From: Rhodococcus sp. CH91
GTDB taxonomy: Bacteria; Actinomycetota; Actinomycetes; Mycobacteriales; Mycobacteriaceae
Direction of reading: 5' to 3'
Length of the DNA stretch: 64,000 bases
Assembly: GCF_022554085.1 (NCBI RefSeq)
Contig: NZ_JAKFYR010000003.1
Coordinates: 354,074-418,073 of the forward strand
Shown: positions 1-64,000 of the stretch, one piece after another
How positions within the stretch are numbered: position 1 is the first letter of the stretch
How the letters are laid out: the number at the start of each line of letters is the position of its first letter
Notes under the pieces: model-generated
Database searches by the model: none
What the model saw: only the letters and a program-made list of their open reading frames with translations
Told to the model about the DNA's origin: nothing
Program-made: the position numbers and the translations under genes

Positions 1-2
1 AC

Positions 3-2228
3 TACGGGCAGGTCGATCATCATTCGTCGGCGATCCGGGCCGCGGACGACCCCCGCCGGACGCACAACGCCGTCCCCGACTATCCGGTGCCGGGCACCGA
101 GCTCGTGCGCGCCGAATGGGAGGGCGCGCGCATCAGCGTGTCGAGCGCGGCGTCGGATGCGACCCAGCTCGGCGGCACCTCGGTCACGAGCAGCCCCGCG
201 GCGGTGGTGGACGGCGACCCGACGACCGGCTGGCACAGCAACGGTCTCGAATCCGCGATCGGACAGTGGTTGCAGCTCGACCTCGACCAGCCGATCGAGG
301 CAGGCCTGTTGCGCCTGACGACGAGTTCCGGGGCGCTCGGCGACCCCGTCGAATGGATCGAGGTCGCCACCGACCGGGGCAGCACGGCGGTGCGCATCGA
401 CGAGCCCGGACGCGAGCAGACCGTCGCGTTGCCGCTCGGCACGACGACGTGGATCCGCATCACCTCCGTGCACACCTCGCGCGGGACCGTCGGCAACCAG
501 TTCGGTCTCACCGAGGTCGCCGTCGAGGACTTCAGCGACCGGGACAACCCGCGCATGCTCGATATCCGGCGCCGCATCGTGGTGCCCGGACCCGCCGGGG
601 ACACGCCGGTGCGCGAGTGGCATCTCGGGCAGGAATATCCCGGCCGGGGAAGCTGCGTCGACACCCCCGACCGGGTGCGGTGCGCGCGCGGACTGGCTGT
701 TTCCGCGGAGGAACCCGGTGCCTTCACCCGCACTCTGACGGTGCCGGAGGAGACGTGGGTCCGCCCGGAACTGTTCGTGCGGGCCCGTCCCGGACCGGCG
801 CTCGAGGGTGTGATCGACCGAACCGGTCGGGTCGTCGCGCGCGGTGAGGCCGAGGTCGTCGACCTGCAGGGATCGGCCTTCGCGCTCACCGACGGAGACC
901 CGCGGACGTCGTGGGCGGCCGAGGAGGGCTCGCTCGAGCCGGGCGCCCCGCGACCCTCGCTCACCCTGGAACTGCCCGGTGCGCGCCGGGTGACCGCACT
1001 CGATATCGCGACGTCGGCGGGGACGCTGCCGGTCGCGCCCGCGGCGGTCGCGGTGAATCTCGGTAACGGTCCGCAGGTGCGCGAGCTCGACGGCGAGAAC
1101 ACCGTCGTCGAACTGACCCCGCACGTCACGGACCGGATCGAGCTCACGGTCGTCGGCTGGCGCGACACACTCGACCGCACCGCTCTGGGGTTCTCGAAGC
1201 TCACACCGCCCGGACTCGCGGAAGTCACGGTGCTCGGCGAGGAGGGTCCGATCGGGACGCAGACCCCGATCCGCGACGAGACGGTGACGGTCGGATGTGA
1301 TGCCGGGCCGGTGGTGACCATCGACGGGCAGAGCTATCGCACGTCCGTCACCGCGACCGTCGCCGAACTCGAGGCGGGCGCGGAAGTCCCGGCGACCCTG
1401 TGTGCGACCGACGTCGCCGGGATGAACCCCGGCCGGGTCGACGTCGACGTCGAACCCGGTTCGGCCTTCGTCGTCTCACGCCTGCGGCTCACCGTGCCCG
1501 GTTCGGAGACGTCCGTCCCCGAACCGGTCGAACTGCGCACGGGCGAGTGGACGGAGAATCGGCGCGAGGTGACCGTTCCGGCCGGCGACGAGGACCGGCT
1601 CGTGGTGGTGCCGGAGAGCACGAACATCGGCTGGGTGGCCCGCACTCCGGACGGCACCGAGGCGACACCCGTCGTCGTGGACGGCTGGCAACAGGGGTGG
1701 ATCGTCCCGGCCGGAGCGGAGCAGGTCCTGACCCTCGAGTTCGCGACCGACCGCTGGTACCGCCTCGGGATCTTCGGTGGACTGGCGTTGCTGATCCCGC
1801 TGTTCGCAGCCGCGCTGTGGTCCGCCCGCCGGAAGAACGGAACCGATCCGGGTCCGCCGACACGCACCTGGCGGTCGTCGGCGGTCGCCCTGACCGGTGT
1901 GCTGGCCGCCGCCGTGCTCCTCGCGGGTTGGGTCGGTGCCGCGGTGACCGTCGCCGGAGCGGTGGGGATCGGCGTGCTCGCATCACGACGCGGCACGGCC
2001 GTGGCGTCACGTGTCCTGGTGATCACCGCGGGCGGGTCGACGATGCTGGCGATGGCCCTGTTGTCCACCGGGCCGTGGCGATCGCCCGAGGGCTACGTCG
2101 GGCATTCCGCCCTGATTCAGTTCGCGGCGCTGGTCGGGGTGGTCGCCGTCGGTTTCGCGGCGGTGCCGCGCCGGGATGCGTCCCAGCGATGGAAGGCGGC
2201 CCGGGCCGGTTCCTCGACCAGCGCGTAA
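3..2228 (+). CDS. aftD: Alpha-(1->3)-arabinofuranosyltransferase AftD, C-terminal part (5' truncated by window)
   Basis: The reading frame is open from the first bases, so the N-terminal catalytic membrane part lies outside the window; 741 residues are visible. The visible part is mostly extracytoplasmic, with two beta-rich carbohydrate-binding modules of the F5/8 (discoidin) type. Each carries the pattern of a DGDP or DGDPRTSW segment followed by an LxLDL or LTLEL strand. Four hydrophobic segments close the protein (about genomic 1755-1815, 1885-1970, 2010-2060 and 2120-2165). This layout matches the giant DUF3367 arabinosyltransferase AftD (Rv0236c), which adds alpha-1,3-arabinofuranose branches to arabinogalactan and lipoarabinomannan at the outer face of the membrane. 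The neighbours are the Rv0223c-Rv0228-like mycolate genes. The 3' end overlaps the convergent acyltransferase by 112 bases. Family assignment is confident; symbol by homology. Confidence 0.85.
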   Translation, partial: YGQVDHHSSAIRAADDPRRTHNAVPDYPVPGTELVRAEWEGARISVSSAASDATQLGGTSVTSSPAAVVDGDPTTGWHSNGLESAIGQWLQLDLDQPIEAGLLRLTTSSGALGDPVEWIEVATDRGSTAVRIDEPGREQTVALPLGTTTWIRITSVHTSRGTVGNQFGLTEVAVEDFSDRDNPRMLDIRRRIVVPGPAGDTPVREWHLGQEYPGRGSCVDTPDRVRCARGLAVSAEEPGAFTRTLTVPEETWVRPELFVRARPGPALEGVIDRTGRVVARGEAEVVDLQGSAFALTDGDPRTSWAAEEGSLEPGAPRPSLTLELPGARRVTALDIATSAGTLPVAPAAVAVNLGNGPQVRELDGENTVVELTPHVTDRIELTVVGWRDTLDRTALGFSKLTPPGLAEVTVLGEEGPIGTQTPIRDETVTVGCDAGPVVTIDGQSYRTSVTATVAELEAGAEVPATLCATDVAGMNPGRVDVDVEPGSAFVVSRLRLTVPGSETSVPEPVELRTGEWTENRREVTVPAGDEDRLVVVPESTNIGWVARTPDGTEATPVVVDGWQQGWIVPAGAEQVLTLEFATDRWYRLGIFGGLALLIPLFAAALWSARRKNGTDPGPPTRTWRSSAVALTGVLAAAVLLAGWVGAAVTVAGAVGIGVLASRRGTAVASRVLVITAGGSTMLAMALLSTGPWRSPEGYVGHSALIQFAALVGVVAVGFAAVPRRDASQRWKAARAGSSTSA

Positions 2229-3289
2229 CTCACCGACGCGACCGCCAGGCTCAGCACGGTCGTCACGGCCAGCACGAACCAGAAATGCCCCGCGAAGGGC
2301 GGGATCCCGAAAACCGGGAAGACGATCGCCAGCACTGCGAGATGCCAGATGAAGAGGCCGTACGACCAGCGGCCGATCGCCAGCGCGACAGGGCTCGCCA
2401 GGATGCGGTGATGCCCGCTCGGCACGAGGGTCAGTGGTGCGAGCAGCGCGAAGCTCATGACGGCACCGAGTGCGATCTTGGCGAAGTACTCCCTCGGTGC
2501 GAGATCCGTGAGCGTTTCGGGGCCTGCCAGCGGGGTGGCCGCGGCGGCGAAGGCGATCACCGCGAGGATGCCCATGGGGAGACGGTGCGCGGCGAGCCTG
2601 TGCATCCGGGTCTCGGGTCCGGCGGCGAGTTCGGCGAGGATCATGCCCGCCGCGAACCAGGGCAGGAAACCCGGCAGCCAGTTGGTGTGGTTGATGTGGT
2701 CGGGGGTGGCCACCGGCGCCCACGCCCACAGCAGCGACACTCCGCTCACCACGACCAGCAGCGGGACGCGGAAGCGGGCGGCGTCCCCGCGCAGGCCGCT
2801 CATGGCGACGGCGAACAGGGGCAGCAGGAGATAGAACGCCACCTCGACCGACAGGCTCCACATCTGGGTCAGCCCCTCGGTGAGGGTCAGCGGGACGAAG
2901 ACCTGTACGAGAGCCAGATTCGACCACCACACCGTGGCCCCACCCCCGGCGTCGGGCAGGAGCCAGAGAACCAGGATCACCACGGTCCAGTAGGCGGGCA
3001 GGATACGGGTCGCGCGGGAGAGGAAGTAGCGCATCGCCGACGGGCTCGGAGCGAGGCCGCGGGCGGCAGCGGCGTGGGGGCGCCACAGCAGGAAACCGGA
3101 CAGGGCGAAGAACAAGGCGACGGCGAGATCGAAGCGCGCCCACACCCGGCCGAGGAGGTCGCTGTGTACGGCCCCGGTCTGGAATGCGACGTGGGTGATC
3201 AACACGCCCACCGCGGCGAAGCCGCGCATTCCTTCGAGTGCCGGAAGGAACCCGCTCACGGTGCTGTTCCGCTCGGTGCTGGTGGTCAT
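2117..3289 (-). CDS. tmaT: Membrane acyltransferase 3 family, TmaT-like (trehalose mycolate acetyltransferase candidate)
   Basis: This 390-residue polytopic protein is of the OafA/YrhL acyltransferase-3 family. It opens with the family motif LEGMRGFAAVGVLITHVAF, whose His is the expected catalytic residue, followed by about ten membrane segments and the FALSGFLL motif. I chose the ATG at 3289 because it leads directly into the family N-terminus; an upstream extension to 3652 has no family character. It lies divergent from the DUF3068 gene, as Rv0228 does from Rv0227c in M. tuberculosis. In corynebacteria the Rv0228 homologue (TmaT) acetylates trehalose monomycolate before MmpL-mediated export, so the same role is inferred. 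The C-terminal tail after VEEPAR is polar, and its coding sequence overlaps the 3' end of aftD by 112 bases. Confidence 0.8.
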   Translation of the reverse strand: MTTSTERNSTVSGFLPALEGMRGFAAVGVLITHVAFQTGAVHSDLLGRVWARFDLAVALFFALSGFLLWRPHAAAARGLAPSPSAMRYFLSRATRILPAYWTVVILVLWLLPDAGGGATVWWSNLALVQVFVPLTLTEGLTQMWSLSVEVAFYLLLPLFAVAMSGLRGDAARFRVPLLVVVSGVSLLWAWAPVATPDHINHTNWLPGFLPWFAAGMILAELAAGPETRMHRLAAHRLPMGILAVIAFAAAATPLAGPETLTDLAPREYFAKIALGAVMSFALLAPLTLVPSGHHRILASPVALAIGRWSYGLFIWHLAVLAIVFPVFGIPPFAGHFWFVLAVTTVLSLAVASVSYALVEEPARAAFHRWDASRRGTAAKPTATTPTSAAN

Positions 3290-3531
3290 CGGGTCCAAGT
3301 GTGCCGTGCTGGGGATGCGACGGACAGAGCGGATCGGTCGGAAAGGGACGATCCCGTCGCCACACAAGATCGACGAACGGTTCCGTTCGGCGGTGAGCGG
3401 ACGCGCATATTGCCATACCGGGCTGTTAGTGTCTGAGCTCACGTGGTGTTCGCGGGCCGGATGCCAGGCGATCCGTGCAGCCCTGCTGCCGGTGGGGGTA
3501 CTCGATGACGACCGTTGAGTGAGGAGAAAGC

Positions 3532-4767
3532 ATGGCTGAGCGTTCGAGCTCCGGCCGGATACTGGCAATGATTCTGGTGGGCCTGGGGGCCTTCCTCCTG
3601 GTGATCGCAATCCTCGTACCGACGTACACGCTGGGGAAACTGCAGAAGACACCGCTCGACCTCGAGGTGACCACGGTCGCCGAGGGCACGGGTGACATTC
3701 TCAACTCCCGCCAGCTTCTTTCCGGTAATGCACAGGTGGATCGCGACGTTCCGATCGTCGCGCAGCGCTTCGTCACCGTCGAGGACCCGTCCGACTCCGA
3801 GATCATGACGCTGCAGGCCGGCCAGACGGTGCGACGACTCGACATGCAGGGCGACACCGGACTCGTCTCGGCCATCGTCGACCGCGTCACGATCGACCGC
3901 GAGACCTCCATGCCGGTGTCGACGGACGAGAATGCCGACCGCGTCAGCACGATCCAGGTGAACGCCGACCAGCCCCCGGTGGAGGTCGAGAACCGCGCCG
4001 GACTGCAGTACAAGTTCCCCTTCGACGTCCAGCAGACGTCGTACCCCTATTACGACATCAATGCCCGCGAGAACTTCCCGCTCGACTTCGTCGGCGAGGA
4101 GGAGGTCAACGGCATGAAGGTCTACCACTTCCGTCAGGACATCGGCCCGATCGACATGTCGAAGGCCGACCCCGAGGTGCCGACCTACAAGCTCAGCCTG
4201 CCCGCGTCGACGTGGGGGGTGGGTGAAGGCGACGAGCCGGTCACGATGACCCGCTGGTACAACAACGTCCGCGATCTGTGGGTCGACCCCGTCACCGGTG
4301 TCGTCGTCAAGGGCCAGGAGGCGCAGGACCAGTACTACGCTCGCGAGGCCGACAAGCCCGAGGTCACCGTTCTCGACGTGACCCTCCCCTTCGACGAGGA
4401 GACGATCGAGTACCAGATCGGCCAGGCCAAGGACGGACAGGACACCATCTCGCTGTTCGGTCGCACCCTGCCGATCATCCTGGGCATCCTCGGCGCCATC
4501 CTGCTGATCGCCGGTTTCGTGCTCGGCCTTCGCGGGGGCGGCAACCGCCGTGCAGCGACGGCGACCGACGGTCCGTCACCGGCAGGCCCGGCCACGACCA
4601 CCGTGGGCGCGGCACATTCTGCAGGTCCGCAGCACGACTACACCGACGACCGCACCGAGGTCATCCCGCGTCAGACGGATCCGAACGCGCAGCAGCCCGA
4701 CTGGACGACCGATCAGACGCAGGAGATTCCGCGCACCGATCTGCGGAAGCCTCCCAACCAGGAGTGA
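3532..4767 (+). CDS. DUF3068 (PorA-family) membrane protein, Rv0227c-like
   Basis: A 411-residue protein with one N-terminal membrane segment (residues about 10-32), a roughly 270-residue extracytoplasmic domain, a second membrane segment (about 305-330) and a cytoplasmic polar tail of about 80 residues. This is the DUF3068 architecture. A good ribosome binding site, GAGGAGAAAG, precedes the ATG. The position next to the TmaT-like acyltransferase matches Rv0227c; the corynebacterial homologue has been reported to be needed for lipomannan maturation and LAM synthesis, which is the best guide to function. No catalytic motif is visible. The long tail rich in T, P, D and Q is poorly conserved in the family. 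Role: envelope glycolipid assembly, inferred. Confidence 0.85.
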   Translation: MAERSSSGRILAMILVGLGAFLLVIAILVPTYTLGKLQKTPLDLEVTTVAEGTGDILNSRQLLSGNAQVDRDVPIVAQRFVTVEDPSDSEIMTLQAGQTVRRLDMQGDTGLVSAIVDRVTIDRETSMPVSTDENADRVSTIQVNADQPPVEVENRAGLQYKFPFDVQQTSYPYYDINARENFPLDFVGEEEVNGMKVYHFRQDIGPIDMSKADPEVPTYKLSLPASTWGVGEGDEPVTMTRWYNNVRDLWVDPVTGVVVKGQEAQDQYYAREADKPEVTVLDVTLPFDEETIEYQIGQAKDGQDTISLFGRTLPIILGILGAILLIAGFVLGLRGGGNRRAATATDGPSPAGPATTTVGAAHSAGPQHDYTDDRTEVIPRQTDPNAQQPDWTTDQTQEIPRTDLRKPPNQE

Positions 4768-4795
4768 CCGTACTGCCGACGAACAGCGCCGCCCC

Positions 4796-6049
4796 TCACC
4801 GATTCCGGTGGGGGGCGGTGTCGTCGGTGGCGGAGGTGGCACTGCGCACCGCGAGTACCGCGACGATCGTGGCCGTCACCGCGGCCACACCGACGGCGAC
4901 GGCGACGAACTCGCGCAATGTCGACGCGACCGTCACCATCAGGACCGCTTCGAGAGCCAGGCCGGCCCACGCGACGAGCGCGAGATGGGTGCGCTCTCCC
5001 GCGATGGCCGACAACAGCCCACCCTGGAGCACCGCGAGGCAGGCGCCCTGCAGCGCGAAGAGCCACAGCAGCGACTGCACCGGCCGGTAGGCGTCACCGA
5101 CGAGCATCGGCACGATCGGTCCGGCCACCGCGGCACCGGCGACAAGCACAGCACCGATCGACACGAGCAGTGTCAGCGCCGACCGCACCGCGGCCGCCGA
5201 CTGCGCCGGATTCGCCATCCGCGGGTAGAGCACCACACCGACCGCCTGCGGCAACCAGAAGGCGACCTTCGTCGCCACCGCTCCCAGTGCGTAGAGCCCC
5301 GCCGCCTCGGGGTCGAGAAGCATCCGGGCGAGCAGCAGGTCGAGCGAGGTGAGTGCGATGAGCGCGAACTGCACCTGCGAGGCCCTCAGTACCGCGCCCG
5401 CAGTCGGTACCGGATCCCCGCCCATTCCCCTCGCCCGGCCGACCAGCACGGCGGCCGCGAGCGCGACCGCGCCCGTCCCGACGGCACCGGCGAACAGCGC
5501 CGCGCCGGGTCCGCCACCGACGGCGAGTACCGCGACCGCGGGTACCACCTTCGCGATGCCCGCCGCGGCCAGGACGATGCTGAGCGCCCCGAACCTGCCT
5601 CGCCCCTGCAACAGTCCCTGTTCGGCGGCGAGCAGCACGAGCAGGGGCGCGGTGACGAGCGACCCGAAGGCTCCCCCCACACTCGTGTCCAGCGCCCACG
5701 CGACGACGGGCACGAACAGCATCGCGACGACGGCGGCGAGTGCCGCACACCGGTAACCCAGCCGGCGCAGCGCTGCGTCGCCGGTACCGTGCACGGACTC
5801 CCGGGCGACGACGGTCTGCAGGGCCAGCGCAGGCACCGCCAGGACGAGCTGAGCGGCCAGCAGGCTCGCGAACTCCCCGTAACCGGCAGGTCCGAGCCAC
5901 CGTCCGGCCGGCAGATGCAACAGATAGGACGCGAGGTTGGCGACCATCGCGCCGACCGTCACCAGCGTCATGCCCGCGACGGCGGTGCCGGTCGTCGCGC
6001 TGTACGGCGTCTCGGATCCCTCCGGCGCAGGCCGGGATGTTCGAGGCAT
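4796..6049 (-). CDS. Polysaccharide/lipid flippase-type membrane protein (Wzx/MATE-like)
   Basis: A 417-residue integral membrane protein with about twelve hydrophobic segments spaced as in the oligosaccharide flippase (polysaccharide biosynthesis, MOP superfamily) family. The typical early segment ending in GxxxYGEFASLLAAQ is present near residues 50-70. It starts at the ATG at 6049, only 42 bases from the divergent start of the next membrane protein, so both promoters must share this short space. A flippase here is not part of the M. tuberculosis Rv0226c-Rv0227c order as I recall it, so it looks like an addition between these two genes. It probably flips a lipid-linked sugar across the membrane, perhaps one made by the glycosyltransferase downstream; the substrate is unknown. 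Confidence 0.75.
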   Translation of the reverse strand: MPRTSRPAPEGSETPYSATTGTAVAGMTLVTVGAMVANLASYLLHLPAGRWLGPAGYGEFASLLAAQLVLAVPALALQTVVARESVHGTGDAALRRLGYRCAALAAVVAMLFVPVVAWALDTSVGGAFGSLVTAPLLVLLAAEQGLLQGRGRFGALSIVLAAAGIAKVVPAVAVLAVGGGPGAALFAGAVGTGAVALAAAVLVGRARGMGGDPVPTAGAVLRASQVQFALIALTSLDLLLARMLLDPEAAGLYALGAVATKVAFWLPQAVGVVLYPRMANPAQSAAAVRSALTLLVSIGAVLVAGAAVAGPIVPMLVGDAYRPVQSLLWLFALQGACLAVLQGGLLSAIAGERTHLALVAWAGLALEAVLMVTVASTLREFVAVAVGVAAVTATIVAVLAVRSATSATDDTAPHRNR

Positions 6050-6091
6050 CCGCCCATCATCCCACTCGGGAGGACACCGTATTCTGCCGCC

Positions 6092-7870
6092 ATGCCCCGG
6101 CCGGAGTCGTCCCGTGAATCCACGACGACGGCTGCGCCGACCGCGCGGTGGGCCACCGCGCTCCCGGTCGTGTGGTCTCTCGCACTGACCGTCGCGGTGC
6201 TCGGACCGTTCCTCGTCTCCCCCGGTTTCCTGCTGTTCCGCGACGCGGTGAGTACTCCCCGGTCGTTTCCGACCGATTCCGCTCTCGGACTGTCCGACGC
6301 GGCGGCCCGGGCGGTTCCGCAGGACGCGCTGCTCGCCTGGGTGAGCACCCTCGTCGACGGTGGTGTCGCTGTCATCGCGCTGCTGGCAGCGTCACTGTGG
6401 GCTGCGGGATGGGGAGCGGCGCGGCTGGTCGCGGTGCTGCTGCCGGCGAGCGGGGCCGGTGCCCGAATGGTCGCGGCGACCGTGGCGATCTGGAATCCCT
6501 ATGTCGCCGAGCGGTTGCTGCAGGGCCATTGGAGTCTGCTCGCCGGATATGCCGCGCTGCCGTGGACGATCTGCGCGGCAGTCGCGATCCGGCGTCGCCG
6601 GCGCGGCGGGTGGCCCTCGCTGGCGGTCTGCCTGGCCGCCGCGGGCCTGACACCCACGGGCGCACTGCTGGCGACGGTGACCGGCCTCGTGGTACTCGCG
6701 ATACCCGGGGGGCGGACGCGGGCCCTGCCGCGGGTGGGCACCGTGATCGCCCTGGGCGTCGCGGTGTCGTCACCGTGGCTGGCCGCGACCGCTCTGGCGG
6801 GCGGCGGCGCCGAGGCGGACCCGGCGGGTGTCCGGGCGTTCGCAGCCCGGGCCGAACCGCTGCTGGGCACGATCGGTTCGGTGGCGGGCCTCGGTGGTAT
6901 CTGGAACGCCGAAGCCGTCCCGGCCTCGCGTACCACCTGGTGGTCGCTGGTCGGCACGCTCGTGCTGCTCGTCGTGGTCGCGTGCGGTGTACCGGCGCTG
7001 TGGCGGCGGCGGCGGAATCCGGTGATCGTCGCGCTGGTGGGATCGGCGGTGCTCACGATCGCGGCGATCGCCCTGGCCGCGACCGGCCCGGGACTCGCCG
7101 CGGGCGAATGGGCGATGGTGCACGTTCCCGGCGCGGGACTGCTGCGCGACGGTCAGAAGTGGGTCGCGTGGGCGATGCCCGCCTATGTGCTCGCCGCGGC
7201 CGCCGGCACGGGAGTGCTCGCCCGGCGTTTCAGGACGCCGGAACGGGTGTGGTCGGCGGCGGCGATCACCGCCGTGGTGCTCGCCCTGCCCGACCTGGTG
7301 TGGGGTGTCGGCGGGCAGATGGGTCCCGTGCGCTATCCGGAGGGCTGGCAGCGTGTCGCGCAGATCGTCACCGCAGACGAGGGCGATGTGGCGGTCCTGC
7401 CCCCGGGTATGTTCCGCCTCGTCGAGTACGCCGGTCCGGTGCCGGTCCTCGACCCGGCCCCGCGCATGCTGCGCGCCGACGTCCTGCAGACCGGCACCCT
7501 CCTCGTCGCGGACGGCAGCGTCGCCGGTGAGGGCCGGCGCGCGGAGGACGTCGAGGCGTTGCTCCTGTCCGGCGCGGATCCGGCCGCTCTCGCCGACCGT
7601 GGTGTGGGCTGGGTGCTCGTCGAACACGGCACACCCGGCGAACTCGGCGACGCTCGACGCACGCTCGACGCCCTCGACGTCGCCTATCGGGACGACGATC
7701 TGAGCCTGTACCGGGTGGAGGGTGCCGGCACGACCCGTTCACCCCACCGGCCCGTCGCGGTGGGAGCGCACGTGGTGTGGCTACTGGTACTGGCCGGCGG
7801 CGTCGGGTGCGCGCTCCGGCAGCGGGCCGGCCGGGGCCGGAATGTCGCCGGTACGCGGGAACAGTCCTGA
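6092..7870 (+). CDS. Large conserved membrane protein, Rv0226c-like
   Basis: A 592-residue polytopic membrane protein with about eleven to twelve hydrophobic helices and a short soluble C-terminal domain (about residues 440-560) before a final membrane helix. The ATG at 6092 was chosen because the protein becomes hydrophobic right after it, while the open frame upstream has no protein-like character. The motif WNPYVAERLLQGHWSLL near residue 140 resembles the luminal Asn-Pro-Tyr and Gln-Gly-His-Trp region of GT-C type membrane glycosyltransferases. By position and size it corresponds to Rv0226c, a conserved membrane protein of unknown function. Its 3' end overlaps the convergent glycosyltransferase gene by 90 bases. 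A mannosyl- or arabinosyl-transferase role is possible but not shown. Confidence 0.75.
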   Translation: MPRPESSRESTTTAAPTARWATALPVVWSLALTVAVLGPFLVSPGFLLFRDAVSTPRSFPTDSALGLSDAAARAVPQDALLAWVSTLVDGGVAVIALLAASLWAAGWGAARLVAVLLPASGAGARMVAATVAIWNPYVAERLLQGHWSLLAGYAALPWTICAAVAIRRRRRGGWPSLAVCLAAAGLTPTGALLATVTGLVVLAIPGGRTRALPRVGTVIALGVAVSSPWLAATALAGGGAEADPAGVRAFAARAEPLLGTIGSVAGLGGIWNAEAVPASRTTWWSLVGTLVLLVVVACGVPALWRRRRNPVIVALVGSAVLTIAAIALAATGPGLAAGEWAMVHVPGAGLLRDGQKWVAWAMPAYVLAAAAGTGVLARRFRTPERVWSAAAITAVVLALPDLVWGVGGQMGPVRYPEGWQRVAQIVTADEGDVAVLPPGMFRLVEYAGPVPVLDPAPRMLRADVLQTGTLLVADGSVAGEGRRAEDVEALLLSGADPAALADRGVGWVLVEHGTPGELGDARRTLDALDVAYRDDDLSLYRVEGAGTTRSPHRPVAVGAHVVWLLVLAGGVGCALRQRAGRGRNVAGTREQS

Positions 7871-9010
7871 GACGGTGTGCCCGGCGGTCGTGACGGAGAG
7901 GACCTCGTGGACGCCCGCTCCCGTCGCCTCCCACGAGAACTCACCGGCGCGGATCCGGGCCTTGTTGCCCAGTTGACGGCGGCGGCCGGGGTCGGCGAGA
8001 AGGTCGGCCACGGCCACGGTCAGTTCGGCCGGCGAATCCACGAGCACACCGGTCACGCCGTCGATGATCGAATCGGTCAGCCCCTTCGAGCTGCGGTAAC
8101 CGATGGTGGGAACACCGTGCTGGGCGGCCTCGACGACCGCCAGGCCCCAGCCTTCCTTGCGTGACGGCATGAGGTGGATCCAGGCCCGCGAGAGCAGTTC
8201 GTGTTTGCGGTGTTCGTCGACGTGGCCGTGGAAGGTGACGGCGTCCCCGATTCCGAGTTCGGCCGCCGCATCGCGCAGGTTCTGCTCCCACCAGCCGCCA
8301 CCGATGACGTCGAGATGCAGCCCCGGGACCGTCGCGCGCAAGGCCGCGACCGCCGCGAGCGCGTCCTCGATCTGCTTGTGGGGCACCAGGCGGGAGAGCA
8401 CGCACAGGCTCGGATGCGCGGTTCGCGTGTCGTCCCCACCCACCTCCACACCGGGAGGGACGGCGTCGACGCCGTTGCGGACCACGGCGATCCGCTCCCT
8501 GCCGACGCCGAGGGCACGCAGCTCGTCGGCGGACGGAAGCGACACCGTGAGGTACTGGTTGCGCCGGTGCACGCGCGGGGACAGCGTCGATTCGATCCAC
8601 CAGCCGAGCTTGGCCATCACCCGCCCCGCGACCGGCCACTGCTCGCGATGGCAGTGGTGCACGAGCACCGTGACGGGTGCGCCGGCGACGAGACGAGCGA
8701 AGAAGGGGATGCCGTTCTGGGTGTCGACGACCGCGTCGGGGCGGATACCGGCGAGCGGACCGAGACCGAATCTGCCCGCGAGGATCGCCGCGAGTGCCCG
8801 GGGGTAGACGGTGAGTCTCCCGCCGCCGCGACTGACGGAGATGCCGTCGATGACGTCCCGCTTCGGGGCGCCGGGATAGGCGGCGGTCCTCAGGGCGACC
8901 CGGACGCCGCGAGCCGCGAGCTGCGCGCCGACCTGTTCGAGATACCGCTCGCTGCCTCCACCCTGCGGGTGCCCGCTGTCGCGCCAGCAGAGCAGCAGAA
9001 CCTCCCGCAC
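7781..9010 (-). CDS. Glycosyltransferase family 4 (Rv0225-like)
   Basis: A 409-residue GT-B fold glycosyltransferase. The N-terminal domain contains the GGGSERYL acceptor-side glycine loop near residue 18. The C-terminal domain has the GT4 signature with the E-x7-E element in PSRKEGWGLAVVEAAQHG. I start it at the GTG at 9010, preceded by a G-rich ribosome binding sequence (GGGGGTCACC), because the upstream open frame to 9253 is low-complexity and lies in the promoter region. It is divergent from the methyltransferase gene, matching the Rv0225/Rv0224c pair. The likely role is transfer of a sugar from a nucleotide-sugar donor to an envelope glycolipid or glycan on the cytoplasmic face; donor and acceptor are not identifiable. 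Confidence 0.85.
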   Translation of the reverse strand: MREVLLLCWRDSGHPQGGGSERYLEQVGAQLAARGVRVALRTAAYPGAPKRDVIDGISVSRGGGRLTVYPRALAAILAGRFGLGPLAGIRPDAVVDTQNGIPFFARLVAGAPVTVLVHHCHREQWPVAGRVMAKLGWWIESTLSPRVHRRNQYLTVSLPSADELRALGVGRERIAVVRNGVDAVPPGVEVGGDDTRTAHPSLCVLSRLVPHKQIEDALAAVAALRATVPGLHLDVIGGGWWEQNLRDAAAELGIGDAVTFHGHVDEHRKHELLSRAWIHLMPSRKEGWGLAVVEAAQHGVPTIGYRSSKGLTDSIIDGVTGVLVDSPAELTVAVADLLADPGRRRQLGNKARIRAGEFSWEATGAGVHEVLSVTTAGHTVSGLFPRTGDIPAPAGPLPERAPDAAGQYQ

Positions 9011-9141
9011 GCGGTGACCCCCTGTGTTATCTCGACGACCCGGGCAGGGCAGATGCGACTCGGACGGTGACAGGGACACAGTAGCGGGTGCCGGTCGCCA
9101 CACGTAAGGGACGAGTGAGACCCCCACTAAGGTGGTTCGAC

Positions 9142-9927
9142 GTGCCTTCGACGACCGCCGCCGACGTCCGCGTGACCCGACTGTTCGCCCGCCGCGCCAC
9201 CCTGCGACGGTCCGTGGACCTGCTCGGCAGCTTCCGGTTCGAACAGACGGCACCGGAAAAATTCTACGGCGGTCTCGCGCGCGACACCGTGGAACTGATC
9301 GGGGATCTCTACACCGGTCTCACCGGCACCGACCTGACGGGCACCACCGTCGTCGACGTCGGCGGTGGTCCCGGCTATTTCGCCGACGCCTTCACCGCGG
9401 TGGGTTCCCGGTACGTGCCGATCGAGCCGGACCCCTCGGAGATGCACGCTGCGGGACTGCAGGTCGGCGGGGCGATCCGCGGGTCCGGGCTGGCGTTGCC
9501 GCTGCGCACGGGGTCCGTCGACGTGTGCTTCTCGTCGAACGTCGCCGAGCACGTCGCAACCCCCTGGTCCATGGCGGACGAGATGCTGCGCGTCACCCGG
9601 CCCGGTGGCCTGATGGTGCTGTCGTACACCCTGTGGTGGGGACCTTTCGGCGGGCACGAGACCGGTCCGTGGCACGCCTTCGGTGGCGAGTACGCGGCCC
9701 GGCGCTACGCGCGCAAGCACGGCAGGGAGCCGAAGAACCGGTACGGGGTGTCGCTGTTCGAGGTCGGCGCGAGCGACGGGCTGCGCTGGGCACGGTCGAC
9801 ACTCCACGGTGAACTGCTCGCGGCCTTCCCCCGCTATCACCCCCGCTGGGCATGGTGGCTCGTGCACGTGCCCGGCGTCCGGGAGTTCCTCGTCAGCAAT
9901 CTGGTGCTGGTGCTGCGGCGGCGCTGA
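9142..9927 (+). CDS. mtrP: Class I SAM-dependent methyltransferase, MtrP-like (Rv0224c)
   Basis: A 261-residue Rossmann-fold methyltransferase. The SAM-binding loop VVDVGGGPGYFADAF lies near residues 70-85, followed by the acidic motif IEPDPSEM and the post-I region with DVCFSSNVAEHV. The start is taken as GTG at 9142 with GGTGG upstream, giving the family length of about 255 residues; a longer frame from 9088 has no family similarity. By position and size it matches Rv0224c. The corynebacterial homologue MtrP has been described as a putative methyltransferase needed for efficient transport of trehalose mycolates. Together with the TmaT-like acyltransferase it supports assigning this locus to trehalose mycolate processing ahead of MmpL3 export. 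Substrate methylated: unknown. Confidence 0.8.
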   Translation: MPSTTAADVRVTRLFARRATLRRSVDLLGSFRFEQTAPEKFYGGLARDTVELIGDLYTGLTGTDLTGTTVVDVGGGPGYFADAFTAVGSRYVPIEPDPSEMHAAGLQVGGAIRGSGLALPLRTGSVDVCFSSNVAEHVATPWSMADEMLRVTRPGGLMVLSYTLWWGPFGGHETGPWHAFGGEYAARRYARKHGREPKNRYGVSLFEVGASDGLRWARSTLHGELLAAFPRYHPRWAWWLVHVPGVREFLVSNLVLVLRRR

Positions 9928-9977
9928 CGAGCGCGGCGGCTCGGTGCCGGCGCCTGCAGTCGCCTAATCTCGGGGCC

Positions 9978-10880
9978 ATGACCGCACTGGCGCTGGATGT
10001 GGGGGGCACGAAACTCGCTGCGGCCGTCGTGGCAGACGACGGCACCCCGGTCGAAGCCCGGTCCGTGCCGATCCCCTCCCGCGAGGCGTGGGGTGCCTGC
10101 GCGGGACTGCTGCGGCAGGTCGCCGAGATCGGCGCCGGCCCGGTGACCGCTGTCGGGATCGCCTCGGCAGGGCCGGTGGACACGGTCGCGGGCACGATCT
10201 GCCCGATCAACATCCCGGAGTGGAGCGCGGGCTTCCCCCTGGTCGAGGCCGTGCACAGCCTGTTCCCCGGCAGCCGGGTGGACCTCGTGCTGGACGGGGC
10301 CGCAGCCGCACTGGCCGAACAGCGTGTCGGAGCGGGGCGCGACGTCGCCGATCTCCTCGGTGTCGTGCTCGGCACCGGCATCGGCGGTGGACTCGTGCTC
10401 GGCGGGCGGATCGTGTCCGGCCGCACCGGAAACGCCGGGCACATCGGGCACATCGTGTCGCCGTACGGAACGACCGTGTGCGCGTGCGGAGGTGTCGGCT
10501 GCGTCGAGACGGTCGCGAGCGGCCCGTCGGCGGTGCGCTGGGCGCGGGCCCACGGATGGCAAGGGCACGACGGTGCAGCACTCGGCGCCGACGCCGAGGC
10601 CGGCGTCGGTGTCGCCGCAGCAGCTCTCGAGCGCGCCGGGACGGCCCTGGGCCAGGTGATCGCGTCGGCGGCGGCGCTCACGGACGTGACACGGGTGGTC
10701 GTCGGGGGAGGCTTCGCGCAGTCGGGTGCGCATCTGTGGCGGCCGATGCTCGCGGCGGCGGCACGGCACGCACGCCTGCGCTTCGTACGGGATCTGCGGA
10801 TCGTCCCCGCCGAACTCGGCGCCCTGGGCACCCTCACCGGCGCGTCGATCGTCGCGGCGGGTCACGACTGGATAAATTGA
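9978..10880 (+). CDS. ROK family protein (sugar kinase type)
   Basis: A 300-residue ROK-family protein without a DNA-binding domain, so a kinase rather than a repressor. The ATP-binding motif LDVGGTKLAAAVV begins at residue 5. The catalytic region contains a VLDGAAAAL sequence in place of the more usual NDANAAAL, keeping the aspartate. The zinc motif CACGGVGCVE is intact near residue 170. Members phosphorylate glucose, N-acetylglucosamine or N-acetylmannosamine; the sugar cannot be told here. It is transcribed in the same direction as the methyltransferase, 50 bases downstream, so cotranscription is possible. It ends before a GC-rich hairpin at 10925-10957. Annotation as glucokinase would be a guess. 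Confidence 0.85.
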   Translation: MTALALDVGGTKLAAAVVADDGTPVEARSVPIPSREAWGACAGLLRQVAEIGAGPVTAVGIASAGPVDTVAGTICPINIPEWSAGFPLVEAVHSLFPGSRVDLVLDGAAAALAEQRVGAGRDVADLLGVVLGTGIGGGLVLGGRIVSGRTGNAGHIGHIVSPYGTTVCACGGVGCVETVASGPSAVRWARAHGWQGHDGAALGADAEAGVGVAAAALERAGTALGQVIASAAALTDVTRVVVGGGFAQSGAHLWRPMLAAAARHARLRFVRDLRIVPAELGALGTLTGASIVAAGHDWIN

Positions 10881-10924
10881 CCGCCCAACCTGCGGTTTTC
10901 GGCTTACCCTGAGGACCGATGGAG

Positions 10925-10957
10925 TCCCGGCGGGATCCGTTGACCGGTCCGCCGGGA
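10925..10957. terminator. GC-rich hairpin between the ROK and CBS genes
   Basis: Nine-base arms TCCCGGCGG (10925-10933) and CCGCCGGGA (10949-10957) pair perfectly around a 15-base loop. It lies 45 bases after the ROK stop codon and 28 bases before the CBS start, with no T-run. It could terminate the ROK transcript or form a leader structure for the CBS gene; sequence alone does not decide. Confidence 0.4.
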
Positions 10958-10985
10958 TGCCCGGCGAGCGGATCGGCGGTACCGG

Positions 10986-11417
10986 ATGCGGATTGCTGAC
11001 ATTTTGCGGACCAAGGGTTCGGAGGTGCACACCGTCACTCCGGACACCACCGTGTGCGAGCTCATCGGCGACTTCGCCCGTTTCAATGTCGGAGCGGTGG
11101 TCGTCTGCGAGAACGAGACCGTCGCCGGCATCGTCACCGAACGCGATGTGGTGCGCGCCCTGCACGCGCGGGGCCCGTCGATCCTCGCCCTGCCGGCACG
11201 CGAGCTGATGTCCGGATCGGTGACGACCTGCCTGCCCACCGAGTCGGTCGACAGCCTCGCCGAGACCATGACCGAACAGCGGATCCGGCACCTGCCGGTC
11301 GTGGTCGACGCACAGCTCGTCGGAATCGTCAGTATCGGCGACGTGGTCAAGAGCAGGATCGACGAGCTGCAGGCCGAACGCGATCAGCTCGCGTCGTACA
11401 TCCACGGCGGCGGCTGA
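10986..11417 (+). CDS. Two-CBS-domain protein
   Basis: A 143-residue stand-alone protein made of two CBS (Bateman) domains, residues about 8-60 and 72-125. The repeats are visible as GAVVVCENETVAGIVTERDVVRAL and IRHLPVVVDAQLVGIVSIGDVVK, ending in the typical helix with paired acidic and basic residues. Such proteins bind adenine nucleotides (AMP, ATP or NAD) and act as sensors; several actinobacterial members are hypoxia- or stress-related. The start is the ATG at 10986, although its ribosome binding site is weak (GGCGGTACC). It is followed by a short GC-rich convergent intergenic stretch. No partner gene is obvious next to it. Confidence 0.85.
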   Translation: MRIADILRTKGSEVHTVTPDTTVCELIGDFARFNVGAVVVCENETVAGIVTERDVVRALHARGPSILALPARELMSGSVTTCLPTESVDSLAETMTEQRIRHLPVVVDAQLVGIVSIGDVVKSRIDELQAERDQLASYIHGGG

Positions 11418-11445
11418 AAGCCCGTGACCGGGCCTTCGGCCGGGA

Positions 11446-11859
11446 TCAGTCCTCGGCCGGGCCGCCCGTGACCGGTTCGTCGCCCGCGGCACCGTCCTCG
11501 GCAGTCGTGTCCTCCGCCGCGCCCGGGCGATCGAGGATGCTCACGCTCATCCCGAACGGCAGGAACCGCACCGAGCGTCGCGGATCGGTATTGCCCTTGA
11601 GGGTGCGCAGGGCATCGAGTTCGGTGCGATGGACCTGGTCGACGCGGGCGACACCCTCGTCGTCCGAGGTGTAGACCACCCAGACCCCGTCGCCCGTCTC
11701 ACCGGTGGTTTCGGGCCGCGCCTGCGTGCGCGTGGGTGCCGCCGGTGGCTCGAGGAAGGAGAAGATGCGGTCCCTCAGTCCCCGCAGTTCCTCACCGGCT
11801 TCCCGCACCACGCGGTCGAGATCTTCGGGATCGAACCCGAACGGGTTGTTCTCCGCCAT
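11446..11859 (-). CDS. Conserved actinobacterial protein of unknown function
   Basis: A 137-residue acidic protein. The N-terminal half (MAENNPFGFDPEDLDRVVREAGEEL and the following helix) looks amphipathic. The middle contains a beta-rich stretch with VWVVYTSDDEGVARVDQVH, and the last 25 residues are low-complexity acidic. The ATG at 11859 is preceded by GGAGACATGTC, a good ribosome binding site, and gives the MAENNPFGFDPED start. I do not recognise a domain. The gene is divergent from the deaminase gene across 122 bases holding a perfect short palindrome. No signal peptide or membrane segment is seen, so it is probably cytoplasmic. Confidence 0.65.
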   Translation of the reverse strand: MAENNPFGFDPEDLDRVVREAGEELRGLRDRIFSFLEPPAAPTRTQARPETTGETGDGVWVVYTSDDEGVARVDQVHRTELDALRTLKGNTDPRRSVRFLPFGMSVSILDRPGAAEDTTAEDGAAGDEPVTGGPAED

Positions 11860-11881
11860 GACATGTCTCCTGACCATTGGG

Positions 11882-11895
11882 CACACTCCAGTGTG
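11882..11895. promoter_or_regulatory. Palindrome in a divergent promoter region
   Basis: CACACT-CC-AGTGTG is a perfect 6+6 inverted repeat in the space between the divergent hypothetical gene (start 11859) and the deaminase gene (start about 11982). Its position suits an operator serving one or both promoters. The binding protein is unknown and the match could be chance. Confidence 0.3.
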
Positions 11896-11981
11896 GAGAC
11901 GGTGGACGATTCGCGCCACCCGGGAGCATTCCCGCGGTCGCCCTTCTCCACACGCAGCCGGACAGGAAGGGGACAGAGGTG

Positions 11982-12458
11982 GTGGACGAGGTCGATCTGC
12001 AGCATCTCCGACGATGCCTCGAACTCGCGGAGGAAGCCGTCGCGGCGGGTGACGAACCGTTCGGGTCGGTGCTCGCCGACGCGGACGGACGCGCCCTGGC
12101 CGAGGACCGCAACCGCATCGCGGGCGGCGACCGCACCCGGCATCCGGAATTCGCGCTGGCGCGGTGGGCGGCCGAGCATCTCACGCCGCACGAACGTAGT
12201 GCGGCCACCGTGTACACCTCCGGTGAGCACTGCCCGATGTGTGCCGCCGCGCACGGCTGGGTGGGCCTGGGGCGGATCGTCTACGCCGCGTCCTCCGCCC
12301 AACTGGTCCGCTGGCTCGAGGAGATGGGCGTGCCACCGGCGCCCGTGCGGCCCCTGCCTGTCCGGGAGGTCGTTCCGGGGGTGACCGTCGAGGGTCCGGT
12401 CCCCGCCCTCGAACAGGAGATTCACGACCTGCATCGTCGCTGCCATCTCGGTGGATGA
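11982..12458 (+). CDS. Cytidine/guanine deaminase-like nucleoside deaminase
   Basis: A 158-residue zinc-dependent deaminase of the CMP/dCMP/guanine deaminase superfamily. The zinc motifs are HPEFALARW (His plus catalytic Glu, near residue 55) and SGEHCPMCAAA (two Cys ligands, near residue 85). The start is GTG at 11982, or the adjacent GTG at 11979, preceded by AGGAAGGGGAC; an upstream extension to 11877 overlaps the promoter region. Its C-terminal half ends in EIHDLHRRCH, typical of the nucleoside deaminase branch that includes guanine deaminase. The reaction is hydrolytic deamination of a base or nucleoside in salvage; the exact substrate is unsettled. It is followed by the aldehyde dehydrogenase after 194 bases. 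Confidence 0.8.
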   Translation: MDEVDLQHLRRCLELAEEAVAAGDEPFGSVLADADGRALAEDRNRIAGGDRTRHPEFALARWAAEHLTPHERSAATVYTSGEHCPMCAAAHGWVGLGRIVYAASSAQLVRWLEEMGVPPAPVRPLPVREVVPGVTVEGPVPALEQEIHDLHRRCHLGG

Positions 12459-12535
12459 CTCCGGCCGGTGCCCGTTTCCCCGGGAGGGGGCGAGTGCGGC
12501 GGTCCCGCTGGATCTGGTGACCCCTACCCCGAGCC

Positions 12536-12549
12536 TGTAACGTGTTCTA
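12536..12549. promoter_or_regulatory. KstR-type operator upstream of the aldehyde dehydrogenase
   Basis: The 14-mer TGTAACGTGTTCTA matches the KstR operator consensus TNNAACNNGTTNNA at every defined position. It lies 104 bases before the aldehyde dehydrogenase start. KstR is the TetR-family repressor of cholesterol catabolism in mycobacteria and rhodococci, and I recall the M. tuberculosis orthologue Rv0223c among KstR-controlled genes. Match seen directly; regulation inferred. Confidence 0.6.
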
Positions 12550-12652
12550 GTGTTCGGGGTCACAGCACCGCGGCGCGCTCGACGGCCGCGCGTTCGGACG
12601 TATGAGCTATGAGCACAGCCGACACATGAGCACAGCTAGGTGAGGAAGCGAC

Positions 12653-14101
12653 ATGACCGACTACGACAAGTTGTTCATCGGCGGCCAGTGGGTGGCACCG
12701 TCGACCGACGAGAGGCTCGAGGTGTTCTCCCCCGCCACGGAGGAGCGCGTCGGCTCCGTGCCCGTCGCGGGACCGCAGGACGTCGATGCAGCGGTCGCCG
12801 CCGCCCGTCGCGCCTTCGACGAAGGCCCGTGGTCCCGCACCACTCCGAGCGAGCGCGCCGAGATCCTCGGCAAGGCCGCGAAACTCATCGAGGAACGTCG
12901 CGCGGAGATCGGCGCCTCCCTCACGGCCGAGATGGGCCAGCCCCCGGCATCGGTGGAGATGATGCAGCTGACCTCGGGCCTCGCGACGATCAATTACTAT
13001 GCCGGTCTTGCCGATTCGTTCCCCTGGGTCGAGGAGCGCACCGGCCTGTTCGGTCGCAGCCGCGTCAGCCGCGAACCTGTCGGTGTCGTCGCCGCCGTCA
13101 TCGCATGGAACGTGCCGCTGTTCCTCATGATCAACAAGCTCGGGCCCGCACTGCTCGCCGGGTGCACCATGGTCCTCAAGCCCGCCCCCGAATCTCCACT
13201 GACGACGAACGTGATCGCCGAGATCTTCGCGGAGGCCGGGCTTCCCGAGGGCGTGCTGTCCCTCGTCCCCGGTGGCGCCGAGACCGGCGAATATCTCGTG
13301 TCGCATCCCGACGTCGACAAGATCACCTTCACCGGGTCGACGGCAGTGGGCCGCCACATCGGCGAGATCGCGGCCCGTGGCCTCAAGCGTTGTTCGCTCG
13401 AACTCGGAGGAAAGTCGGCCGCGATCATCCTCGAGGACGCCGACCTCGACTCCACCATGCCGATGCTGGTGATGTCCGGTCTGATGAACACCGGCCAGGC
13501 CTGCGTCGGCCAGGCCCGGGTCCTCGCCCCGCGTTCACGCTACGACGAGGTCGTCGAGAAGATGGCCGCGACCGCCGCCTTCTTCCCCGTCGGACTGCCC
13601 GACACCGAAGGCGCCCAGCTGGGCCCGCTGATCTCCGCGAAACAGCGCGATCGTGTCGAGTCCTACATCGCGAAGGGCAAGGAGGAAGGCGCTCGACTCG
13701 TGCTCGGTGGCGGTCGCCCCGAAGGCATCGAGACGGGTTATTTCGTCGAGCCCACGATCTTCGCCGATGTGGACAACTCCATGACCATCGCCCGTGAGGA
13801 GATCTTCGGGCCCGTCATCTGCGTCATCCCTTACGACAGCGTCGACGAAGCGGTCAAGATCGCCAACGATTCCGATTACGGCCTCGCCGGATCCGTGTAC
13901 ACCACCGATGTCGAGAAGGGCCTCGACATCGCCTCACGTGTACGCACCGGGACGTACGGAATCAATTGGTATGCCTTCGATCCCGGATCTCCGTTCGGCG
14001 GTTACAAGAACTCCGGCATCGGCCGCGAGAACGGCCCCGAGGGTGTCGAAGCCTACTGCGAGACCAAGTCGGTGCTCTACCCGCTCGGCTACGAGGGCTG
14101 A
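12653..14101 (+). CDS. NAD(P)-dependent aldehyde dehydrogenase (Rv0223c-like)
   Basis: A 482-residue aldehyde dehydrogenase superfamily member of normal length. The cofactor-binding region includes PVGVVAAVIAWNVPL and the conserved KPAPESPL. The FTGSTAVGRHIG loop, the catalytic glutamate in LELGGKSA (near residue 250) and the catalytic cysteine in MNTGQACVGQ (near residue 283) are all present. GAGGAAGCGAC before the ATG is a good ribosome binding site. It oxidises an aldehyde to the acid with NAD(P). The position beside the Rv0224c/Rv0225-like genes matches Rv0223c, and a KstR-type operator lies upstream, suggesting a link to sterol or steroid side-chain catabolism. The actual aldehyde is not known. 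A long perfect hairpin follows the gene. Confidence 0.9.
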   Translation: MTDYDKLFIGGQWVAPSTDERLEVFSPATEERVGSVPVAGPQDVDAAVAAARRAFDEGPWSRTTPSERAEILGKAAKLIEERRAEIGASLTAEMGQPPASVEMMQLTSGLATINYYAGLADSFPWVEERTGLFGRSRVSREPVGVVAAVIAWNVPLFLMINKLGPALLAGCTMVLKPAPESPLTTNVIAEIFAEAGLPEGVLSLVPGGAETGEYLVSHPDVDKITFTGSTAVGRHIGEIAARGLKRCSLELGGKSAAIILEDADLDSTMPMLVMSGLMNTGQACVGQARVLAPRSRYDEVVEKMAATAAFFPVGLPDTEGAQLGPLISAKQRDRVESYIAKGKEEGARLVLGGGRPEGIETGYFVEPTIFADVDNSMTIAREEIFGPVICVIPYDSVDEAVKIANDSDYGLAGSVYTTDVEKGLDIASRVRTGTYGINWYAFDPGSPFGGYKNSGIGRENGPEGVEAYCETKSVLYPLGYEG

Positions 14102-14128
14102 TCTCCGGACCTTCGTCCCCGCATACGG

Positions 14129-14184
14129 CGAGGGGGAGGAAATGTGCGAGTTCTTCGACGAGAACACACATTTCCTCCCCCTCG
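14129..14184. terminator. Long perfect hairpin between convergent aldehyde dehydrogenase and cysE
   Basis: An 18-base arm (14129-14146) pairs perfectly with 14167-14184; inside the loop GTTCT (14150-14154) pairs with AGAAC (14161-14165). On one strand the arm reads CGAGGGGGAGGAAATGTG. It sits between two genes pointing at each other, so it is most simply a bidirectional terminator, but the stem is unusually long and asymmetric in composition (purine-rich on one side), which also fits a dispersed palindromic repeat. Confidence 0.7.
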
Positions 14185-14209
14185 ATCGTGTCGGCGGAGA
14201 GATACGACC

Positions 14210-14788
14210 TCAGATGTACATCGCCGGGTCGATATAGGTCGTCGGGTCGACGAGCGGTTCGTGCTTCTTGCGGGAGCGGACCGTCGCGGGGATGCCCGTG
14301 GCGATCGAATCCGGCGGCACGTCGTGGGTGACCACGGCGTTGGCGCCGATCGCGCTGTCGTCCCCGATCACCACCGGACCGAGCACCTTGGCGCCGGCGC
14401 CGACGGTCACCCGGTTGCCGAGCGTGGGATGGCGCTTCTCCTTCGCCAGCGACCTGCCGCCGAGTGTCACACCGTGATAGAGCATGACGTCGTCGCCGAT
14501 CTCGGCGGTCTCACCGATGACCACGCCCATGCCGTGGTCGATGAAGAAGCGCCGCCCGATGGTCGCGCCGGGATGGATCTCGATGCCGGTGAGGAACCGG
14601 GTGAACTGCGCGAGGATCCGGGCAGGTCCCTTGAGAGCGGGCACCTGCCACATCCGGTGTGCGATGCGATGCGACCAGATCGCGTGCAGCCCGGAGTAGA
14701 CGACGGCGTTCTCCGTATCGCTGCGCGCGGCCGGATCGTGGCCGCGCGCAGACTGCAGATCCTCCCGCAGAGTGTGCAGGATACCCAC
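14210..14788 (-). CDS. cysE: Serine O-acetyltransferase
   Basis: A 192-residue serine acetyltransferase of the short (EpsC/CysE) type. It has an N-terminal helical domain of about 70 residues followed by left-handed beta-helix hexapeptide repeats, including [18 protein letters not shown] with the catalytic His-Asp region. The later repeats include [20 protein letters not shown]. It forms O-acetyl-L-serine from serine and acetyl-CoA, the substrate for CysK encoded immediately upstream (8-base gap), so the two genes form a cysteine biosynthesis operon. A C-terminal tail after the hexapeptide domain could interact with CysK. The stop lies 25 bases from a long bidirectional hairpin. Enzyme assignment is firm. 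Confidence 0.95.
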
Positions 14789-14796
14789 GACGGCGA

Positions 14797-15732
14797 TCAG
14801 TCCCGAATGTGTTCGAACAGCGGGGTCGAGATGTAGCGCTCACCGAAGTCGCAGACGACGGCGACGATCAGCTTGCCGGCGTTCTCCGGGCGCTTCGCCA
14901 GCTCGAGGGCCGCCCAGACGATGGCGCCCGACGAGATGCCACCGAGGATGCCTTCCTGCGTGCCGAGATCCCGGGCCACCCGGATCGCGTCGTCGAAGGA
15001 GACGTCGACGATCTCGTCGTAGACCTCGCGGTCGAGCACATCGGGCACGAAGTTGGCGCCGATGCCCTGGATCTTGTGGGGGCCGGGCTCCCCACCGTTG
15101 AGGATGGGCGAGTCGATCGGCTCGACGCCGACGATCTTCACCTCCGGCTTGTACTCCTTGAGCTTGCGGCCCGCGCCGGTGATGGTGCCGCCCGTGCCGA
15201 TGCCGGCCACGAAGATGTCGACCTCACCGGCGGTGTCCTTCCAGATCTCCTCACCGGTGGTGTTGTAGTGGATCTCCGGGTTCGCGGGGTTGCCGAACTG
15301 GCGGGCGAGGATCGCGTTCTCGGTCTTCTCGACAATTTCCTCGGCCTTCGCGACGGCACCCTTCATGCCTTCGGAACCGGGGGTGAGCACGATCTCGGCG
15401 CCGTAGGCGCGCAGCATGACGCGACGCTCGGTGGACATCGTCTCGGGCATCGTGAGGATGACCTTGTAGCCGCGTGCGGCGCCGACCATGGCGAGCGCGA
15501 TGCCGGTGTTCCCGGAGGTGCCCTCGACGATGGTGCCACCGGGCTTCAGCCGACCGGACTTCTCGGCGGCGTCGATGATGGCCACGCCGATGCGATCCTT
15601 GACGCTGTTCGCCGGATTGTAGAACTCGAGTTTCACGGCGACCGTCGCGTCGGACCCCTCGGTCAGACGATTGAGCTTGACGATCGGGGTACCCCCGACC
15701 AGTTCGGTCACATTGTCGTAGATCCTGCTCAT
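14797..15732 (-). CDS. cysK: Cysteine synthase A (O-acetylserine sulfhydrylase)
   Basis: A 311-residue PLP enzyme of the cysteine synthase family. The PLP lysine lies in [11 protein letters not shown] (near residue 44). The substrate loop [12 protein letters not shown] and the phosphate-binding glycine loop [12 protein letters not shown] are intact. It makes cysteine from O-acetylserine and sulfide in the cytosol. The ATG at 15732 has GAGGATC in front of it and gives the standard [13 protein letters not shown] start. It is the first gene of the cysK-cysE operon. The promoter must lie in the 400-base space upstream, which is shared with the SRPBCC gene in the other direction; I saw no known riboswitch there. 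Confidence 0.95.
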
Positions 15733-16132
15733 GCTTGATCCTCCCTCATGGCCACACACGGCGGCTGCGGTCGCGGTCTCGATCGCCCTATTGCATCATT
15801 CTGTCGCCATCCGACGACGCAGCGGGCCCATCGATGTACGAACGTATCCGCCCGCCGTCGTTATTCCCACATGTCCGATTCGCCGTCGGACCGTCCCCCG
15901 TGGAGGTACCCGGCGGGGGATCCGGATCGGCCGGGTCGGTTTGCCCGGTGACCGTGCAGGGGTAGCCGAGCCGTATGACGTACGACGGCCCTCTCGTTTC
16001 CGGCCGCACGCCGCTGCGGGGTGCCGTCGAACGGGCGCCCGCGCTCGTCGGGCATGCAGTGTGCGTCGGGCATGCAGTGCGCGTCGAAACCTGAATCCGG
16101 CACGACCCGGACACCCGAGCGAGGAGACGACC
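15733..16132. other. 400-base intergenic region with a short tandem repeat
   Basis: Divergent space between cysK (minus) and the SRPBCC gene (plus). It must carry both promoters. I see no convincing small gene. The only structure noted is an 18-base tandem duplication near its right end (16047-16082). No long hairpin or recognised riboswitch is visible. Confidence 0.5.
16047..16082. repeat. Tandem duplication of an 18-base unit
   Basis: GTCGGGCATGCAGTGTGC (16047-16064) is followed directly by GTCGGGCATGCAGTGCGC (16065-16082), differing at one base. Each unit contains the palindrome GCATGC. It lies 50 bases upstream of the SRPBCC start and could be a duplicated regulator site or a replication-slippage event. 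Confidence 0.6.
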
Positions 16133-16702
16133 GTGGTCGATTTCAGCAGAGTCGTGGACAACGCGAGCCGAGCTGTGAACAACGCGGGCAAGGCAGTGAA
16201 CAATGCAGGTCAGACGGTCGGGGGCTTCGTCCGGCGTGCGATGGACCGCCCCCTCGACGCACGAAGGCCGCAGACGGTGACGGTGGCGGCGCCGCGGGCG
16301 CAGGTCATGCAGTTCTGGCGCGATCCCGAGAACCTGACCCGCGTCTTCGGTGATCGCGTCCGCGTCGAGACCGCAGAGGTGAACCACGTGCGCTGGACGT
16401 GGGAAGTCGCGGGCACGACGACGACCTGGGACACCCGCGTCGATGTCACCGAGGAGGGGCTCGCCTTCGTCGGAGAGGACGACGCGGACACTCCGGGACC
16501 CCGCGTGGTCCTCGCGATAGCCGACGCACCGCGTGGCCTGGGCACAGAGATGACCCTCCGCGCGGAGGTTCCCGCCCCCGAACTCGTCACCGGCGCGATG
16601 ACGTTCACCGCGCTCTACCGTGCGCGTGCCCTCATGCAGACCGGTGAGATCCCCACCCTGCAGGGCAGTCCGAGCGCCCGCAAATTCGAAGGAGAGGTCT
16701 GA
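16133..16702 (+). CDS. SRPBCC (START-like) family protein
   Basis: A 189-residue protein. The first 40 residues are a low-complexity helix with repeated VNNAGKAVNNAGQTV. They are followed by a START/polyketide-cyclase-like domain from about residue 45, with the hallmark AAPRAQVMQFWRDPENLTRVF and a later WTWEVAG strand. GAGGAGAC lies before the GTG start. The stop codon overlaps the start of the zinc dehydrogenase gene (TGATG), so the two proteins are cotranslated. Such SRPBCC/zinc-dehydrogenase pairs are common in actinobacteria. The ligand is unknown, and binding of a hydrophobic small molecule is inferred from the fold only. Confidence 0.75.
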   Translation: MVDFSRVVDNASRAVNNAGKAVNNAGQTVGGFVRRAMDRPLDARRPQTVTVAAPRAQVMQFWRDPENLTRVFGDRVRVETAEVNHVRWTWEVAGTTTTWDTRVDVTEEGLAFVGEDDADTPGPRVVLAIADAPRGLGTEMTLRAEVPAPELVTGAMTFTALYRARALMQTGEIPTLQGSPSARKFEGEV

Positions 16703-17871
16703 TGCGAGCCCTGTGCTGGATGGGTGTGAACGACTTGTCGGTGGAGACGGTGGACGATCCCGGCCTGGTGAATGCGCACGACGTGATCGTGAGGGTCCGC
16801 CTCTCCACGACCTGCGGATCCGACCTGCATTTTCTGGGCGGGTATCTGCCGGGGATGCGGGAGGGCGACGTGATCGGCCACGAGTTCATGGGCGAGATCG
16901 TCGAGACCGGCCGCGACGTGACCTCGGTGAGGATCGGTGACCGCGTCGTCGTTCCGTCGTTCATCGGATGCGGGACGTGTCCGTATTGCGAGAACGGCCT
17001 GCACGCGGTGTGCGACACCACCAATCCGAACGCCGCCATGCAGCAACCGCTGCTCGGCTATCCCACGGGCGGCATCTACGGCTACACCCACCCCTTCGGC
17101 GGATATCAGGGTGCGCACGCCGAGTACATCCGCGTACCGTTCGGCGACGTCAACTGTTTCCCGGTTCCGGACGGTGTCGGCGACGAGCAGGCACTGTTCC
17201 TCTCGGACGCGGTACCGACCGGCTACATGGGTGCCGACTTCTGCGATATCTCACCGGGCGACACCGTAGCCGTGTGGGGTGCCGGCGCCGTCGGTCTCAT
17301 GGCCGCGGCGAGCGCGAGGCTCATGGGCGCCGAACGGGTGATCGTCATCGATCGCTTCCGTGATCGACTCGACCTCGCCGAGACGAAGGTCGGCGCCGAG
17401 ACGGTCGACTACACGGCCGTCGACAGCGTCTACGAGACACTTCGCGAGAGCACGGGTGGGCGCGGGCCGGACGCGTGCATCGACGCGGTGGGCATGGAAG
17501 GTCACGGCACCGGTGTCGTGCAGGCATACGACAAGGTCAAGCAGGCACTCCGCATGGAGACCGACCGCGCGACGTCGCTGCGGGAGGCGATCCTGGCGTG
17601 CGGGAAGGGTGGTGTGGTGTCGGTCCTGGGCATCTACGGACTCACCGACAAATTCCCGATGGCAGTCCTGACGAACAAGAGCCTGACCCTGCGGACCGCC
17701 CAGCAGCACGGACAGCGTTACATGCCGGCACTGTTCGAACACGTCCGGTCGGGTCGTCTCGATCCGAGTTGGCTGATGACCCACGATCTTCCGCTCACCG
17801 AATCGGTGCGGGGCTACGAAATGTTCAAGGAGAAGGAGGACAACTGCCTCCGCGCGGTCTTCCGCCCGTGA
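16702..17871 (+). CDS. Zinc-dependent alcohol dehydrogenase (MDR family)
   Basis: A 389-residue medium-chain dehydrogenase. Catalytic zinc residues are visible in TTCGSDLHFLGG and GHEFMGEIVETG, and the structural zinc cluster GCGTCPYCENGLHAVC has all four cysteines. The NAD-binding loop VWGAGAVGLMAA is intact. The length and the FGDVNCFPVPDGV and EAILACGKGGVVSV regions resemble the glutathione-independent formaldehyde dehydrogenase-like branch rather than simple ethanol dehydrogenases. The start overlaps the SRPBCC stop by one base. It probably oxidises an alcohol or hydroxymethyl adduct with NAD. Substrate unknown; the fold and metal sites are certain. Confidence 0.88.
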   Translation: MRALCWMGVNDLSVETVDDPGLVNAHDVIVRVRLSTTCGSDLHFLGGYLPGMREGDVIGHEFMGEIVETGRDVTSVRIGDRVVVPSFIGCGTCPYCENGLHAVCDTTNPNAAMQQPLLGYPTGGIYGYTHPFGGYQGAHAEYIRVPFGDVNCFPVPDGVGDEQALFLSDAVPTGYMGADFCDISPGDTVAVWGAGAVGLMAAASARLMGAERVIVIDRFRDRLDLAETKVGAETVDYTAVDSVYETLRESTGGRGPDACIDAVGMEGHGTGVVQAYDKVKQALRMETDRATSLREAILACGKGGVVSVLGIYGLTDKFPMAVLTNKSLTLRTAQQHGQRYMPALFEHVRSGRLDPSWLMTHDLPLTESVRGYEMFKEKEDNCLRAVFRP

Positions 17872-17919
17872 GTCGGATTTGTTCAATACAGGCGGTGACC
17901 GTCGGTCGACACTGACACC

Positions 17920-18414
17920 ATGACGAATCCAGTACCTGCCGTGAATCGAGCGAACCCGATCCCGGAGGGATACACCGCCCTGACTCCTTTCCTGGTCGTC
18001 GACGGCGGGGCTCGCGCCGTCGAGTTCTATTGCGAGGCGTTCGGAGCCACCGTCGTGGAGCGGATGGATGCACCCGACGGGCGAATCCTGCACGCCGAGC
18101 TCGATTTCGGGGCCGGCCGCATGCAAGTGAGTGATCCGCATCCGGAGATGGGATTGCGCGCACCCGACGGGACGACCGAGGTCGACCACTCGTACGTTCT
18201 GTACTGCGCCGACGTCGACGCGGTCTTCTCACGCGCGATCGCGCTCGGCGCCCGGGTGTTCGAGGAACCGTCGACCTTCGTGACGGGCGATCGGTTCGCG
18301 TCGATGCTCGATCCGTTCGGGCACCGCTGGGCCGTGATGACGCGCGTCGAGGACGTCCCCGCGGAGGAAGCGAAGCGTCGTCTCGACGAATGGGCGGCGC
18401 AGCAGAACGCGTGA
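17920..18414 (+). CDS. VOC superfamily (PhnB/glyoxalase-like) protein
   Basis: A 164-residue vicinal-oxygen-chelate protein with the paired beta-alpha-beta modules of the PhnB-like group: TPFLVVDGGARAVEFYCEAFG at residues 20-40, and VDAVFSRAIALGARVFEEP later. It ends in the DPFGHRWAVMTRVEDV motif typical of this branch. It starts at the ATG at 17920, 48 bases after the dehydrogenase stop, and may be cotranscribed with the SRPBCC/dehydrogenase pair. VOC proteins of this group are metalloenzymes or binding proteins with diverse functions, often detoxification. The C-terminal 20 residues are charged. No specific function can be assigned. Confidence 0.8.
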   Translation: MTNPVPAVNRANPIPEGYTALTPFLVVDGGARAVEFYCEAFGATVVERMDAPDGRILHAELDFGAGRMQVSDPHPEMGLRAPDGTTEVDHSYVLYCADVDAVFSRAIALGARVFEEPSTFVTGDRFASMLDPFGHRWAVMTRVEDVPAEEAKRRLDEWAAQQNA

Positions 18415-18455
18415 GGACGGCAGCATCGGGTGAAGACGAAGGTGCGCTTACGGAT

Positions 18456-19328
18456 TCACCTTCCTCCCGTTCCGGTTCCGCCGCCTCGCTCCGCCACGAA
18501 CTCCTGCCAGTGGCGCGCGACCTCCGCAGGCCGTTCCTGATGCACGAAGGATCCCGCCTCGTCGATCGTCTCGATCCGGACATCGGGCAGGCTGTCGCGG
18601 GCACGCTCGTCGTAGGTGCGGTACGGCGCTCGCACACCGTTGACCACCAGTGTCGGCACCCTCACCTCGGGAAGCAGATGAGCCACACCCGTCAGGCCCA
18701 CGCCGCGTTCGGAGGGCCGCACCCACCGGCCGGCCGCGTGGCGCGAGAGGTCCTGCTCGGTGAGAATCCGGGGATCGTCGGTGGCGGCACGGTCGGCGGC
18801 GGCGGAGCCCAGGGACAGCGGCTCCCAGTCCGGGCCGAAGAGGTGCCGCACCGCACGGTCGTTGTCGAGGGTGCGTTCGAGGCTGTGTCTCTCCGTGAGG
18901 GACACCCCCACGAGGGCGAGCGTGACGACCAGTTCGGGACGGCCGACCGCCAGGTGCACACCGACGATGCCGCCCAGTGAATTGCCCATGACGTGAGCAC
19001 GTTCGATACCGAGCGCGGCGAGCAACTCCGCCACCCGGTTCGCGCTCGCGCTCGGAGGGTGCGCCCACGGGCTTCGCTCGTCCATCGTGGAACCACCGTG
19101 CCCGGGCAGGTCGACGGCCACGACGCGGTACCGCGCGGCGATCGGTTCCGCGACGTGCCGCCAGTCGGCGACCCAGCCGCCGAGTTTGTGCAACAGCACC
19201 ACCACCGGCGCTGCGGGATCACCGCGCTCACCGAGGTCCACATAGTGCAGCCACCCGTCCTCCGTACGTATCCGGCGACCGGTGACCTCCTCCCACAACG
19301 GCACCGGGTACGTATCTTCGCCCGTCAT
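18456..19328 (-). CDS. Alpha/beta hydrolase, last gene of catabolic unit A
   Basis: A 290-residue alpha/beta-hydrolase. The oxyanion region is VVVLLHKLGG and the nucleophile elbow is VMGNSLGGIVG (Ser near residue 120). The catalytic Asp is expected in the LVVNG region and the His in SFVHQERPAEV near the C-terminus. Its ATG overlaps the stop of the DUF3089 gene (ATGA), so it is translationally coupled. In the maleamate pathway of nicotinate degradation an alpha/beta hydrolase (NicD) deformylates N-formylmaleamate. This protein occupies a comparable setting next to an isochorismatase-type amidohydrolase and a racemase/isomerase-fold protein, but the reaction here is inference. C-terminal low-complexity GGGTGTGGR. 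Confidence 0.85.
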   Translation of the reverse strand: MTGEDTYPVPLWEEVTGRRIRTEDGWLHYVDLGERGDPAAPVVVLLHKLGGWVADWRHVAEPIAARYRVVAVDLPGHGGSTMDERSPWAHPPSASANRVAELLAALGIERAHVMGNSLGGIVGVHLAVGRPELVVTLALVGVSLTERHSLERTLDNDRAVRHLFGPDWEPLSLGSAAADRAATDDPRILTEQDLSRHAAGRWVRPSERGVGLTGVAHLLPEVRVPTLVVNGVRAPYRTYDERARDSLPDVRIETIDEAGSFVHQERPAEVARHWQEFVAERGGGTGTGGR

Positions 19329-20260
19329 CGCTCACCCTTCTGCTCTGCCGACCGCGCCGTCGCGCGACGGCGCCACTCCGCGGTCCTACGGCGCAGGTCG
19401 TCCCGGATGTTGCCTGCGAACAACTCGACGTCGATGCGGTGGAGGTTCCCGTGCGGGAGTGCGACCGCGTCGAGCGCTCCCTCACGGGCGGGCTCCACCT
19501 CGAGCACTCCGCCACGGCAGTGCGCGGCCACCCGCACGCCGTGGAGAGCGCACTGCGGGTCGTGTGCCGGACGGTGGGCGTGCGCCCCGGCCCCGGGGCG
19601 CACGGTGGTACCGGTGATCGGGTTGACGCACACGGAGTCACCGCCGACCGTTCCGGTAGCGGGCCGGCCGGCGAGCACGGACCTCCACCCGAGGGTGACA
19701 CCGGGAGCATGCGGCTCGCTCGGGGAGGGGAACATGGACAGGGCGAGTTTCCCTGCGGGAAGCGCGATCCCGATCGAGTAGACGGCGACGAGCCGCTCCG
19801 CGATGTCCGTCCTGGTGAAGTACTCCTCCACGAGCGACAGCACGTGCCGGGCGCCCTGGCTGTGGCCGGCGAGCACGATCGGCCCGGGCGGTCCCGGATG
19901 TGCCGCGTCGTGGTCGAGGAAGGCCGCGAACGCGGCGGACACGTCCGGATACGCGAGATCGTATGCCTCGACCCCGCCGCTCTCACGTTCGTGGAAGGCG
20001 CGCGTCGTCGCCTGCCGGTATCGCGGCGCCCACCACCGCCCCGGGAACGCGCCGAGTTGCCGTTCGGCGACCCGGGCCGTCTCCGCGGCGGTCCCCGGAT
20101 CGGTGGGATCACCGAACCAGCCGGGTCCGTGCGCCGTCGTCGGGTGGACGTAGAAGACGACCGGATCGTCGGAACTCCCCCGCGCGTCGTCGTGGTGCAG
20201 CCACGACACCGGATCCTGGTAGTCGAGCGCGAGGTCCGCGGCGAACTCGTCGAGGGGCAT
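19325..20260 (-). CDS. DUF3089 alpha/beta-hydrolase-fold protein
   Basis: A 311-residue DUF3089 protein, a family with an alpha/beta-hydrolase fold. The opening VVFYVHPTTAHGPGWF and the nucleophile elbow LAGHSQGARHVL (Ser near residue 136) are typical. The C-terminal third contains a Cys-rich stretch with GTVGGDSVCVNPITG and DPQCALHGV. The start is the ATG at 20260, overlapping the stop of the isochorismatase gene by one base; the longer frame has no family similarity. It is part of a chain of overlapping genes in unit A. It is probably a serine hydrolase or esterase acting on a pathway intermediate. No substrate can be inferred. Confidence 0.8.
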   Translation of the reverse strand: MPLDEFAADLALDYQDPVSWLHHDDARGSSDDPVVFYVHPTTAHGPGWFGDPTDPGTAAETARVAERQLGAFPGRWWAPRYRQATTRAFHERESGGVEAYDLAYPDVSAAFAAFLDHDAAHPGPPGPIVLAGHSQGARHVLSLVEEYFTRTDIAERLVAVYSIGIALPAGKLALSMFPSPSEPHAPGVTLGWRSVLAGRPATGTVGGDSVCVNPITGTTVRPGAGAHAHRPAHDPQCALHGVRVAAHCRGGVLEVEPAREGALDAVALPHGNLHRIDVELFAGNIRDDLRRRTAEWRRRATARSAEQKGER

Positions 20261-20922
20261 CACGGCCGTGGTCCGTCCGTCACGGCAGCCGGGGACAGCG
20301 CGGCGAGGTAATCCCGCACTTCGTCCAGGCCGTGCACTTCGCCGCATTTGGCAGCGATGTCGCGCAGATTCGACTCGTGCGGGTCCGGATGCCGGTCCCC
20401 CACCGCGTCACGCACCACGACCGGCACGAAACCGTGTTGCAGGCTGTCGAGGGCGGTCGCCCGAATGCATCCACTCGTCGAGAGACCTGCGAGGAGCACG
20501 GTGTCGACGCCCCTGGTGGTCAGCGACGCCGCGAGCGAGGTCCCCGCGAACGCGCTCGGATAGTGCTTCGTCACCACCGTCTCTCCGGCACGCGGTTCGA
20601 ATCCGGGTACGAAATCGGCGAGCGGATTGCCCGCGACGAAACATCGCAGCGCCGGAACCTTGCGGAAGAAGAGTCCCCCGAGCACCCCGTCGCCGTCGTC
20701 GTAGAGCACCCGGGTCAGGTAGATCGGGATGCCTGCGAGCGCCGCCAGTTCGCGCAGTTCGAGCATCGCCGCGACCTCACGTTCGACACCGGCGTACAGC
20801 GGTGACCGCGGTTCCGTGTAGGCGCGGGCCGGATCGACCACGACGAGCGCCGGCCGGGCCCCCGGTTCGAGTCGGCCGCCGAAACCGGCACGAGCGTAGT
20901 CCTCCGCGAGCAGGTCCGTCAC
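20260..20922 (-). CDS. Isochorismatase-fold cysteine amidohydrolase (N-carbamoylsarcosine amidase/maleamate amidase-like), copy 1
   Basis: A 220-residue cysteine hydrolase with all three catalytic residues: Asp in ALVVVDPARAY (residue 30), Lys in TVVTKHYPSAF, and the nucleophile Cys in LAGLSTSGCIRATALD. The TSGC[IV]RAT motif is the one seen in N-carbamoylsarcosine amidohydrolases and maleamate amidohydrolases (NicF) rather than isochorismatase proper. It releases ammonia, or ammonia and CO2, from a primary amide or carbamoyl group. GTG start overlaps the upstream Dabb stop (GTGA). A second member lies at 38761-39438 in unit C; the two share the catalytic motifs but differ elsewhere, so they probably act on different intermediates. 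Confidence 0.88.
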   Translation of the reverse strand: MTDLLAEDYARAGFGGRLEPGARPALVVVDPARAYTEPRSPLYAGVEREVAAMLELRELAALAGIPIYLTRVLYDDGDGVLGGLFFRKVPALRCFVAGNPLADFVPGFEPRAGETVVTKHYPSAFAGTSLAASLTTRGVDTVLLAGLSTSGCIRATALDSLQHGFVPVVVRDAVGDRHPDPHESNLRDIAAKCGEVHGLDEVRDYLAALSPAAVTDGPRP

Positions 20923-21245
20923 ACGTCCACCGATCCGGTCTCGACGACCTGCGAATCGTCGTACTGCACAAACGATTTCGATTCCAGCACCGGGCCGATG
21001 CGCTCCGTGACGACGGCGACGTGTGCGGGATGGGCACGGTAGGCAGCCCAGTCGTCACGGGAGCCGAATCGCATGTGGAAGCGCAGAGTGGCGTTGCCCT
21101 CGACCAGGCCGGCATCGCGCACGACCTGCGCCGACACCAGACCCTCGACGAGTTCGGGCAGCTCGAGCAGTCCGTCGGCGATCCGGCCGATGTGGTCGGA
21201 GGTCGCAGTGTGCACGAGGGTCAGGTGTCCGACATGGTTGAACAT
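20919..21245 (-). CDS. Dabb (stress-responsive alpha-beta barrel) protein
   Basis: A 108-residue dimeric alpha-beta barrel protein of the Dabb family, opening with MFNHVGHLTLVHTA. The family helix RIADGLLELPELV and the closing DDWAAYRAHPAHVAVV are present. GAAAGGGGAATC before the ATG at 21245 is a good ribosome binding site; a longer frame upstream lies inside the isomerase gene and is not real. Dabb proteins include ferredoxin-like cyclases (for example olivetolic acid cyclase) and small accessory enzymes in catabolic operons. It may act on, or bind, an unstable intermediate of the unit A pathway. Its own gene overlaps the next one by 4 bases. Confidence 0.8.
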   Translation of the reverse strand: MFNHVGHLTLVHTATSDHIGRIADGLLELPELVEGLVSAQVVRDAGLVEGNATLRFHMRFGSRDDWAAYRAHPAHVAVVTERIGPVLESKSFVQYDDSQVVETGSVDV

Positions 21246-21276
21246 GATTCCCCTTTCGATCTCGGGTCGAGCGGAG

Positions 21277-22017
21277 TCAGAAGCGTTCGAGGAGCGAACC
21301 GAATCCACTGATCTTGTCGTCGATTCCGTTGGTGCGCAGCGCGTGCCATATCGTCGCCGCATTGATCGCGACGACCGGCTTACCGAGTTCACGCTCGAGC
21401 TCCGCGGCGACGGCGATCGCCTCGAGGTTGGTGCCTGCCTGGATCAGCGCGTCGACATCCGGGCCGTCGACCTCGAGGAACGCCGCGCGCAGGGTCTCGG
21501 GCGTCTCGTCGGCGATCGAGGTGGCCGACGCCGAGCACAGACCGTGGATCGCGTGCACCTCGAAGCCGAGTTCGGTGAAGTAGGCCACGACCTGCTCGTC
21601 GCCCACCGGCTGATAGGGCGTGACGATTCCGATCTTCTTCGCCCCGAAGGCTGTCAGCGCTTCCGCGGCGGCCGTCGCTCCCGTGGTGACCCCGAGGCCC
21701 GTCAAGGCGCGGACGTTGTCCTCGAAAGCGGCGTTGCCTGCGACACCTCCCCAGAACGTCTCGGCGGACATACCCATCACAACGTACTCGGGTTCGCAGG
21801 TCATCACGATCTCGAGAGCGGAGGGCAGAGCCGCGTTGAGTCCTTCCCGGAACAACCCGAAGGCCTCGGCGGAATCCAGTGCGGGAGCGTCGATCATGAT
21901 GCGTCCGGTGTGCCATGAGCAGTCCTGCGGCCGGATCCGGTGGAACTCCCGCTCGACGGAGGTGTTGGTGGACGGGACGACGAGCGCGAACCGGCGCCCT
22001 TTCGGAGAGAATGTCAC
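21277..22017 (-). CDS. Maleate cis-trans isomerase/Asp-Glu racemase-fold protein lacking the catalytic cysteines
   Basis: A 246-residue protein of the Asp/Glu racemase superfamily, in the maleate isomerase/arylmalonate decarboxylase branch, recognisable from RFALVVPSTNTSVEREFH and the C-terminal ELGKPVVAINAATIWHALR. The canonical members use two Cys, one after the third strand and one in the C-terminal half. Here these regions read VVMGMSAETFWGG and ALIQAGTNLEAI, with no cysteine in either. A cysteine occurs at MTCEPEYV, before the first motif. The GTG start overlaps the stop of the monooxygenase-lyase gene (GTGA). It could be a lyase/decarboxylase variant or a pseudoenzyme, so maleate isomerase activity should not be assumed. 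Confidence 0.75.
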   Translation of the reverse strand: MTFSPKGRRFALVVPSTNTSVEREFHRIRPQDCSWHTGRIMIDAPALDSAEAFGLFREGLNAALPSALEIVMTCEPEYVVMGMSAETFWGGVAGNAAFEDNVRALTGLGVTTGATAAAEALTAFGAKKIGIVTPYQPVGDEQVVAYFTELGFEVHAIHGLCSASATSIADETPETLRAAFLEVDGPDVDALIQAGTNLEAIAVAAELERELGKPVVAINAATIWHALRTNGIDDKISGFGSLLERF

Positions 22018-24149
22018 GCGATGCTCCTCGCTCGGGTGGGGGTGGCGAGCAGTGCCGCCTGGGACAGTTGTTCGGGCTGGCCCATCAAGTCGGTGAAGGC
22101 CCGCCAGTGATCACCGGACCGTCCGGATTCCCCGGTGGCCCGGATCGTGTCGTAGGCCTGTGCGACGGCGTCGGCCGCGGCGAGGACCGGAGCCACGGGA
22201 TGGATGACGAGTGCGACGCCGCACTCGAACAGGATGCGCTCGGACGGCAACTGCGAATGATCGCCGGCCTCCGACAGACTGACCACCAGTGGAATCCCAC
22301 CGGTGACGTCGCGCAGGGCACGCAGGTCCGTCTCGGTGGTCACACCTTCGGCGAAGATCAGGTCCGCGCCGGCTGCGGCATACGCCCGCGCGCGGGTGAG
22401 GACCGCGTCGAAACCGTCGACCGTCAGCGCATCGGTGCGGGCGATGACGAGCATGGACGACCTCCGGGCACAGGCCATCTCGATCTTGGCGACCATCTCC
22501 TCCACCGGGACCAGTTCCTTGCCGGCGAGATGACCGCAACGCTTCGGGGCGAGCTGATCCTCGAGTTGCACCGCTGCCGCGCCTGCCGCCTCGAATCGGG
22601 CGATCGCGTCGCCCACCTGCAGGACGCCGCCGTAACCGGTGTCGCCGTCGACGATGAGGGGGATATCGCTCACGGCGGTGAGCCGTCGGACGTGCTCGGC
22701 CATGTCCGCCAGGCCGAGATATCCGAGATCGGGTCTGCCCAGCGCGACTGCGGATACCGCCGCCCCCGAGACATATCCGGCGCCGAAGCCGGATCGGCCG
22801 AGCGCGGCCATCGAGACGCCGTCGTAGACACCGGGCGCGAGAATCGGTCCGTAGCAGAGCTTCTCCGAAAGAACGCGCCCGGCCGGGCGTGCCGAGTCGG
22901 GCACCGAGCGCAGTTCGCGGGCCAGCCTGCCCAGGGTGATCCGCAGCGACGTGAACATCGCCGCGGTGCGCTGGTGTTCACGCTTGTCGAACAGATCCCG
23001 GTCCAGTGCCGACAAGCTGTCGGCGCGCGATGCGCGGGCGGTCGCATCGTCGTCGCGCATGGAGTCGTAGTTGTTCTGCGCACGTGCCTGCACGTGGTTG
23101 AGCGCCGCGTCGCGACGCAGTTCGCTGTACAGGGAGGCCGCATGTACGGGATCGGTTCCGGTGAGCGCGGCGTCGATGCATTCGACCGCGGCCCAGGCGT
23201 CGTGGATTCCGCTGTTCATACCCATGCCGCCGAGCGGGTTGTTGACGTGCGCGGAGTCGCCGGCGAGCAGGATCTGCCCGACCGCGAACGTCGAGGCGGC
23301 ACGCATGTTCACGGCGTAGATCGAGGCGTGGGCGACCTCGTAGGGGGTCGGTTGTGCCGCGATGCGCTGCAGTCGCGCTTCGATCACGTCGGGGTCGAGA
23401 GCGTGGTCGTCCGATTCCCCTTCGCGGATCGGGAACAGCACGCGCCAGTGGTTGGGGGTGCGCAGCAGCACACCCCATTCCTCCGGATCCGAGATGTACG
23501 AGACGTAGGCGAGATCGGGGAAATCGTCGCGGAATTCGTGCGTGGTGGAGACGACGAGGAATCGCTCGTCGTAGGTCCGTCCCTCGAACGACACTCCGAG
23601 CGACTTGCGTATCGCCGATTGTGCACCGTCGGCGGCGATCAGCCAGCGGGCGCGGATGGGGCGGTCGCGGTGCCCGCCCTCGAGGTGGATACGCACGTGC
23701 CGGTCGCCCTGTTCGGCTCGGGCGACCGGGCTCGAGAACCGCAGAGTGACATTGGGCATCGTCACCAGCACATCGTGGATGATGCGGGTGAGGTTGTTCT
23801 GCTCGCTCTGCAAGCGGTAGGGATACTTCGTCTCCCCTGCCAGCATCGTCATGTCCATCTCGCTGAGCACGGCGCCGGTGCGTTCCCGGTACTGGTAGAC
23901 AGGGGCTTTCAGTCCGACCTCGTGCAGGGCGTCGGCGACGCCGAGCCGATCGAGGAGTTCGAGGCTCGAGGGATGGAAGGTGGAGGCACGCGATTCGGCC
24001 GACAGCTCGTCGCCGGCTTCGAGGACGAGGACGTCGTGACCCATCTGCGCGAGGCGGAGCGCGGCGACCATGCCGACCGGGCCCATGCCCGCCACAGCGA
24101 CGGTGTGCATGTCGGGGAACGAAGGGTCGGGGGCAGCGTTAGCGGACAC
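22014..24149 (-). CDS. FAD-dependent monooxygenase fused to isocitrate-lyase/PEP-mutase-family lyase
   Basis: A 711-residue two-domain protein. Residues about 15-400 form a class A flavin monooxygenase: GMGPVG at 21-26, the DG motif (AADGAQSAIRKSLG) near 173, and the GD motif (LLAGDSAHVNNPLGGMGMN) near 297. Residues about 430-690 are an isocitrate-lyase/PEP-mutase (PEPM) barrel with DGDTGYGG (501-508) and PKRCGHLAGKEL, whose KRCGH (536-540) is the lyase rather than mutase signature. One enzyme hydroxylates an aromatic or heteroaromatic substrate with NAD(P)H; the other should break a C-C bond of a 2-hydroxy or 2-methyl dicarboxylate. GTG start with AAGGA upstream; it overlaps the nitrilase gene by 11 bases. 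Both active sites look intact. The fusion is unusual. Confidence 0.85.
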   Translation of the reverse strand: MSANAAPDPSFPDMHTVAVAGMGPVGMVAALRLAQMGHDVLVLEAGDELSAESRASTFHPSSLELLDRLGVADALHEVGLKAPVYQYRERTGAVLSEMDMTMLAGETKYPYRLQSEQNNLTRIIHDVLVTMPNVTLRFSSPVARAEQGDRHVRIHLEGGHRDRPIRARWLIAADGAQSAIRKSLGVSFEGRTYDERFLVVSTTHEFRDDFPDLAYVSYISDPEEWGVLLRTPNHWRVLFPIREGESDDHALDPDVIEARLQRIAAQPTPYEVAHASIYAVNMRAASTFAVGQILLAGDSAHVNNPLGGMGMNSGIHDAWAAVECIDAALTGTDPVHAASLYSELRRDAALNHVQARAQNNYDSMRDDDATARASRADSLSALDRDLFDKREHQRTAAMFTSLRITLGRLARELRSVPDSARPAGRVLSEKLCYGPILAPGVYDGVSMAALGRSGFGAGYVSGAAVSAVALGRPDLGYLGLADMAEHVRRLTAVSDIPLIVDGDTGYGGVLQVGDAIARFEAAGAAAVQLEDQLAPKRCGHLAGKELVPVEEMVAKIEMACARRSSMLVIARTDALTVDGFDAVLTRARAYAAAGADLIFAEGVTTETDLRALRDVTGGIPLVVSLSEAGDHSQLPSERILFECGVALVIHPVAPVLAAADAVAQAYDTIRATGESGRSGDHWRAFTDLMGQPEQLSQAALLATPTRARSIA

Positions 24150-25914
24150 TCTCGGTGATCCTTTCGGTGAGCAGTGGGCCGTACAACCCGGGCTGACGGG
24201 TGCCGACAGGGTCGAGGTGGTAACCCATCATCTTGCTGTGGGATTCGCGCAGGTCGAGTCGCTGGAGGAGCTGCTCCTCGAATCCGTGCCGGGTCCACTG
24301 CGCGGACGGATAACGCATCAGGGCGATGGGCTGGCCGGGCTCGAACTCGTCGGCTCGGACGATCTGACTACCGATCCGGGCGGGGCTGTCGAGCCGGGTC
24401 ACGGACACCAGGTGGACCCGGTTCTCCTCGGTGCGTTCGGTGGCCGCCATCTCCGCCGCTTCGATGCGATCCCAGTCGGTCGGGTGCGCGACGAGTTCGG
24501 CGCCGCGCAGGGTGAGCAGCCGCATCACCTCGGGGACCCACACCTCGTTTCCGATCATCAGGCCGATGGCACCGATCCTCGTCTGCGCCACCGGGATGTC
24601 ACCGCCCGGGGTCGCCCAGGTGCTGTCCACGTCGTCGAGGTGGGTCTTGCGGTAGCGCAGGGCGATCGCGCCGGTGTCGTCGATCAGATAGGCGGTCGAG
24701 TAGTAGCGCACGGTGTCCGCGTCCGTGTCCGGCTCCGCCTCGACGAGGTGGACGACGAGCCACAGCCGGTGCTCGGCCGCAGCGGCCTGCAGGCGGGCGA
24801 GGACGATGGCGGATGTGCGTGCGGCGCCGGCAGGGTCGGCGGCCGGTTCGCCGCGACGGAAGCAGAAGAATTCCGGCAGGACTCCGAGCGTGGCGCCGCG
24901 GCGCGCCGCGTATTCGATCTGCCCGAGAGCGCGGGTGATGGTCCATTCCTGGTTGTGGAACCACGACACCTGCAGGGTCGCGACATCGAGCGGCTTGGGA
25001 GGCATCTCGGGATCGGCCGGGCCGAGCATCGCGGCCACCGGGAGGTCTGCATGGTCGGCCATGAGGTCGCCGTACAGATCGGGCCTGCGCCAGGCGACGA
25101 TGTCGGCGAGTCCGTCGACGTGCTTGTCGTCGGCGACGCTGATGTCGATGTCGGCCCACACCAGCCCTTCCTGCTCCTCGCCGGCACACACCAGCGATTC
25201 GCCGGTGGGCGTGACGATCTGCGAGCCGCCCATCCAGGGCCATCCGTCGGCCGGGCCCCCGACGGTGTTCGAGGCGACGTGCCAGACGTGTGATTCGATC
25301 GATCGGAGGGGGACGTGGACGCGGAGTTCGTCCGGGCCACGCGAGTTGAGGGAGTTGCAGAACAGCTGGGCACCGAGCCGGCCGAGAACCCGTGGGACGT
25401 CGGGCACGATGCCGTCGGCACACATGAGCAGGCCGATGCGCCCGAGAGGGGTGTCGACGATCTCGAGCGGCTTGGTCCCGGGGACGAACAGCGTGTACTC
25501 GTAGTCCCAGAAGACGGTCTTGTGATGGACGTGGAGAATCTCTCCGTCCGGGCCGAGCAGGAGGGAGGCGATGTGCACGTCCGGGCTCTGTGCGCCACGG
25601 ATATCGACGCCGACGACGGCGTACATGCCCAGTTCGGCACATGCCTCCCGGAGGGTTCGGACGAAGCTGCCGTCGAGGTCTTCGGAGAGCTCCCAGCATT
25701 GTTCCCGGTCCGTATAGTCACGGACGCGGTTGCTGTTCTCGGGGAAGACGACCAGTCGTACGCCTGCCGCCGCGGCAGCCCGGAGGTATCGGACGCACAA
25801 GGCAGCGTTCGCGTCGACGTCGGTTCCGGAGAAGAACTGGGCGGCTCCGACGCGCACCGTGGTCTCCGTGGCATCCGGATCGGAGAACGTGTCCAGCACC
25901 GAGATTGTTTCCAT
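24139..25914 (-). CDS. Tandem nitrilase-superfamily protein, first domain intact, second without nucleophile
   Basis: A 591-residue protein of two consecutive carbon-nitrogen hydrolase domains. Domain 1 (about 15-280) has Glu in VVFPEN (residue 59), Lys in HHKTVFWDYEYT (132) and Cys in GLLMCADGIVPD (165). Domain 2 (about 310-560) has Glu in GVLPEFF (348) and Lys in RYRKTHLD (423), but GLMIGNEVWVPE has Gly 455 where the Cys belongs, so it cannot form the thioimidate or acyl-enzyme. I start it at the ATG at 25914, with GGAG nine bases upstream; in-frame ATGs at 25929 and 25932 lack such a site. First gene of unit A, divergent from IclR. Domain 1 probably hydrolyses an amide, carbamoyl or nitrile group; domain 2 may be structural. 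Confidence 0.85.
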   Translation of the reverse strand: METISVLDTFSDPDATETTVRVGAAQFFSGTDVDANAALCVRYLRAAAAAGVRLVVFPENSNRVRDYTDREQCWELSEDLDGSFVRTLREACAELGMYAVVGVDIRGAQSPDVHIASLLLGPDGEILHVHHKTVFWDYEYTLFVPGTKPLEIVDTPLGRIGLLMCADGIVPDVPRVLGRLGAQLFCNSLNSRGPDELRVHVPLRSIESHVWHVASNTVGGPADGWPWMGGSQIVTPTGESLVCAGEEQEGLVWADIDISVADDKHVDGLADIVAWRRPDLYGDLMADHADLPVAAMLGPADPEMPPKPLDVATLQVSWFHNQEWTITRALGQIEYAARRGATLGVLPEFFCFRRGEPAADPAGAARTSAIVLARLQAAAAEHRLWLVVHLVEAEPDTDADTVRYYSTAYLIDDTGAIALRYRKTHLDDVDSTWATPGGDIPVAQTRIGAIGLMIGNEVWVPEVMRLLTLRGAELVAHPTDWDRIEAAEMAATERTEENRVHLVSVTRLDSPARIGSQIVRADEFEPGQPIALMRYPSAQWTRHGFEEQLLQRLDLRESHSKMMGYHLDPVGTRQPGLYGPLLTERITESVR

Positions 25915-26140
25915 AATATGCGACTCCATCATGCAGACTGTGGAATTCGACTATGCGCGCCTCAGGTTTCGTACTCATCTCCGTGGGAACTCCGCAGGTA
26001 ACAACCATGTGAACATGCCCGCCGTGATTGCTTGGGGGAACAGTGATTGCCACATTATGAGAGAGTTCACGATCCGGATCCGACGTAGACGCCCGCGATC
26101 GTTCACGCCACTTCGACCGGCCCCAGGAGAATCGACACCC
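25915..26140. promoter_or_regulatory. Divergent promoter region between unit A and the IclR gene
   Basis: 226 bases, clearly more AT-rich than the surroundings, between the nitrilase and IclR starts. It must hold both promoters. It contains TGATTGCCACATTATGA at 26044-26060, related to sequences in the promoter regions at 35341-35472 and 39439-39655, and GTGGAATTCGA near 25940. IclR-family regulators often bind such divergent regions. Confidence 0.6.
26044..26060. promoter_or_regulatory. Candidate cluster operator, copy 1
   Basis: TGATTGCCACATTATGA. The first eight bases recur exactly at 35375-35382, and CACATTATG recurs (as its complement) at 39506-39514. The three copies lie in the three promoter regions of the cluster. 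Candidate IclR site; no experimental support. Confidence 0.35.
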
Positions 26141-26920
26141 ATGCCACCCAGCCAGACCGAACATCAGGTATCCGGAGCGGGCAGCAGCCGCAAACTGCTC
26201 AAGGCCCTGCTGTGCTTCACCGAGGACCGCCCCACCTGGACGGTCGCGGAACTGTCCGAACGCCTGGACCTGTCGGTCACCTCGACCTACCGCTACGTCG
26301 CACTACTCCGCGAGGTGGGCCTGCTCGAAGCGTCGTCCGGAAACGGTTACCGCGTCACCGATCTCGTGATGTCACTGGCTGCGGCATGCGAAGCCGCCCG
26401 CCCCCCGATCATCGAGATCGCCATGCCGATCATGACGCGTATCCGGGACGAGGTCGACGAGACCGTACTGGTGGCCCGGCGCGGAGGACGCGCCGCGTAC
26501 TGCGTCGACCGTGTCGAATCGCAGCGCCCCGTTCGGTTGCAGTTCGACAAGGGCCAGGCCATGTCGCTGCATCGTGGTTCGATGTCCCGGGTCCTGCTCG
26601 CATCCATGAGCCGGCCGGAACGCGCCGCGGTCGTCGCGGCGATCGGCGACGGGATGGATCCGGGGCTCGCCGCTCAGCTCACCGACGACGCACTGGACGT
26701 CGTCCATCGCGACGGCTGGACGGAGAGTTTCGAGGAGATCGACGAAGGCATCTGGGGCACGGCCGCGGCGATCGTCTCGCACGGCAGTACCGTCGCCTCG
26801 ATCGGGACCGCCGCCCCGATCTTCCGCACCGACGCCACGCGCCGCGCACGGATCATCTCGCTGATCCGCGACGCCGCGTCCGAGATCTCCCACGCACTCG
26901 ACGGATCCGGCCCGTCGTGA
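26141..26920 (+). CDS. IclR-family transcriptional regulator of the catabolic cluster
   Basis: A 259-residue IclR-type regulator. An N-terminal winged helix-turn-helix (about residues 15-75) shows WTVAELSERLDLSVTSTYRYVALLREVGLLE. It is followed by the effector domain (about 90-250) with VDETVLVARRGGRAAYCVDRVES and the SRVLLAS region. The ATG at 26141 follows AGGAGAATCG; the open frame further upstream overlaps the divergent nitrilase gene and is not coding. It is the only plus-strand gene in the 18.4-39.4 kb cluster, sits between units A and B, and is the natural candidate to sense a pathway compound. It ends 60 bases from the last gene of unit B, with a strong hairpin between. Confidence 0.9.
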   Translation: MPPSQTEHQVSGAGSSRKLLKALLCFTEDRPTWTVAELSERLDLSVTSTYRYVALLREVGLLEASSGNGYRVTDLVMSLAAACEAARPPIIEIAMPIMTRIRDEVDETVLVARRGGRAAYCVDRVESQRPVRLQFDKGQAMSLHRGSMSRVLLASMSRPERAAVVAAIGDGMDPGLAAQLTDDALDVVHRDGWTESFEEIDEGIWGTAAAIVSHGSTVASIGTAAPIFRTDATRRARIISLIRDAASEISHALDGSGPS

Positions 26921-26925
26921 CGACA

Positions 26926-26968
26926 GGACTGCGGGCCCGGCGGTTGATCACCGCCGGGCCCGCAGTCC
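26926..26968. terminator. Bidirectional terminator between IclR and unit B
   Basis: A perfect 19-base-pair hairpin: arms 26926-26944 and 26950-26968 around the loop TGATC. It starts 5 bases after the IclR stop and ends 12 bases from the stop of the convergent permease gene. Position and stem strength make it a terminator for both sides, although there is no T-run. Confidence 0.8.
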
Positions 26969-26980
26969 GTCCGTATCGCG

Positions 26981-27916
26981 TCAGACCAGTTCGGGATTAC
27001 GGGGAACGAGTGCCGAACTCGGATTGAAGGCGTCGCGCAGGGCATCTCCGATCATGTTGAACGCCAATACGATCAGCAGGAGTGCCAAGCCCGGGAAGAG
27101 CACCGACCACCACGACAACCGCAATGCGATCTGACTGTCGGCGAGCATGCTGCCCAGGGAGAAGACGGGCGCCTGCACACCGAGACCGAGCAGACTCAGA
27201 CCCGATTCGGCGAGGATGAGCACGCCCGCACTCGTCGACCACAGCACGACGACCGGGGCGAGCACGCTCGGCGCTACGTGCCGCAACATGAGCCGCGGCG
27301 TCGAGGCACCGAGAGTTCGTGCAGCGGTGACGAAGTCCTGACGCTTGATCTGGGAGACCGAGTTCGCGATGGTCCGCGCGTAGGTCGTCCATCCCCACAC
27401 CGACAGGATGATCAGCAGCGGCGTGATGCCGGGGCCGATGACCGCGGTCAGGGCGATACCGACGGCGACGAACGGAACGGCGAACTGTACGTCGGCCATC
27501 CGCATGAGAATCTTGCCGGCGAACCGCTCGTACCAGCCCGCGACGATACCGAGGACCAGACCGAGCGCCGCACTGATGGTGGCGGCGACGATGCCGATCA
27601 CCAGCGACAGGCGCAGACCGTAGAGGATGCGGCTGAAGACGTCACGGCCGAGCGAGTCGGTCCCGAACAGGTAGCCGCCTTCCCCGCCCAGCCAGGCCGG
27701 CGCCCGGTCGGCAGCGGTGAGAACCTGCGCGGTCGGATCGTGGGGCGCGATGAGGGGCGCGAAGAGCGCTGCGAGCACGAGCACCCCGAGTGTCAGGAAA
27801 CCGAATTTTCCGGTGGGATTCCTCCACGCCTTCGTGAAGATCTCGCGCATCCGGCCCGGTGACTTCACCACTGGCACGGTCGAAGCCGGGGATGCGGGGG
27901 CAGGAGAGGATGTCAT
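26981..27916 (-). CDS. Peptide-type ABC importer, permease 2 (DppC-like)
   Basis: A 311-residue permease of the DppC/OppC type. It has a cytoplasmic N-terminal extension, one hydrophobic segment (about residues 38-60), and then the binding-protein-dependent transport domain with about five more helices. The family motif with EAA-loop character (AARTLGASTPRLMLRHVAPSVL) is near residue 200. The start overlaps the stop of the DppB-like gene by one base (TGATG), so the two permeases are coupled. It is the last gene of unit B and ends in front of the bidirectional hairpin. With its partners it forms a complete importer for a peptide-like or other solute; substrate unknown. Confidence 0.92.
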   Translation of the reverse strand: MTSSPAPASPASTVPVVKSPGRMREIFTKAWRNPTGKFGFLTLGVLVLAALFAPLIAPHDPTAQVLTAADRAPAWLGGEGGYLFGTDSLGRDVFSRILYGLRLSLVIGIVAATISAALGLVLGIVAGWYERFAGKILMRMADVQFAVPFVAVGIALTAVIGPGITPLLIILSVWGWTTYARTIANSVSQIKRQDFVTAARTLGASTPRLMLRHVAPSVLAPVVVLWSTSAGVLILAESGLSLLGLGVQAPVFSLGSMLADSQIALRLSWWSVLFPGLALLLIVLAFNMIGDALRDAFNPSSALVPRNPELV

Positions 27917-28842
27917 CAGGCCACCTTCGTTCGGAGACGGGGATCGAGCACCCGCACGAGCGTGTCCATCACGATGTTCACCACGGTGATGAGGAGGGCG
28001 ATGACGAACACGCACGCCTGCACCGCAGGGAAGTCGCGCTGGTTGACGCTGCGCACGAGGAGCTGGCCCATACCCGCGTAGTTGAGCAGAGGTTCGAGGA
28101 TGAGCAGGGAGCCGATCAGGAAGGAGAACAGAATGCCCAGATAGGAGATCAGCGGGGGAACCGCCAGCGGCACGGTGTGTTTGAACAGCACCGTCCGGGG
28201 TGACAGTCCCTTGGACTTCGCCATGGTCACCGGGCCCTGGGACAGCGCGTCGATGAGCTGCCCTCGGGTCAGCCGCGACAGTGTCGCGAATCCCTGGATG
28301 GTGAGCACCGCGATCGGCAGGATCAGGCTTGCGGTTCCTCCGCCGGTGGCGGGGAGCCAGCCGAGCTGGATCGCGAAGATCAGGACGAGAACCAGAGCGA
28401 TCAGGAAGTACGGGATGCCGTCGAGCACGAAGGCACCTGCCATGAGCAGACGCCCCCGCACGTCCGCCTGGTGCAGCGCCGCGTAGGTACCGATCGCAAA
28501 GGCCAGCAGAGCCGCGAGCAGCAACGCCGGCACGACGATCGACAGGCTCGGCGCCATGCGCTCGAGGACGAGAGCACTCGCCGCTTCCTTCGTCACGAAG
28601 GACGTACCGAAATCGAAGGTGAACGCGCCGACGAGAGCATCGACGTACTGCACGATCAGCGGGGCGTCGAGACCCAGCCGTTCACGGGTGGCCTCGACGA
28701 CGGCGTCGGAGGCCTCGGGCGGCGACATGAGCACGGCGGCATCGCCGGACAGTCGCGTGAGGGTGAACATCAACGTCGTCACACCGACGATGACGGTCAC
28801 CAGCAGCAGGAGCTTCCACATCACGAAACGAACGATCTTCAT
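27916..28842 (-). CDS. Peptide-type ABC importer, permease 1 (DppB-like)
   Basis: A 308-residue permease of the DppB/OppB type with an N-terminal membrane helix (residues 9-30) and a long extracytoplasmic loop of about 65 residues. The transport domain carries five or six helices, and its EAA-loop is MAKSKGLSPRTVLFKHTVP. The ATG at 28842 lies 6 bases after the stop of the small helical protein gene, so the small protein is cotranslated directly ahead of the permease. Normal family length. Part of the importer with the DppC-like permease, two ATPases and the lipoprotein at 32380-33921. Confidence 0.92.
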   Translation of the reverse strand: MKIVRFVMWKLLLLVTVIVGVTTLMFTLTRLSGDAAVLMSPPEASDAVVEATRERLGLDAPLIVQYVDALVGAFTFDFGTSFVTKEAASALVLERMAPSLSIVVPALLLAALLAFAIGTYAALHQADVRGRLLMAGAFVLDGIPYFLIALVLVLIFAIQLGWLPATGGGTASLILPIAVLTIQGFATLSRLTRGQLIDALSQGPVTMAKSKGLSPRTVLFKHTVPLAVPPLISYLGILFSFLIGSLLILEPLLNYAGMGQLLVRSVNQRDFPAVQACVFVIALLITVVNIVMDTLVRVLDPRLRTKVA

Positions 28843-28848
28843 CGTCGA

Positions 28849-29133
28849 TCACCGCCCGTCGGTCGCGGGTACGTCCTCGACGCACCCGAAGAGACGTCCG
28901 ACGAACCGCTGCCTTTCCTCTTCCAGCAGAGCCGAGTGGGTGTCGTCGAAAGCGAGTTCCTCGAGTTCGGCCGCCGACATCAGGCCACGCCGGGTGAGCG
29001 TCCCTTCGAGCAGCAGCAAACGGTCGCGGGTGACCCACAGTTCGGATGCCACCTCGAGCAGCATCCGGTAGACGGTCTCGACGTCGGTGTCGGCGACCAG
29101 ATATCGGGGGTCGTCCGCTGCGAATCCGGGCAT
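28849..29133 (-). CDS. Small helical protein B of unknown function, paralogue of the protein at 33962
   Basis: A 94-residue acidic protein, predicted mostly helical, with no signal peptide or membrane segment. AGGAGG lies before the ATG at 29133, a strong ribosome binding site. It is clearly related to the 101-residue protein encoded at 33962-34267. Shared positions include P.YL..D, then S.LW...DR...LE..L, and near the end L..ER...V.R.FG.V.D. I know no family of this kind. It is placed between the second ATPase and the first permease of the ABC importer, where no extra component is normally found. It could be a partner of one of the two methyltransferases, an adaptor of the importer, or a small catalytic subunit. 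Confidence 0.7.
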   Translation of the reverse strand: MPGFAADDPRYLVADTDVETVYRMLLEVASELWVTRDRLLLLEGTLTRRGLMSAAELEELAFDDTHSALLEEERQRFVGRLFGCVEDVPATDGR

Positions 29134-29143
29134 GAGAAACCTC

Positions 29144-30187
29144 CTAGGAAGCGGCTGCGGCCGCGGGGACGAGCGGGAGCGGTGCGGCGACGGCGGAGTG
29201 CGTGTGCAGCTCGGTCGCCAGCGTCAGCTCGCCGGGGAAGTGACAGGCGACAGCGCGTTCCTCCGCCGGTCCCCCGCCCGGGACGACCGTCAGCAACGGC
29301 CGTTCGGTGGAGCACTGCGGGCGGGCGATCGGGCACCGGCCGTGGAAGGCGCATCCCGTCGGGGGATTCGCGGGAGACGGCAGCTCTCCCTGCGGGACGA
29401 TCCGGTTCTCCGGCGACAGTTCCATCGAGGCGAGCGAGGTGCTGTACGGGTGGAGGGGGCGCGTGAAGATGTCCTCGCTCGTGCCGATCTCGACGATGCG
29501 ACCGAGATACATCACTGCGATCCGGTGGCTGATGCGGCGTACCAGCGCGAGATCGTGGCTGATGAACAGGTACGACAAGCCGCGCTCCGCCTGGATGTCC
29601 TCGAGCAGGTTGACGATCTGCGCCTGGACGGAGACGTCGAGCGAGGCCGTCGGTTCGTCGGCGACGATGAGGGCGGGATCGAGCATCAGAGCACGGGCGA
29701 TGCCGACACGTTGCCGTTGTCCACCGGACAACTCGTGCGGATAGCGGTACGCATACGCCGCGCCCAGGCCGATCGAGTCGAGCATCTGCTCGACCTTCGC
29801 CACGCGTTCCGCCTTCGTCCCGACCCTGTGCACGTCCAGCGGCTCGCGCAGGATGTCGCCGAGCCGCATGTAGCCGTTGAGCGAGGTCGTGGGGTTCTGG
29901 AAGACCATCGCCGTGCGGCTGCGCAGTTTCTTCCGCAGTTCCGCACCCCTGATCCGGGTCACGTCGTCGCCCTCGAACACGATCCGGCCGCCGGTCGGGT
30001 CGTACAGGCGCAGCGCCGTCCGTCCCACGGTGGTCTTGCCACTTCCGGATTCACCGACGAGCCCGACGGTTTCGCCTCGGCGCACTGCGAGGGTCACACC
30101 GTTGACCGCATGAATCCTGTGGCCGTTCGGGCCGGTGAACGTCTGCACCACGTCCTGGAGATCCAGGACGACATCATCGGCGATCAC
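29144..30187 (-). CDS. Peptide-type ABC importer, ATPase 2 (DppF-like)
   Basis: A 347-residue ABC ATPase of the oligopeptide branch. Walker A is [15 protein letters not shown], the signature [15 protein letters not shown] and Walker [14 protein letters not shown]. The C-terminal oligopeptide/dipeptide extension carries the Cys pattern [15 protein letters not shown] seen in iron-sulfur-containing Opp/Dpp ATPases. The GTG start overlaps the stop of the first ATPase (GTGA). The C-terminus has an extra low-complexity alanine-rich tail ([10 protein letters not shown]). It energises uptake together with the DppD-like ATPase. It is a normal length plus about 20 residues. Confidence 0.93.
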
Positions 30188-31251
30188 ACGACCTCCCGCG
30201 AAGTATCGACGGTGGCGGTACCGCCACCTGTTTCCGACCGGACACGAGTACACGCGGTGCGGTGGACGGTGTCCGAGTCGATCAGGACCAGTCGGGGGCG
30301 CGACTCGCGGCACACCTCGGTGGTGAACTCGCAGCGATCCGCGAAGGCGCACCCGGGCGGCAGGGCGTCGAGGGCCGGCGGGCGCCCGTCGATCGTGCGC
30401 ATCCGCGTGCCCGTGTTGTGCTTGGGCGCGGTCTGCATGAGCGCCCACGTGTAGGGATGCCGCGGCGCGGCCATCACCTCGGCGGTGGGGCCGTCTTCGA
30501 CGACTCTGCCCGCGTACATCACGACGAGGCGGTCGGCGATGCCTGCGATGACGTCGAGGTCGTGTGTCGCGATCACGATCGTCAGCCCCATGTCGCGGTT
30601 CAGTTCGAGCAGCAGCTCGAGAATCTGAGCCTGGGTGGAGACGTCGAGCGCGGTGGTCGGCTCGTCGCACAGCAGCAACTGTGGCCGCGCCACGAGTGCC
30701 ATCGCGATCAGGACCCGCTGCAACTGCCCACCCGACATCTCGTGCGGATAGGCGGTCATGCGCGACTCCGGATCGGGCAGACCGACCCGGCGCAGCATCT
30801 CGACGGACAGCTCCCGGGCCTGCCGTTTCGACAGCGCAGGATCCGCGGAACGCGCCGACTCGACGAGCTGGCCGCCGATCGAGTGCATGGGATGCAACGA
30901 GCTCCACGGGTCCTGCAGAACGATCCGGGCGTGGCCGGCGCGGAAGCGGCGCAATTCGTCGCGGCTCATGGCGGCGACGTCGCGGCCGTCGGCGAGGATC
31001 CGGCCCGTCACCCGTGCACCCCAGGGCAGCAGCCGCATCGCCGACAGTGCGGCGGTGGACTTCCCGGAGCCGGATTCACCCGCGAGGGCGACGACCGAGC
31101 CCTTCGGTACATCGAAGGAGACGCCGTGCAGAATCTGCAGCTCGTCGTCGGCACGCGGAAGGTAGACCTCGAGATCCTGCAGCGAGAGCGCCACGGGAGC
31201 GGTCTCGACCGCTGCCGCCGGAGGGGCCGGCGCGAAGGCGACTGGGGACAT
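30184..31251 (-). CDS. Peptide-type ABC importer, ATPase 1 (DppD-like)
   Basis: A 355-residue ABC ATPase. Walker A is GESGSGKSTAALSAM, the signature MSGGQLQRVLIAMAL, and Walker B LLLCDEPTTALDV. The oligopeptide-family C-terminal cysteine motif is PGCAFADRCEFTTEVC. The start is the ATG at 31251, two bases after the stop of the second methyltransferase gene, so translation is coupled. The N-terminal 25 residues are low-complexity Ala/Pro. It works as a heterodimer with the DppF-like ATPase. The placement of methyltransferase genes inside this transporter operon is the odd feature of the neighbourhood. Confidence 0.93.
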   Translation of the reverse strand: MSPVAFAPAPPAAAVETAPVALSLQDLEVYLPRADDELQILHGVSFDVPKGSVVALAGESGSGKSTAALSAMRLLPWGARVTGRILADGRDVAAMSRDELRRFRAGHARIVLQDPWSSLHPMHSIGGQLVESARSADPALSKRQARELSVEMLRRVGLPDPESRMTAYPHEMSGGQLQRVLIAMALVARPQLLLCDEPTTALDVSTQAQILELLLELNRDMGLTIVIATHDLDVIAGIADRLVVMYAGRVVEDGPTAEVMAAPRHPYTWALMQTAPKHNTGTRMRTIDGRPPALDALPPGCAFADRCEFTTEVCRESRPRLVLIDSDTVHRTACTRVRSETGGGTATVDTSREVV

Positions 31252-31253
31252 GC

Positions 31254-32345
31254 TTACTCCTGGATCGAGGGCTTGCGCGCCGTGGTGCCCATGGGATGGA
31301 AACCCGGTGCGAGTTCGAACTGTTCGACGTCGACGAAACCGGCCTGTTCCGCCACCTCGACGAGATCGAGGGTCGCGGAGGTGCGCCACCACGGTTCGTT
31401 GCCGTGTTCGGCATCCCAGTCGTCGTTCCATGCCTGGTAGGCGGGACGACGGTCGTAGCGGCCGACGTCGGCGAAGTGGACGTGCCCGCCCGGGCGGAGC
31501 AGCCGGAACGCCTCGGCGAACACTGCTCGGACCGCGTGCGGCGGCATCTCGTGGAGCAGGATGAACGAGGTGACCAGGTCTGCGGACGCATCGGGAAGAC
31601 CGGTGTCCTCCGCGGGTGCACGACGGAACTCCACGGTCGCTCCGGCATCCTCGGCCCGCCGCGCGGCGTAGGTGAGCTCCGCGCGGGACAGGTCCACGCC
31701 CGTGATCGACGCCCCGGGATAGGCCTCCGCGAGTTTCAGGGTGTACTGGCCCGTGCCACACCCGAGATCGACGATGTCGGTGTACGTCTCGGCCGGAGCA
31801 TCGCGGGCGAATGCGGCCCGTTGCGCGAAGATGTCGCCGTTCCCGCCGTAGACCTTGGTGAGCAGGTAGTGGTAGACGAGTTCGTGGTGGACGAACCCCA
31901 TCTGCTCGTGCCCGTCCCAGCCGCCGGTGGTGCCGTGGAACTCGTAGTTCCAGTAGCGCGGTGCGGTCTTCCCGTCCGCTTCGGTGACCGATGCCGAGGC
32001 GGGTACGGCCAGCGGCTCGAGCACACTGCGACGCCGCTCGAAGGCTGCCGTCGCGCGCGGTGTCGTGACGGTCCGGGTCCATCGACGTGCTGCCGACGAG
32101 AAGCGGTAGGAGGCGGACGCCTCGGCGATCGGATCCGCCGCCGCACGGGTCGCTGCGATGTCGGTGACCACGGCCGGCAGGACACCCGAGGCTTCCAGAT
32201 CCCGCCTCACCCTCGCGCGCAGACCCGACGAGGCGGTGGTGATGGTACGGACGAATTCCAGTTCGGCCCGCCCACGCTGGTCGACGAGTTCGCCCTTCGT
32301 ACGGACGGGGACGGGGTCGTCGACGATGGATCGGGTGGTCGTCAT
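31254..32345 (-). CDS. Class I SAM-dependent methyltransferase B, within the ABC importer operon
   Basis: A 363-residue protein with an N-terminal helical region of about 170 residues and a C-terminal class I methyltransferase domain. Motif I is IVDLGCGTGQYTLKLAE, the acidic post-motif GASITGVDLS, and motif IV DLVTSFILLHEMP. The N-terminal region includes PRYWNYEFHGTTGGWDGHEQMGF, whose counterpart in the second methyltransferase (34264-35340) is PQYWENEFHLTPGGWNGHDLMG; the two are clear paralogues along their whole length. ATG at 32345 follows GAAAGG. It lies between the importer lipoprotein and ATPase genes. The fused N-terminal domain is not one I can name. It probably methylates, or was recruited to demethylate or bind, the imported compound. 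Confidence 0.8.
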   Translation of the reverse strand: MTTTRSIVDDPVPVRTKGELVDQRGRAELEFVRTITTASSGLRARVRRDLEASGVLPAVVTDIAATRAAADPIAEASASYRFSSAARRWTRTVTTPRATAAFERRRSVLEPLAVPASASVTEADGKTAPRYWNYEFHGTTGGWDGHEQMGFVHHELVYHYLLTKVYGGNGDIFAQRAAFARDAPAETYTDIVDLGCGTGQYTLKLAEAYPGASITGVDLSRAELTYAARRAEDAGATVEFRRAPAEDTGLPDASADLVTSFILLHEMPPHAVRAVFAEAFRLLRPGGHVHFADVGRYDRRPAYQAWNDDWDAEHGNEPWWRTSATLDLVEVAEQAGFVDVEQFELAPGFHPMGTTARKPSIQE

Positions 32346-32379
32346 CGTTGTGCCTTTCTCGATCGGGGCGACGGGCGGG

Positions 32380-33921
32380 TCAGGACGTCTTGACCGCGTC
32401 GTCGAACAGCACCATCAGTCCCGAGGTGAAATCCATGCCGGAGATCGAGGTCGTCGTCGCGCCGATGCTCGGGCTGGAATAGGTCCACAGGACGAAGTCC
32501 TTGTCGTGGACGTACTCGCTGGCCTCGGCGATCTTCTTCCTCCGCTCGTCCTCGTCGAGTTCGGTGCGGGTCGCCTGATACAGCGCATCCCACGCCGGAT
32601 CGGCGACCATCGGGGCGGAGCCACGGGCGAGCTGGGAGAACGGGCGGTCCGCGTCGTACATACCGACATAGCCCAGACCCTTGTAGAAGATGTCGGCGCT
32701 GCTGCCCTCACGCAGCTGCTGCGACCACACGGCGATCTCGAGGGTTTCCACCGTCGGTGCGAAACCCACTTCCGCCAGCTGTGCACCGACGGCTTCGAGC
32801 AGCGACTTGTACATGCTCAGGCCGGCAAGCTTGATCTGCGCCCCTTCGGCACCGGCCTCGGCGAGCAGACGCTTCGCCTTCTCCGGATCGTAGGCGGGAC
32901 GGGCGATCGTGTCGGTATACCCGTTGATCACCTCGAGCGGAAGCTGGCCGTCCTCCTTCTGACCCGCGCCGTAGGTCAGCGCCTCGATGAGCTCGTCGAT
33001 GTTGATCGCCGCATTGGCCGCCTCGCGGACGCGCTCGTCGGCGAACGGACCGGAAACCGAATTGAACTGCATCATGTTCTGGCTACCACCGAACTCGTTG
33101 GTGAGAACAAAGTTCGGGTTCGTACCCACCGTCTTGATCGCCTGGATACCGAGCTGGTGCGCGACGTCGACCTGGCCGGATTCCAGGGCGGACGCGAGCG
33201 AGGTGGGATCACTGAAGTAGCGAAGGTCGATGTTCGGGGTCTTCGGCGCCTCACCCCAGTACCCCTCATAGGCGTGGAACATCACGCCGGTGTTGAGGTC
33301 GAACTCGCCGATCCTGTAGGGGCCGGTACCCACCGGGGCAGCTGCGAAGCCGTCGGGTCCGAGCTGTTCGTAGAGAGCTTTCGGAACGATCGAGACCTGT
33401 CCGACCGCGTTGAGCAGCAACGCATCCGGACCCTTGGTGGTGATCCGCACCGTCGCGTCGTCGAGCGCGGTCACGGCGTCGATACCGGTGAGCACGCTGG
33501 CCGTGACGAAGGATTCCTCGAGGATCTCGGTGAACGAGAAGACGACGTCGTCGACCGTCAGCGGCGTTCCGTCGTGGAAGGTCACGCCCTCACGGATCGT
33601 GAAGTCCCAGGTGGTGTCGTCGACGCGGTTCCATTCGGTGGCCAGTCCCGGCTCCGGGTCGCTGCCGCCGATGATGCGCACCAGGGATTCGAAGGCGTTG
33701 TACTGGGCCGTCTGGTACTGCATGTCGAGGGGGTTGAGCGCGCGGATCGAGATGGTCGAGCCGACGACGATGGTGTCGGCCGCGGCGGCACCACCGGAAG
33801 CGGAATCGGTACCCGGGGCGCACGCCGAGAGCAGCGCGGCGGACAGAGCGAGAGAGACTCCGGCGGTGGCGATCCGGCGTGTCCTCCGGCGGCGGAGGGG
33901 GGCAGGGATGATAGCGGTCAT
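32380..33921 (-). CDS. Peptide-type ABC importer, substrate-binding lipoprotein (SBP family 5)
   Basis: A 513-residue extracellular solute-binding protein of family 5 (DppA/OppA/NikA). It begins with an Arg-rich stretch (RRRRTRR) and hydrophobic core ending in the lipobox LLSAC (Cys near residue 33), so it is a lipoprotein anchored outside the membrane. The arginine cluster might direct it to the Tat pathway, but no canonical RRxFLK is present. The family motifs TTWDFTIREGVTFHDGTPLTVDDVVFSF and APVGTGPYRIGEF are intact. AGGAA precedes the ATG at 33921. It determines the importer's specificity, which cannot be read from sequence. Confidence 0.92.
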   Translation of the reverse strand: MTAIIPAPLRRRRTRRIATAGVSLALSAALLSACAPGTDSASGGAAAADTIVVGSTISIRALNPLDMQYQTAQYNAFESLVRIIGGSDPEPGLATEWNRVDDTTWDFTIREGVTFHDGTPLTVDDVVFSFTEILEESFVTASVLTGIDAVTALDDATVRITTKGPDALLLNAVGQVSIVPKALYEQLGPDGFAAAPVGTGPYRIGEFDLNTGVMFHAYEGYWGEAPKTPNIDLRYFSDPTSLASALESGQVDVAHQLGIQAIKTVGTNPNFVLTNEFGGSQNMMQFNSVSGPFADERVREAANAAINIDELIEALTYGAGQKEDGQLPLEVINGYTDTIARPAYDPEKAKRLLAEAGAEGAQIKLAGLSMYKSLLEAVGAQLAEVGFAPTVETLEIAVWSQQLREGSSADIFYKGLGYVGMYDADRPFSQLARGSAPMVADPAWDALYQATRTELDEDERRKKIAEASEYVHDKDFVLWTYSSPSIGATTTSISGMDFTSGLMVLFDDAVKTS

Positions 33922-33961
33922 GTCACGTTCCTGAGGGGTGGGAGAGGTGAGGTGCGGGTCG

Positions 33962-34267
33962 TCATCCGGCGACGTTGCCGAGAGCACGGTCCACTCGTTC
34001 GTGATGGTCGAGGACGGCACCGAAGACACGGGAGACGTACGCATCGCGTTCGGTGGCGAGCACTGCAGCTGTCTCGGCATCGGGCAGGTACCCGTCGAGC
34101 CGGGCCGGGTCGACGACTCCGGCCTCGGCGAGCATCTTCTCCAGAACGATGGTGCGGTCCTTGAGAATCCAGAGCTGCGAGGTGAGCTCCGAGACGACGC
34201 GGGCGAGATCGTCGAGGCGGTCCTCGGGGAGGTAGTTCGGTCGGGGAGCGGCGGGATTGACTGTCAT
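33962..34267 (-). CDS. Small helical protein A of unknown function, paralogue of the protein at 28849
   Basis: A 101-residue soluble protein, largely helical by composition. It shares with the protein at 28849-29133 the pattern P.YL..D near residue 11, S.LW..KDR...LEKML in the middle and ER...V.R.FG.V.D near the end. Its ATG overlaps the stop of methyltransferase A (ATGA), so the two are translationally coupled, which hints at a stoichiometric complex. A first-choice start upstream is not needed since MTVNPAAPRPNYL gives the conserved N-terminus. No database family comes to mind. The duplicated methyltransferase/small-protein arrangement is the least explained part of the cluster. Confidence 0.7.
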   Translation of the reverse strand: MTVNPAAPRPNYLPEDRLDDLARVVSELTSQLWILKDRTIVLEKMLAEAGVVDPARLDGYLPDAETAAVLATERDAYVSRVFGAVLDHHERVDRALGNVAG

Positions 34268-35340
34268 GTCGTTCGATCCTGTTGCGGTCGGTCGGGTTTG
34301 ACGGCGTGGGTGATCCACGGGAAGACACCTCCGTCGGCACCGTAGGAGGTCACGTCGACGAATCCGGCTCGCTCGAGCATTCCCACGAGATCCCGGCCCA
34401 GAGCTTCACGCCAGTACGGTTCACCCCGGTTCTCGGTCTCCCAGTCGAGGACCACGGCGTCGAAGGCCGAGTGCCGGTCGTAGGGCGCGACCTCGCCGAG
34501 CAGGAATTCACCACCCGGCTCGAGCAGGCGGAACGCCTCGGCGAGGATGGCCTCGGCCCCGGCGTCGGGGACCTCGTGGAAGAGCGAGAACATGGTGACG
34601 AGATCGGCTGTGCCGTCGGGGAGTCCGGTGTGCTCGATGTCGGCGTGCCGCCACTCGATGCCCTCGATGCCCCGGGCCTGCGCGGTGGCGATCCCGTGGC
34701 GCAACGAGCTCACAGCGAGATCGACTGCCGTCACGGGTGATCCCGGATAGGCCTTCGTCAGGGCGAAGGTGTAACGCCCGCTGGAGGCGCCGAATTCGAC
34801 GATGTGACGGTAGGACTCGCGATGCGCGGCCCTTGCGACGGTGGCCCGGTGGTCCTTGCGCGCCTGACCCGTCCGGACCGCGCCGACGCCACCCGGGACG
34901 AGAACGTAGTGGAAGACGAGCTCGGTGATGGCCGGGCCCATGAGGTCGTGCCCGTTCCATCCTCCCGGCGTGAGGTGGAATTCGTTCTCCCAGTATTGCG
35001 GTGGTACGACGTCGGGGTCCTCGACGAGTTGCCGGCCCGGCGGCGGCGAAGCGAGCCACGCCTCGACGGTGGGACGGATGCTCTCCACCGCGGGAAGTGC
35101 GCGTACGTACACTTCCTCGGCCACCCACCGGGTGAGGAATCGGTCGAACGCCCACGCCGGCGAGTCGGCGAGTACCTGCGCCACCGAGGCCCTGCGTTCG
35201 TCGAGAGCGGTCGGGGGCACCGGCACCGCCTCGTCGTACTCGCGCCGCGCGGTCGCCTGAAGGACGCCACCGCTGAATTTCTGTGTGGAGCCGAGGAATT
35301 CCAGGCCTGCCCGATGGGCTTGCCGAAGCCGAATATCCAC
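34264..35340 (-). CDS. Class I SAM-dependent methyltransferase A, first gene of unit B
   Basis: A 358-residue paralogue of the methyltransferase at 31254-32345. The N-terminal helical region contains PQYWENEFHLTPGGWNGHDLMG. The methyltransferase domain has motif I IVEFGASSGRYTFALTKAYPG, post-I VTAVDLAVSSL and motif IV DLVTMFSLFHEVP. The start is GTG at 35340 with GGAGGAA four bases before it. It is the first gene of unit B, following an AT-rich 132-base promoter region that shares an 8-mer with the IclR promoter region. Two such enzymes in one operon suggest two methyl-transfer steps or a heteromeric enzyme. The substrate is unknown. Confidence 0.8.
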   Translation of the reverse strand: MDIRLRQAHRAGLEFLGSTQKFSGGVLQATARREYDEAVPVPPTALDERRASVAQVLADSPAWAFDRFLTRWVAEEVYVRALPAVESIRPTVEAWLASPPPGRQLVEDPDVVPPQYWENEFHLTPGGWNGHDLMGPAITELVFHYVLVPGGVGAVRTGQARKDHRATVARAAHRESYRHIVEFGASSGRYTFALTKAYPGSPVTAVDLAVSSLRHGIATAQARGIEGIEWRHADIEHTGLPDGTADLVTMFSLFHEVPDAGAEAILAEAFRLLEPGGEFLLGEVAPYDRHSAFDAVVLDWETENRGEPYWREALGRDLVGMLERAGFVDVTSYGADGGVFPWITHAVKPDRPQQDRTT

Positions 35341-35472
35341 TGGGTTCCTCCGAACGAGAATGATGCTGCGGACCTGATTGCCGCTATGTGGATAGTTCTA
35401 CCGCACTATATGGCAGAGACGAACATCCGAGACTTAATGTTTACTTCTACGCAATAACTGCTTTTGCGCAGG
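35341..35472. promoter_or_regulatory. Promoter region of unit B
   Basis: 132 AT-rich bases between the MFS stop and the methyltransferase A start, both on the minus strand. It contains TGATTGCC (35375-35382, identical to 26044-26051), the palindrome CTATGTGGATAG (35384-35395) and CACTATATGGCA (35404-35415), close to the GCAATATGGCA at 39536-39546. Candidate regulator sites; the exact promoter elements are not defined. Confidence 0.5.
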
Positions 35473-36855
35473 TCACACCGGATTCGGTGAGCGGAGTCTG
35501 CCGAGCCCGAGCGCGACCACGTTGCCGATGCACAGAGCGCACCCTGTTCCCCCCACCACCAGGCCCAGAGCGGTCAGCGACAGACCTGTGGCACCGTCAC
35601 CGGAACCGGCGTCCATGGTGAACGCGACGATCACCGCGGAGAAGTTCGCCCCGACGAACTGCGCGGTGCGATACACCCCGCTGATACTTCCGGCATGGGA
35701 GGTCGGGACGGATTCGTGCAGACTGAGCTGATTGCCGAGATTGTTGAAACCGTTCGGTATTCCGAGCAGGACGCCGACCAGCACGAGCAGCCAGATCGGG
35801 CTTTCCGCATCGAGCACGCCGGCCATCATCGCACCGGCGACGAGGAGTGCGGTGGACCCGATGAGCAGCAACCACCGCGGCGACAGGCGTTTCGACAACC
35901 TCGTCGCGGCCATCGTCCCGAGCACCCCGACCCCGAAGACCGGAAACATGAGCAGGCCCGACACCAGAGGGCCGAGACCGCGACCGGCCTCGAACCACAC
36001 GGGCATTCCGTAGAACACGCAATAGAAGGCGGTGAAGGTGGCCATGCCCCGCAGACACGTCAGGGACAGCGCCGGATATCCGACCAGGAGCCGGACATCG
36101 ACGAAAGGCGTGCGGGCGTACCACTCCCGCAGGACGAACGCCCCGGCCGCCGCGATCGTCACCACCAGCAGCGGCCAGAGGGCGCGCCCGGGAAGTTCGA
36201 TCAGGAACACCAGCATGCTCACCAGGGTGGCGACGAACAGCAGTACACCGAGTGGGTCCAGCTCGCGCAGCGTACGTGCGATGCCGGGCCGGTCGGTCCG
36301 CGGCGGATCCGGAGGCACCGTCGACCACACCCACCACACCGAATTCAGAAGCAGGGGAACGTTGATCCAGAAGATCCCCTGCCATCCCATCCCCGCGACC
36401 ACGAGGCCGCCGAGTGCCGGCCCGAGGGCGGCGCTGGTCTGACCGCACACCGCGATCACGCCCAGCGCGGAGGCCGGCGCGGCCTTCCGTTCGGCCGCGA
36501 TCCGGCGGACGAGTGCCATCGCGGCCGGGAACTGGGCGGACGAGCCGAGTCCCAACAGCACCCGATCCGCGATCAGCCACCCCGTCGACGGCATGAACGG
36601 CCCGGCGAGGGTGGCGACCGCAACGATCGCCAGACCCCAGAGATAGACGCGACGTGCACCGAAGACATCGCAGAGACGGCCGGCGACCGGAGCCCCGACC
36701 GCTGCGGCGATGTACATCGACGAGATCAACCACGGTAACGACGACGAATCACCGAAATGTTGTGCGATGGACACCAGCGCCACCGCGATGAGAGCGGAGT
36801 TGAACCCTTGCAGTACCGTTCCCGAGCCGAGCGCGAACGCAAGCGAACGGGGCAG
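35473..36855 (-). CDS. MFS transporter (14-TM drug:H+ antiporter type) with no ordinary start codon
   Basis: A major facilitator of about 460 residues. TM1 begins LAFALGSGTVLQGFNSALIAVALV, followed by motif A-like GRLCDVFGARRVYLWG and fourteen or so hydrophobic segments typical of the DHA2 (EmrB/QacA) group. There is no ATG, GTG or TTG in frame between the end of the preceding gene and the middle of TM1; the first such codon would remove half of TM1. A CTG at 36855, three bases after GGGGGAG, gives a sensible N-terminus (LPRSLAFALG), so I use it. It is the last gene of unit C. It probably exports or imports a pathway compound. Start uncertain; family certain. Confidence 0.75.
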   Translation of the reverse strand: MPRSLAFALGSGTVLQGFNSALIAVALVSIAQHFGDSSSLPWLISSMYIAAAVGAPVAGRLCDVFGARRVYLWGLAIVAVATLAGPFMPSTGWLIADRVLLGLGSSAQFPAAMALVRRIAAERKAAPASALGVIAVCGQTSAALGPALGGLVVAGMGWQGIFWINVPLLLNSVWWVWSTVPPDPPRTDRPGIARTLRELDPLGVLLFVATLVSMLVFLIELPGRALWPLLVVTIAAAGAFVLREWYARTPFVDVRLLVGYPALSLTCLRGMATFTAFYCVFYGMPVWFEAGRGLGPLVSGLLMFPVFGVGVLGTMAATRLSKRLSPRWLLLIGSTALLVAGAMMAGVLDAESPIWLLVLVGVLLGIPNGFNNLGNQLSLHESVPTSHAGSISGVYRTAQFVGANFSAVIVAFTMDAGSGDGATGLSLTALGLVVGGTGCALCIGNVVALGLGRLRSPNPV

Positions 36856-36908
36856 GGACTCCCCCTGCCCCGCCGCTCGTGTCGCTGCTCGCCCCGTTGC
36901 CGGGGCGC

Positions 36909-37841
36909 TCAGAGCTCCGCCGCCTGTGCGGGGGTCAGGAACAGCACCTCGTCGCGTGCGGCGAGCTCGCCGAGCAGGCGATCGGCGACGTCGGCGTAAC
37001 AGGCCTGACCGAGAACCCAGCCGAACCAGTTCAGTCCGAGGAACCTGCCGCCGACGATATCCGCATCGGCGACGAGTCGGTCGACCGTGTCGTGGACGAG
37101 TTCCTCGTACGACAGGTACGGCAGGTTCCGCGTGTACATCGCGAACATGTCCTCGGTCTCCAGACCGAGTGGCACCGCCGTGAGTCCGGTCGCGCCACCT
37201 TCGAGCGGGACGGGCCGTTCGTCGGCGGGCCAGTCGCCGAACCAGGCGAATCCTTCCTCGGCGAGCAGTCGCGGAGTCCTCTGTGACTGACAGCGTTCCG
37301 GGGAGAACCATCCGGTCACGGCCGAACCGACGGCGGTTTCGACGGCCGCCTTCGATTCCCGGATGTAGGTCCGCTCCTGCTCCTCGGTCATCTGCGGACT
37401 CAGCACGAGAGTCGCAGCACGGCCGCGGCAGACGATCTCGGCGGCACGTGGTGCGACGGCGCGCGCCAGTCCCGGCATCCGGCTCACTCCGTACTCGTCG
37501 AGTGCGACCGCGGCCGGGACGCCGTGCTTCTCCGCGATGGACAGCAGCCGGAAGATTCCGACCGTGAGCCCGAAATCCCACTGGGACAGCCGGGCCACCT
37601 GACCTTTCGGGGGATTCGCTTCGCGGCCCACACCCCCGGCGATGTATCCGGGGCCGAAATCGCCCGACCCGAGCGTGTCCTGATAGTACGGCGCGTGGAG
37701 CACGAGACCCACCGCCAGCTTCTTACCCGGAGGCAGTTCGAGCGGCGGCCGGAAGCCGTCGTGGGTGATCGTGACGTCCGGGGCGAAAACCACGGCGTCG
37801 GAAGGATTGTCGATCAGTTTTGCAGCGTTCGATGTCGTCAT
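36909..37841 (-). CDS. Polysaccharide-deacetylase-fold protein lacking metal-binding histidines
   Basis: A 310-residue protein of the NodB/PuuE deacetylase fold, related to its upstream neighbour by the YWPGG/LPPGKK-VAVG(L/V) strand, the SQWDFGLTVGIFRLLSIAEKHGVPA segment and the barrel order. Where the neighbour has EIMSHG, this one has EIVCRG (Arg 139 for the metal His). Where the neighbour has THPFVSGQPH, this one has LNWFGWVLGQACY, losing both histidines. It therefore cannot bind metal in the usual way and is probably a non-catalytic partner. The ATG at 37841 overlaps the neighbour's stop (ATGA), supporting a complex of the two proteins. Confidence 0.75.
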   Translation of the reverse strand: MTTSNAAKLIDNPSDAVVFAPDVTITHDGFRPPLELPPGKKLAVGLVLHAPYYQDTLGSGDFGPGYIAGGVGREANPPKGQVARLSQWDFGLTVGIFRLLSIAEKHGVPAAVALDEYGVSRMPGLARAVAPRAAEIVCRGRAATLVLSPQMTEEQERTYIRESKAAVETAVGSAVTGWFSPERCQSQRTPRLLAEEGFAWFGDWPADERPVPLEGGATGLTAVPLGLETEDMFAMYTRNLPYLSYEELVHDTVDRLVADADIVGGRFLGLNWFGWVLGQACYADVADRLLGELAARDEVLFLTPAQAAEL

Positions 37842-38764
37842 GCGGGAACCTCGCCGGCACGAGCGGCGGCGTGTGCGACCTGCTCGTCGTAGAAGTGTTC
37901 GATGTAGTACTCGCTGATCTCCTCGGCGGTGGCGATCCAGATTCGCGGATCGCTGCGCAGATAATCGAAGATCTCCTCGATGTACCGGATCATGTGCGGT
38001 TGCCCCGAGACGAACGGATGGGTGGCGACACATGTCACGCGCGCCTGACCGTCCTCCTCGGCATCGCGCAGCAGGCGGCTCACCTGAGCCTTGGCCTGAT
38101 CGGCGAAGAACCGCCCGGTGTGGTTGCGCGTGGTGACGATCGGGAAGTCGTTGAGCATGAAGCTGTACGGGATCGACACCAGTTTGCGGTCGCCGGACGT
38201 CCGCAGCGGCCGTGGTTGCTCGTCGTGGATCCAGTCCGCGTGGTAGATCATCCCGTGCTCGGCCATGAGATCGCAGGTGGCATCGGTACCCGAAACCCGA
38301 GGGCCGAGCATGCCTTTGATGGGTTTTCCCCAATACTTCTGCGCGAGAGCCTGGTTGAGCCGGTAGAACTCGCTCTCCTGCTCGGCGTCGAGACCGAACA
38401 GCGGTCGCAGATTGGAGATGCCGTGGCTCATGATCTCCCAGTTCCTCTGCGCCATCGCATCCCGGATCTCGGGGAACTCCTCGAGGATCACCAGCGAGAG
38501 CGAGGCAGTGGAGGGGATCTCGTATTCGTCGATCGCGCGCAACATGCGCCAGAAACCCACGCGGTTACCGAATTCCCGGTGGAAGTAGTGCTGGGGATCG
38601 GGGCTGAGCGCGCGACCGGTGGGCCCGCCCCCGCCGGGCGCGACGAAGTCGTAGTGCTCGACGTTGGGGGCGTGCCAGACGGCGACGGTCTTCCCGCCCG
38701 GCCAGGTGACACGCGGCCTGTCGATGATGGGACTGTAGACGAGACGTTCGTTGGACGAGATCAC
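37838..38764 (-). CDS. Polysaccharide-deacetylase-family hydrolase (PuuE/allantoinase-like)
   Basis: A 308-residue member of the NodB-type deacetylase superfamily, closest in pattern to the group of small-molecule amidohydrolases such as PuuE rather than true chitin or peptidoglycan deacetylases, as there is no signal peptide. It opens with RPRVTWPGGKTVAVWHAPNVEHYDF. The metal-site motifs EIMSHGISN (His 114) and THPFVSGQPH (His 249, His 257) are intact. GTG start overlaps the stop of the amidohydrolase gene upstream (GTGA). It probably hydrolyses a cyclic or linear amide of the pathway compound in the cytosol. Substrate unknown. Confidence 0.8.
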   Translation of the reverse strand: MISSNERLVYSPIIDRPRVTWPGGKTVAVWHAPNVEHYDFVAPGGGGPTGRALSPDPQHYFHREFGNRVGFWRMLRAIDEYEIPSTASLSLVILEEFPEIRDAMAQRNWEIMSHGISNLRPLFGLDAEQESEFYRLNQALAQKYWGKPIKGMLGPRVSGTDATCDLMAEHGMIYHADWIHDEQPRPLRTSGDRKLVSIPYSFMLNDFPIVTTRNHTGRFFADQAKAQVSRLLRDAEEDGQARVTCVATHPFVSGQPHMIRYIEEIFDYLRSDPRIWIATAEEISEYYIEHFYDEQVAHAAARAGEVPA

Positions 38765-39438
38765 GACGATCGTCCCGTGACGGCGTGCGCGGCGCGTGCC
38801 CGGGCCAGCGCTGCGAGGCGCTCCATCGTCTCGTCCTTGGTCACGATGTCGGCGTAGCGGTCCTGCATGTCCCACAGGGCCACCTCGCCGGACAGGGTGC
38901 GGAAGTCGTCGACGCACTCCTCGACGACGCTCACCCGGTAGTTCCGGTAGGCGGCGTCGACCACGGTGGCCCGGACGCAGCCGCTCGTGCTGGTGCCGGT
39001 CACGATGATCTCGTCGACACCGAGCGACTGCAGCAGATCGTGGAGCCGGGTCTCGTAGAAGCCGCTCGCCACCGTCTTCTCGACGACGTGGTCGGTCTCG
39101 GAGACCGGGAGCAGCGGGTGCATCTCGGTCCAGGGATTGCCCCGCTCGCACACCTCGGTCAGGCTCGACCGCACTCGCTGTGCGAGCATCCGATCGTCCA
39201 GGGAATCGAGGATCACCACGAGGAAGACCACGGGCACATTCGCTGCACGGGCCGCGTCGAGCAGTTCGGCAGTGTGGGTGACGGCGTCGAGCGCGGTGGA
39301 TCCGCACTTCTCGTGCTGAGTGAACGCCTTCTGGAAGTCCACTACGACGACGGCCGGGTTCTCACCGGGTCCGATCCGGGTCCTCGCTGCGCGCAGGGCA
39401 CGGATGCCGGCTACTTCTTCGTTCCAATCGACGGTCAT
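38761..39438 (-). CDS. Isochorismatase-fold cysteine amidohydrolase (N-carbamoylsarcosine amidase-like), copy 2
   Basis: A 225-residue cysteine hydrolase with the complete triad: Asp in AVVVVDFQKAFTQ (near residue 33), Lys in HVVEKTVASGFYET and Cys in TGTSTSGCVRATVVDA. The TSGCVRAT motif is characteristic of N-carbamoylsarcosine amidohydrolase-like enzymes. GAGGAAATC precedes the ATG at 39438. It is the first gene of unit C and is followed with a 4-base overlap by the deacetylase-family genes. It should release ammonia (and CO2 if a carbamoyl group) from a linear intermediate. It is a distant paralogue of the protein at 20260-20922. Confidence 0.88.
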   Translation of the reverse strand: MTVDWNEEVAGIRALRAARTRIGPGENPAVVVVDFQKAFTQHEKCGSTALDAVTHTAELLDAARAANVPVVFLVVILDSLDDRMLAQRVRSSLTEVCERGNPWTEMHPLLPVSETDHVVEKTVASGFYETRLHDLLQSLGVDEIIVTGTSTSGCVRATVVDAAYRNYRVSVVEECVDDFRTLSGEVALWDMQDRYADIVTKDETMERLAALARARAAHAVTGRSS

Positions 39439-39563
39439 GATTTCCTCGCATCTGTGGCTGTCCGAGCGTCACGCTCGCGAAACCATCATGCGGGAATCGT
39501 GAATCCATAATGTGAATCAATTGTTACAAGTAATCGCAATATGGCACTTGTCAGACAAATTCA

Positions 39564-39576
39564 TCCACATTGTGGA
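39564..39576. promoter_or_regulatory. Perfect palindrome TCCACATTGTGGA
   Basis: Six-base arms around a central T, about 125 bases upstream of the first gene of unit C. Related sequence: the CTATCCACATAG palindrome (complement of 35384-35395) before unit B. The 13-bp dyad fits a dimeric regulator such as IclR. Confidence 0.45.
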
Positions 39577-39600
39577 AATCCGATCGATCTCCGGAAACAC

Positions 39601-39636
39601 GTGTGCCGCCCCCGACCGGAATCGGAGGCGGCACAC
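39601..39636 (-). terminator. pckA terminator hairpin
   Basis: Arms GTGTGCCGCC (39601-39610) and GGCGGCACAC (39627-39636) pair perfectly, with an inner CCGA/TCGG stem. It starts 20 bases beyond the pckA stop on the minus strand. Confidence 0.75.
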
Positions 39637-39655
39637 GGGGTGCTCGGGCCGGGGC

Positions 39656-41488
39656 TCAGCCCAGGCGCTGCTTCAATGCCTCGAACTCGTCGCGGATGCC
39701 GGACGGAACCTTCTCACCGAGGAACTCGAACCACTCGGCGATACCGTCGATCTCGGCCTTCCACTCCTCGACGTCGACCTTCAAGGCCTCGTCGACGTCG
39801 GCGGGATCGACATCGAGACCGTCGAGCGTGAGGTCCTCGGCCGTCGGAACGAAGCCGATCGGCGTGCTCTGCGCGCCGGCCTTGTTCTCGATACGGTCGA
39901 CGATCCACTTGAGCACGCGCGAGTTCTCGCCGAAGCCCGGCCACAGGAAGCGGCCGTCGTCGCCACGACGGAACCAGTTGACGTAGAAGATCTTCGGCAG
40001 CTTGGTCTCGTCGGCGTTCTTGCCGAGGGTGATCCAGTGATTCAGGTAGTCGCCGGCGTTGTAGCCGAGGAACGGCAGCATCGCCATCGGGTCGCGACGG
40101 ACGCTGCCGACCTTGCCCTCGGCCGCAGCGGTCTGCTCGGACGACAGGGTCGCGCCGAGGAAGGTGCCGTGCTGCCAGTCGAAGGACTGGCTGACGAGCG
40201 GCACGGTGGTCTTGCGACGTCCACCGAACAGGATCGCCGAGATCGGCACACCCTGCGGGTCGTCCCACTCGGGGGCGAGGATCGGGCACTGCGACATCGG
40301 GGTGCAGTACCGCGAGTTCGGGTGAGCGGCGTTGGTGCCGGACTCCGGGGTCCAGTCGTTGCCCAGCCAGTCGGTCAGGTGCGCCGGGGTTTCGCCGCCG
40401 ATGCCCTCCCACCAGATGTCACCGTCGTCGGTCTTCGCGACGTTGGTGTAGATGGTGTTGCCGGCCTCGATGGTGGCCATCGCGTTCGGGTTCGAATCCG
40501 CGCTGGTGCCCGGTGCCACACCGAAGAAGCCGAATTCCGGGTTGACGGCGTAGAGACGGCCGTCCTCACCGAAGCGCATCCATGCGATGTCGTCGCCGAG
40601 GGTCTCGGCACGCCAGCCGGGGATGGTGGGCTGGATCATCGCGAGGTTGGTCTTGCCACATGCCGACGGGAACGCCGCGGCGACGTAGTAGGCCTTCTCC
40701 TCGGGCGAGATCAGCTTGAGGATCAGCATGTGCTCGGCGAGCCAGCCCTCGTCGTGGGCCATCGCCGAGGCGATACGCAGCGAGTAGCACTTCTTGCCCA
40801 GCAGGGCGTTGCCGCCGTAGCCCGAGCCGAAGCTCCAGATCTCGCGGGCTTCGGGGAAGTGGCTGATGTACTTGGTGTCGTTGCACGGCCACGGGACATC
40901 CGCCTGGCCTTCGGCGAGGGGCGCGCCCACCGAGTGCAGCGCCTTGACGAACGGACGGTCGGTGCCGAGCTTCTCGAGAGCGGCGGTACCCATCCGGGTC
41001 ATGATGCGCATCGAGACGACGACGTACTCCGAGTCGGTGAGCTCCACACCGAGCTTCGGATCGTCGGCGCCGAGGGGGCCCATGCAGAACGGCACCACGT
41101 ACATCGTGCGTCCGCGCATGCTGCCGCGGTACAGCTCGGTCATCGTCGAACGCATCTCGGTCGGGGCGACCCAGTTGTTGGTGGGTCCCGCATCGATCTC
41201 GTTCTCCGAGCAGATGAAGGTACGCGACTCGACACGCGCGACGTCGGAAGGATCGGAGTTCGCGAGGAAGGAATTGGGCTTCTTCTCGTCGTTCAGACGG
41301 GTGAAGGTGCCGGACTCCACCAGCAGAGAGGTCAGACGGTCCCATTCCTCGTCGGAACCGTCGGCCCATACGACGCGATCGGGCTGGGTGAGCTCGGCAA
41401 TCTCCTGGACCCAGGCAAGCAACTCGGCGTGCTGGGTCGGAAGCTTGTCGTCGGTACCGTTCAAACCGGGAATGGTCGCTGAGGTCAT
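39656..41488 (-). CDS. pckA: GTP-dependent phosphoenolpyruvate carboxykinase
   Basis: A 610-residue PEP carboxykinase of the GTP-using (PckG-type) family, full length. The kinase loop [12 protein letters not shown] contains the P-loop and the reactive cysteine. The omega-loop region, the substrate-binding [10 protein letters not shown] segment and WVNWFRR-type residues ([21 protein letters not shown]) are intact. It converts oxaloacetate and GTP to PEP, CO2 and GDP, the first committed step of gluconeogenesis, important when cells grow on lipids. The ATG at 41488 with AGGAGAG before it gives the [14 protein letters not shown] start. Matches Rv0211 in position next to the Rv0210/Rv0209-like genes. 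A structured leader lies upstream. Confidence 0.96.
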
Positions 41489-41532
41489 CAAAACTCTCCT
41501 GGGGTGTGCCCGGAACCGGATCCCGCCTCCGA

Positions 41533-41627
41533 CCTGCACTTCGTGGGGTGCAGGCAGTGGCAGATCCGGGCTTTCCCCTCTCGGCAGGGGTACCACCTAC
41601 TTCGTCTGTGCCGGACGGCGAAGTAGG
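41533..41627 (-). promoter_or_regulatory. Structured 5' leader of pckA (three hairpins)
   Basis: Three perfect hairpins lie in the 45-140 bases before the pckA start: CCTGCAC/GTGCAGG (41533-41539 with 41548-41554), CCCCT/AGGGG (41575-41579 with 41586-41590) and CCTACTTCG/CGAAGTAGG (41596-41604 with 41619-41627). They would be transcribed as part of the leader if the promoter lies beyond 41630. I do not recognise a known riboswitch class. Confidence 0.4.
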
Positions 41628-41664
41628 CGCCGGATGTCCTGTTCATAGAGGTTAACGTCGGAAG

Positions 41665-41694
41665 TCCGACCGGCGTCACTCGGGGCCGGTCGGA
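41665..41694 (-). terminator. Hairpin after the small acidic-repeat gene
   Basis: TCCGACCGG (41665-41673) and CCGGTCGGA (41686-41694), a 9-bp perfect stem with a 12-base loop. It lies 72 bases beyond the stop codon at 41766 on the minus strand and ahead of the pckA leader, so it most likely ends the upstream transcript. Confidence 0.55.
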
Positions 41695-41765
41695 AATATC
41701 ACAGAAACGATTCAGAGCGTGCGCACAATACCGTCCCCTCCCCCTGCCGCGCAGTCGGATATGAA

Positions 41766-42137
41766 TCACTTCGATTCGTCTCCGTGGTGTATGTCGTATT
41801 CCAGGCTACCTGTGTCCACACGGCTCCATCGACCCGATCCGTCCGGCTCGCGCGAGAATTCCCACACGCCGTAAGCGCCGTCGTCCGCGATCACCGACAG
41901 GCGGTCGCTGTTCCCGTCGAGATCGGTATCGGTCGCGACGACGAGCCCTTCGCCCCGGCCGTCGGGTGATCCCCACGGGTCCCCGTCGAGCACGACCGTC
42001 TCGGCGACACCGTCGCCGTCGAGATCGGTCGTGGGGTCGAAGGCGTCGGCCCACGCCGCCACCTCGGACGGATCGAGTACTGCCTGGTCGAACGGAGTGA
42101 GCGCCCCACCCGGCCCGGTGTCGGCGAGTTCGGCCAT
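41766..42137 (-). CDS. Small acidic protein with Asp-rich calcium-binding-like repeats
   Basis: A 123-residue acidic protein. Two Asp-rich loops, DPTTDLDGDGVAETVVLD and DTDLDGNSDRLSVIADD, resemble the DxDxDG loops of dockerin/EF-hand or FG-GAP type repeats and alternate with short beta strands (ETVVLDGDPWG, GLVVATD, YGVWEFSR). No signal peptide or lipobox is visible. GAAAGGGGAACG precedes the ATG at 42137. Such proteins are frequent in Corynebacteriales, but I cannot assign a function. Calcium binding is possible from the loop pattern only. It lies between pckA and the genes for the degenerate P-loop proteins. Confidence 0.65.
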   Translation of the reverse strand: MAELADTGPGGALTPFDQAVLDPSEVAAWADAFDPTTDLDGDGVAETVVLDGDPWGSPDGRGEGLVVATDTDLDGNSDRLSVIADDGAYGVWEFSREPDGSGRWSRVDTGSLEYDIHHGDESK

Positions 42138-42172
42138 CGTTCCCCTTTCCGACCCGGCCCCCGCGGATCGTC

Positions 42173-43549
42173 CTATCCGGTTCGACGCGCGCCGCTGCCC
42201 CGCGGTTCCGCCGGCCGTCCGAGTGCTGCGAGGTCGCGTTCGCAGGCGGCGATCCGTGCGCGTCGCTCCCCACGGTGACGCGCGATCTCGGCGTCGATCG
42301 ACGCCACACGCTCACGCAGACGGATCGCGTGCCGGTCGCGGGCTGCGGCAGAAGCGGCAGCGAACTGCAGTTCCGCTTCGTGGATCCGGGTACGGATCCA
42401 CGTGTCGAGCTCCGCGCGCACGGCGGCGAGCTCGTCGGTGATCCACCGGCGCATCCGCTCCCGGTACGCGATGCGCCGTCGGATGTGCACCAGCCAGCCC
42501 GCGGCCGGAACCGCACACATCACCGCGATCACCAGCGGCATCCACCCCGGCAGACCCCCGAACGGGGTCGCGATCAACCGGCCGAGCCCTGCACCTGCCG
42601 AGGCGCCGAAGACCAGCGTCAGCGTGTCCTCCAGTGAGCGTGGGCCCGCGGCGGGACAGGGTGTCCGCGCGACCTCCGGAACGACGGCGTCCGGGGAGGT
42701 CCCGGCCATCGCGTCGGCGAGCCGCGCACGCAGGTCGCCGACGTGGACGTCGATCGTCCCGGCGGCCGCGTCGACACCATGGGAGTCGAGCGCCTCCAGC
42801 GCGGCGGCGGACGCCGCCCGCGAGCGCATCGCGAGGTCCTGCACCAGCGTCACCTGCAGTCGGCGCAGGTCGGGCCCCGAGGCAGTCGTAGGTCGGGCGG
42901 CGGCGAGTCGTGCGCGTTCGGCGAGCAGGTCCCCCTCGTCGTGTTCTCGGCCGAGGTGTTCGATCTCCTCTCGGATCATCGGACCGGTGGCGGCGACCAC
43001 CGCTGCGCGCGCTCGTCGCGGGTCGCCCGCGGACCGGACGGCAGCGACGAGCGCATCCCGCAGGTCGACGATGCCGGACTCGGCCGGACACGTCTGCCGG
43101 AGGGTCTCCTGCGCCCCCTCCCCGCTTCCGGACTCCCGTGCTTGCCGGGCCGATGCCGAGGAGACGGGCAGGACCACGACCCGCGTCAGCCAGGGTGCGT
43201 AGCGGTGCAGGATCTCGATGTCGGCATCGCGGACCGCACGCCAACCGGGACAGCTCTCGATGCCCGTGAGCGCACAGATCACCTCGGTCGCCTCGGCGGC
43301 AGCACGACGGATCAGGTCGAGCTCGGTCCGTCCGGCCGGCGCACAGGACTCGAGCACGACCAGCGCGACGGCGGCAGCCGGACCGTCGCTCCCGATCTCG
43401 ACACCACCGAGTTCGCGCAGTTCCGACTCCAGCTCGTCCGCGCCGGAACCGGGCACACCGACGACCCGCACGGTGGTCGCCGGTGGTTCGTGCAACCGCC
43501 TCCACCCGTGGGGGTGCCATCGCCGCAGGACGTCGTCGGCCCCGTTCAC
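42173..43549 (-). CDS. Membrane-associated protein with degenerate P-loop (Rv0210-like position)
   Basis: A 458-residue protein. Near residue 27 a strand-loop VRVVGVPGSGADELES looks like a Walker A motif that lost its Lys-Ser/Thr (GSGAD in place of GKS/T). Two hydrophobic segments (about residues 300-345, with VFGASAGAGLGRLIATPFGG and GWMPLVIAVMCAVPAAGWLV) follow a helical stretch. The C-terminal 110 residues are charged coiled-coil. This resembles dynamin-like or septin-like GTPase layouts whose GTPase has decayed. GTG start overlaps the stop of the preceding gene (GTGA). The position between pckA and trmB matches Rv0210, of unknown function. No nucleotide binding should be assumed. Confidence 0.65.
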   Translation of the reverse strand: MNGADDVLRRWHPHGWRRLHEPPATTVRVVGVPGSGADELESELRELGGVEIGSDGPAAAVALVVLESCAPAGRTELDLIRRAAAEATEVICALTGIESCPGWRAVRDADIEILHRYAPWLTRVVVLPVSSASARQARESGSGEGAQETLRQTCPAESGIVDLRDALVAAVRSAGDPRRARAAVVAATGPMIREEIEHLGREHDEGDLLAERARLAAARPTTASGPDLRRLQVTLVQDLAMRSRAASAAALEALDSHGVDAAAGTIDVHVGDLRARLADAMAGTSPDAVVPEVARTPCPAAGPRSLEDTLTLVFGASAGAGLGRLIATPFGGLPGWMPLVIAVMCAVPAAGWLVHIRRRIAYRERMRRWITDELAAVRAELDTWIRTRIHEAELQFAAASAAARDRHAIRLRERVASIDAEIARHRGERRARIAACERDLAALGRPAEPRGSGARRTG

Positions 43550-44181
43550 CGGGCGCCCGCGGCATCGGTCGAGCCGACGAGGTCGAGGACGTGTTCGACG
43601 AGTTCGCGCACCCGGGGGACGGCCGCGACACCGGCGGCGGTACGGGTGAGTTGCTCGTCGCGCAGTTCGCGGGCGGTTGCGGCGCACACCGCGACCGCGT
43701 CCGCGACGGCGTGCTCGTCACCCGCCGCGACCGCTCGTTCCTGAGCTGCTCCCATCCCGAGGGCGACGGCGGCGCACTCGGCGGGGTCTGCCTCCCCCGC
43801 CACCACGAGAACGACGCGCCGCCGGTCGACGGCGGTGAGCACGGCACGGTCGGCCGGATGCGCGACGGACGGGTCGAGACGCCGAGGCACGACGTAGACC
43901 ACGACGTCGGCATCGAGCACCGGTTCGGGACCATCGGGTGTGTCCACCGGCACGCCGAGCACGAGATGACCGGCACTGTCGTCGGGGGACAGCGCCTTGT
44001 CGCGAGACAGGGCCCGCCGCACACCGTCTTCGACGGCCTCGCGGCCGATTCCCGCGCGACCCGCCACCTGCACCCGGAGCGGAGCCGCATGCCGGGCCAG
44101 CGCCCTGCGCAGTTCCCGCCCCGCCTGCGCGTCGAGTTGTTCGGCCTCCGCGGCGAGGCGATGCCACAGATCCCCCGTCAT
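43546..44181 (-). CDS. Protein with degenerate P-loop (Rv0209-like position)
   Basis: A 211-residue protein. It begins with an amphipathic helix region (MTGDLWHRLAAEAEQLDAQ), and near residue 37 has RVQVAGRAGIGREAVEDGV, where a GTPase Walker A would be GxxxxGKS/T but here reads GRAGIGRE. The next strands, with DADVVVYVVPRRLDP and RRVVLVVAGEADP, look like the DxxG and NKxD regions of a GTPase, with AGEAD replacing NKxD. So it has a G-domain-like layout without the binding residues. GGGGGATC precedes the ATG at 44181. It is followed by the 458-residue gene with a GTGA overlap, so the two are a coupled pair. Confidence 0.65.
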   Translation of the reverse strand: MTGDLWHRLAAEAEQLDAQAGRELRRALARHAAPLRVQVAGRAGIGREAVEDGVRRALSRDKALSPDDSAGHLVLGVPVDTPDGPEPVLDADVVVYVVPRRLDPSVAHPADRAVLTAVDRRRVVLVVAGEADPAECAAVALGMGAAQERAVAAGDEHAVADAVAVCAATARELRDEQLTRTAAGVAAVPRVRELVEHVLDLVGSTDAAGAR

Positions 44182-44316
44182 GATCCCCCGATCGTCGCCG
44201 GAGATTGTGGCAGAGATGCTCCCGGCCGGCAGACGGACGAGTGCTTCCCTGAGAAAACACTGTGGTCACTCGAGTCACTCCTGCCACACACCCGGGAGAT
44301 ACGCGACAATGGTCGG

Positions 44317-45063
44317 GTGAACGAAGCCGATCAGCACACCACCGAGACGCTCGACGAGCGCCCGACCCGCGGGAACCGCCTGTACCCCAGGGTGACGAGT
44401 TTCCGGTCCCGCCGTGGGTCGCTGACCGACCCCCAGCAGCAGAGCTGGGACCGCCGCTGGCCCGAGCTCGGCAAGGAGGTCGGCGACGAGCCGCTCGACG
44501 TCGACGCATGGTTCGGCCGGTCGGCCCCGCTCGTACTCGAGATCGGTTCCGGAACGGGCACCGCGGCGGTCGCGATGGCCCAGGCCGAGCCGAACATCGA
44601 CCTCATCGCGGTGGAGGTCTACAAGCCGGGCATCGCGCAGACCCTGCAGGCCGTCGAACGCACCTACGACAGCGACACACCCGTCACGAATCTGCGGATC
44701 CTGCGCGGCGACGCCGTCGAGGTACTCGAGAAGATGCTGACCTCCGAGTCGCTGACCGGGGTACGCGTGTTCTTCCCGGATCCGTGGCCCAAGGCCCGCC
44801 ACCACAAGCGCCGGCTCCTGCAGGCCCCGACGTTCGCGTTGATCGCCGACCGGTTGAAGCCCGGCGGAGTGCTGCACGTGGCCACCGACCACGCCGACTA
44901 CGCCGAAGCCATCGCCGAGGTGGGCGACGCCGAACCCCGGCTCGCCCGGTTCTCCGGCGTCCCGCCGATCAGCCTCGAACGGCCCGTCACGAAGTTCGAG
45001 GACAAGGCTCACCAGGTGGGTAGCGCGATCAACGAGTTCGTCTGGGGGAAGATCGGAGCATGA
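44317..45063 (+). CDS. trmB: tRNA (guanine-N7-)-methyltransferase
   Basis: A 248-residue TrmB. SAM motif I is LVLEIGSGTGTAAVAMA (near residue 72). The acceptor-site signature VRVFFPDPWPKARHHKRRL near residue 150 is diagnostic, and the C-terminal TKFEDKAHQVG segment is the family ending. It methylates G46 in the tRNA variable loop. The start is GTG at 44317, chosen as the only frame start close to the family N-terminus; a much longer frame upstream is antisense to the P-loop gene. Its stop overlaps the NYN gene by 4 bases (ATGA). Gene order trmB, NYN protein, mmpL3 is the same as Rv0208c-Rv0206c. Confidence 0.95.
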   Translation: MNEADQHTTETLDERPTRGNRLYPRVTSFRSRRGSLTDPQQQSWDRRWPELGKEVGDEPLDVDAWFGRSAPLVLEIGSGTGTAAVAMAQAEPNIDLIAVEVYKPGIAQTLQAVERTYDSDTPVTNLRILRGDAVEVLEKMLTSESLTGVRVFFPDPWPKARHHKRRLLQAPTFALIADRLKPGGVLHVATDHADYAEAIAEVGDAEPRLARFSGVPPISLERPVTKFEDKAHQVGSAINEFVWGKIGA

Positions 45064-45752
45064 GTGTCGACGAAGAGCTCTCCGGCGTGACCGACCCCAC
45101 CGCAAGCGAGGGCGTCGCGCCGACCCGAAAAGTCCTGCTCGTCTGGGACGCCCCGAACCTCGACATGGGACTCGGCGCGATCCTCGGCGGCCGGCCCACC
45201 GCGGCCTACCGCCCCCGCTTCGATGCTCTCGGCCGCTGGCTGCTCGGGCGCACCGCCGAACTGTCGCGGCAGCACTCCGCACCCCTCGAACCCGAGGCGA
45301 CGGTGTTCACCAACATCGCGCCGGGCAGTGCGGACGTCGTGCGCCCCTGGGTCGAGGCACTGCGTAATGTGGGTTTCGCGGTCTTCGCCAAGCCGAAGAT
45401 CGACGAGGACAGCGATGTCGACTCCGACATGCTGCGTCACATCGAGCTCAGGCACCGGGAGGGCCTCGCCGGTGTGATGGTCGCCTCCGCCGACGGGCAG
45501 GCCTTCCGCGAGCCTCTCGAGCACCTCGCTCGTGAGGGTGTGGCCACCCAGGTGCTCGGCTTCCGTGAGCACGCGAGCTGGGCGGTGACCTCCGAGATCA
45601 TCGACTTCCTCGATCTCGAGGACATCCCCGGTGTGTTCCGCGAACCGCTGCCCCGCGTCAGCCTGGAATCGCTGCCCGACGAGGGCGCCTGGCTGCAGCC
45701 GTTCCGACCGCTTTCTGCTCTCCTCGTGGGGCGCAAGAGCGTCGCCGAATAG
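45060..45752 (+). CDS. NYN-domain (PIN-like nuclease fold) protein, Rv0207c-like
   Basis: A 230-residue protein with a NYN domain, from KVLLVWDAPNLDMGLG (first acidic residue) through DSDVDSDMLRHIELRHREGLAGVMVASADGQAF, in which the acidic residues of a PIN-like metal site are kept. The C-terminal 50 residues are less structured. Such proteins are predicted RNA-processing nucleases; this one has no demonstrated substrate. It is coupled to trmB by a 4-base overlap and precedes mmpL3 by 9 bases, so all three are likely one operon. That constant association with mmpL3 in Corynebacteriales is notable but unexplained. Confidence 0.85.
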   Translation: MSVDEELSGVTDPTASEGVAPTRKVLLVWDAPNLDMGLGAILGGRPTAAYRPRFDALGRWLLGRTAELSRQHSAPLEPEATVFTNIAPGSADVVRPWVEALRNVGFAVFAKPKIDEDSDVDSDMLRHIELRHREGLAGVMVASADGQAFREPLEHLAREGVATQVLGFREHASWAVTSEIIDFLDLEDIPGVFREPLPRVSLESLPDEGAWLQPFRPLSALLVGRKSVAE

Positions 45753-45761
45753 GAGACTTAC

Positions 45762-48700
45762 GTGTTCGACCGTTGGGGAGAGCTCGTCTACCGCGCGCGC
45801 TTCACCGTCATCGCGGTGATGGTCGCGGCGTTGCTCGGGCTCGCCGGGTACGGCCTGAGCCTGAACGATCACCTCAGCCAGAGCGGCTGGGACGATCCCG
45901 GCTCCCAGTCCGTCGCCGCCGCGAAGCTCGCGGACGGCACGTTCGGCCGAGACACCATGGGCGACGTGCTGGTGCTGTACACGGCGCCGGAGGGCAAGAC
46001 GGTCGACGACCCCGAGTTCGCCGCGACCGTCACGGACAGCCTGAACTCGCTGGTCGCCGAGCACCCCGACGAAATTCTCAAGATCAACGGCGCGTACTGG
46101 CCGACCGACAGCGCCCCGTCGCTGCCGACCCTGGCGGATCCGTCACGGCAGCACGCGATCGCGTCGGTCGCCATCGCCGGTGAGAACGACACCGAGCTGA
46201 CCGGGAACTTCCGTGAGGTCAAGGACGAGTTCTACATCGACGGTGTCGACGTGCAACTCGCCGGACTCCAACCGATCTCCGGTGCTCTCAACGACACGAT
46301 GGCCAACGACATCAAGCGCATGGAGATCCTCGCGATCCCTGCGGTCGGTGTGCTCCTGTTCTTCGTCTTCGGTGGTGTCGTCGCCGCCGCGCTGCCACTC
46401 ATCACCGGCGGGCTGACGATCATCGCGGCGAACGGCATCGTCCGGTTGATCACCAACTTCACCGAGGTCAACTCGTTCGTCGCCCCCGTCGTCTCGCTCA
46501 TCGGCCTGGGCCTGGCGATCGATTACGGCCTGTTCATGGTGTCGCGCTTCCGCGAAGAACTCGCCGAGGGTTACGACACCCCGGCGGCGGTGAGACGCAC
46601 CGTCGTCACCGCAGGTCGCACGGTGGTGTTCTCGGCGACCATGGTGGTCACGAGCCTCGGTGGTCTCGTCCTGTTCCCTCAGGGCTTCCTGAAGTCCGTC
46701 GCCTACGGCGCGATCTCCGCGGTGTCGTTGGCGGCTCTGCTGTCCATCACGGTCCTGCCCGCGATCCTGAGCATCCTCGGCAAGCGCATCGACAAGTTCG
46801 GCATGAAGCGCTTCGGGCAGATCCAGTCGAACGAACAGGTCGAGAACAGCTTCCTCGGTCGCCTGTGCCGCTGGGTGATGGTCAACCCGATGAAGGTGAC
46901 CATCCCGACGGTCATCGGTCTGCTGCTGCTCATCATGCCGCTGACCGGCATCAAGTTCGGCGGCATCAACGAGACCTACCTGCCGCCCGAGCACCCGACC
47001 CGCGTGGCGCAGGAGACCTTCGACGAACTGTTCCCCGGCCAGCGCGCCGAGCCGGTCAAGCTCGTCGTCCGCGGCGCCGAGGGCGGCGACCTCAACAAGA
47101 TCATCACCACGGCCAGCGAGGCTCCCGGTCTCGTCGAGAAGTTCACGATCACCGGCCCCGCCAAGGACGGCGTCCGCGTGCTCAAGGCGGGCCTGACCGA
47201 CCGCAACGAGGCCGCCGACACCATCGAATATCTGCACTCGGCCCAATGGCCCGAGGGTGTCGACGTGCTCGTCGGCGGCACCCCCGCGATCGAGCAGGAC
47301 TCCATCGCGGCCCTGCTCGACACGCTGCCCCTGATGGTGGTGGTCGTCGTCCTGCTCACGACCCTGCTCATGTTCCTGGCGTTCGGCTCACTCGTCCTAC
47401 CGGTCAAGGCCGTCCTGATGAGCGCCCTGGGTCTCGGCTCGACGCTGGGCATCCTCACCTGGATCTTCATCGACGGCAACGGCGCGGACCTGCTCAACTT
47501 CACGCCGGGGCCGATCATGTCGCCGGTCCTCGTGCTGATCATCGCGATCGTGTACGGCCTGTCGACCGACTACGAGGTGTTCCTGCTTTCCAGAATGGTG
47601 GAGGCGAGATCGCTGGGTGCGAGTACCACCGAGTCCATCCGGGTCGGTACCGCCCATACCGGCCGCATCATCACCGCGGCCGCATTGATCCTCATCGTCG
47701 TCACCGGGGCGTTCGGATTCTCCGAACTGGTGATGATGAAGTACATCGCCTTCGGCATGATCGCCGCGCTGATCATCGACGCCACGGTCATCCGCATGTT
47801 CCTCGTCCCCGCGGTGATGAAGCTGCTCGGCGACGACTGCTGGTGGGCACCGGCCTGGATGAAACGCATCCAGGAGAAGATCGGCCTGGGTGAACCCATC
47901 CTCGCCGACGAGCTCATGCCCCAGGACGTCCCCGAACTCATCACCGTCGGCATGTTCGGTCCGGCGACGGTCGCGGCGACAGGCTCGCACCGCTTCCCCG
48001 CCGGCGCCTTCGAGGGCGGCTCGGATCTCACCCAGCCACTGCCGAAGATCGCACCGCCCCGACCGGCCGCCGAACAGCGCAAACTCCGCGATCTCACACC
48101 ACCGACCCGCCGCCAGGGCCCGAGTCGTCCCGGTGTCCGCCCGGGTGCGCCTTCTTCCGCCCGTCCGCCCGCTCCGCGCAACGGGGAGCGTGTGCCGCCC
48201 GCATCCGGGCGCCCTGCCCCTCCGGCCGGCCGGCCCGCCCAGCCCGGAGCGAGCCGTCCGGCACCGTCACAGGCGATGCCCGACCCCCGGCCCCGCCCGG
48301 AGGGAAGGCCGGGAGCGAGCGAGGAGAACGGCACGCCGCTCCCCCGCCGCACGCCCGAACCGCCTCCGGCCTCGGCCGTGCCCCCGCTCCCCCGCCGTCA
48401 GCGGGGCGAGGTTCCGCCGCCGCTACCGCAGACCTTCGTCCGGCCGGCTCCGCTACCCGGCGAGGCGGCGGCACCGACCGGCCAGGCACGCTCCGGCGAA
48501 CCCGCCGGCAACGGCCGGGGACGGGATCCGCAGGCGATCGAGAACTGGTTGTCGCAGTTGCGGCGCACATCGTCACCGAGCGGAGAAGCGCGACCCGCAC
48601 CGAGCGGAGAAGCGCGACCCGAGCCTCGATCACGTCCGGCGGAAGCACCACGACCCGGGGTTCAGGAACCGCCCCGCCCGCCCGGACAGGGCACGCCCCG

Positions 48701-48959
48701 GCCGGGCCAGGGGGGCCCGCGGCCGCCCGCGCAGGATGCTCCGCGTCCGCCCCTGCCGCCCCGCCGCCGGGACGGTGAGCAGGGCGACCCGCGAGGCGGA
48801 TCGCCCCGGCCGGGTGAGCCGGGACGAGCAGAACAGCGACCGGACGAGTCGCGGCCGGAACCGAACGGAGCGGATTCCCCGGGCCGCGGACGTCACGGTC
48901 CCGACAGCGGCCGGTCCATCAGTGTCAGCGAACTGATCGCGCGGCAACGCCGCGATTGA
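45762..48959 (+). CDS. mmpL3: MmpL3-type trehalose monomycolate transporter
   Basis: A 1065-residue RND/MmpL transporter. Two halves each have periplasmic porter domains and membrane segments. The proton-relay Asp-Tyr pairs are intact: LGLAIDYGLFMVSR (D254, Y255) and YGLSTDYEVFLLSR (D603, Y604), equivalent to the essential pairs of M. tuberculosis MmpL3. The last 340 or so residues form a Pro/Arg/Ala/Gly-rich cytoplasmic tail, longer than many homologues and containing a 24-base tandem repeat. GGAGAC precedes the GTG start. It exports trehalose monomycolate to the periplasm and is normally essential. It fits with the TmaT- and MtrP-like genes in the first 10 kb, which act on the same substrate. 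Confidence 0.95.
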   Translation: MFDRWGELVYRARFTVIAVMVAALLGLAGYGLSLNDHLSQSGWDDPGSQSVAAAKLADGTFGRDTMGDVLVLYTAPEGKTVDDPEFAATVTDSLNSLVAEHPDEILKINGAYWPTDSAPSLPTLADPSRQHAIASVAIAGENDTELTGNFREVKDEFYIDGVDVQLAGLQPISGALNDTMANDIKRMEILAIPAVGVLLFFVFGGVVAAALPLITGGLTIIAANGIVRLITNFTEVNSFVAPVVSLIGLGLAIDYGLFMVSRFREELAEGYDTPAAVRRTVVTAGRTVVFSATMVVTSLGGLVLFPQGFLKSVAYGAISAVSLAALLSITVLPAILSILGKRIDKFGMKRFGQIQSNEQVENSFLGRLCRWVMVNPMKVTIPTVIGLLLLIMPLTGIKFGGINETYLPPEHPTRVAQETFDELFPGQRAEPVKLVVRGAEGGDLNKIITTASEAPGLVEKFTITGPAKDGVRVLKAGLTDRNEAADTIEYLHSAQWPEGVDVLVGGTPAIEQDSIAALLDTLPLMVVVVVLLTTLLMFLAFGSLVLPVKAVLMSALGLGSTLGILTWIFIDGNGADLLNFTPGPIMSPVLVLIIAIVYGLSTDYEVFLLSRMVEARSLGASTTESIRVGTAHTGRIITAAALILIVVTGAFGFSELVMMKYIAFGMIAALIIDATVIRMFLVPAVMKLLGDDCWWAPAWMKRIQEKIGLGEPILADELMPQDVPELITVGMFGPATVAATGSHRFPAGAFEGGSDLTQPLPKIAPPRPAAEQRKLRDLTPPTRRQGPSRPGVRPGAPSSARPPAPRNGERVPPASGRPAPPAGRPAQPGASRPAPSQAMPDPRPRPEGRPGASEENGTPLPRRTPEPPPASAVPPLPRRQRGEVPPPLPQTFVRPAPLPGEAAAPTGQARSGEPAGNGRGRDPQAIENWLSQLRRTSSPSGEARPAPSGEARPEPRSRPAEAPRPGVQEPPRPPGQGTPRPGQGGPRPPAQDAPRPPLPPRRRDGEQGDPRGGSPRPGEPGRAEQRPDESRPEPNGADSPGRGRHGPDSGRSISVSELIARQRRD
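48575..48622 (+). repeat. 24-base tandem repeat in the mmpL3 tail
   Basis: Two adjacent copies of a 24-base unit (48575-48598 and 48599-48622) encode PSGEARPA and PSGEARPE in the proline-rich tail. It suggests slippage-driven length variation in this tail. Confidence 0.7.
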
Positions 48960-48970
48960 CCTCCGACGAT

Positions 48971-48999
48971 TCGAGGCGACCCGCTACGGGTCGCCTCGA
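48971..48999 (+). terminator. mmpL3 terminator hairpin
   Basis: TCGAGGCGACCC (48971-48982) and GGGTCGCCTCGA (48988-48999) form a perfect 12-bp stem around GCTAC, 11 bases after the mmpL3 stop. No T-run follows. Because the next gene is convergent, it may act in both directions. Confidence 0.75.
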
Positions 49000-49059
49000 G
49001 TCCTTCGGGCGATCGGTGCCCGTCGAGTACGGGTGCCTGCCGGATCGGCACCCGGCGGG

Positions 49060-49740
49060 TCAGTGCCCGTTGAGGAACTTCCGCAATCTCGTCGACAGCG
49101 GATGCGTGACGTTGAGACTTCCGCCGCGCACCTTGCCGGTCACCACCAGATGCAGTGGGCCGTACGGCGCCCCGCCGCGCACCTTGGACGACACGCTCGA
49201 TGCGACGTTGTCGACACCGTTGACGTCGGCCGTGGCTTCCGCAGGCAACACGATGCTGATCGAACTGAGGTAGTCGTTCACGTCGATCCGCACCACCTGC
49301 GTCTGCATCACCGCCTCGGTGAAGTCGAGGGTCACCGAGGACGCGACGGTGTCGAGCGTGATGGCGGGCGGCACCTGCCAGCGACCCTTCCGCTCGATGC
49401 TCGAGACACGGCCCTTGATGAGCGAGGGAGCCCCCTGGAGGGGTGCGGGGAAGGCACCTGCGGCGGGCACCGGGTAGGTCTGCTGCTGCGGTGGCACGCC
49501 CGGCACGGTCCGAGGGTCGTATTCGGGACGGATCTGCATCCCGGGCAGGTCGACGAGCACCTGGTTCAGGTCGCCCCGGGTCTTGGCGGCGAGCACGGTA
49601 TCCATCCGCTCGGTGAACTCGCCGAGCGAAAGCATTCCCTGGCCGACCGCGCGCTGCAGAAGCTCTCCGACATGTTCGCGTTCGGCGTCCGACACACGAA
49701 GATCCCTCGGTTCCATGCGCATCAGCATAGTGGGATCCAC
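49060..49740 (-). CDS. DUF1707 domain protein
   Basis: A 226-residue protein. The N-terminal DUF1707 domain (residues about 10-60) has the signature LRVSDAEREHVGELLQRAVGQGMLSLGEFTERMDTVLAAKTRGDL. After a proline-rich linker, a C-terminal beta-rich domain with ITLDTVASSVTLDFTEAV and ADVNGVDNVASSVSSKVR resembles the LiaF/DUF4097-like envelope-stress fold. It starts at the GTG at 49740 with GAGGAC upstream; in-frame ATGs at 49728, 49722 and 49716 are alternatives. Located directly after the response regulator gene (1-base gap), so it is probably cotranscribed with the two-component system and may be its membrane-side partner. Function unknown. Confidence 0.8.
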   Translation of the reverse strand: MDPTMLMRMEPRDLRVSDAEREHVGELLQRAVGQGMLSLGEFTERMDTVLAAKTRGDLNQVLVDLPGMQIRPEYDPRTVPGVPPQQQTYPVPAAGAFPAPLQGAPSLIKGRVSSIERKGRWQVPPAITLDTVASSVTLDFTEAVMQTQVVRIDVNDYLSSISIVLPAEATADVNGVDNVASSVSSKVRGGAPYGPLHLVVTGKVRGGSLNVTHPLSTRLRKFLNGH

Positions 49741-49741
49741 G

Positions 49742-50446
49742 TCATGTCCTCGTGTCTCGTTCGAGCCCTTGCTCGATGACGTACCGGGTGAGCTCGACCC
49801 GGTTCGCGAGCTGCAGTTTCCGCAGTGTCGCCTGCACGTGGTTCTCGACGGTGCGGTGGCTGAGCGTCAACCGCGCGGCGATCTGTTTCGCCGACAATCC
49901 TTTCGCGACCAGCCTCAGCACCTCCGTCTCCCGGCTCGTCAGTGTCGCGGGGGCCTCTCGCCGGGCCGATGCGTTCGACATGCGGCGGTATTCACCGAGC
50001 ACCAGCCCGGCCAGACCGGGGGTGAAGACGGCCTGGCCGCGTGCGGTCGCGAGAACCGCGTCGACGAGTTCCTGCACCGAGGCGCTCTTGACGAGATAAC
50101 CGGACGCGCCGGCTTTGACCGCCCCGAGAACGTCGTCCCGTTCGGAGGAGGCCGACAGCACGAGAACCCGGCTGTCCGGAGAGACTTCGAGGACCGCGCG
50201 GGTCGCCTCGGTACCTGTGCCGTCGGGCATCGCCATGTCCATGAGCACGACGTCGGGTCTGACGACGGCGGCACGTCGTGCGGCGCTGGCGACACCGTCG
50301 GCCTCGGCGACCATGATGAATCCGGCCTCCTCGAGGCCGCGACCGACCGCGTTACGCCAGATCGGGTGGTCGTCGACCACCATCACGGTGACCGCTTCGC
50401 GCTCCCCCGGGGTGTTCCTGTGATGTTCCGCATCGGTCCCGGTCAC
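49742..50446 (-). CDS. NarL/FixJ-type response regulator
   Basis: A 234-residue regulator. The receiver domain shows VTVMVVDDHPIWRNAV (acidic pocket), the phosphoacceptor Asp in VVLMDMAMPDG (near residue 70) and Lys in GYLVKSASVQEL. A C-terminal LuxR-type helix-turn-helix has LTSRETEVLRLVAKGLSAKQIAARLTLSHRTVENHV. The GTG start lies immediately before the stop of the kinase gene, with GAAGGGGGAAT as ribosome binding site. It pairs with the MacS-like kinase next to it. Targets are unknown; autoregulation of the operon and control of the DUF1707 gene are plausible guesses. Confidence 0.93.
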   Translation of the reverse strand: MTGTDAEHHRNTPGEREAVTVMVVDDHPIWRNAVGRGLEEAGFIMVAEADGVASAARRAAVVRPDVVLMDMAMPDGTGTEATRAVLEVSPDSRVLVLSASSERDDVLGAVKAGASGYLVKSASVQELVDAVLATARGQAVFTPGLAGLVLGEYRRMSNASARREAPATLTSRETEVLRLVAKGLSAKQIAARLTLSHRTVENHVQATLRKLQLANRVELTRYVIEQGLERDTRT

Positions 50447-51586
50447 TCATTCCCCCTTCGGTACCCGGATCTCCCATTCGGTTCCCTCGTCCACGGCACT
50501 GCCGAGCAGAGCGGCGCCGCCGAGCCATTCCGCCCGTCCGATGATCGATTTGGACACCCCCAGGCGCCCCTGCGCGCAGGCTTCGTCGAGTCTGCCCGGT
50601 TCCATCCCGACACCGTCGTCGCGGATACCGAGCACGATCTCGTCGCCGAGATCCTCGAGAAGGATGTACGCGGCTGCTCCGGCACCGGCGTGCAGCTCGA
50701 TGTTCGACAGTGCAGCGGTGGTCAGCGCGGCGAGCTCTTCGGCACGTCCGCGCGGGATCAGGATCGGATCGGCCGGTGCCGCCACGATCGCGGTGCCGGC
50801 CCGGGAACGCACCAGCGCCGTGAGGTCGGCGAGCCGGTCGTCCCCGCAGTCGGCAGCGGCGTCCTGTTCCGAGACGAGTTGCCGGAGCGCGACCTCCTGT
50901 TCGCGCGCGAGATCCACGAGCTCCGTCGCGTCGCCGCCGAGTTCGAGGCCCCGCCTCTGTACGAGAGCGAGCACCTGCAGGACTCCGTCGTGCACCTGAC
51001 GGGCCAGCCGGTCGCGTTCCTCGGTGGCGGCGGCCATGCGCACCACCTGTTCGAGTTGCCGGTGCGCACGACGTGCGGTCGTGGTGGCGAATCCCATCGC
51101 CACGCCGCAGGCGACCAGCACCGGCGCCGTCGCGTCCCGCCACAGGTCGAGGTCGACCTGGTCGCGGACGAGCGCGCTGACGACGGACATCAGCAGTGCC
51201 GATCCCGTGCCGGCGAGTGGCCCGCCGAGGATCGCCGCCGCCAGCACGGCGTTGGCCACCCACAAGGTGGTGGGCATGGTCTGGTGAGTGCTGTACCAGT
51301 CGTGGTCGGCCACGAGCCTGGTGGACGCCATCAGCGCGACGGCGACGATCTGGTCGACCGCGGCGACGGTGCGGCGCAGATGTACCTCGTGCGAGAGCAG
51401 GACGGCCGATGCGAGCGACCACGCCACGAGAATGCCGATGAGCAACCACGACAGATCCGGGCGGGTGTAGTGCGCGACCGTGGAGAACTGGGAGCCCACC
51501 GCGTAGACGACGGTCACGAGCCGGAAGACCTGCGCTGCCCGCCAGAGCGGCGCATCCGGGTCCGGACCGGTCGGCGACGGCCTCAT
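50447..51586 (-). CDS. MacS-type sensor histidine kinase
   Basis: A 379-residue kinase with five or six hydrophobic segments in the first 190 residues. A HisKA_3 helix carries the phosphorylated His in ERDRLARQVHDGVLQVLALV (near residue 203). It ends in a short HATPase with LTTAALSNIELHAGAGAAAYILLEDL and DDGVGM. The layout is that of the MacS family of actinobacterial kinases. I use ATG 51586; a GTG at 51601 is an alternative and neither has a strong ribosome binding site. The stimulus is not evident, but the polytopic sensor suggests a membrane or envelope signal. Confidence 0.88.
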   Translation of the reverse strand: MRPSPTGPDPDAPLWRAAQVFRLVTVVYAVGSQFSTVAHYTRPDLSWLLIGILVAWSLASAVLLSHEVHLRRTVAAVDQIVAVALMASTRLVADHDWYSTHQTMPTTLWVANAVLAAAILGGPLAGTGSALLMSVVSALVRDQVDLDLWRDATAPVLVACGVAMGFATTTARRAHRQLEQVVRMAAATEERDRLARQVHDGVLQVLALVQRRGLELGGDATELVDLAREQEVALRQLVSEQDAAADCGDDRLADLTALVRSRAGTAIVAAPADPILIPRGRAEELAALTTAALSNIELHAGAGAAAYILLEDLGDEIVLGIRDDGVGMEPGRLDEACAQGRLGVSKSIIGRAEWLGGAALLGSAVDEGTEWEIRVPKGE

Positions 51587-51703
51587 GTGTACGTTTCGCA
51601 CCTTTCGTCACATTGATCGGAGCGAGTGAATCCAACCACTCCGGGAGCCGTACGGTGCCCGCCACATCCTGTGACCGTCCGCACAGTGGTTTGATTTGAA
51701 GTC

Positions 51704-53284
51704 GTGTTGAGGTCGTACCGAGCTGTCGCCGCCACTCTGCGGAGTCGTTGGCCGCTCTACATGGTCTCGATGGGCGCCTCGAACCTGTTCGGTGCCCTGC
51801 TCGTCTTCGCCTTCGTGCGATACGGGATCCCCCTCGGCGAGACCGATGCGATCGCCGCCCACCGCGTCCGCAACTTCGCGGTCTTCGCGGTGTACCTGGT
51901 CTTCGCCGGCGTCGTGAGCCTGAGCGCCGCAGCGATCATGCTGCGTTCGGTCGTGCGATGGCAGTTGCGAGGTGGCCCGCCCACGCGAGCCGAACAGATG
52001 GCTGCGCTGCATGCACCGCTCCGGCAGGCGATCGTCCACCTCGGATTGTGGCTGCTCGGTGGCGTGCTCTTCGTCTTCCTCACGGCCGAGGAGATGCCGT
52101 CGCTCGCGGTGGCGGTGTCGGTCACCGTCGCCATGGCCGCGACCAGCACCTTCGGTTTCACCTACATGCTCGGCGAGCGCATCCTGCGGCCGGTCGCCGC
52201 CCGCGCCCTGAGCGAGGGGAACTTCGACCGGACCATGGCGCCGGGCGTGGGCACCCGCCTGGCCATGACCTGGGGGCTGGGCACGCTGATGCCGGTCGCG
52301 GGCATCGTGCTGCTGTGCGTGACGCAGTTGAGCGCGAACACCGACTTCGATCCGGATGCTCTCGCCCTGTCCGTGCTCGCCCTCGCGGTGACGTCTATCG
52401 GGCTCGCGCTCGTGCTGTCGCTGCTCACCTCTTCGCAGATCTCCGACCCGATCAAACAACTGCGCTGGGCGATCGAACGTGTGCAGCGCGGCGCCTCCGG
52501 GGTCCAGGTCGAAGTGTTCGACGGCAGTGAGATCGGGCGACTCCAGGTCGGGTTCAACCGCATGATGACCGAGTCCGACGAGCGCCGGCGTCTGCGCGAG
52601 CTGTTCGGTCAGCACGTCGGCGAGGACGTCGCGCGCCGGGCACTGCAGTACGGCACCGAACTCGGTGGTGAGACCAGATACGTCGCGGTGCTGTTCGTCG
52701 ACATGGTGGGTTCGACCGCGACCGCGGCCGAGCGGCCGCCGAACGAGGTCGTCGAATTGCTCAACGAGTTCTTCCGGGTCGTCGTCGAGGTCGTGGACAA
52801 GCACCACGGCTTCGTCAACAAGTTCATGGGCGACGCCGCACTCGTGATCTTCGGCGCTCCCCTCGACCGGCCCGACGCCCCCACCGCAGCCCTCGCAGCC
52901 GCTCGCGAGATGAGATTCGCACTCGGCGAGATCACCGGACTCGACGTGGGCATCGGCGTATCGGCGGGCCTCGCGGTGGCCGGCAACATCGGCGCGGCCG
53001 AGCGGTTCGAGTACACCGTCATCGGCGATCCGGTCAACGAGGCGTCGCGCCTGACCGAACTCGCAAAACTACGTCCGAGCAGGGTTCTTGCGTCATCGAG
53101 CGCGTTGTATTTCGCCGACGACGAGGAGCGCGGCCACTGGGAACTCGGCGACGAGGTGCAGCTGCGCGGACGGCGGCGGATGACACATCTCGCGTGGCCG
53201 GTCCGCTATCCCGGGGTCGCCGCATCGGCCGCCGATCGGGACGATCCGGGCTCCTCGTCCGGAGGCGCACAACCCTCCGCCTGA
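51704..53284 (+). CDS. Membrane class III adenylate cyclase with HAMP domain
   Basis: A 526-residue protein: six hydrophobic segments (residues about 15-245), a HAMP domain (about 246-300, SSQISDPIKQLRWAIERVQRG) and a class III cyclase domain (about 320-490). Metal-binding Asp residues are in AVLFVDMVGST and FMGDAALVIFG. The substrate-specifying Lys (VNKFMGD) and Asp (YTVIGDPVNEASRL) identify adenylate, not guanylate, cyclase, and the transition-state Asn and Arg are present. It makes cAMP from ATP. It resembles the mycobacterial Rv3645/Rv1318c-type group, for which membrane or lipid signals are suspected. GTG start, weak ribosome binding site. Confidence 0.9.
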   Translation: MLRSYRAVAATLRSRWPLYMVSMGASNLFGALLVFAFVRYGIPLGETDAIAAHRVRNFAVFAVYLVFAGVVSLSAAAIMLRSVVRWQLRGGPPTRAEQMAALHAPLRQAIVHLGLWLLGGVLFVFLTAEEMPSLAVAVSVTVAMAATSTFGFTYMLGERILRPVAARALSEGNFDRTMAPGVGTRLAMTWGLGTLMPVAGIVLLCVTQLSANTDFDPDALALSVLALAVTSIGLALVLSLLTSSQISDPIKQLRWAIERVQRGASGVQVEVFDGSEIGRLQVGFNRMMTESDERRRLRELFGQHVGEDVARRALQYGTELGGETRYVAVLFVDMVGSTATAAERPPNEVVELLNEFFRVVVEVVDKHHGFVNKFMGDAALVIFGAPLDRPDAPTAALAAAREMRFALGEITGLDVGIGVSAGLAVAGNIGAAERFEYTVIGDPVNEASRLTELAKLRPSRVLASSSALYFADDEERGHWELGDEVQLRGRRRMTHLAWPVRYPGVAASAADRDDPGSSSGGAQPSA

Positions 53285-53345
53285 GCCCGCTCCGCGGTGC
53301 CCGGAGAGCGAGAGCACCCCCTTCGCGGCACCGGGGTCGGTTACG

Positions 53346-54476
53346 GTGAACAGCGTGGCGCAGCCCCACGACCATCCTCGAGGCCCCGACGCCATGCCGC
53401 GTCGGGGCTCGTTCCGGTGGCTCAAATGGGGGTCTGCGATCGCGCTCGTCGCCCTGCTGACCGTGGAGGCCGTCTACTTGTGGCCGACGATGAGCGACTC
53501 GTGGCGTGCCGTCACCGAGATGCACTGGGGATGGTTCGCTGCGTGCGTGCTGGCGCAGCTGATCTCCCTCAGCGGCTTCGCCGGGGTGCAGCAGCGACTG
53601 CTCCGCGCGGGCGGGGTGCGCGTCGGGCACTGGCGGTCGGCGTCGGTGATCTACGGCAGCACCGCGATGGCGGTCACCCTGCCGGCCGGACCGGTCTTCT
53701 CCACAGCCTTCACCTACAAGCAGACCCGCAAGTGGGGTGCCACTCCCGTGGTCGCCTCGTGGCAGCTCGCGGTGTCGGGTGTGATCGCGGCGACCACACT
53801 GGCATCGGTGGGCATGATCGGCGCATTCGCCGTCGGTAGCCGGATCAGCCCGGTCACGCTCGTGTTGTCGCTCGCCGGGGCGATCGCGCTGTTCTACGGA
53901 CTCCGGTACGTCGCGAGGAATCCCTCGTCCATCGAGTCGGCCGGCACGTGGGTCCTCGGCCGGATCAACCGGATCACGAGGAAGCCGAAGGACACCGGAT
54001 TCGACGTCTTCGAGCGCACCCTGGCGCAGCTGGAGTCCGTCGACCTCGCACGTCGCGACGGTCTGGCTGCGATCGCGTGGTCCGCCGTGCATCGTTCCGC
54101 CGATGTCGCATGCCTCGGCCTGGCGTGCTGGGCGGTCGGCGGCTCGCCCTCGGTGGCGGGTCTGCTCATCGCGTTCGCCGCCGCGAAGGCGGTGGGCAGC
54201 GTGCCGCTCGCCCCGGGCGGCCTGGGTTTCGTGGACGGAACCCTCATCGCGACCCTCACCGCCTCCGGGTTGAGCGCCTCGCAGTCCCTGGCCGCGGTCT
54301 TCGTGTACCGGATGGTGAGCTTCGCGTTCGTCGCCCTCGCCGGGTGGAGCACCGTCGCCGCGATGTACCGGGGCAACGGCGGTGATGAGATCGATCCGAT
54401 CGCGGAGCGCGCCGAACACGAGCGCACCGCGCTCGAGCGGCGCCGCCGGACGACCGAGAACCCCGAACCCGTGTGA
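53346..54476 (+). CDS. YbhN/UPF0104-type membrane protein (LPG synthetase TM-like)
   Basis: A 376-residue membrane protein of the lysylphosphatidylglycerol-synthase transmembrane-region family (YbhN/UPF0104). It has about eight hydrophobic segments and the conserved SLAVTLPAGPVFSTAFTYKQTRKWGAT region and PLAPGGLGFVDGTLIATL motif. It lacks the soluble aminoacyl-transferase domain of MprF, so it is more likely a lipid flippase-like protein than a synthase. The GTG at 53346 is used; a second GTG at 53355 is equally possible. It sits 61 bases after the cyclase gene in the same direction. Substrate unknown. Confidence 0.8.
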   Translation: MNSVAQPHDHPRGPDAMPRRGSFRWLKWGSAIALVALLTVEAVYLWPTMSDSWRAVTEMHWGWFAACVLAQLISLSGFAGVQQRLLRAGGVRVGHWRSASVIYGSTAMAVTLPAGPVFSTAFTYKQTRKWGATPVVASWQLAVSGVIAATTLASVGMIGAFAVGSRISPVTLVLSLAGAIALFYGLRYVARNPSSIESAGTWVLGRINRITRKPKDTGFDVFERTLAQLESVDLARRDGLAAIAWSAVHRSADVACLGLACWAVGGSPSVAGLLIAFAAAKAVGSVPLAPGGLGFVDGTLIATLTASGLSASQSLAAVFVYRMVSFAFVALAGWSTVAAMYRGNGGDEIDPIAERAEHERTALERRRRTTENPEPV

Positions 54477-54563
54477 TCCGGGTCACCAAGTAGTTGCGCA
54501 CGCAACCATTTGCTGCCACTATGGGACCAAGAAGTTGAAAGTTGGATCAACCGAGGAGCGCCC

Positions 54564-55118
54564 ATGACGACCGCCACCACCACCTTCCCCGGCCTCACCA
54601 CAGGCACCTGGACCATCGATCCCGTCCACTCCAGCGTGGGCTTCGCCGTCCGGCACCTCATGGTCAGCAAGGTCCGCGGCAAGTTCGACACCTTCTCCGG
54701 CCGCATCGAGGTCGACGAGAACGGCACCGCCTCGGTGCACGCCGAGATCGACGTGACGTCGATCGACACCAACAACGCCGACCGGGACGCCCACCTCCGT
54801 TCGGCCGACTTCTTCGAAGCCGAGCGCTACCCCACCGCGACCTTCACCTCGACCGCGGTCCGCGCCGACGGTGAGAACTACGTGGCCACCGGCGACCTGA
54901 CCCTCCACGGCGTCACTCGGCCGGTCGAACTGACGCTCGAGTTCAACGGCGTCAATCCCGGCATGGGCCAGGGCCCGGTCGCCGGCTTCGAGGCCACCAC
55001 CGTGATCAGCCGCAAGGACTTCGGCATCAGCCTGGAAATGCCCCTCGAAGGCGGCGGAGCCGTGGTGGGCGACAAGATCACCATCACTCTCGAGATCGAG
55101 GCAGCCCTGCAGTCCTGA
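54564..55118 (+). CDS. YceI family lipid-binding protein
   Basis: A 184-residue YceI protein: GTWTIDPVHSSVGFAVRHLMVSKVRGKFDTFSG is the family opening, and DFFEAERYPTATFTST and LTLHGVTRPVELTLEF follow in order. The family is an eight-stranded beta-barrel that binds isoprenoid or fatty acyl chains. There is no signal peptide here, so it is cytoplasmic, unlike E. coli YceI. GAGGAG precedes the ATG at 54564. A strong hairpin (55131-55161) follows the stop. Probably its own transcription unit. Function: lipid or quinone-like ligand binding, inferred from family. Confidence 0.92.
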   Translation: MTTATTTFPGLTTGTWTIDPVHSSVGFAVRHLMVSKVRGKFDTFSGRIEVDENGTASVHAEIDVTSIDTNNADRDAHLRSADFFEAERYPTATFTSTAVRADGENYVATGDLTLHGVTRPVELTLEFNGVNPGMGQGPVAGFEATTVISRKDFGISLEMPLEGGGAVVGDKITITLEIEAALQS

Positions 55119-55130
55119 TCCGACCCTCCG

Positions 55131-55161
55131 TGCGGCGCCCTCCCCCGGGAAGGGCGCCGCA
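55131..55161 (+). terminator. Terminator after yceI
   Basis: TGCGGCGCCCT (55131-55141) and AGGGCGCCGCA (55151-55161) form an 11-bp perfect stem, 12 bases beyond the stop. GC-rich stem, no T-run, typical of actinobacteria. Confidence 0.7.
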
Positions 55162-55220
55162 TCGGCATCGGTGGCGATGCTCACCTCGGGCACGTTCGCG
55201 CCGCGGCTACTCTGGTTTCC

Positions 55221-55601
55221 GTGAAGAAGTACACCCCGGCGTTGGTGGTCGACGTCGTGCTCGTCGTCGTGTTCGCCGTGCTCGGCCGTTCCAGCCACAA
55301 CGAAGTTCTCGATCTCGCAGGGCTCGCGGAGACGGCCTGGCCGTTCCTCGGCGGCCTCACCGTCGGATGGTTCTTCACCGCCTGGCTCTACCGCGACAAG
55401 TTCGACGCCCTCGCCGCCGCCCCCACCGGCCTGCTGGTGTGGGTGAGCACCCTCGTGGGAGGCATGCTGCTGCGCGCCGTCACCGGACAGGGCACCGCCA
55501 CCGCGTTCATCATCGTGGCCACGATCTTCCTGGGCGTATTCCTCGTGGGATGGCGCCTCGTGGCTCGCGCGGTACAGCGTCGCAAGGTCCACGCGCACTG
55601 A
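55221..55601 (+). CDS. DUF3054 small membrane protein
   Basis: A 126-residue integral membrane protein of four hydrophobic helices of the DUF3054 family. The conserved pieces are VVDVVLVVVFAVLGRSSH at the start, GLAETAWPFLGGLTVGWFFTA in the middle and GWRLVARAV at the end. Families like this are present in many actinobacteria and have no assigned role. The start is GTG at 55221. The C-terminus is basic (RRKVHAH), facing the cytosol by the positive-inside rule. It lies between the yceI terminator and the peptide transporter gene. Confidence 0.8.
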   Translation: MKKYTPALVVDVVLVVVFAVLGRSSHNEVLDLAGLAETAWPFLGGLTVGWFFTAWLYRDKFDALAAAPTGLLVWVSTLVGGMLLRAVTGQGTATAFIIVATIFLGVFLVGWRLVARAVQRRKVHAH

Positions 55602-55722
55602 TCCGCGTTCTCCCGGCGGAGCTGTGAGATCGAGCTTCACACGGCCGGGGAGGATGTGATTCCACTCGCCGGATGCCGAAATGTTTCGCATACCCGGCCC
55701 CCGCAGTGGAACAGTGGAAATC

Positions 55723-57195
55723 ATGTCCACCATCGACCCTCCCACACTGACCGGGTCCCGCTCCGATCATCGGTTCTTCGGCCAGCCGCTGCCCCTGGCG
55801 AATCTGTTCGGTGTCGAGATGTGGGAGCGTTTCTCCTTCTACGGCATGCAGGGCATCCTCATCTACTACCTGTACTACTCGGCATCCGAGGGCGGGTTGG
55901 GGATCAGCCAGGGCGCCGCCACCTCGATCGTCGGCGCCTACGGCGGCACGGTGTATCTGTCGACGATCCTCGGGGCGTGGATCGCCGACAGGCTGCTCGG
56001 CTCCGAACGCACACTGTTCTACAGCGCCGTATTCATCATGTTCGGCCACATCGCACTCGCAGTCCTGCCGGGATTCGCGGGCGTGGGCGTCGGCCTGGTG
56101 CTCATCGCCTTCGGTAGCGGCGGTCTCAAGGCCACGGCGACATCGATCGTCGGCGATCTCTACGACGAACACGACACCCGGCGGGACGCCGGCTTCTCGA
56201 TCTTCTACATGGGCGTGAACATCGGTGCGCTCGTCGGCCCGCTGCTCACGGGATTCCTGCAGACGCGTTACGGCTTCCACTGGGGCTTCGGTCTCGCCGC
56301 GGTCGGTATGTTCCTCGGCCTGTTGCAGTACACCATCTACCGCAAGCATCTCGGCGACATCGGCAAGGTGGCGCCGCACCCCCTGCCGACCGAGACACGG
56401 ACGAAGGCGGCCGGAATCGGCCTGGCCGCCGTTGCTCTCATCGCCGTCTTCGCGCTCACCGGACTCATCACGACGAGCAACATGTCCGACATCGTCGTCG
56501 TCCTGACGATCGTCGCGACCGTCACCTACTTCGTCATCATGCTGTCGAGCAAGCAGATCACGTCGATCGAGCGCAGCCGGGTGCTGTCCTTCATCCCGAT
56601 GTTCATCGCCAGCGCGGTCTTCTGGTCGCTCTTCCAGCAACAGTTCACGATGGTCGCGGTCTACGCCGACACCCGGCTGAACCGCGATCTGTTCGGCTGG
56701 GAATTCCCGCCGTCGTGGGTGCAGTCGATCAACCCCGTGTTCATCATCCTGTTCGCGGGTGTCTTCGCCGCGGCCTGGACGAAGCTCGGACCGCGCCAGC
56801 CGTCGTCCCCCATCAAGTTCGCGGTGGGCACGATCATCATGGGCATCGCCTTCCTGTGCTTCATCCCGATGGCCGGCGGGGGTTCCAACAGCGCGCCCCT
56901 GCTCGGGCTGATCGGCATCCTGCTGCTGTTCACCTTCGCCGAGCTGTTCCTGTCCCCCGTCGGACTGTCGCTGTCGACCAAGCTCGCGCCGAAGAACTTC
57001 CACACGCAGATGGTCGCGTTGTTCTATCTGTCGGTCGCCTGCGGCACGGCCATGGCCGGCACCCTCGCCGGGTTCTACGACGAGAACAACGAGGTGCCGT
57101 ACTACCTGTGGATCGGTGGCGCCTCGATCGTCGTGGGGATCGTGCTCGCACTGTTCGCGCCGCGCATCAAGAAGCTCATGCACGGCGTGCAGTAA
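55723..57195 (+). CDS. POT/PTR-family proton-coupled peptide transporter
   Basis: A 490-residue membrane transporter of the POT (MFS) family. The proton-coupling motif ExxER is present (GVEMWERFSFYGMQG), and the signature YMGVNIGALVGPLL and later NPVFIILFAG / FAELFLSPVGLSLSTKLAPKNFHTQ motifs match DtpT-type transporters. About fourteen hydrophobic segments. I start at the ATG at 55723 with GGAAATC upstream; 55681 gives an extra 14 residues. It takes up di- and tripeptides with protons. It sits convergent to the TauE/SafE gene with only a 13-base gap, so the transcripts overlap. Confidence 0.93.
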   Translation: MSTIDPPTLTGSRSDHRFFGQPLPLANLFGVEMWERFSFYGMQGILIYYLYYSASEGGLGISQGAATSIVGAYGGTVYLSTILGAWIADRLLGSERTLFYSAVFIMFGHIALAVLPGFAGVGVGLVLIAFGSGGLKATATSIVGDLYDEHDTRRDAGFSIFYMGVNIGALVGPLLTGFLQTRYGFHWGFGLAAVGMFLGLLQYTIYRKHLGDIGKVAPHPLPTETRTKAAGIGLAAVALIAVFALTGLITTSNMSDIVVVLTIVATVTYFVIMLSSKQITSIERSRVLSFIPMFIASAVFWSLFQQQFTMVAVYADTRLNRDLFGWEFPPSWVQSINPVFIILFAGVFAAAWTKLGPRQPSSPIKFAVGTIIMGIAFLCFIPMAGGGSNSAPLLGLIGILLLFTFAELFLSPVGLSLSTKLAPKNFHTQMVALFYLSVACGTAMAGTLAGFYDENNEVPYYLWIGGASIVVGIVLALFAPRIKKLMHGVQ

Positions 57196-57208
57196 CCGGG
57201 CTCGCGAT

Positions 57209-57946
57209 TCAGCGGACCGCCAGCCATACCGCCAGGCCGAACCCTGCGAGCGCGACCGTCACGCGCAGCAGGTTCGGCGGTATGCGGCGGACCAGGGGCG
57301 GGCCGCACCATCCCCCGGCGAACGCCCCGGCTGCCATCGCGGCTGCCGCGACCCAGTGCACGGGCCCGAAGACGGCGAAACCGATCGCCGCGACGAGGTT
57401 CGCGATGCCGAGCAGATAGCTCTTGAGGATGCTCGCGCGCCAGATCTGCTCCGATGTGCAGATCAGTATCAGTGCGAGGAACACCACGCCCGCCCCCGCA
57501 CCGAAATACCCGCCGTACACCGCGACGACGAAGACGGCCACCGCGAACACCCGTGGCAGGTCGCGGCCGCCCGCCAGTGCGCGGATACGCGGCTGAAGCA
57601 GCAACGCCAGTGCTGCGAGTGCGACGAGGCCCGGCACGACCGCCTCGAACGAGCCCGGCGGCGCCACGAGCAGGACGATCGCCCCGGTTGCGCCGCCGAG
57701 GGCAGCGTAAAGCGTCCACCACCACACCCGAGGGCCGGTGTCGACGACCTCCCGAGCCGAGTTGGTCAACGCCCCGACGCCCACACCGACCATCGCCACG
57801 GTGTTGGTGACGTTCGCGGCGACCGGCGAGAGACCGGCCGCGAGCAGAGCCGGATACGACACGATCGATGCCAGACCGGTGACGAAGCCGACGACCCCGG
57901 CGAAGAAGCCGGCGACCGCGAGCAGCATCACGTCGGCAACCGTCAC
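57209..57946 (-). CDS. TauE/SafE-family sulfite/organosulfonate exporter-like permease
   Basis: A 245-residue membrane protein with seven or eight hydrophobic segments in two repeats. The opening VGFVTGLASIVSYPALLAAGLSPVAANVTNTVAM and the second repeat YGGYFGAGAGVVFLALI / ILKSYLLGIANLVAA fit the TauE/SafE family. Members move sulfite, sulfoacetate or other organic anions. GTG start. Substrate here is unknown. It is followed on the same strand by the region upstream of the penicillin-binding-protein pair, 30 bases away from the end of the second gene. Confidence 0.85.
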   Translation of the reverse strand: MTVADVMLLAVAGFFAGVVGFVTGLASIVSYPALLAAGLSPVAANVTNTVAMVGVGVGALTNSAREVVDTGPRVWWWTLYAALGGATGAIVLLVAPPGSFEAVVPGLVALAALALLLQPRIRALAGGRDLPRVFAVAVFVVAVYGGYFGAGAGVVFLALILICTSEQIWRASILKSYLLGIANLVAAIGFAVFGPVHWVAAAAMAAGAFAGGWCGPPLVRRIPPNLLRVTVALAGFGLAVWLAVR

Positions 57947-57975
57947 GATCGGTCAACGTACCCTGCGGCGGGGAG

Positions 57976-59652
57976 TCAGTCTCCGACCAGCGGTTCGTTC
58001 AGCTTGCTCAGGAAGGTGTCGGCCATCCTGATCGCGCGGTCGCCACCGTCCGCGTCGGCGACGAAGACCGCGAAGGCGAGATCGCCGGTGTAACCGAAGA
58101 ACCATCGGTCGTCGCCGCTCGCCGCGGCGATACCTGCGAGACCGGCATGTCGCCGCAGGGGGGACGCCGGGCCGTTCTGCACGTTGTCGATCATCATCCC
58201 GCGCAGGGCGTCGACCACGGCGGCGGGAAGGGGCTCCGGAGCGTCGTGCACGATCGGCTCCTGACCCTGCACGATCCTGGGGACGGCAGTGTCACCTCGC
58301 GCGACCGAGGCAGCCAGCAGGGCGGCGCCGAGCGGGCTGACGAGGCCTTCGTCCGAATCGGAGCCCGTGAACTGGACCACTCCGGAACCGGCGTGACCGA
58401 TCTGCGCCGTCTCGAAGTCGAAGCCGGGGACCTCGACATCGGCACCGAGACCGAGGCTGCGGGCGGTGTCGGCGATGTCGTCCGAGCTCACGTCCCCGGG
58501 GTCCACTCCACGCTGGAGACCGGCCGCCAGCCGGACCGGGTCGAGAACTCCTCCTGCCGGGTAGAGCCCGTGGGTGAGCACCGGACCGAGTTCCATCGCC
58601 CAGTTGTTGACGTCGGCCGCGAGGATCCCGCCGGTCGACGGCTGGATGGCCACCACGGCCGCCGGAGTGCCGGCCGTGACGACCGCTTCCTTCGCGGCGA
58701 GCTGCACCTGGGAGTCGACGGTGGACTGGAGGTCCGGAGGGGGAGGGCCCTGGAAACCGGCGACCTGGATGGGGCCGCTCTCGGGGTCTTCGAGGGTCAC
58801 CGCCCAGCCGGCAGTGCGGTCGCGCTCGAGCTGCCACGCCGACCGCAACGAGTCGAGCAACGGCGTGGAGATCCGTCGATCGGCGCTGATCAGAGTGGGT
58901 GACTGGAGCACCTCGACACCGGGAATCGACGTGATGCCCTCTTCGAGGAACTGGTAGTCCTGGTCGCGGAGCTTGACGGCGGTGACGCGGTTGCCGGGAT
59001 CGTCCTGCATGCGTTCCTGCATCAACTGCGCAGTGACGACGGGCGCGACCGGCGCGAGAACCGAGGCGAGCCGGGTGGTCGTGTCGACCGGATCGGGCAT
59101 CTCCGCGGGATCGAGCACCACCGCGTTGATGGTCTGTTCCTCCATGAGAAGACGCCCGGCACGATCGAAGATCTTCGGGGGCGCGGCATCGGTCCGGACG
59201 TGGTGGACGGTGCGGCCGCCGGCCAGGTCGGGCACGACGACCTCCGGATCCCAGGACACGCGCCAGCCGACCGCGAGTTTCCGTACCGCGCCGTCGACCT
59301 GATACGACCAGTTCTTGCCCTCCCCGAAGTTCCAGGCCGCGGAGAGCGTGAAGTAACCCGATTCGTCGTTGAGTTCGACGAGCTGGGTCACCGAGTAGTC
59401 GACGGTGCCGCCGGAGAGACCGTCGTACACCTGCGAGATGGTCTCCTGCGCCGCGTTGGGGTAGGAGGTCAGAGCCGCTGCCGCTGCCGCGTCGCGATCG
59501 TCGAGGGCGGCCACGAAGTCGTCGACGAGGCGCTGTGCCTCGCTTCGAGAATCCGAGAACACGGTCGTCGTCAACGCGACGACCGCCACGACGAGGACGA
59601 CGGCGAGCGCGACGATACGCCCCCGCTTCCCCCGCCAATCACGAAATCTCAT
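57976..59652 (-). CDS. Catalytically dead penicillin-binding protein homologue
   Basis: A 558-residue protein with an N-terminal membrane anchor (residues 11-33), an NTF2-like N-terminal domain (MecA_N type, about 40-145), a linker domain and a transpeptidase-fold domain (about 320-550). It is a clear homologue of the intact protein encoded next to it. The catalytic SxxK of the neighbour ([10 protein letters not shown]) is YPAGGVLDPV here (Gly 368 for Ser, Asp 371 for Lys), and the KTG of the neighbour ([10 protein letters not shown]) corresponds to HAGLAGIAAASG. No active serine remains, so it cannot acylate. A structural or regulatory role in cell-wall synthesis is inferred. ATG at 59652 with AAGG upstream; the TTG at 59661 is not needed. 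Confidence 0.85.
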   Translation of the reverse strand: MRFRDWRGKRGRIVALAVVLVVAVVALTTTVFSDSRSEAQRLVDDFVAALDDRDAAAAAALTSYPNAAQETISQVYDGLSGGTVDYSVTQLVELNDESGYFTLSAAWNFGEGKNWSYQVDGAVRKLAVGWRVSWDPEVVVPDLAGGRTVHHVRTDAAPPKIFDRAGRLLMEEQTINAVVLDPAEMPDPVDTTTRLASVLAPVAPVVTAQLMQERMQDDPGNRVTAVKLRDQDYQFLEEGITSIPGVEVLQSPTLISADRRISTPLLDSLRSAWQLERDRTAGWAVTLEDPESGPIQVAGFQGPPPPDLQSTVDSQVQLAAKEAVVTAGTPAAVVAIQPSTGGILAADVNNWAMELGPVLTHGLYPAGGVLDPVRLAAGLQRGVDPGDVSSDDIADTARSLGLGADVEVPGFDFETAQIGHAGSGVVQFTGSDSDEGLVSPLGAALLAASVARGDTAVPRIVQGQEPIVHDAPEPLPAAVVDALRGMMIDNVQNGPASPLRRHAGLAGIAAASGDDRWFFGYTGDLAFAVFVADADGGDRAIRMADTFLSKLNEPLVGD

Positions 59653-59731
59653 ACGTAACAACCTTCACTTCGGTCACACGAGATACCAGCACGCGTTGTA
59701 CACGAACGAATCACGATTGCGCCACGTATCC

Positions 59732-61501
59732 CTACCCCCTCAGCCAGCGACCCGCAGCCTCGACTGCGGGGGCCGAGCTGTCCGCCCCTGCCACGAACAC
59801 CGCGAACGCCAGATTATCCTGCGAGCCGATAAACCAGCCGTGTGCCCCGACGTTCTCACCGTACTCTGCCGTTCCGGTCTTCCCGACCAGATCCGGAATG
59901 TCGCGCAGCGGAGCGGCTGTACCCGCGATCACAGTCTCCCGCATCATCTCTCGCACCGACACGAGGACGTCCTCCGGGACGGCTTCCGGGGTGATGTCCG
60001 CCTCCGCGGGCTGCCCCTCGACCAGCATCGGCGCCGGCGTCCGGCCGTTCGCAGCGGACGCAGCGACCAGGGCCATCCCGAACGGCGACGCCGTCACCTG
60101 CCCCTGCCCGATCGCCGCTTCCACGCGCGCATCGTCGGTATCGGCGACGGGCACATTCCCCGTGACCGTGACGAGACCCGGCGTGACGTAATCGACTCCC
60201 AGCCCGAACCGCTGCGCGACATCCCGCAGCGCGTCGGCCGGCAGATCGAGGGCGAGCTGCCCCATGGTGGTGTTGCACGAGAAGGCGAACGCGGTGTGCA
60301 GGGGAACCGGGCCGAGATCGAAGTTCTCGTCGTTGGGGATCGTGCGCGAACCGATCGAGGCGACACCCGGGCAGGGCAGCACCGTGCCGGGTTCTGCGAG
60401 TCCCGCCTGCAGGGCCGCGGACGTGGTCACCACCTTGAACGTCGAGCCCGGTGGGTACAGGCCGGTCGCGGCGATCGGGCCCTCGGCGTCGGCCGCAGCG
60501 TTCTGGGCCATGGTGCGGATCGCGCCCGTCGCGGGGTCGATCCCCACGATCACCGCGGGTGTCTCGAACGAGGCGAGCACGTCCTCGGCACGTCGTTGCA
60601 GACCGAGATCGATGGTGGTGGTCAGGTCCGGTGCCTCCGGCCCGGATTCACCGGCCACCTGGCTCGTCGTGCCGTCCGCCGCGACCTTCCGTACCACCCA
60701 GCCGGCCGAGGCGTCCTGTCCCTGCTGCCAGAGTTCGGCGAGACCGGCCCATACGGGTGAGGCGAGAGCACGGTCGGAGGTGAGAAGCCGTGCCTGTTGC
60801 GAGAACGTCACCCCGGGCAGCGCCGCGAGCTGTTCCTCGACGGGAGCGAGATCGTCCTCCCGCAGGGTGATCACACCCACCGGGCCCCCTTCGGCCGCTG
60901 CGACCTGCTCCGCGAGATTCCCGGCCGTGATGGTCGGCACGACCGTGGCCAGCACAGGGGCCACCGCGGCCGGATCGGCGGTGGCATCGAGATTCACGAC
61001 GGTGACGACCTGTTCTCCCATGAGCGGGAGTCCACTCCGGTCGAAGATCGTCGGCGGTGCACCGGCCGTCGTCAGGTATTCGAGCGACGCACCGCCCGCG
61101 AGTTCGGGGGCGAGTACCGCCGGATCCCACCGGATGCGCCATGCGTCGGCGGCCGGATCCTCCGAGGCACTGCCAGTGGTCCGGTACGACCAGTCACGGT
61201 CTTCCCCGAAACTCCACGCGACGTCGAGGTCGAAGGTGCCGCCGTCTCCGGTCCCCGCGACACCGACAGTGGGATCGTCGGTGCCAAGTCCGTCGAAGAG
61301 GGCGTCGATGGCGGCTTCCGCAGCCGCCGGGTCGGTGGTCAGCGCTGCCGCCGCGGAGACGTCGCCTGCGTCGAGAGCTGCGGCGAACTCCTCGGCGATC
61401 GTCTCGGGCTGATCAGGACCCAGCGCGCAGGCCGACAGCGACAGCGTCGTGGCTGTCGCGACGCCCAGGCTCAGCAGTCGGATACGCACGATCCCGATCA
61501 T
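59732..61501 (-). CDS. Class B penicillin-binding protein, lipoprotein type (Rv2864c/PbpLipo-like)
   Basis: A 589-residue transpeptidase. It begins with a lipobox (LSLSAC, Cys 25), then an NTF2-like N-terminal domain, a PBP dimerisation-like region and the transpeptidase domain. All motifs are present: SxxK as STFK (353-356), SxN as SCN (408-410) and KTG (541-543). It crosslinks peptidoglycan and should be a target of beta-lactams. The length and lipoprotein N-terminus match the PbpLipo type of mycobacteria. It is divergent from the ABC-F gene and is followed by its catalytically dead homologue with a gap of about 80 bases, so the pair is probably cotranscribed. Confidence 0.93.
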
Positions 61502-61561
61502 GCCTGTTCTTTCCGGCCGGTGTCTGTTACCGCAGGTAGACGGCGGGTTGAATTATTCGGT

Positions 61562-61576
61562 TGCGTCCCGGACGCA
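61562..61576. promoter_or_regulatory. Palindrome in the PBP/ABC-F divergent region
   Basis: TGCGTCC-C-GGACGCA, a perfect 7+7 inverted repeat, lies in the 189-base divergent space and 115 bases before the ABC-F start. Candidate operator for either gene; unassigned. Confidence 0.35.
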
Positions 61577-61690
61577 GCCGGATCCATCATGGTGTTCGCA
61601 TCCCGCACTCGTCGATCGGAGAAGTCCGTTGCTCCTGTGAGTTCAGTCCCGCGCATTCGCGCAGCCGACCCTCACACTCCAGGAGCACCC

Positions 61691-63223
61691 ATGTCTTCGT
61701 CCGGTATCACGCTGTCCGCACTCACCTATGTCCATCCCGACGGCACCGTCGCTGTGCGGGACGTCGAGTCCGTCTTCCCGGCCGGACGCACGGGCCTGGT
61801 GGGGCGCAACGGAAGTGGCAAGTCCACTCTGTTGCGTCTGCTCGCGGGTGAGCTGCACCCGACGTCCGGTTCGGCAGCCGTGCGAGGACGGGTCGCGTAT
61901 CTGCCCCAGGACGTCACCCTCGACCCGACCGTGCCGGTCGACTCGGTCCTCGGCATCGCAGACATCCGGAAGTCACTGCGCCGCATCGAATCCGGATCGT
62001 TCGACGACCGCGATTTCGAGATCGTCGCCGACCGGTGGGACATCGAGGATCGCGCCCTCGCGCTCGTGCACCGCGTCGGTCTCGACCGGATACTGCACGA
62101 TGCAGGCGACTTCGATCGCACGGTCGGGCAGCTCTCCGGTGGTGAGACCGTGCTGCTCGCCTTCACCGCCCGGCTGCTCGACGAGCCCGACGTGTTGCTG
62201 CTCGACGAACCGACCAACAATCTCGACTCCGACGGTCGCCTGCGACTGCAGGACGCCCTCGACCGTTTTCCGGGCACGGCCGTCGTGGCCGGTCACGACC
62301 GGGAACTGCTCGATCGGATGGATTCGATCGCCGAACTGCGTGACGGCTCACTGCGCTTGTTCGGCGGCGGGTTCGGCGAGTACGAGCGGATCGTCGCCGA
62401 AGAACAGGAGGCCGCGCAGGCCGCTGTGCGGGATGCTCGCAACGACGTGCGACGGCAGGCACGCGAACTCGCGGCCGCACACGTCACGCTCGCTCGGCGC
62501 CAGCGGTACGGGCGGAAGATGTACGAGCAGAAACGCGAACCCAAGATCGTCATGGGGGCACGCAAGCGGCAGGCGCAGGAATCCGCAGGGCGTTTACGGC
62601 GCGAGCACGAACAGGATCTCACCGCGGCACGGGAGAACCTCGATCGGGCACAGGATGCCGTGCGAGACGATCCGGAGATCCGGATCGACCTGCCCGGAAC
62701 GGCGGTGCCCCCGGGTCGGCGCGTGGCCGAGGCGCCGCTCGAGATCGTCGGACCGGAACGGATCGCACTGCGCGGACCCAACGGCTCCGGCAAGACGACG
62801 CTGCTCCAGCGCGTCGTCGATGCCGGGCCCCTCGTCCCCTTCGCCCTGATCCCCCAGCGTCTCGACATCTTCGACGACACTCGTTCGGTCGCGGAGAACG
62901 CCGAGGACCGTGCGCCCCACCTGACCCCGCAGGAGGTCCGGGCACGACTGGCGCGCTTCCTGTTCCGTGGCCGCCAGGCCGAAGTGGCTGTGGGCGCGCT
63001 GTCGGGCGGCGAGCGCCTGCGTGCTGCCCTGGCGATCGTGCTCGCGGCCGATCCCGCTCCGCAACTGCTCCTGCTGGACGAGCCCACCAACAATCTCGAC
63101 CTGGCCGGGATCGCACACCTGAGGCAGGCTCTGAACGGATACGGCGGTGCGCTGGTCGTGGTTTCGCACGACGAACGCTTCCTGGAGGAGGTGGGAGTGA
63201 ACCGCTCGATCACGCTGCAGTGA
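61691..63223 (+). CDS. ABC-F family ATPase (translation factor or ribosome-protection type)
   Basis: A 510-residue protein with two ATP-binding cassettes and no membrane domain. Domain 1 has [19 protein letters not shown] and [11 protein letters not shown]; domain 2 has [23 protein letters not shown] and [12 protein letters not shown] charged linker (about residues 225-320) joins them, as in all ABC-F proteins. AGGAGCACC precedes the ATG at 61691. ABC-F proteins act on the ribosome; some remove antibiotics bound there. The leader upstream is in frame with the gene for about 34 codons (ATG at 61588), which may matter for regulation. Whether it is a housekeeping or resistance type is not clear from sequence. 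Confidence 0.88.
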
Positions 63224-63248
63224 TGGAATGCTCGGACATACTGCAGGA

Positions 63249-64000
63249 ATGAGCCATGCGACGAATCCCGCCGACGGTACCCGGATCAGATTCTCCACGG
63301 CAGGCGAGGAACACCTGCCGGCCGTACTGCTCGTCCACGGCAGCGCGTTGTCGTCGGCGGTCTGGCGCGCGTCCGGCTACGTGAAGGCGCTGAGCCGGGA
63401 CTTCTGGGTGATCATGCCCGACCTGCGCGGACACGGCCGGAGCGACGCCCCGCACGACGAGGACGCCTACGCGATGGACGGGATCGTCGGAGATCTGCTC
63501 GCCGTCCTCGATGCGGCGAAGGCGAGCCGGGTGCACTACGTCGGGTACTCCTTCGGCGCCCGCGCCGGCCTTGCACTCGCCGTCGCCGCCCCCGAACGTC
63601 TGGCGAGCCTGACGCTTCTCGGTGGAAGCGCTCGGCCCCAGCACGGAGCGATGGATGCGATGTTCTTCCCCGGCACCGTCGACGTGCTCGAACGCGACGG
63701 CATGGAGGGCTTCCTCGAAGCGTGGGAACAGCGGCGCCGCAGACCGGTCGATCCGGCGACACGCGCGGCGTTCCTGAAGAACGACGCGCATGCCCTGGCA
63801 GCCTATTTCCGCCGCTCGGATCGGGAACCGGGCATCGACGACCGCCTGCTCGCCGGCATCGACGTGCCCGTACTCGCCCTCGTCGGGTCCGAGGATCGCC
63901 TCCGTGTGGAGGACACCCGCGCGCTGTCGCGCACCGTGCCCGGTGCGCGACTCGCGATCCTGCGCGGCGTGGACCACGCCGAGACCGTGCCGGCAGCACT
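63249..64000 (+). CDS. Alpha/beta hydrolase (3' truncated by window)
   Basis: An open frame from ATG 63249 to the right edge with no stop, 250 codons visible. It begins MSHATNPADGTRIRFSTAGEE, then has the oxyanion segment LLVHGSALSSAVW and PDLRGHGRSDAP. The nucleophile elbow VHYVGYSFGARAG (Ser near residue 100) follows, then the acidic residue region VLALVGSEDRLRV and the His region GVDHAETVP near the end. Thus the catalytic domain is nearly complete. An upstream in-frame ATG at 63228 is an alternative start. It lies 25 bases after the ABC-F stop, in the same direction, so it may be cotranscribed. Substrate unknown. Confidence 0.82.
   Translation, partial: MSHATNPADGTRIRFSTAGEEHLPAVLLVHGSALSSAVWRASGYVKALSRDFWVIMPDLRGHGRSDAPHDEDAYAMDGIVGDLLAVLDAAKASRVHYVGYSFGARAGLALAVAAPERLASLTLLGGSARPQHGAMDAMFFPGTVDVLERDGMEGFLEAWEQRRRRPVDPATRAAFLKNDAHALAAYFRRSDREPGIDDRLLAGIDVPVLALVGSEDRLRVEDTRALSRTVPGARLAILRGVDHAETVPAA

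Follow-up and report, generated by a model that had tools for sequence, protein, structure and literature searches.

The maleamate pathways for nicotinate and 2,5-dihydroxypyridine (nic, vpp, and pic) cluster a flavin monooxygenase, an isochorismatase-fold amidase with a D-K-C triad, and an Asp/Glu-racemase-fold protein, and all three recur in the 21-kb block of Rhodococcus sp. CH91 described here. The block differs from these pathways in that no ring-cleaving dioxygenase was found (the 2,5-dihydroxypyridine dioxygenase family was not recognized among its 21 genes), its racemase-fold protein lacks the catalytic cysteines, and it adds a fused lyase, a tandem nitrilase, a peptide-type importer, and methyltransferases. 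A second point of comparison is the hxn nicotinate pathway of Aspergillus nidulans, in which flavin monooxygenases are followed by HxnM, a PuuE-related hydrolase that opens a cyclic imide, and then by an amide hydrolase (PMC9304392); the block has candidate counterparts of all three. The hxn pathway differs in being eukaryotic, in using another amidase, in having no such lyase, and in yielding 2-hydroxyglutarate (PMC9304392). Among the matches listed in searches of open-access papers there was no description of the gene set, in agreement with the original prediction made from the DNA, which knew of no described pathway with this content.

The block lies in a window of 64 kb (the whole stretch of DNA analyzed) and consists of 20 minus-strand genes in three units, unit A (18456-25914), unit B (26981-35340), and unit C (35473-39438), plus one plus-strand gene for an IclR-family regulator (26141-26920; PF01614, PF09339), at the positions first reported for them. 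Within the units there are 17 gene junctions, and nine of them show the predicted overlap of 1-4 bases, although one such overlap depends on the approximate start of a transporter gene of the MFS type; the other eight junctions comprise one overlap of 11 bases and seven gaps of 6-59 bases. The cluster boundaries are also the boundaries of an insertion (18415-39655) between convergent genes for a glyoxalase, which ends at 18414, and PEPCK, whose ORF occupies 39656-41596 on the minus strand. These flanking genes are near each other in nine of the 17 other genomes of the genus, and in the window the 21.2 kb between them is exactly the cluster. The unaligned gap measures 54-111 bp in seven of these relatives, and 414 bp and 2055 bp in the remaining two; the site is empty in the seven, and the island was inserted as a single unit. 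No integrase was present among the genes called in the island, and plasmid searches yielded no record covering 80% of its full monooxygenase-lyase fusion and no match to its methyltransferase MT2.

Co-conservation, which the original prediction had named, beside co-induction, as a condition for the grouping to stand, holds for units A and B: they occur together in 11 clusters, which represent seven named genera and one further genome, and their shared retention indicates that they belong together. Unit C, complete in only three of the 11, is an optional module. Common to the eleven clusters are genes for the IclR regulator (a homologue occurs in all ten window-type loci), nitrilase, monooxygenase, lyase, EutA-like protein, and the amidohydrolase ICH1, together with those for the methyltransferases and small proteins (MT/U) and, where a locus extends far enough, for the importer. 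Where unit C follows ICH1 directly, in L009 and L016, the genes form one run. Genes in the loci were called with a simple GC-based caller, which gave calls for 84 of 85 loci (none for L075), and ICH2, MT1, MT2, U94, and U118 were counted in window-type loci from best matches, as including second-best matches overstates their number.

A common operator-like pattern appears across the units, strong at A and C and weak at B. The motif, a tandem 15-bp palindrome trained on 15 regions that did not include the window, reached a likelihood of 138.8 versus 41.6-51.0 in three shuffles, and its sites are spaced by 21-22 bp in 10 of 14 pairs. Upstream of units A and C lie the four highest-scoring sites in the 64 kb. 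Candidates comprise a tandem where unit A starts, its two sites 22 bp apart (25909-25945; 19.9 bits at 25909 and 10.8 at 25931), a further site in the divergent region between unit A and the regulator gene (26048-26062; 18.7 bits; also matched by the genome-wide pattern described below), and three sites upstream of unit C (39503-39577; 15.0 bits at 39503, 10.3 at 39532, and 19.6 at 39563), as well as a weak tandem, with the same 22-bp spacing, upstream of unit B (35379-35415), whose sites score 8.8 and 8.3 bits and rank 11th and 13th in the window. At a threshold of at least 9 bits the window holds nine sites versus 4.55 in a shuffled window, and six of the 14 best window sites are outside the three upstream regions. 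A degenerate pattern derived from the four best window sites, for which only the absence of further matches is informative, had no further match in the 4.89-Mb genome and did not match the unit B sites; a comparison of 15-mers shared by the three upstream regions was suggestive only. The whole island is apparently under the control of this one regulator, which probably represses them until it is bound by a pathway intermediate.

We favor, at a probability of roughly 0.55, the reading that this catabolic island was acquired horizontally, is controlled by IclR, and serves to degrade a ring compound that contains nitrogen (a lactam, an imide, or a hydroxy-N-heteroaromatic), and it looks like an undescribed system for the uptake and dismantling of such a compound. 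The first interpretation is retained in part, namely one IclR-centered system that takes in and degrades a compound rich in nitrogen and probably cyclic. The tail of unit A, an alpha/beta hydrolase (18456-19328; PF12697, 65.8 bits) and a DUF3089 alpha/beta hydrolase-like protein (19325-20260; PF11288, 125.8 bits), is accessory and occurs among ten window-type loci only in L008. The families originally assigned were borne out by sequence comparison: two isochorismatases, two PuuE-type deacetylase folds (one more diverged), a tandem CN_hydrolase, a fusion of FAD_binding_3 with PEP_mutase/PrpB, an AMDase/EutA racemase fold, Dabb, DUF3089, and alpha/beta hydrolase proteins, OppBCDF with SBP_bac_5, a DHA2-type MFS, and two methyltransferases.

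A key enzyme is a class A flavin monooxygenase (FMO) fused to a methylisocitrate/dimethylmalate-lyase-type domain (22014-24149; PF01494 and PF13714), the two parts being separate genes in L019, L022, L024, L027, L032, and L050. The FMO domain is closest to PnpA and HspB and would hydroxylate an electron-rich ring carbon, which may lose its side chain in the process, to give an imide or amide; because PnpA, the nearest relative, acts on a nitrogen-free ring, a plain phenol is a possible substrate. The lyase domain matches dimethylmalate lyase 3fa3 and retains, like the 2-methylisocitrate lyase/2,3-dimethylmalate lyase family, the active-site motif KxCGH (29/29 in a count of the window domain and the separate genes, leaving aside other fused copies), but it differs from that family by the fusion and by a prpB score of 223.5 bits, below the NCBIfam equivalog cut-off of 354.4. 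Acting on a substituted acid of the malate type, it may release a 2-oxo acid and a carboxylic acid, and the aconitase-type genes that adjoin the lyase gene in L018, L020, and L082 fit a substituted-maleate hydratase paired with a malate lyase.

Several hydrolases could act between these two steps. The tandem nitrilase-type amidase (24139-25914; PF00795 in two stretches; the gene may start at 25914) has an E-K-C triad in its N-terminal half in 40/40 sequences, and in its second half the catalytic Cys, and with it the nucleophile, is replaced in all 40. The isochorismatase-fold cysteine amidohydrolases ICH1 (20260-20922; PF00857) and ICH2 (38761-39438; PF00857, 129.7 bits), which keep the D-K-C triad in 47 of 47 and three of three sequences, respectively, may together with the nitrilase strip ammonia from half-amides. 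In unit C, a PuuE-type deacetylase-fold hydrolase (37838-38764; TIGR03212 83.8 bits, cut-off 424.6; PuuE structure 3cl6, E 3.2e-13) is a candidate cyclic imide hydrolase that would open the imide. Imide opening cannot be a universal step, because unit C is complete in only a minority of clusters and PuuE is missing from the whole genomes of three of the four others tested. The same unit encodes DAC2, a diverged PuuE/deacetylase-fold protein (36909-37793; 3s6o, E 1e-12), and the DHA2-type MFS transporter (35473-36912, 5' end approximate; PF07690, 171 bits), and unit A a Dabb A/B-barrel protein (20919-21245; PF07876; weak PDB match 3bgu).

The importer of unit B is of the Opp/Nik type and complete in one operon, with OppC- and OppB-type permeases (26981-27916 and 27916-28842; PF00528), OppF- and OppD-type ATPases (29144-30187 and 30184-31194; both PF00005 and PF08352), and a peptide/nickel-type solute-binding protein with a lipoprotein-like start (32380-33921; PF00496, 237 bits; the gene may start at 33921). 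It would take up a medium-sized substrate, which the methyltransferases and small proteins of the unit may modify or hold. MT1 (31254-32345; PF13649, 89 bits) is a SAM methyltransferase with an N-terminal extension, and MT2 (34264-35340; PF13649) one with a helical N-terminal domain, whose model (pLDDT 88.7) retrieved only generic methyltransferases at TM ~0.4-0.5 over the query. The methyltransferases do not fit readily into a catabolic route, and the order of the pathway steps is guesswork. Beyond the original prediction, we found that two small proteins, paralogous by alignment, namely U94 (28849-29133) and U118 (33962-34267), the latter a helical hairpin (AlphaFold pLDDT 79.5, pTM 0.45) with no PDB fold match to its model at E ≤ 0.001, identify this cluster best: with the 12 best first-look candidates scored per genome, they occur in five of 394 genomes of the class, in two copies each and always paired in this cluster.

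What the ring compound might be is suggested by sister clusters of an RCC-reductase type in Actinomadura, Streptomyces, Nocardia, Dactylosporangium, and Mumia. In the stretches examined, all 21 sister loci share FMO and tandem nitrilase with the island, and ICH1-type (8/21), PrpB-type (5/21), and EutA (4/21) genes are less frequent; homologues of MT, U, OppB, and SBP were absent from all 21. Unlike the island, the sister clusters carry a Rieske oxygenase, aldehyde dehydrogenases, and bilin-reductase-superfamily proteins, and for two RCC-reductase genes homologues of window genes were present in longer flanking stretches but not in short ones. Since FMO and tandem nitrilase occur in these clusters together with RCC-reductase-like proteins, fragments of tetrapyrroles deserve to be taken seriously as the substrate. 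We tentatively suggest, while judging it doubtful, that FMO, tandem nitrilase, lyase, cysteine-less EutA, and NicF-like amidase belong to an undescribed aerobic bacterial pathway that mineralizes linear tetrapyrroles or fragments thereof (bilins, phyllobilins, disubstituted maleimides); the low counts of EutA, ICH1-type, and PrpB-type genes in the sister loci make this slightly less probable. The island enzymes would then act on imported pyrrolinone or imide fragments: ipso-hydroxylation of a 5-substituted 2-hydroxypyrrole would give an imide, which would be opened and deamidated to a 2,3-disubstituted maleate or malate for the lyase to cleave. To our knowledge, no bacterial pathway for the breakdown of chlorophyll and haem catabolites has been described, and literature searches on maleimides and RCC reductase found nothing relevant and no such pathway among their matches.

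Catabolism of a ureide, hydantoin, or purine-type compound, with the PuuE homologue acting like an allantoinase or hydantoinase, ICH1 and ICH2 as N-carbamoyl amidohydrolases, and the EutA-like protein as a ureide racemase, is unlikely. It would suit the PuuE family match, the IclR-type regulator, and the best PDB chain for ICH1, N-carbamoylsarcosine amidohydrolase 26st (E 4.9e-45); HpxO urate hydroxylase is also among the NCBIfam matches of the FMO, but at 73 bits versus 170-199 for other FMO families. No other purine gene was recognized in the island, a methylisocitrate-lyase-type domain has no role in ureide breakdown, and the EutA/AMDase-type protein (21277-22017; TIGR02990 101 bits, cut-off 318) has M83 and G195 where the catalytic cysteines are expected, neither Cys being present in 48 of 50 homologues. 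That protein shares its fold and an aligned tyrosine (Tyr135, corresponding to Y126 of AMDase and kept in 50/50) with arylmalonate decarboxylase, maleate isomerase, and EutA. An arylmalonate decarboxylase identity was rejected, as at G74, T75, S76, Y126, C188, and G189 it has M, S, A, Y, G, and T, and G74, S76, C188, and G189 are among the criteria for that enzyme (PMC4996985).

The same cysteines bear on a modified nicotinate maleamate pathway, a slightly less likely proposal still, in which the FMO would act like NicC/HspB, ICH1 like NicF, the EutA-like protein like NicE, and the alpha/beta hydrolase like NicD. HspB is the second best flavin-enzyme PDB match of the FMO, the next match of ICH1 (120 bits) is 3ot4, which we take to be NicF, and maleate isomerases are the best matches of the EutA-like protein; however, that identity was rejected for the loss of both catalytic cysteines, neither a 2,5-dihydroxypyridine dioxygenase nor a molybdenum hydroxylase was recognized among the 21 genes, and lyase and nitrilase would be surplus.

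Small-molecule biosynthesis or tailoring, perhaps with export, is improbable: the FMO, methyltransferases, and DHA2-type efflux MFS are as in secondary metabolism, and a methyltransferase model is similar in part to SgvM, DnrK, and other methyltransferases that act on natural products, but no core biosynthetic enzyme was recognized among the 21 genes, the importer is complete, several amidase-type hydrolases and a lyase are present, and related clusters include aldehyde dehydrogenases, Rieske oxygenases, and carboxylate-type binding proteins. One marginal match in seven proteins (20 bits) was all that a role in anti-phage defense had in its favor, and it was rejected. An accidental grouping of unrelated operons, which would fit the absence of unit C and the DUF3089 tail from most relatives, is very improbable given the single empty site, the joint retention of A and B in different genera, the common operator pattern, and the placement of unit C directly after ICH1 in two loci.

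A transferable catabolic module is defined whose parts have so far carried only generic family names, including a two-domain oxygenase-lyase and a small-protein family seen, among 394 genomes of the class, only in this cluster, and its operator pattern is quickly testable. If the tetrapyrrole reading were true, it would point to genes with which bacteria degrade the catabolites of chlorophyll and haem.

Gene calling and family scans of positions 18456-39438 recovered 20 minus-strand genes and a single plus-strand IclR gene (26141-26920), confirming the original prediction of about 20 minus-strand genes in three units with one plus-strand IclR gene. Unit A (18456-25914, minus strand) encodes an alpha/beta hydrolase, a DUF3089 protein, the isochorismatase-fold amidase ICH1, a Dabb protein, a EutA-like protein of racemase fold, a fusion (22014-24149) of a class A flavin monooxygenase (FMO) with a PrpB-type lyase domain, and a tandem nitrilase (24139-25914). 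Unit B (26981-35340, minus strand) encodes OppC, OppB, the small protein U94, OppF, OppD, the methyltransferase MT1, a binding protein, the small protein U118 and the methyltransferase MT2, and unit C (35473-39438, minus strand) encodes a DHA2-type MFS protein, the diverged deacetylase-fold protein DAC2, a PuuE-type deacetylase-fold protein and a second isochorismatase-fold amidohydrolase, ICH2. The enzyme families are known, but their combination is, in the open-access papers searched, undescribed as a set. The G+C content of the island is 67.3%, that of the left flank 69.5% and that of the right flank 68.6%.

All 18 genomes searched within the genus have PEPCK, and 14 of them also have the left-hand glyoxalase; both counts include the window's own genome. 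The two genes lie near each other, convergently, in nine of the 17 other genomes; among the other eight, the glyoxalase is absent in four, 50-53% identical and on a different contig in three, and on a separate contig from PEPCK in one. Unaligned DNA between both flank matches amounts to 54, 83, 92, 88, 94, 111 and 86 bp in seven of the nine relatives, and in the window glyoxalase and PEPCK are 21.2 kb apart, with exactly this cluster between them. The site may take insertions repeatedly, because the remaining two relatives, L139 and L138, hold 414 and 2055 bp of unaligned DNA there.

Within the genus the fusion occurs in the window's genome alone (18 genomes searched); two of the 18 have any match to the fusion query at 1e-80, the second being an FMO homologue only, at 42%. 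At the level of the order, 9/397 genomes match the fusion at 1e-80, seven of them through the FMO part only. When species genomes were scanned with the fusion, 235 loci encoded a relative; the 80 best of these, L085 from the order-level search and four plasmid stretches made 85 loci for comparison, 84 of them gene-called (L075 is without gene calls). Ten combine IclR, nitrilase, FMO, lyase and EutA with methyltransferase genes and binding-protein or importer genes, and are here called window-type: L006 (Rhodococcus sp. IEGM 1379), L008 (Nocardioides gilvus), L009 (Kineosporia babensis), L016 (Arthrobacter citreus), L019, L022, L024 and L027 (Nocardiopsis), L032 (Actinocorallia populi) and L050 (Thermomonospora echinospora). 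Genome G1061 holds an eleventh such cluster. The four Nocardiopsis stretches stop short of the importer genes, and those of the L022 cluster are visible in a longer stretch (L120). ICH1 is the best-hit call in all window-type loci except L006, where tblastn found it at 72%. L009, L016 and G1061 carry the whole of unit C, and L006 has ICH2 alone; at 1e-20, whole-genome searches found PuuE in G1061 and did not find it in G852, G869, G990, G374 or G008. The DUF3089-hydrolase tail recurs, among window-type loci, in L008 only. Since L009 and L016 carry nitrilase, fusion, EutA, Dabb, ICH1, ICH2, PuuE, DAC2 and MFS genes as a single run, unit C is tied to unit A. In L019, L022, L024, L027, L032 and L050 a stand-alone gene encodes the lyase, and the fusion therefore joins FMO and lyase functions.

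U94 and U118, each about 100 residues long, are paralogues. Their family profile, in a search of 394 genomes of the class that scored only the 12 best first-look candidates per genome, was positive in five, among them the window's own. Each of the five has a pair of copies separated by about 5 to 6.6 kb, and all five pairs (four other genomes and the window) sit inside this cluster type. L009 has an extra MT2-U118 pair by a GntR gene adjoining its cluster, and L021 has MT2-U118 with core genes but a different importer. The U118 model is a helical hairpin (pLDDT 79.5, pTM 0.45) without a match in a PDB fold search. MT1 and MT2 have in common a conserved FHxTxGGWxGHxxMG-like stretch before the Rossmann domain, and the N-terminal domain of the MT2 model is helical.

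Expectation maximization on 15 upstream regions of other clusters, the window excluded, gave a 15-bp palindromic motif (consensus TNCCACANTGTGGNA) with a log-likelihood of 138.8, versus 45.0, 51.0 and 41.6 for three shuffles. Its best four sites in the 64-kb window, at 25909, 39563, 26048 and 39503, all lie upstream of units A and C. Five window sites reach at least 12 bits, four of them in the three upstream regions (0.9 expected from shuffles), and nine reach at least 9 bits, six of them in those regions (4.55 expected). A common regulator for units A and C is well supported, and the island's own IclR protein would bind these candidate sites. Unit B has weaker sites at 35379 (8.8 bits) and 35401 (8.3 bits), ranking 11 and 13 in the window, where 6 of the 14 best sites fall outside the three upstream regions. 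A degenerate pattern built from the four best sites does not match those of unit B and has no further match in the 4.89-Mb genome, nor has a reversed control. Sites within 60 bp of each other are spaced by 21 or 22 bp in 10 of 14 pairs (18 regions), the unit B pair included, and it is on this spacing that the putative membership of unit B in the regulon rests. Overall, an accidental grouping of these genes is rejected: the island is a real, single acquired unit, and its three units are very probably one regulon.

Active sites were compared among homologues from the compared loci, the window's own counted. The E-K-C triad is intact in the first half of the nitrilase in 40/40, and the second half is without a nucleophile in all 40, even distant ones, the cysteine position being Gly in 39 and Asp in one. 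The triads of ICH1 (47/47) and ICH2 (3/3) and the KxCGH of the lyase (29/29) are likewise intact. In PDB sequence searches, the nearest match of ICH1 was N-carbamoylsarcosine amidohydrolase; that of the lyase part was a phosphorylmutase-named entry (162.1 bits), along with methylisocitrate and dimethylmalate lyases; the PuuE-type protein came nearest to deacetylase-fold entries, PuuE allantoinase among them; and the FMO was closest to PnpA (196.8 bits) and then HspB (156.6 bits). Both of these hydroxylate a ring carbon that carries a leaving group. The EutA-like protein keeps Tyr135 in 50/50 and lacks both cysteines in 48/50; the two proteins with both, one in L039 and one in L061, are paralogues that have diverged. 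Arylmalonate decarboxylase criteria include G74, T75, S76, Y126, C188 and G189 (PMC4996985), of which the EutA-like protein retains Y126, with Ser at the T75 position; EutA itself is, according to PMC5924519, a proposed racemase of 5-hydroxyectoine. Two alphaproteobacterial plasmids, L096 (NZ_CP140001.1 542813-549475) and L095 (CP155823.1), carry a reduced set of FMO, 'arylmalonate decarboxylase', isochorismatase and SDR genes, L096 additionally with an isocitrate lyase/PEP mutase; in this clade 'arylmalonate decarboxylase' is probably a misannotation. Elsewhere in the window's own genome, a second FMO-EutA-IclR set, smaller and accompanied by a separate peptide-type importer, lies at the end of contig C17, which is 12,985 bases long (L126; 110-7356).

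In the pathway we propose, the substrate would be taken up via the Opp-type system and hydroxylated by the FMO to an amide or imide; where unit C exists, the PuuE-type enzyme would open the imide, for which HxnM (PMC9304392) is a precedent. ICH1, ICH2 and the nitrilase would deamidate, and the lyase would cleave a substituted malate, a step supported by gene neighbourhoods: in L018, L020 and L082 the lyase gene adjoins aconitase-family genes, an arrangement expected for a substituted-maleate hydratase paired with dimethylmalate lyase, as in Eubacterium barkeri. Genes for CoA-transferase III, a cyclase, MmgE/PrpD, an amidohydrolase, an HpcH/HpaI lyase and FAD_binding_2 come after the Thermomonospora cluster, and the Nocardiopsis loci hold members of these families.

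The boldest reading of the substrate, tetrapyrrole fragments, draws on 21 of the 84 gene-called loci (L026, L028, L033, L046, L066 and 16 more), in which the FMO and tandem nitrilase stand with an RCC-reductase-like family, as grouped by BLAST linkage, and a VanA-type Rieske oxygenase. All six scanned family members exceed the Pfam RCC reductase cut-off, and a profile of 11 members, run against the PDB at E 0.01, hit RCC reductase (best E 1e-18), a ferredoxin bilin reductase (E 7e-9) and nothing else. Within about 10 kb each side of the FMO, tandem nitrilase and Rieske genes occur in 21/21 of these sister loci, ICH1-type genes in 8, PrpB-type in 5 and EutA in 4; flavin reductase, an acyl-CoA-dehydrogenase-like protein and aldehyde dehydrogenases are often added. 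A second sister-cluster gene matches the bilin-reductase superfamily marginally (E 0.09 and 0.02). The sister hydrolase scores 26.0 against a Chlorophyllase cut-off of 26 in L026, where another family is preferred, and 11.4 in L028, and the Rieske protein had no PaO family match among the matches listed. We regard the sister operons as candidate tetrapyrrole catabolic clusters. An independent phylum scan found RCC reductase in 2/396 genomes, both copies at most 20 kb from a tandem nitrilase of island type; one is also near EutA, FMO, ICH1, CoA-transferase, cyclase and MmgE/PrpD genes, and the other has no FMO within the 20 kb examined. RCC-reductase-like genes occur elsewhere in 2/8 genomes with window-type clusters (G869 and G990; the window's own counted, which has none) versus 2/396 (Fisher p 0.002, on few, hand-chosen genomes). 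Short of identifying the island's own substrate, these associations suggest that the enzymes are chemically linked to tetrapyrroles. Tetrapyrrole fragments are a less probable reading of the substrate, partly nested within the one that we prefer, at a probability of roughly 0.55, namely that the island serves a generic N-heterocycle, lactam or imide.
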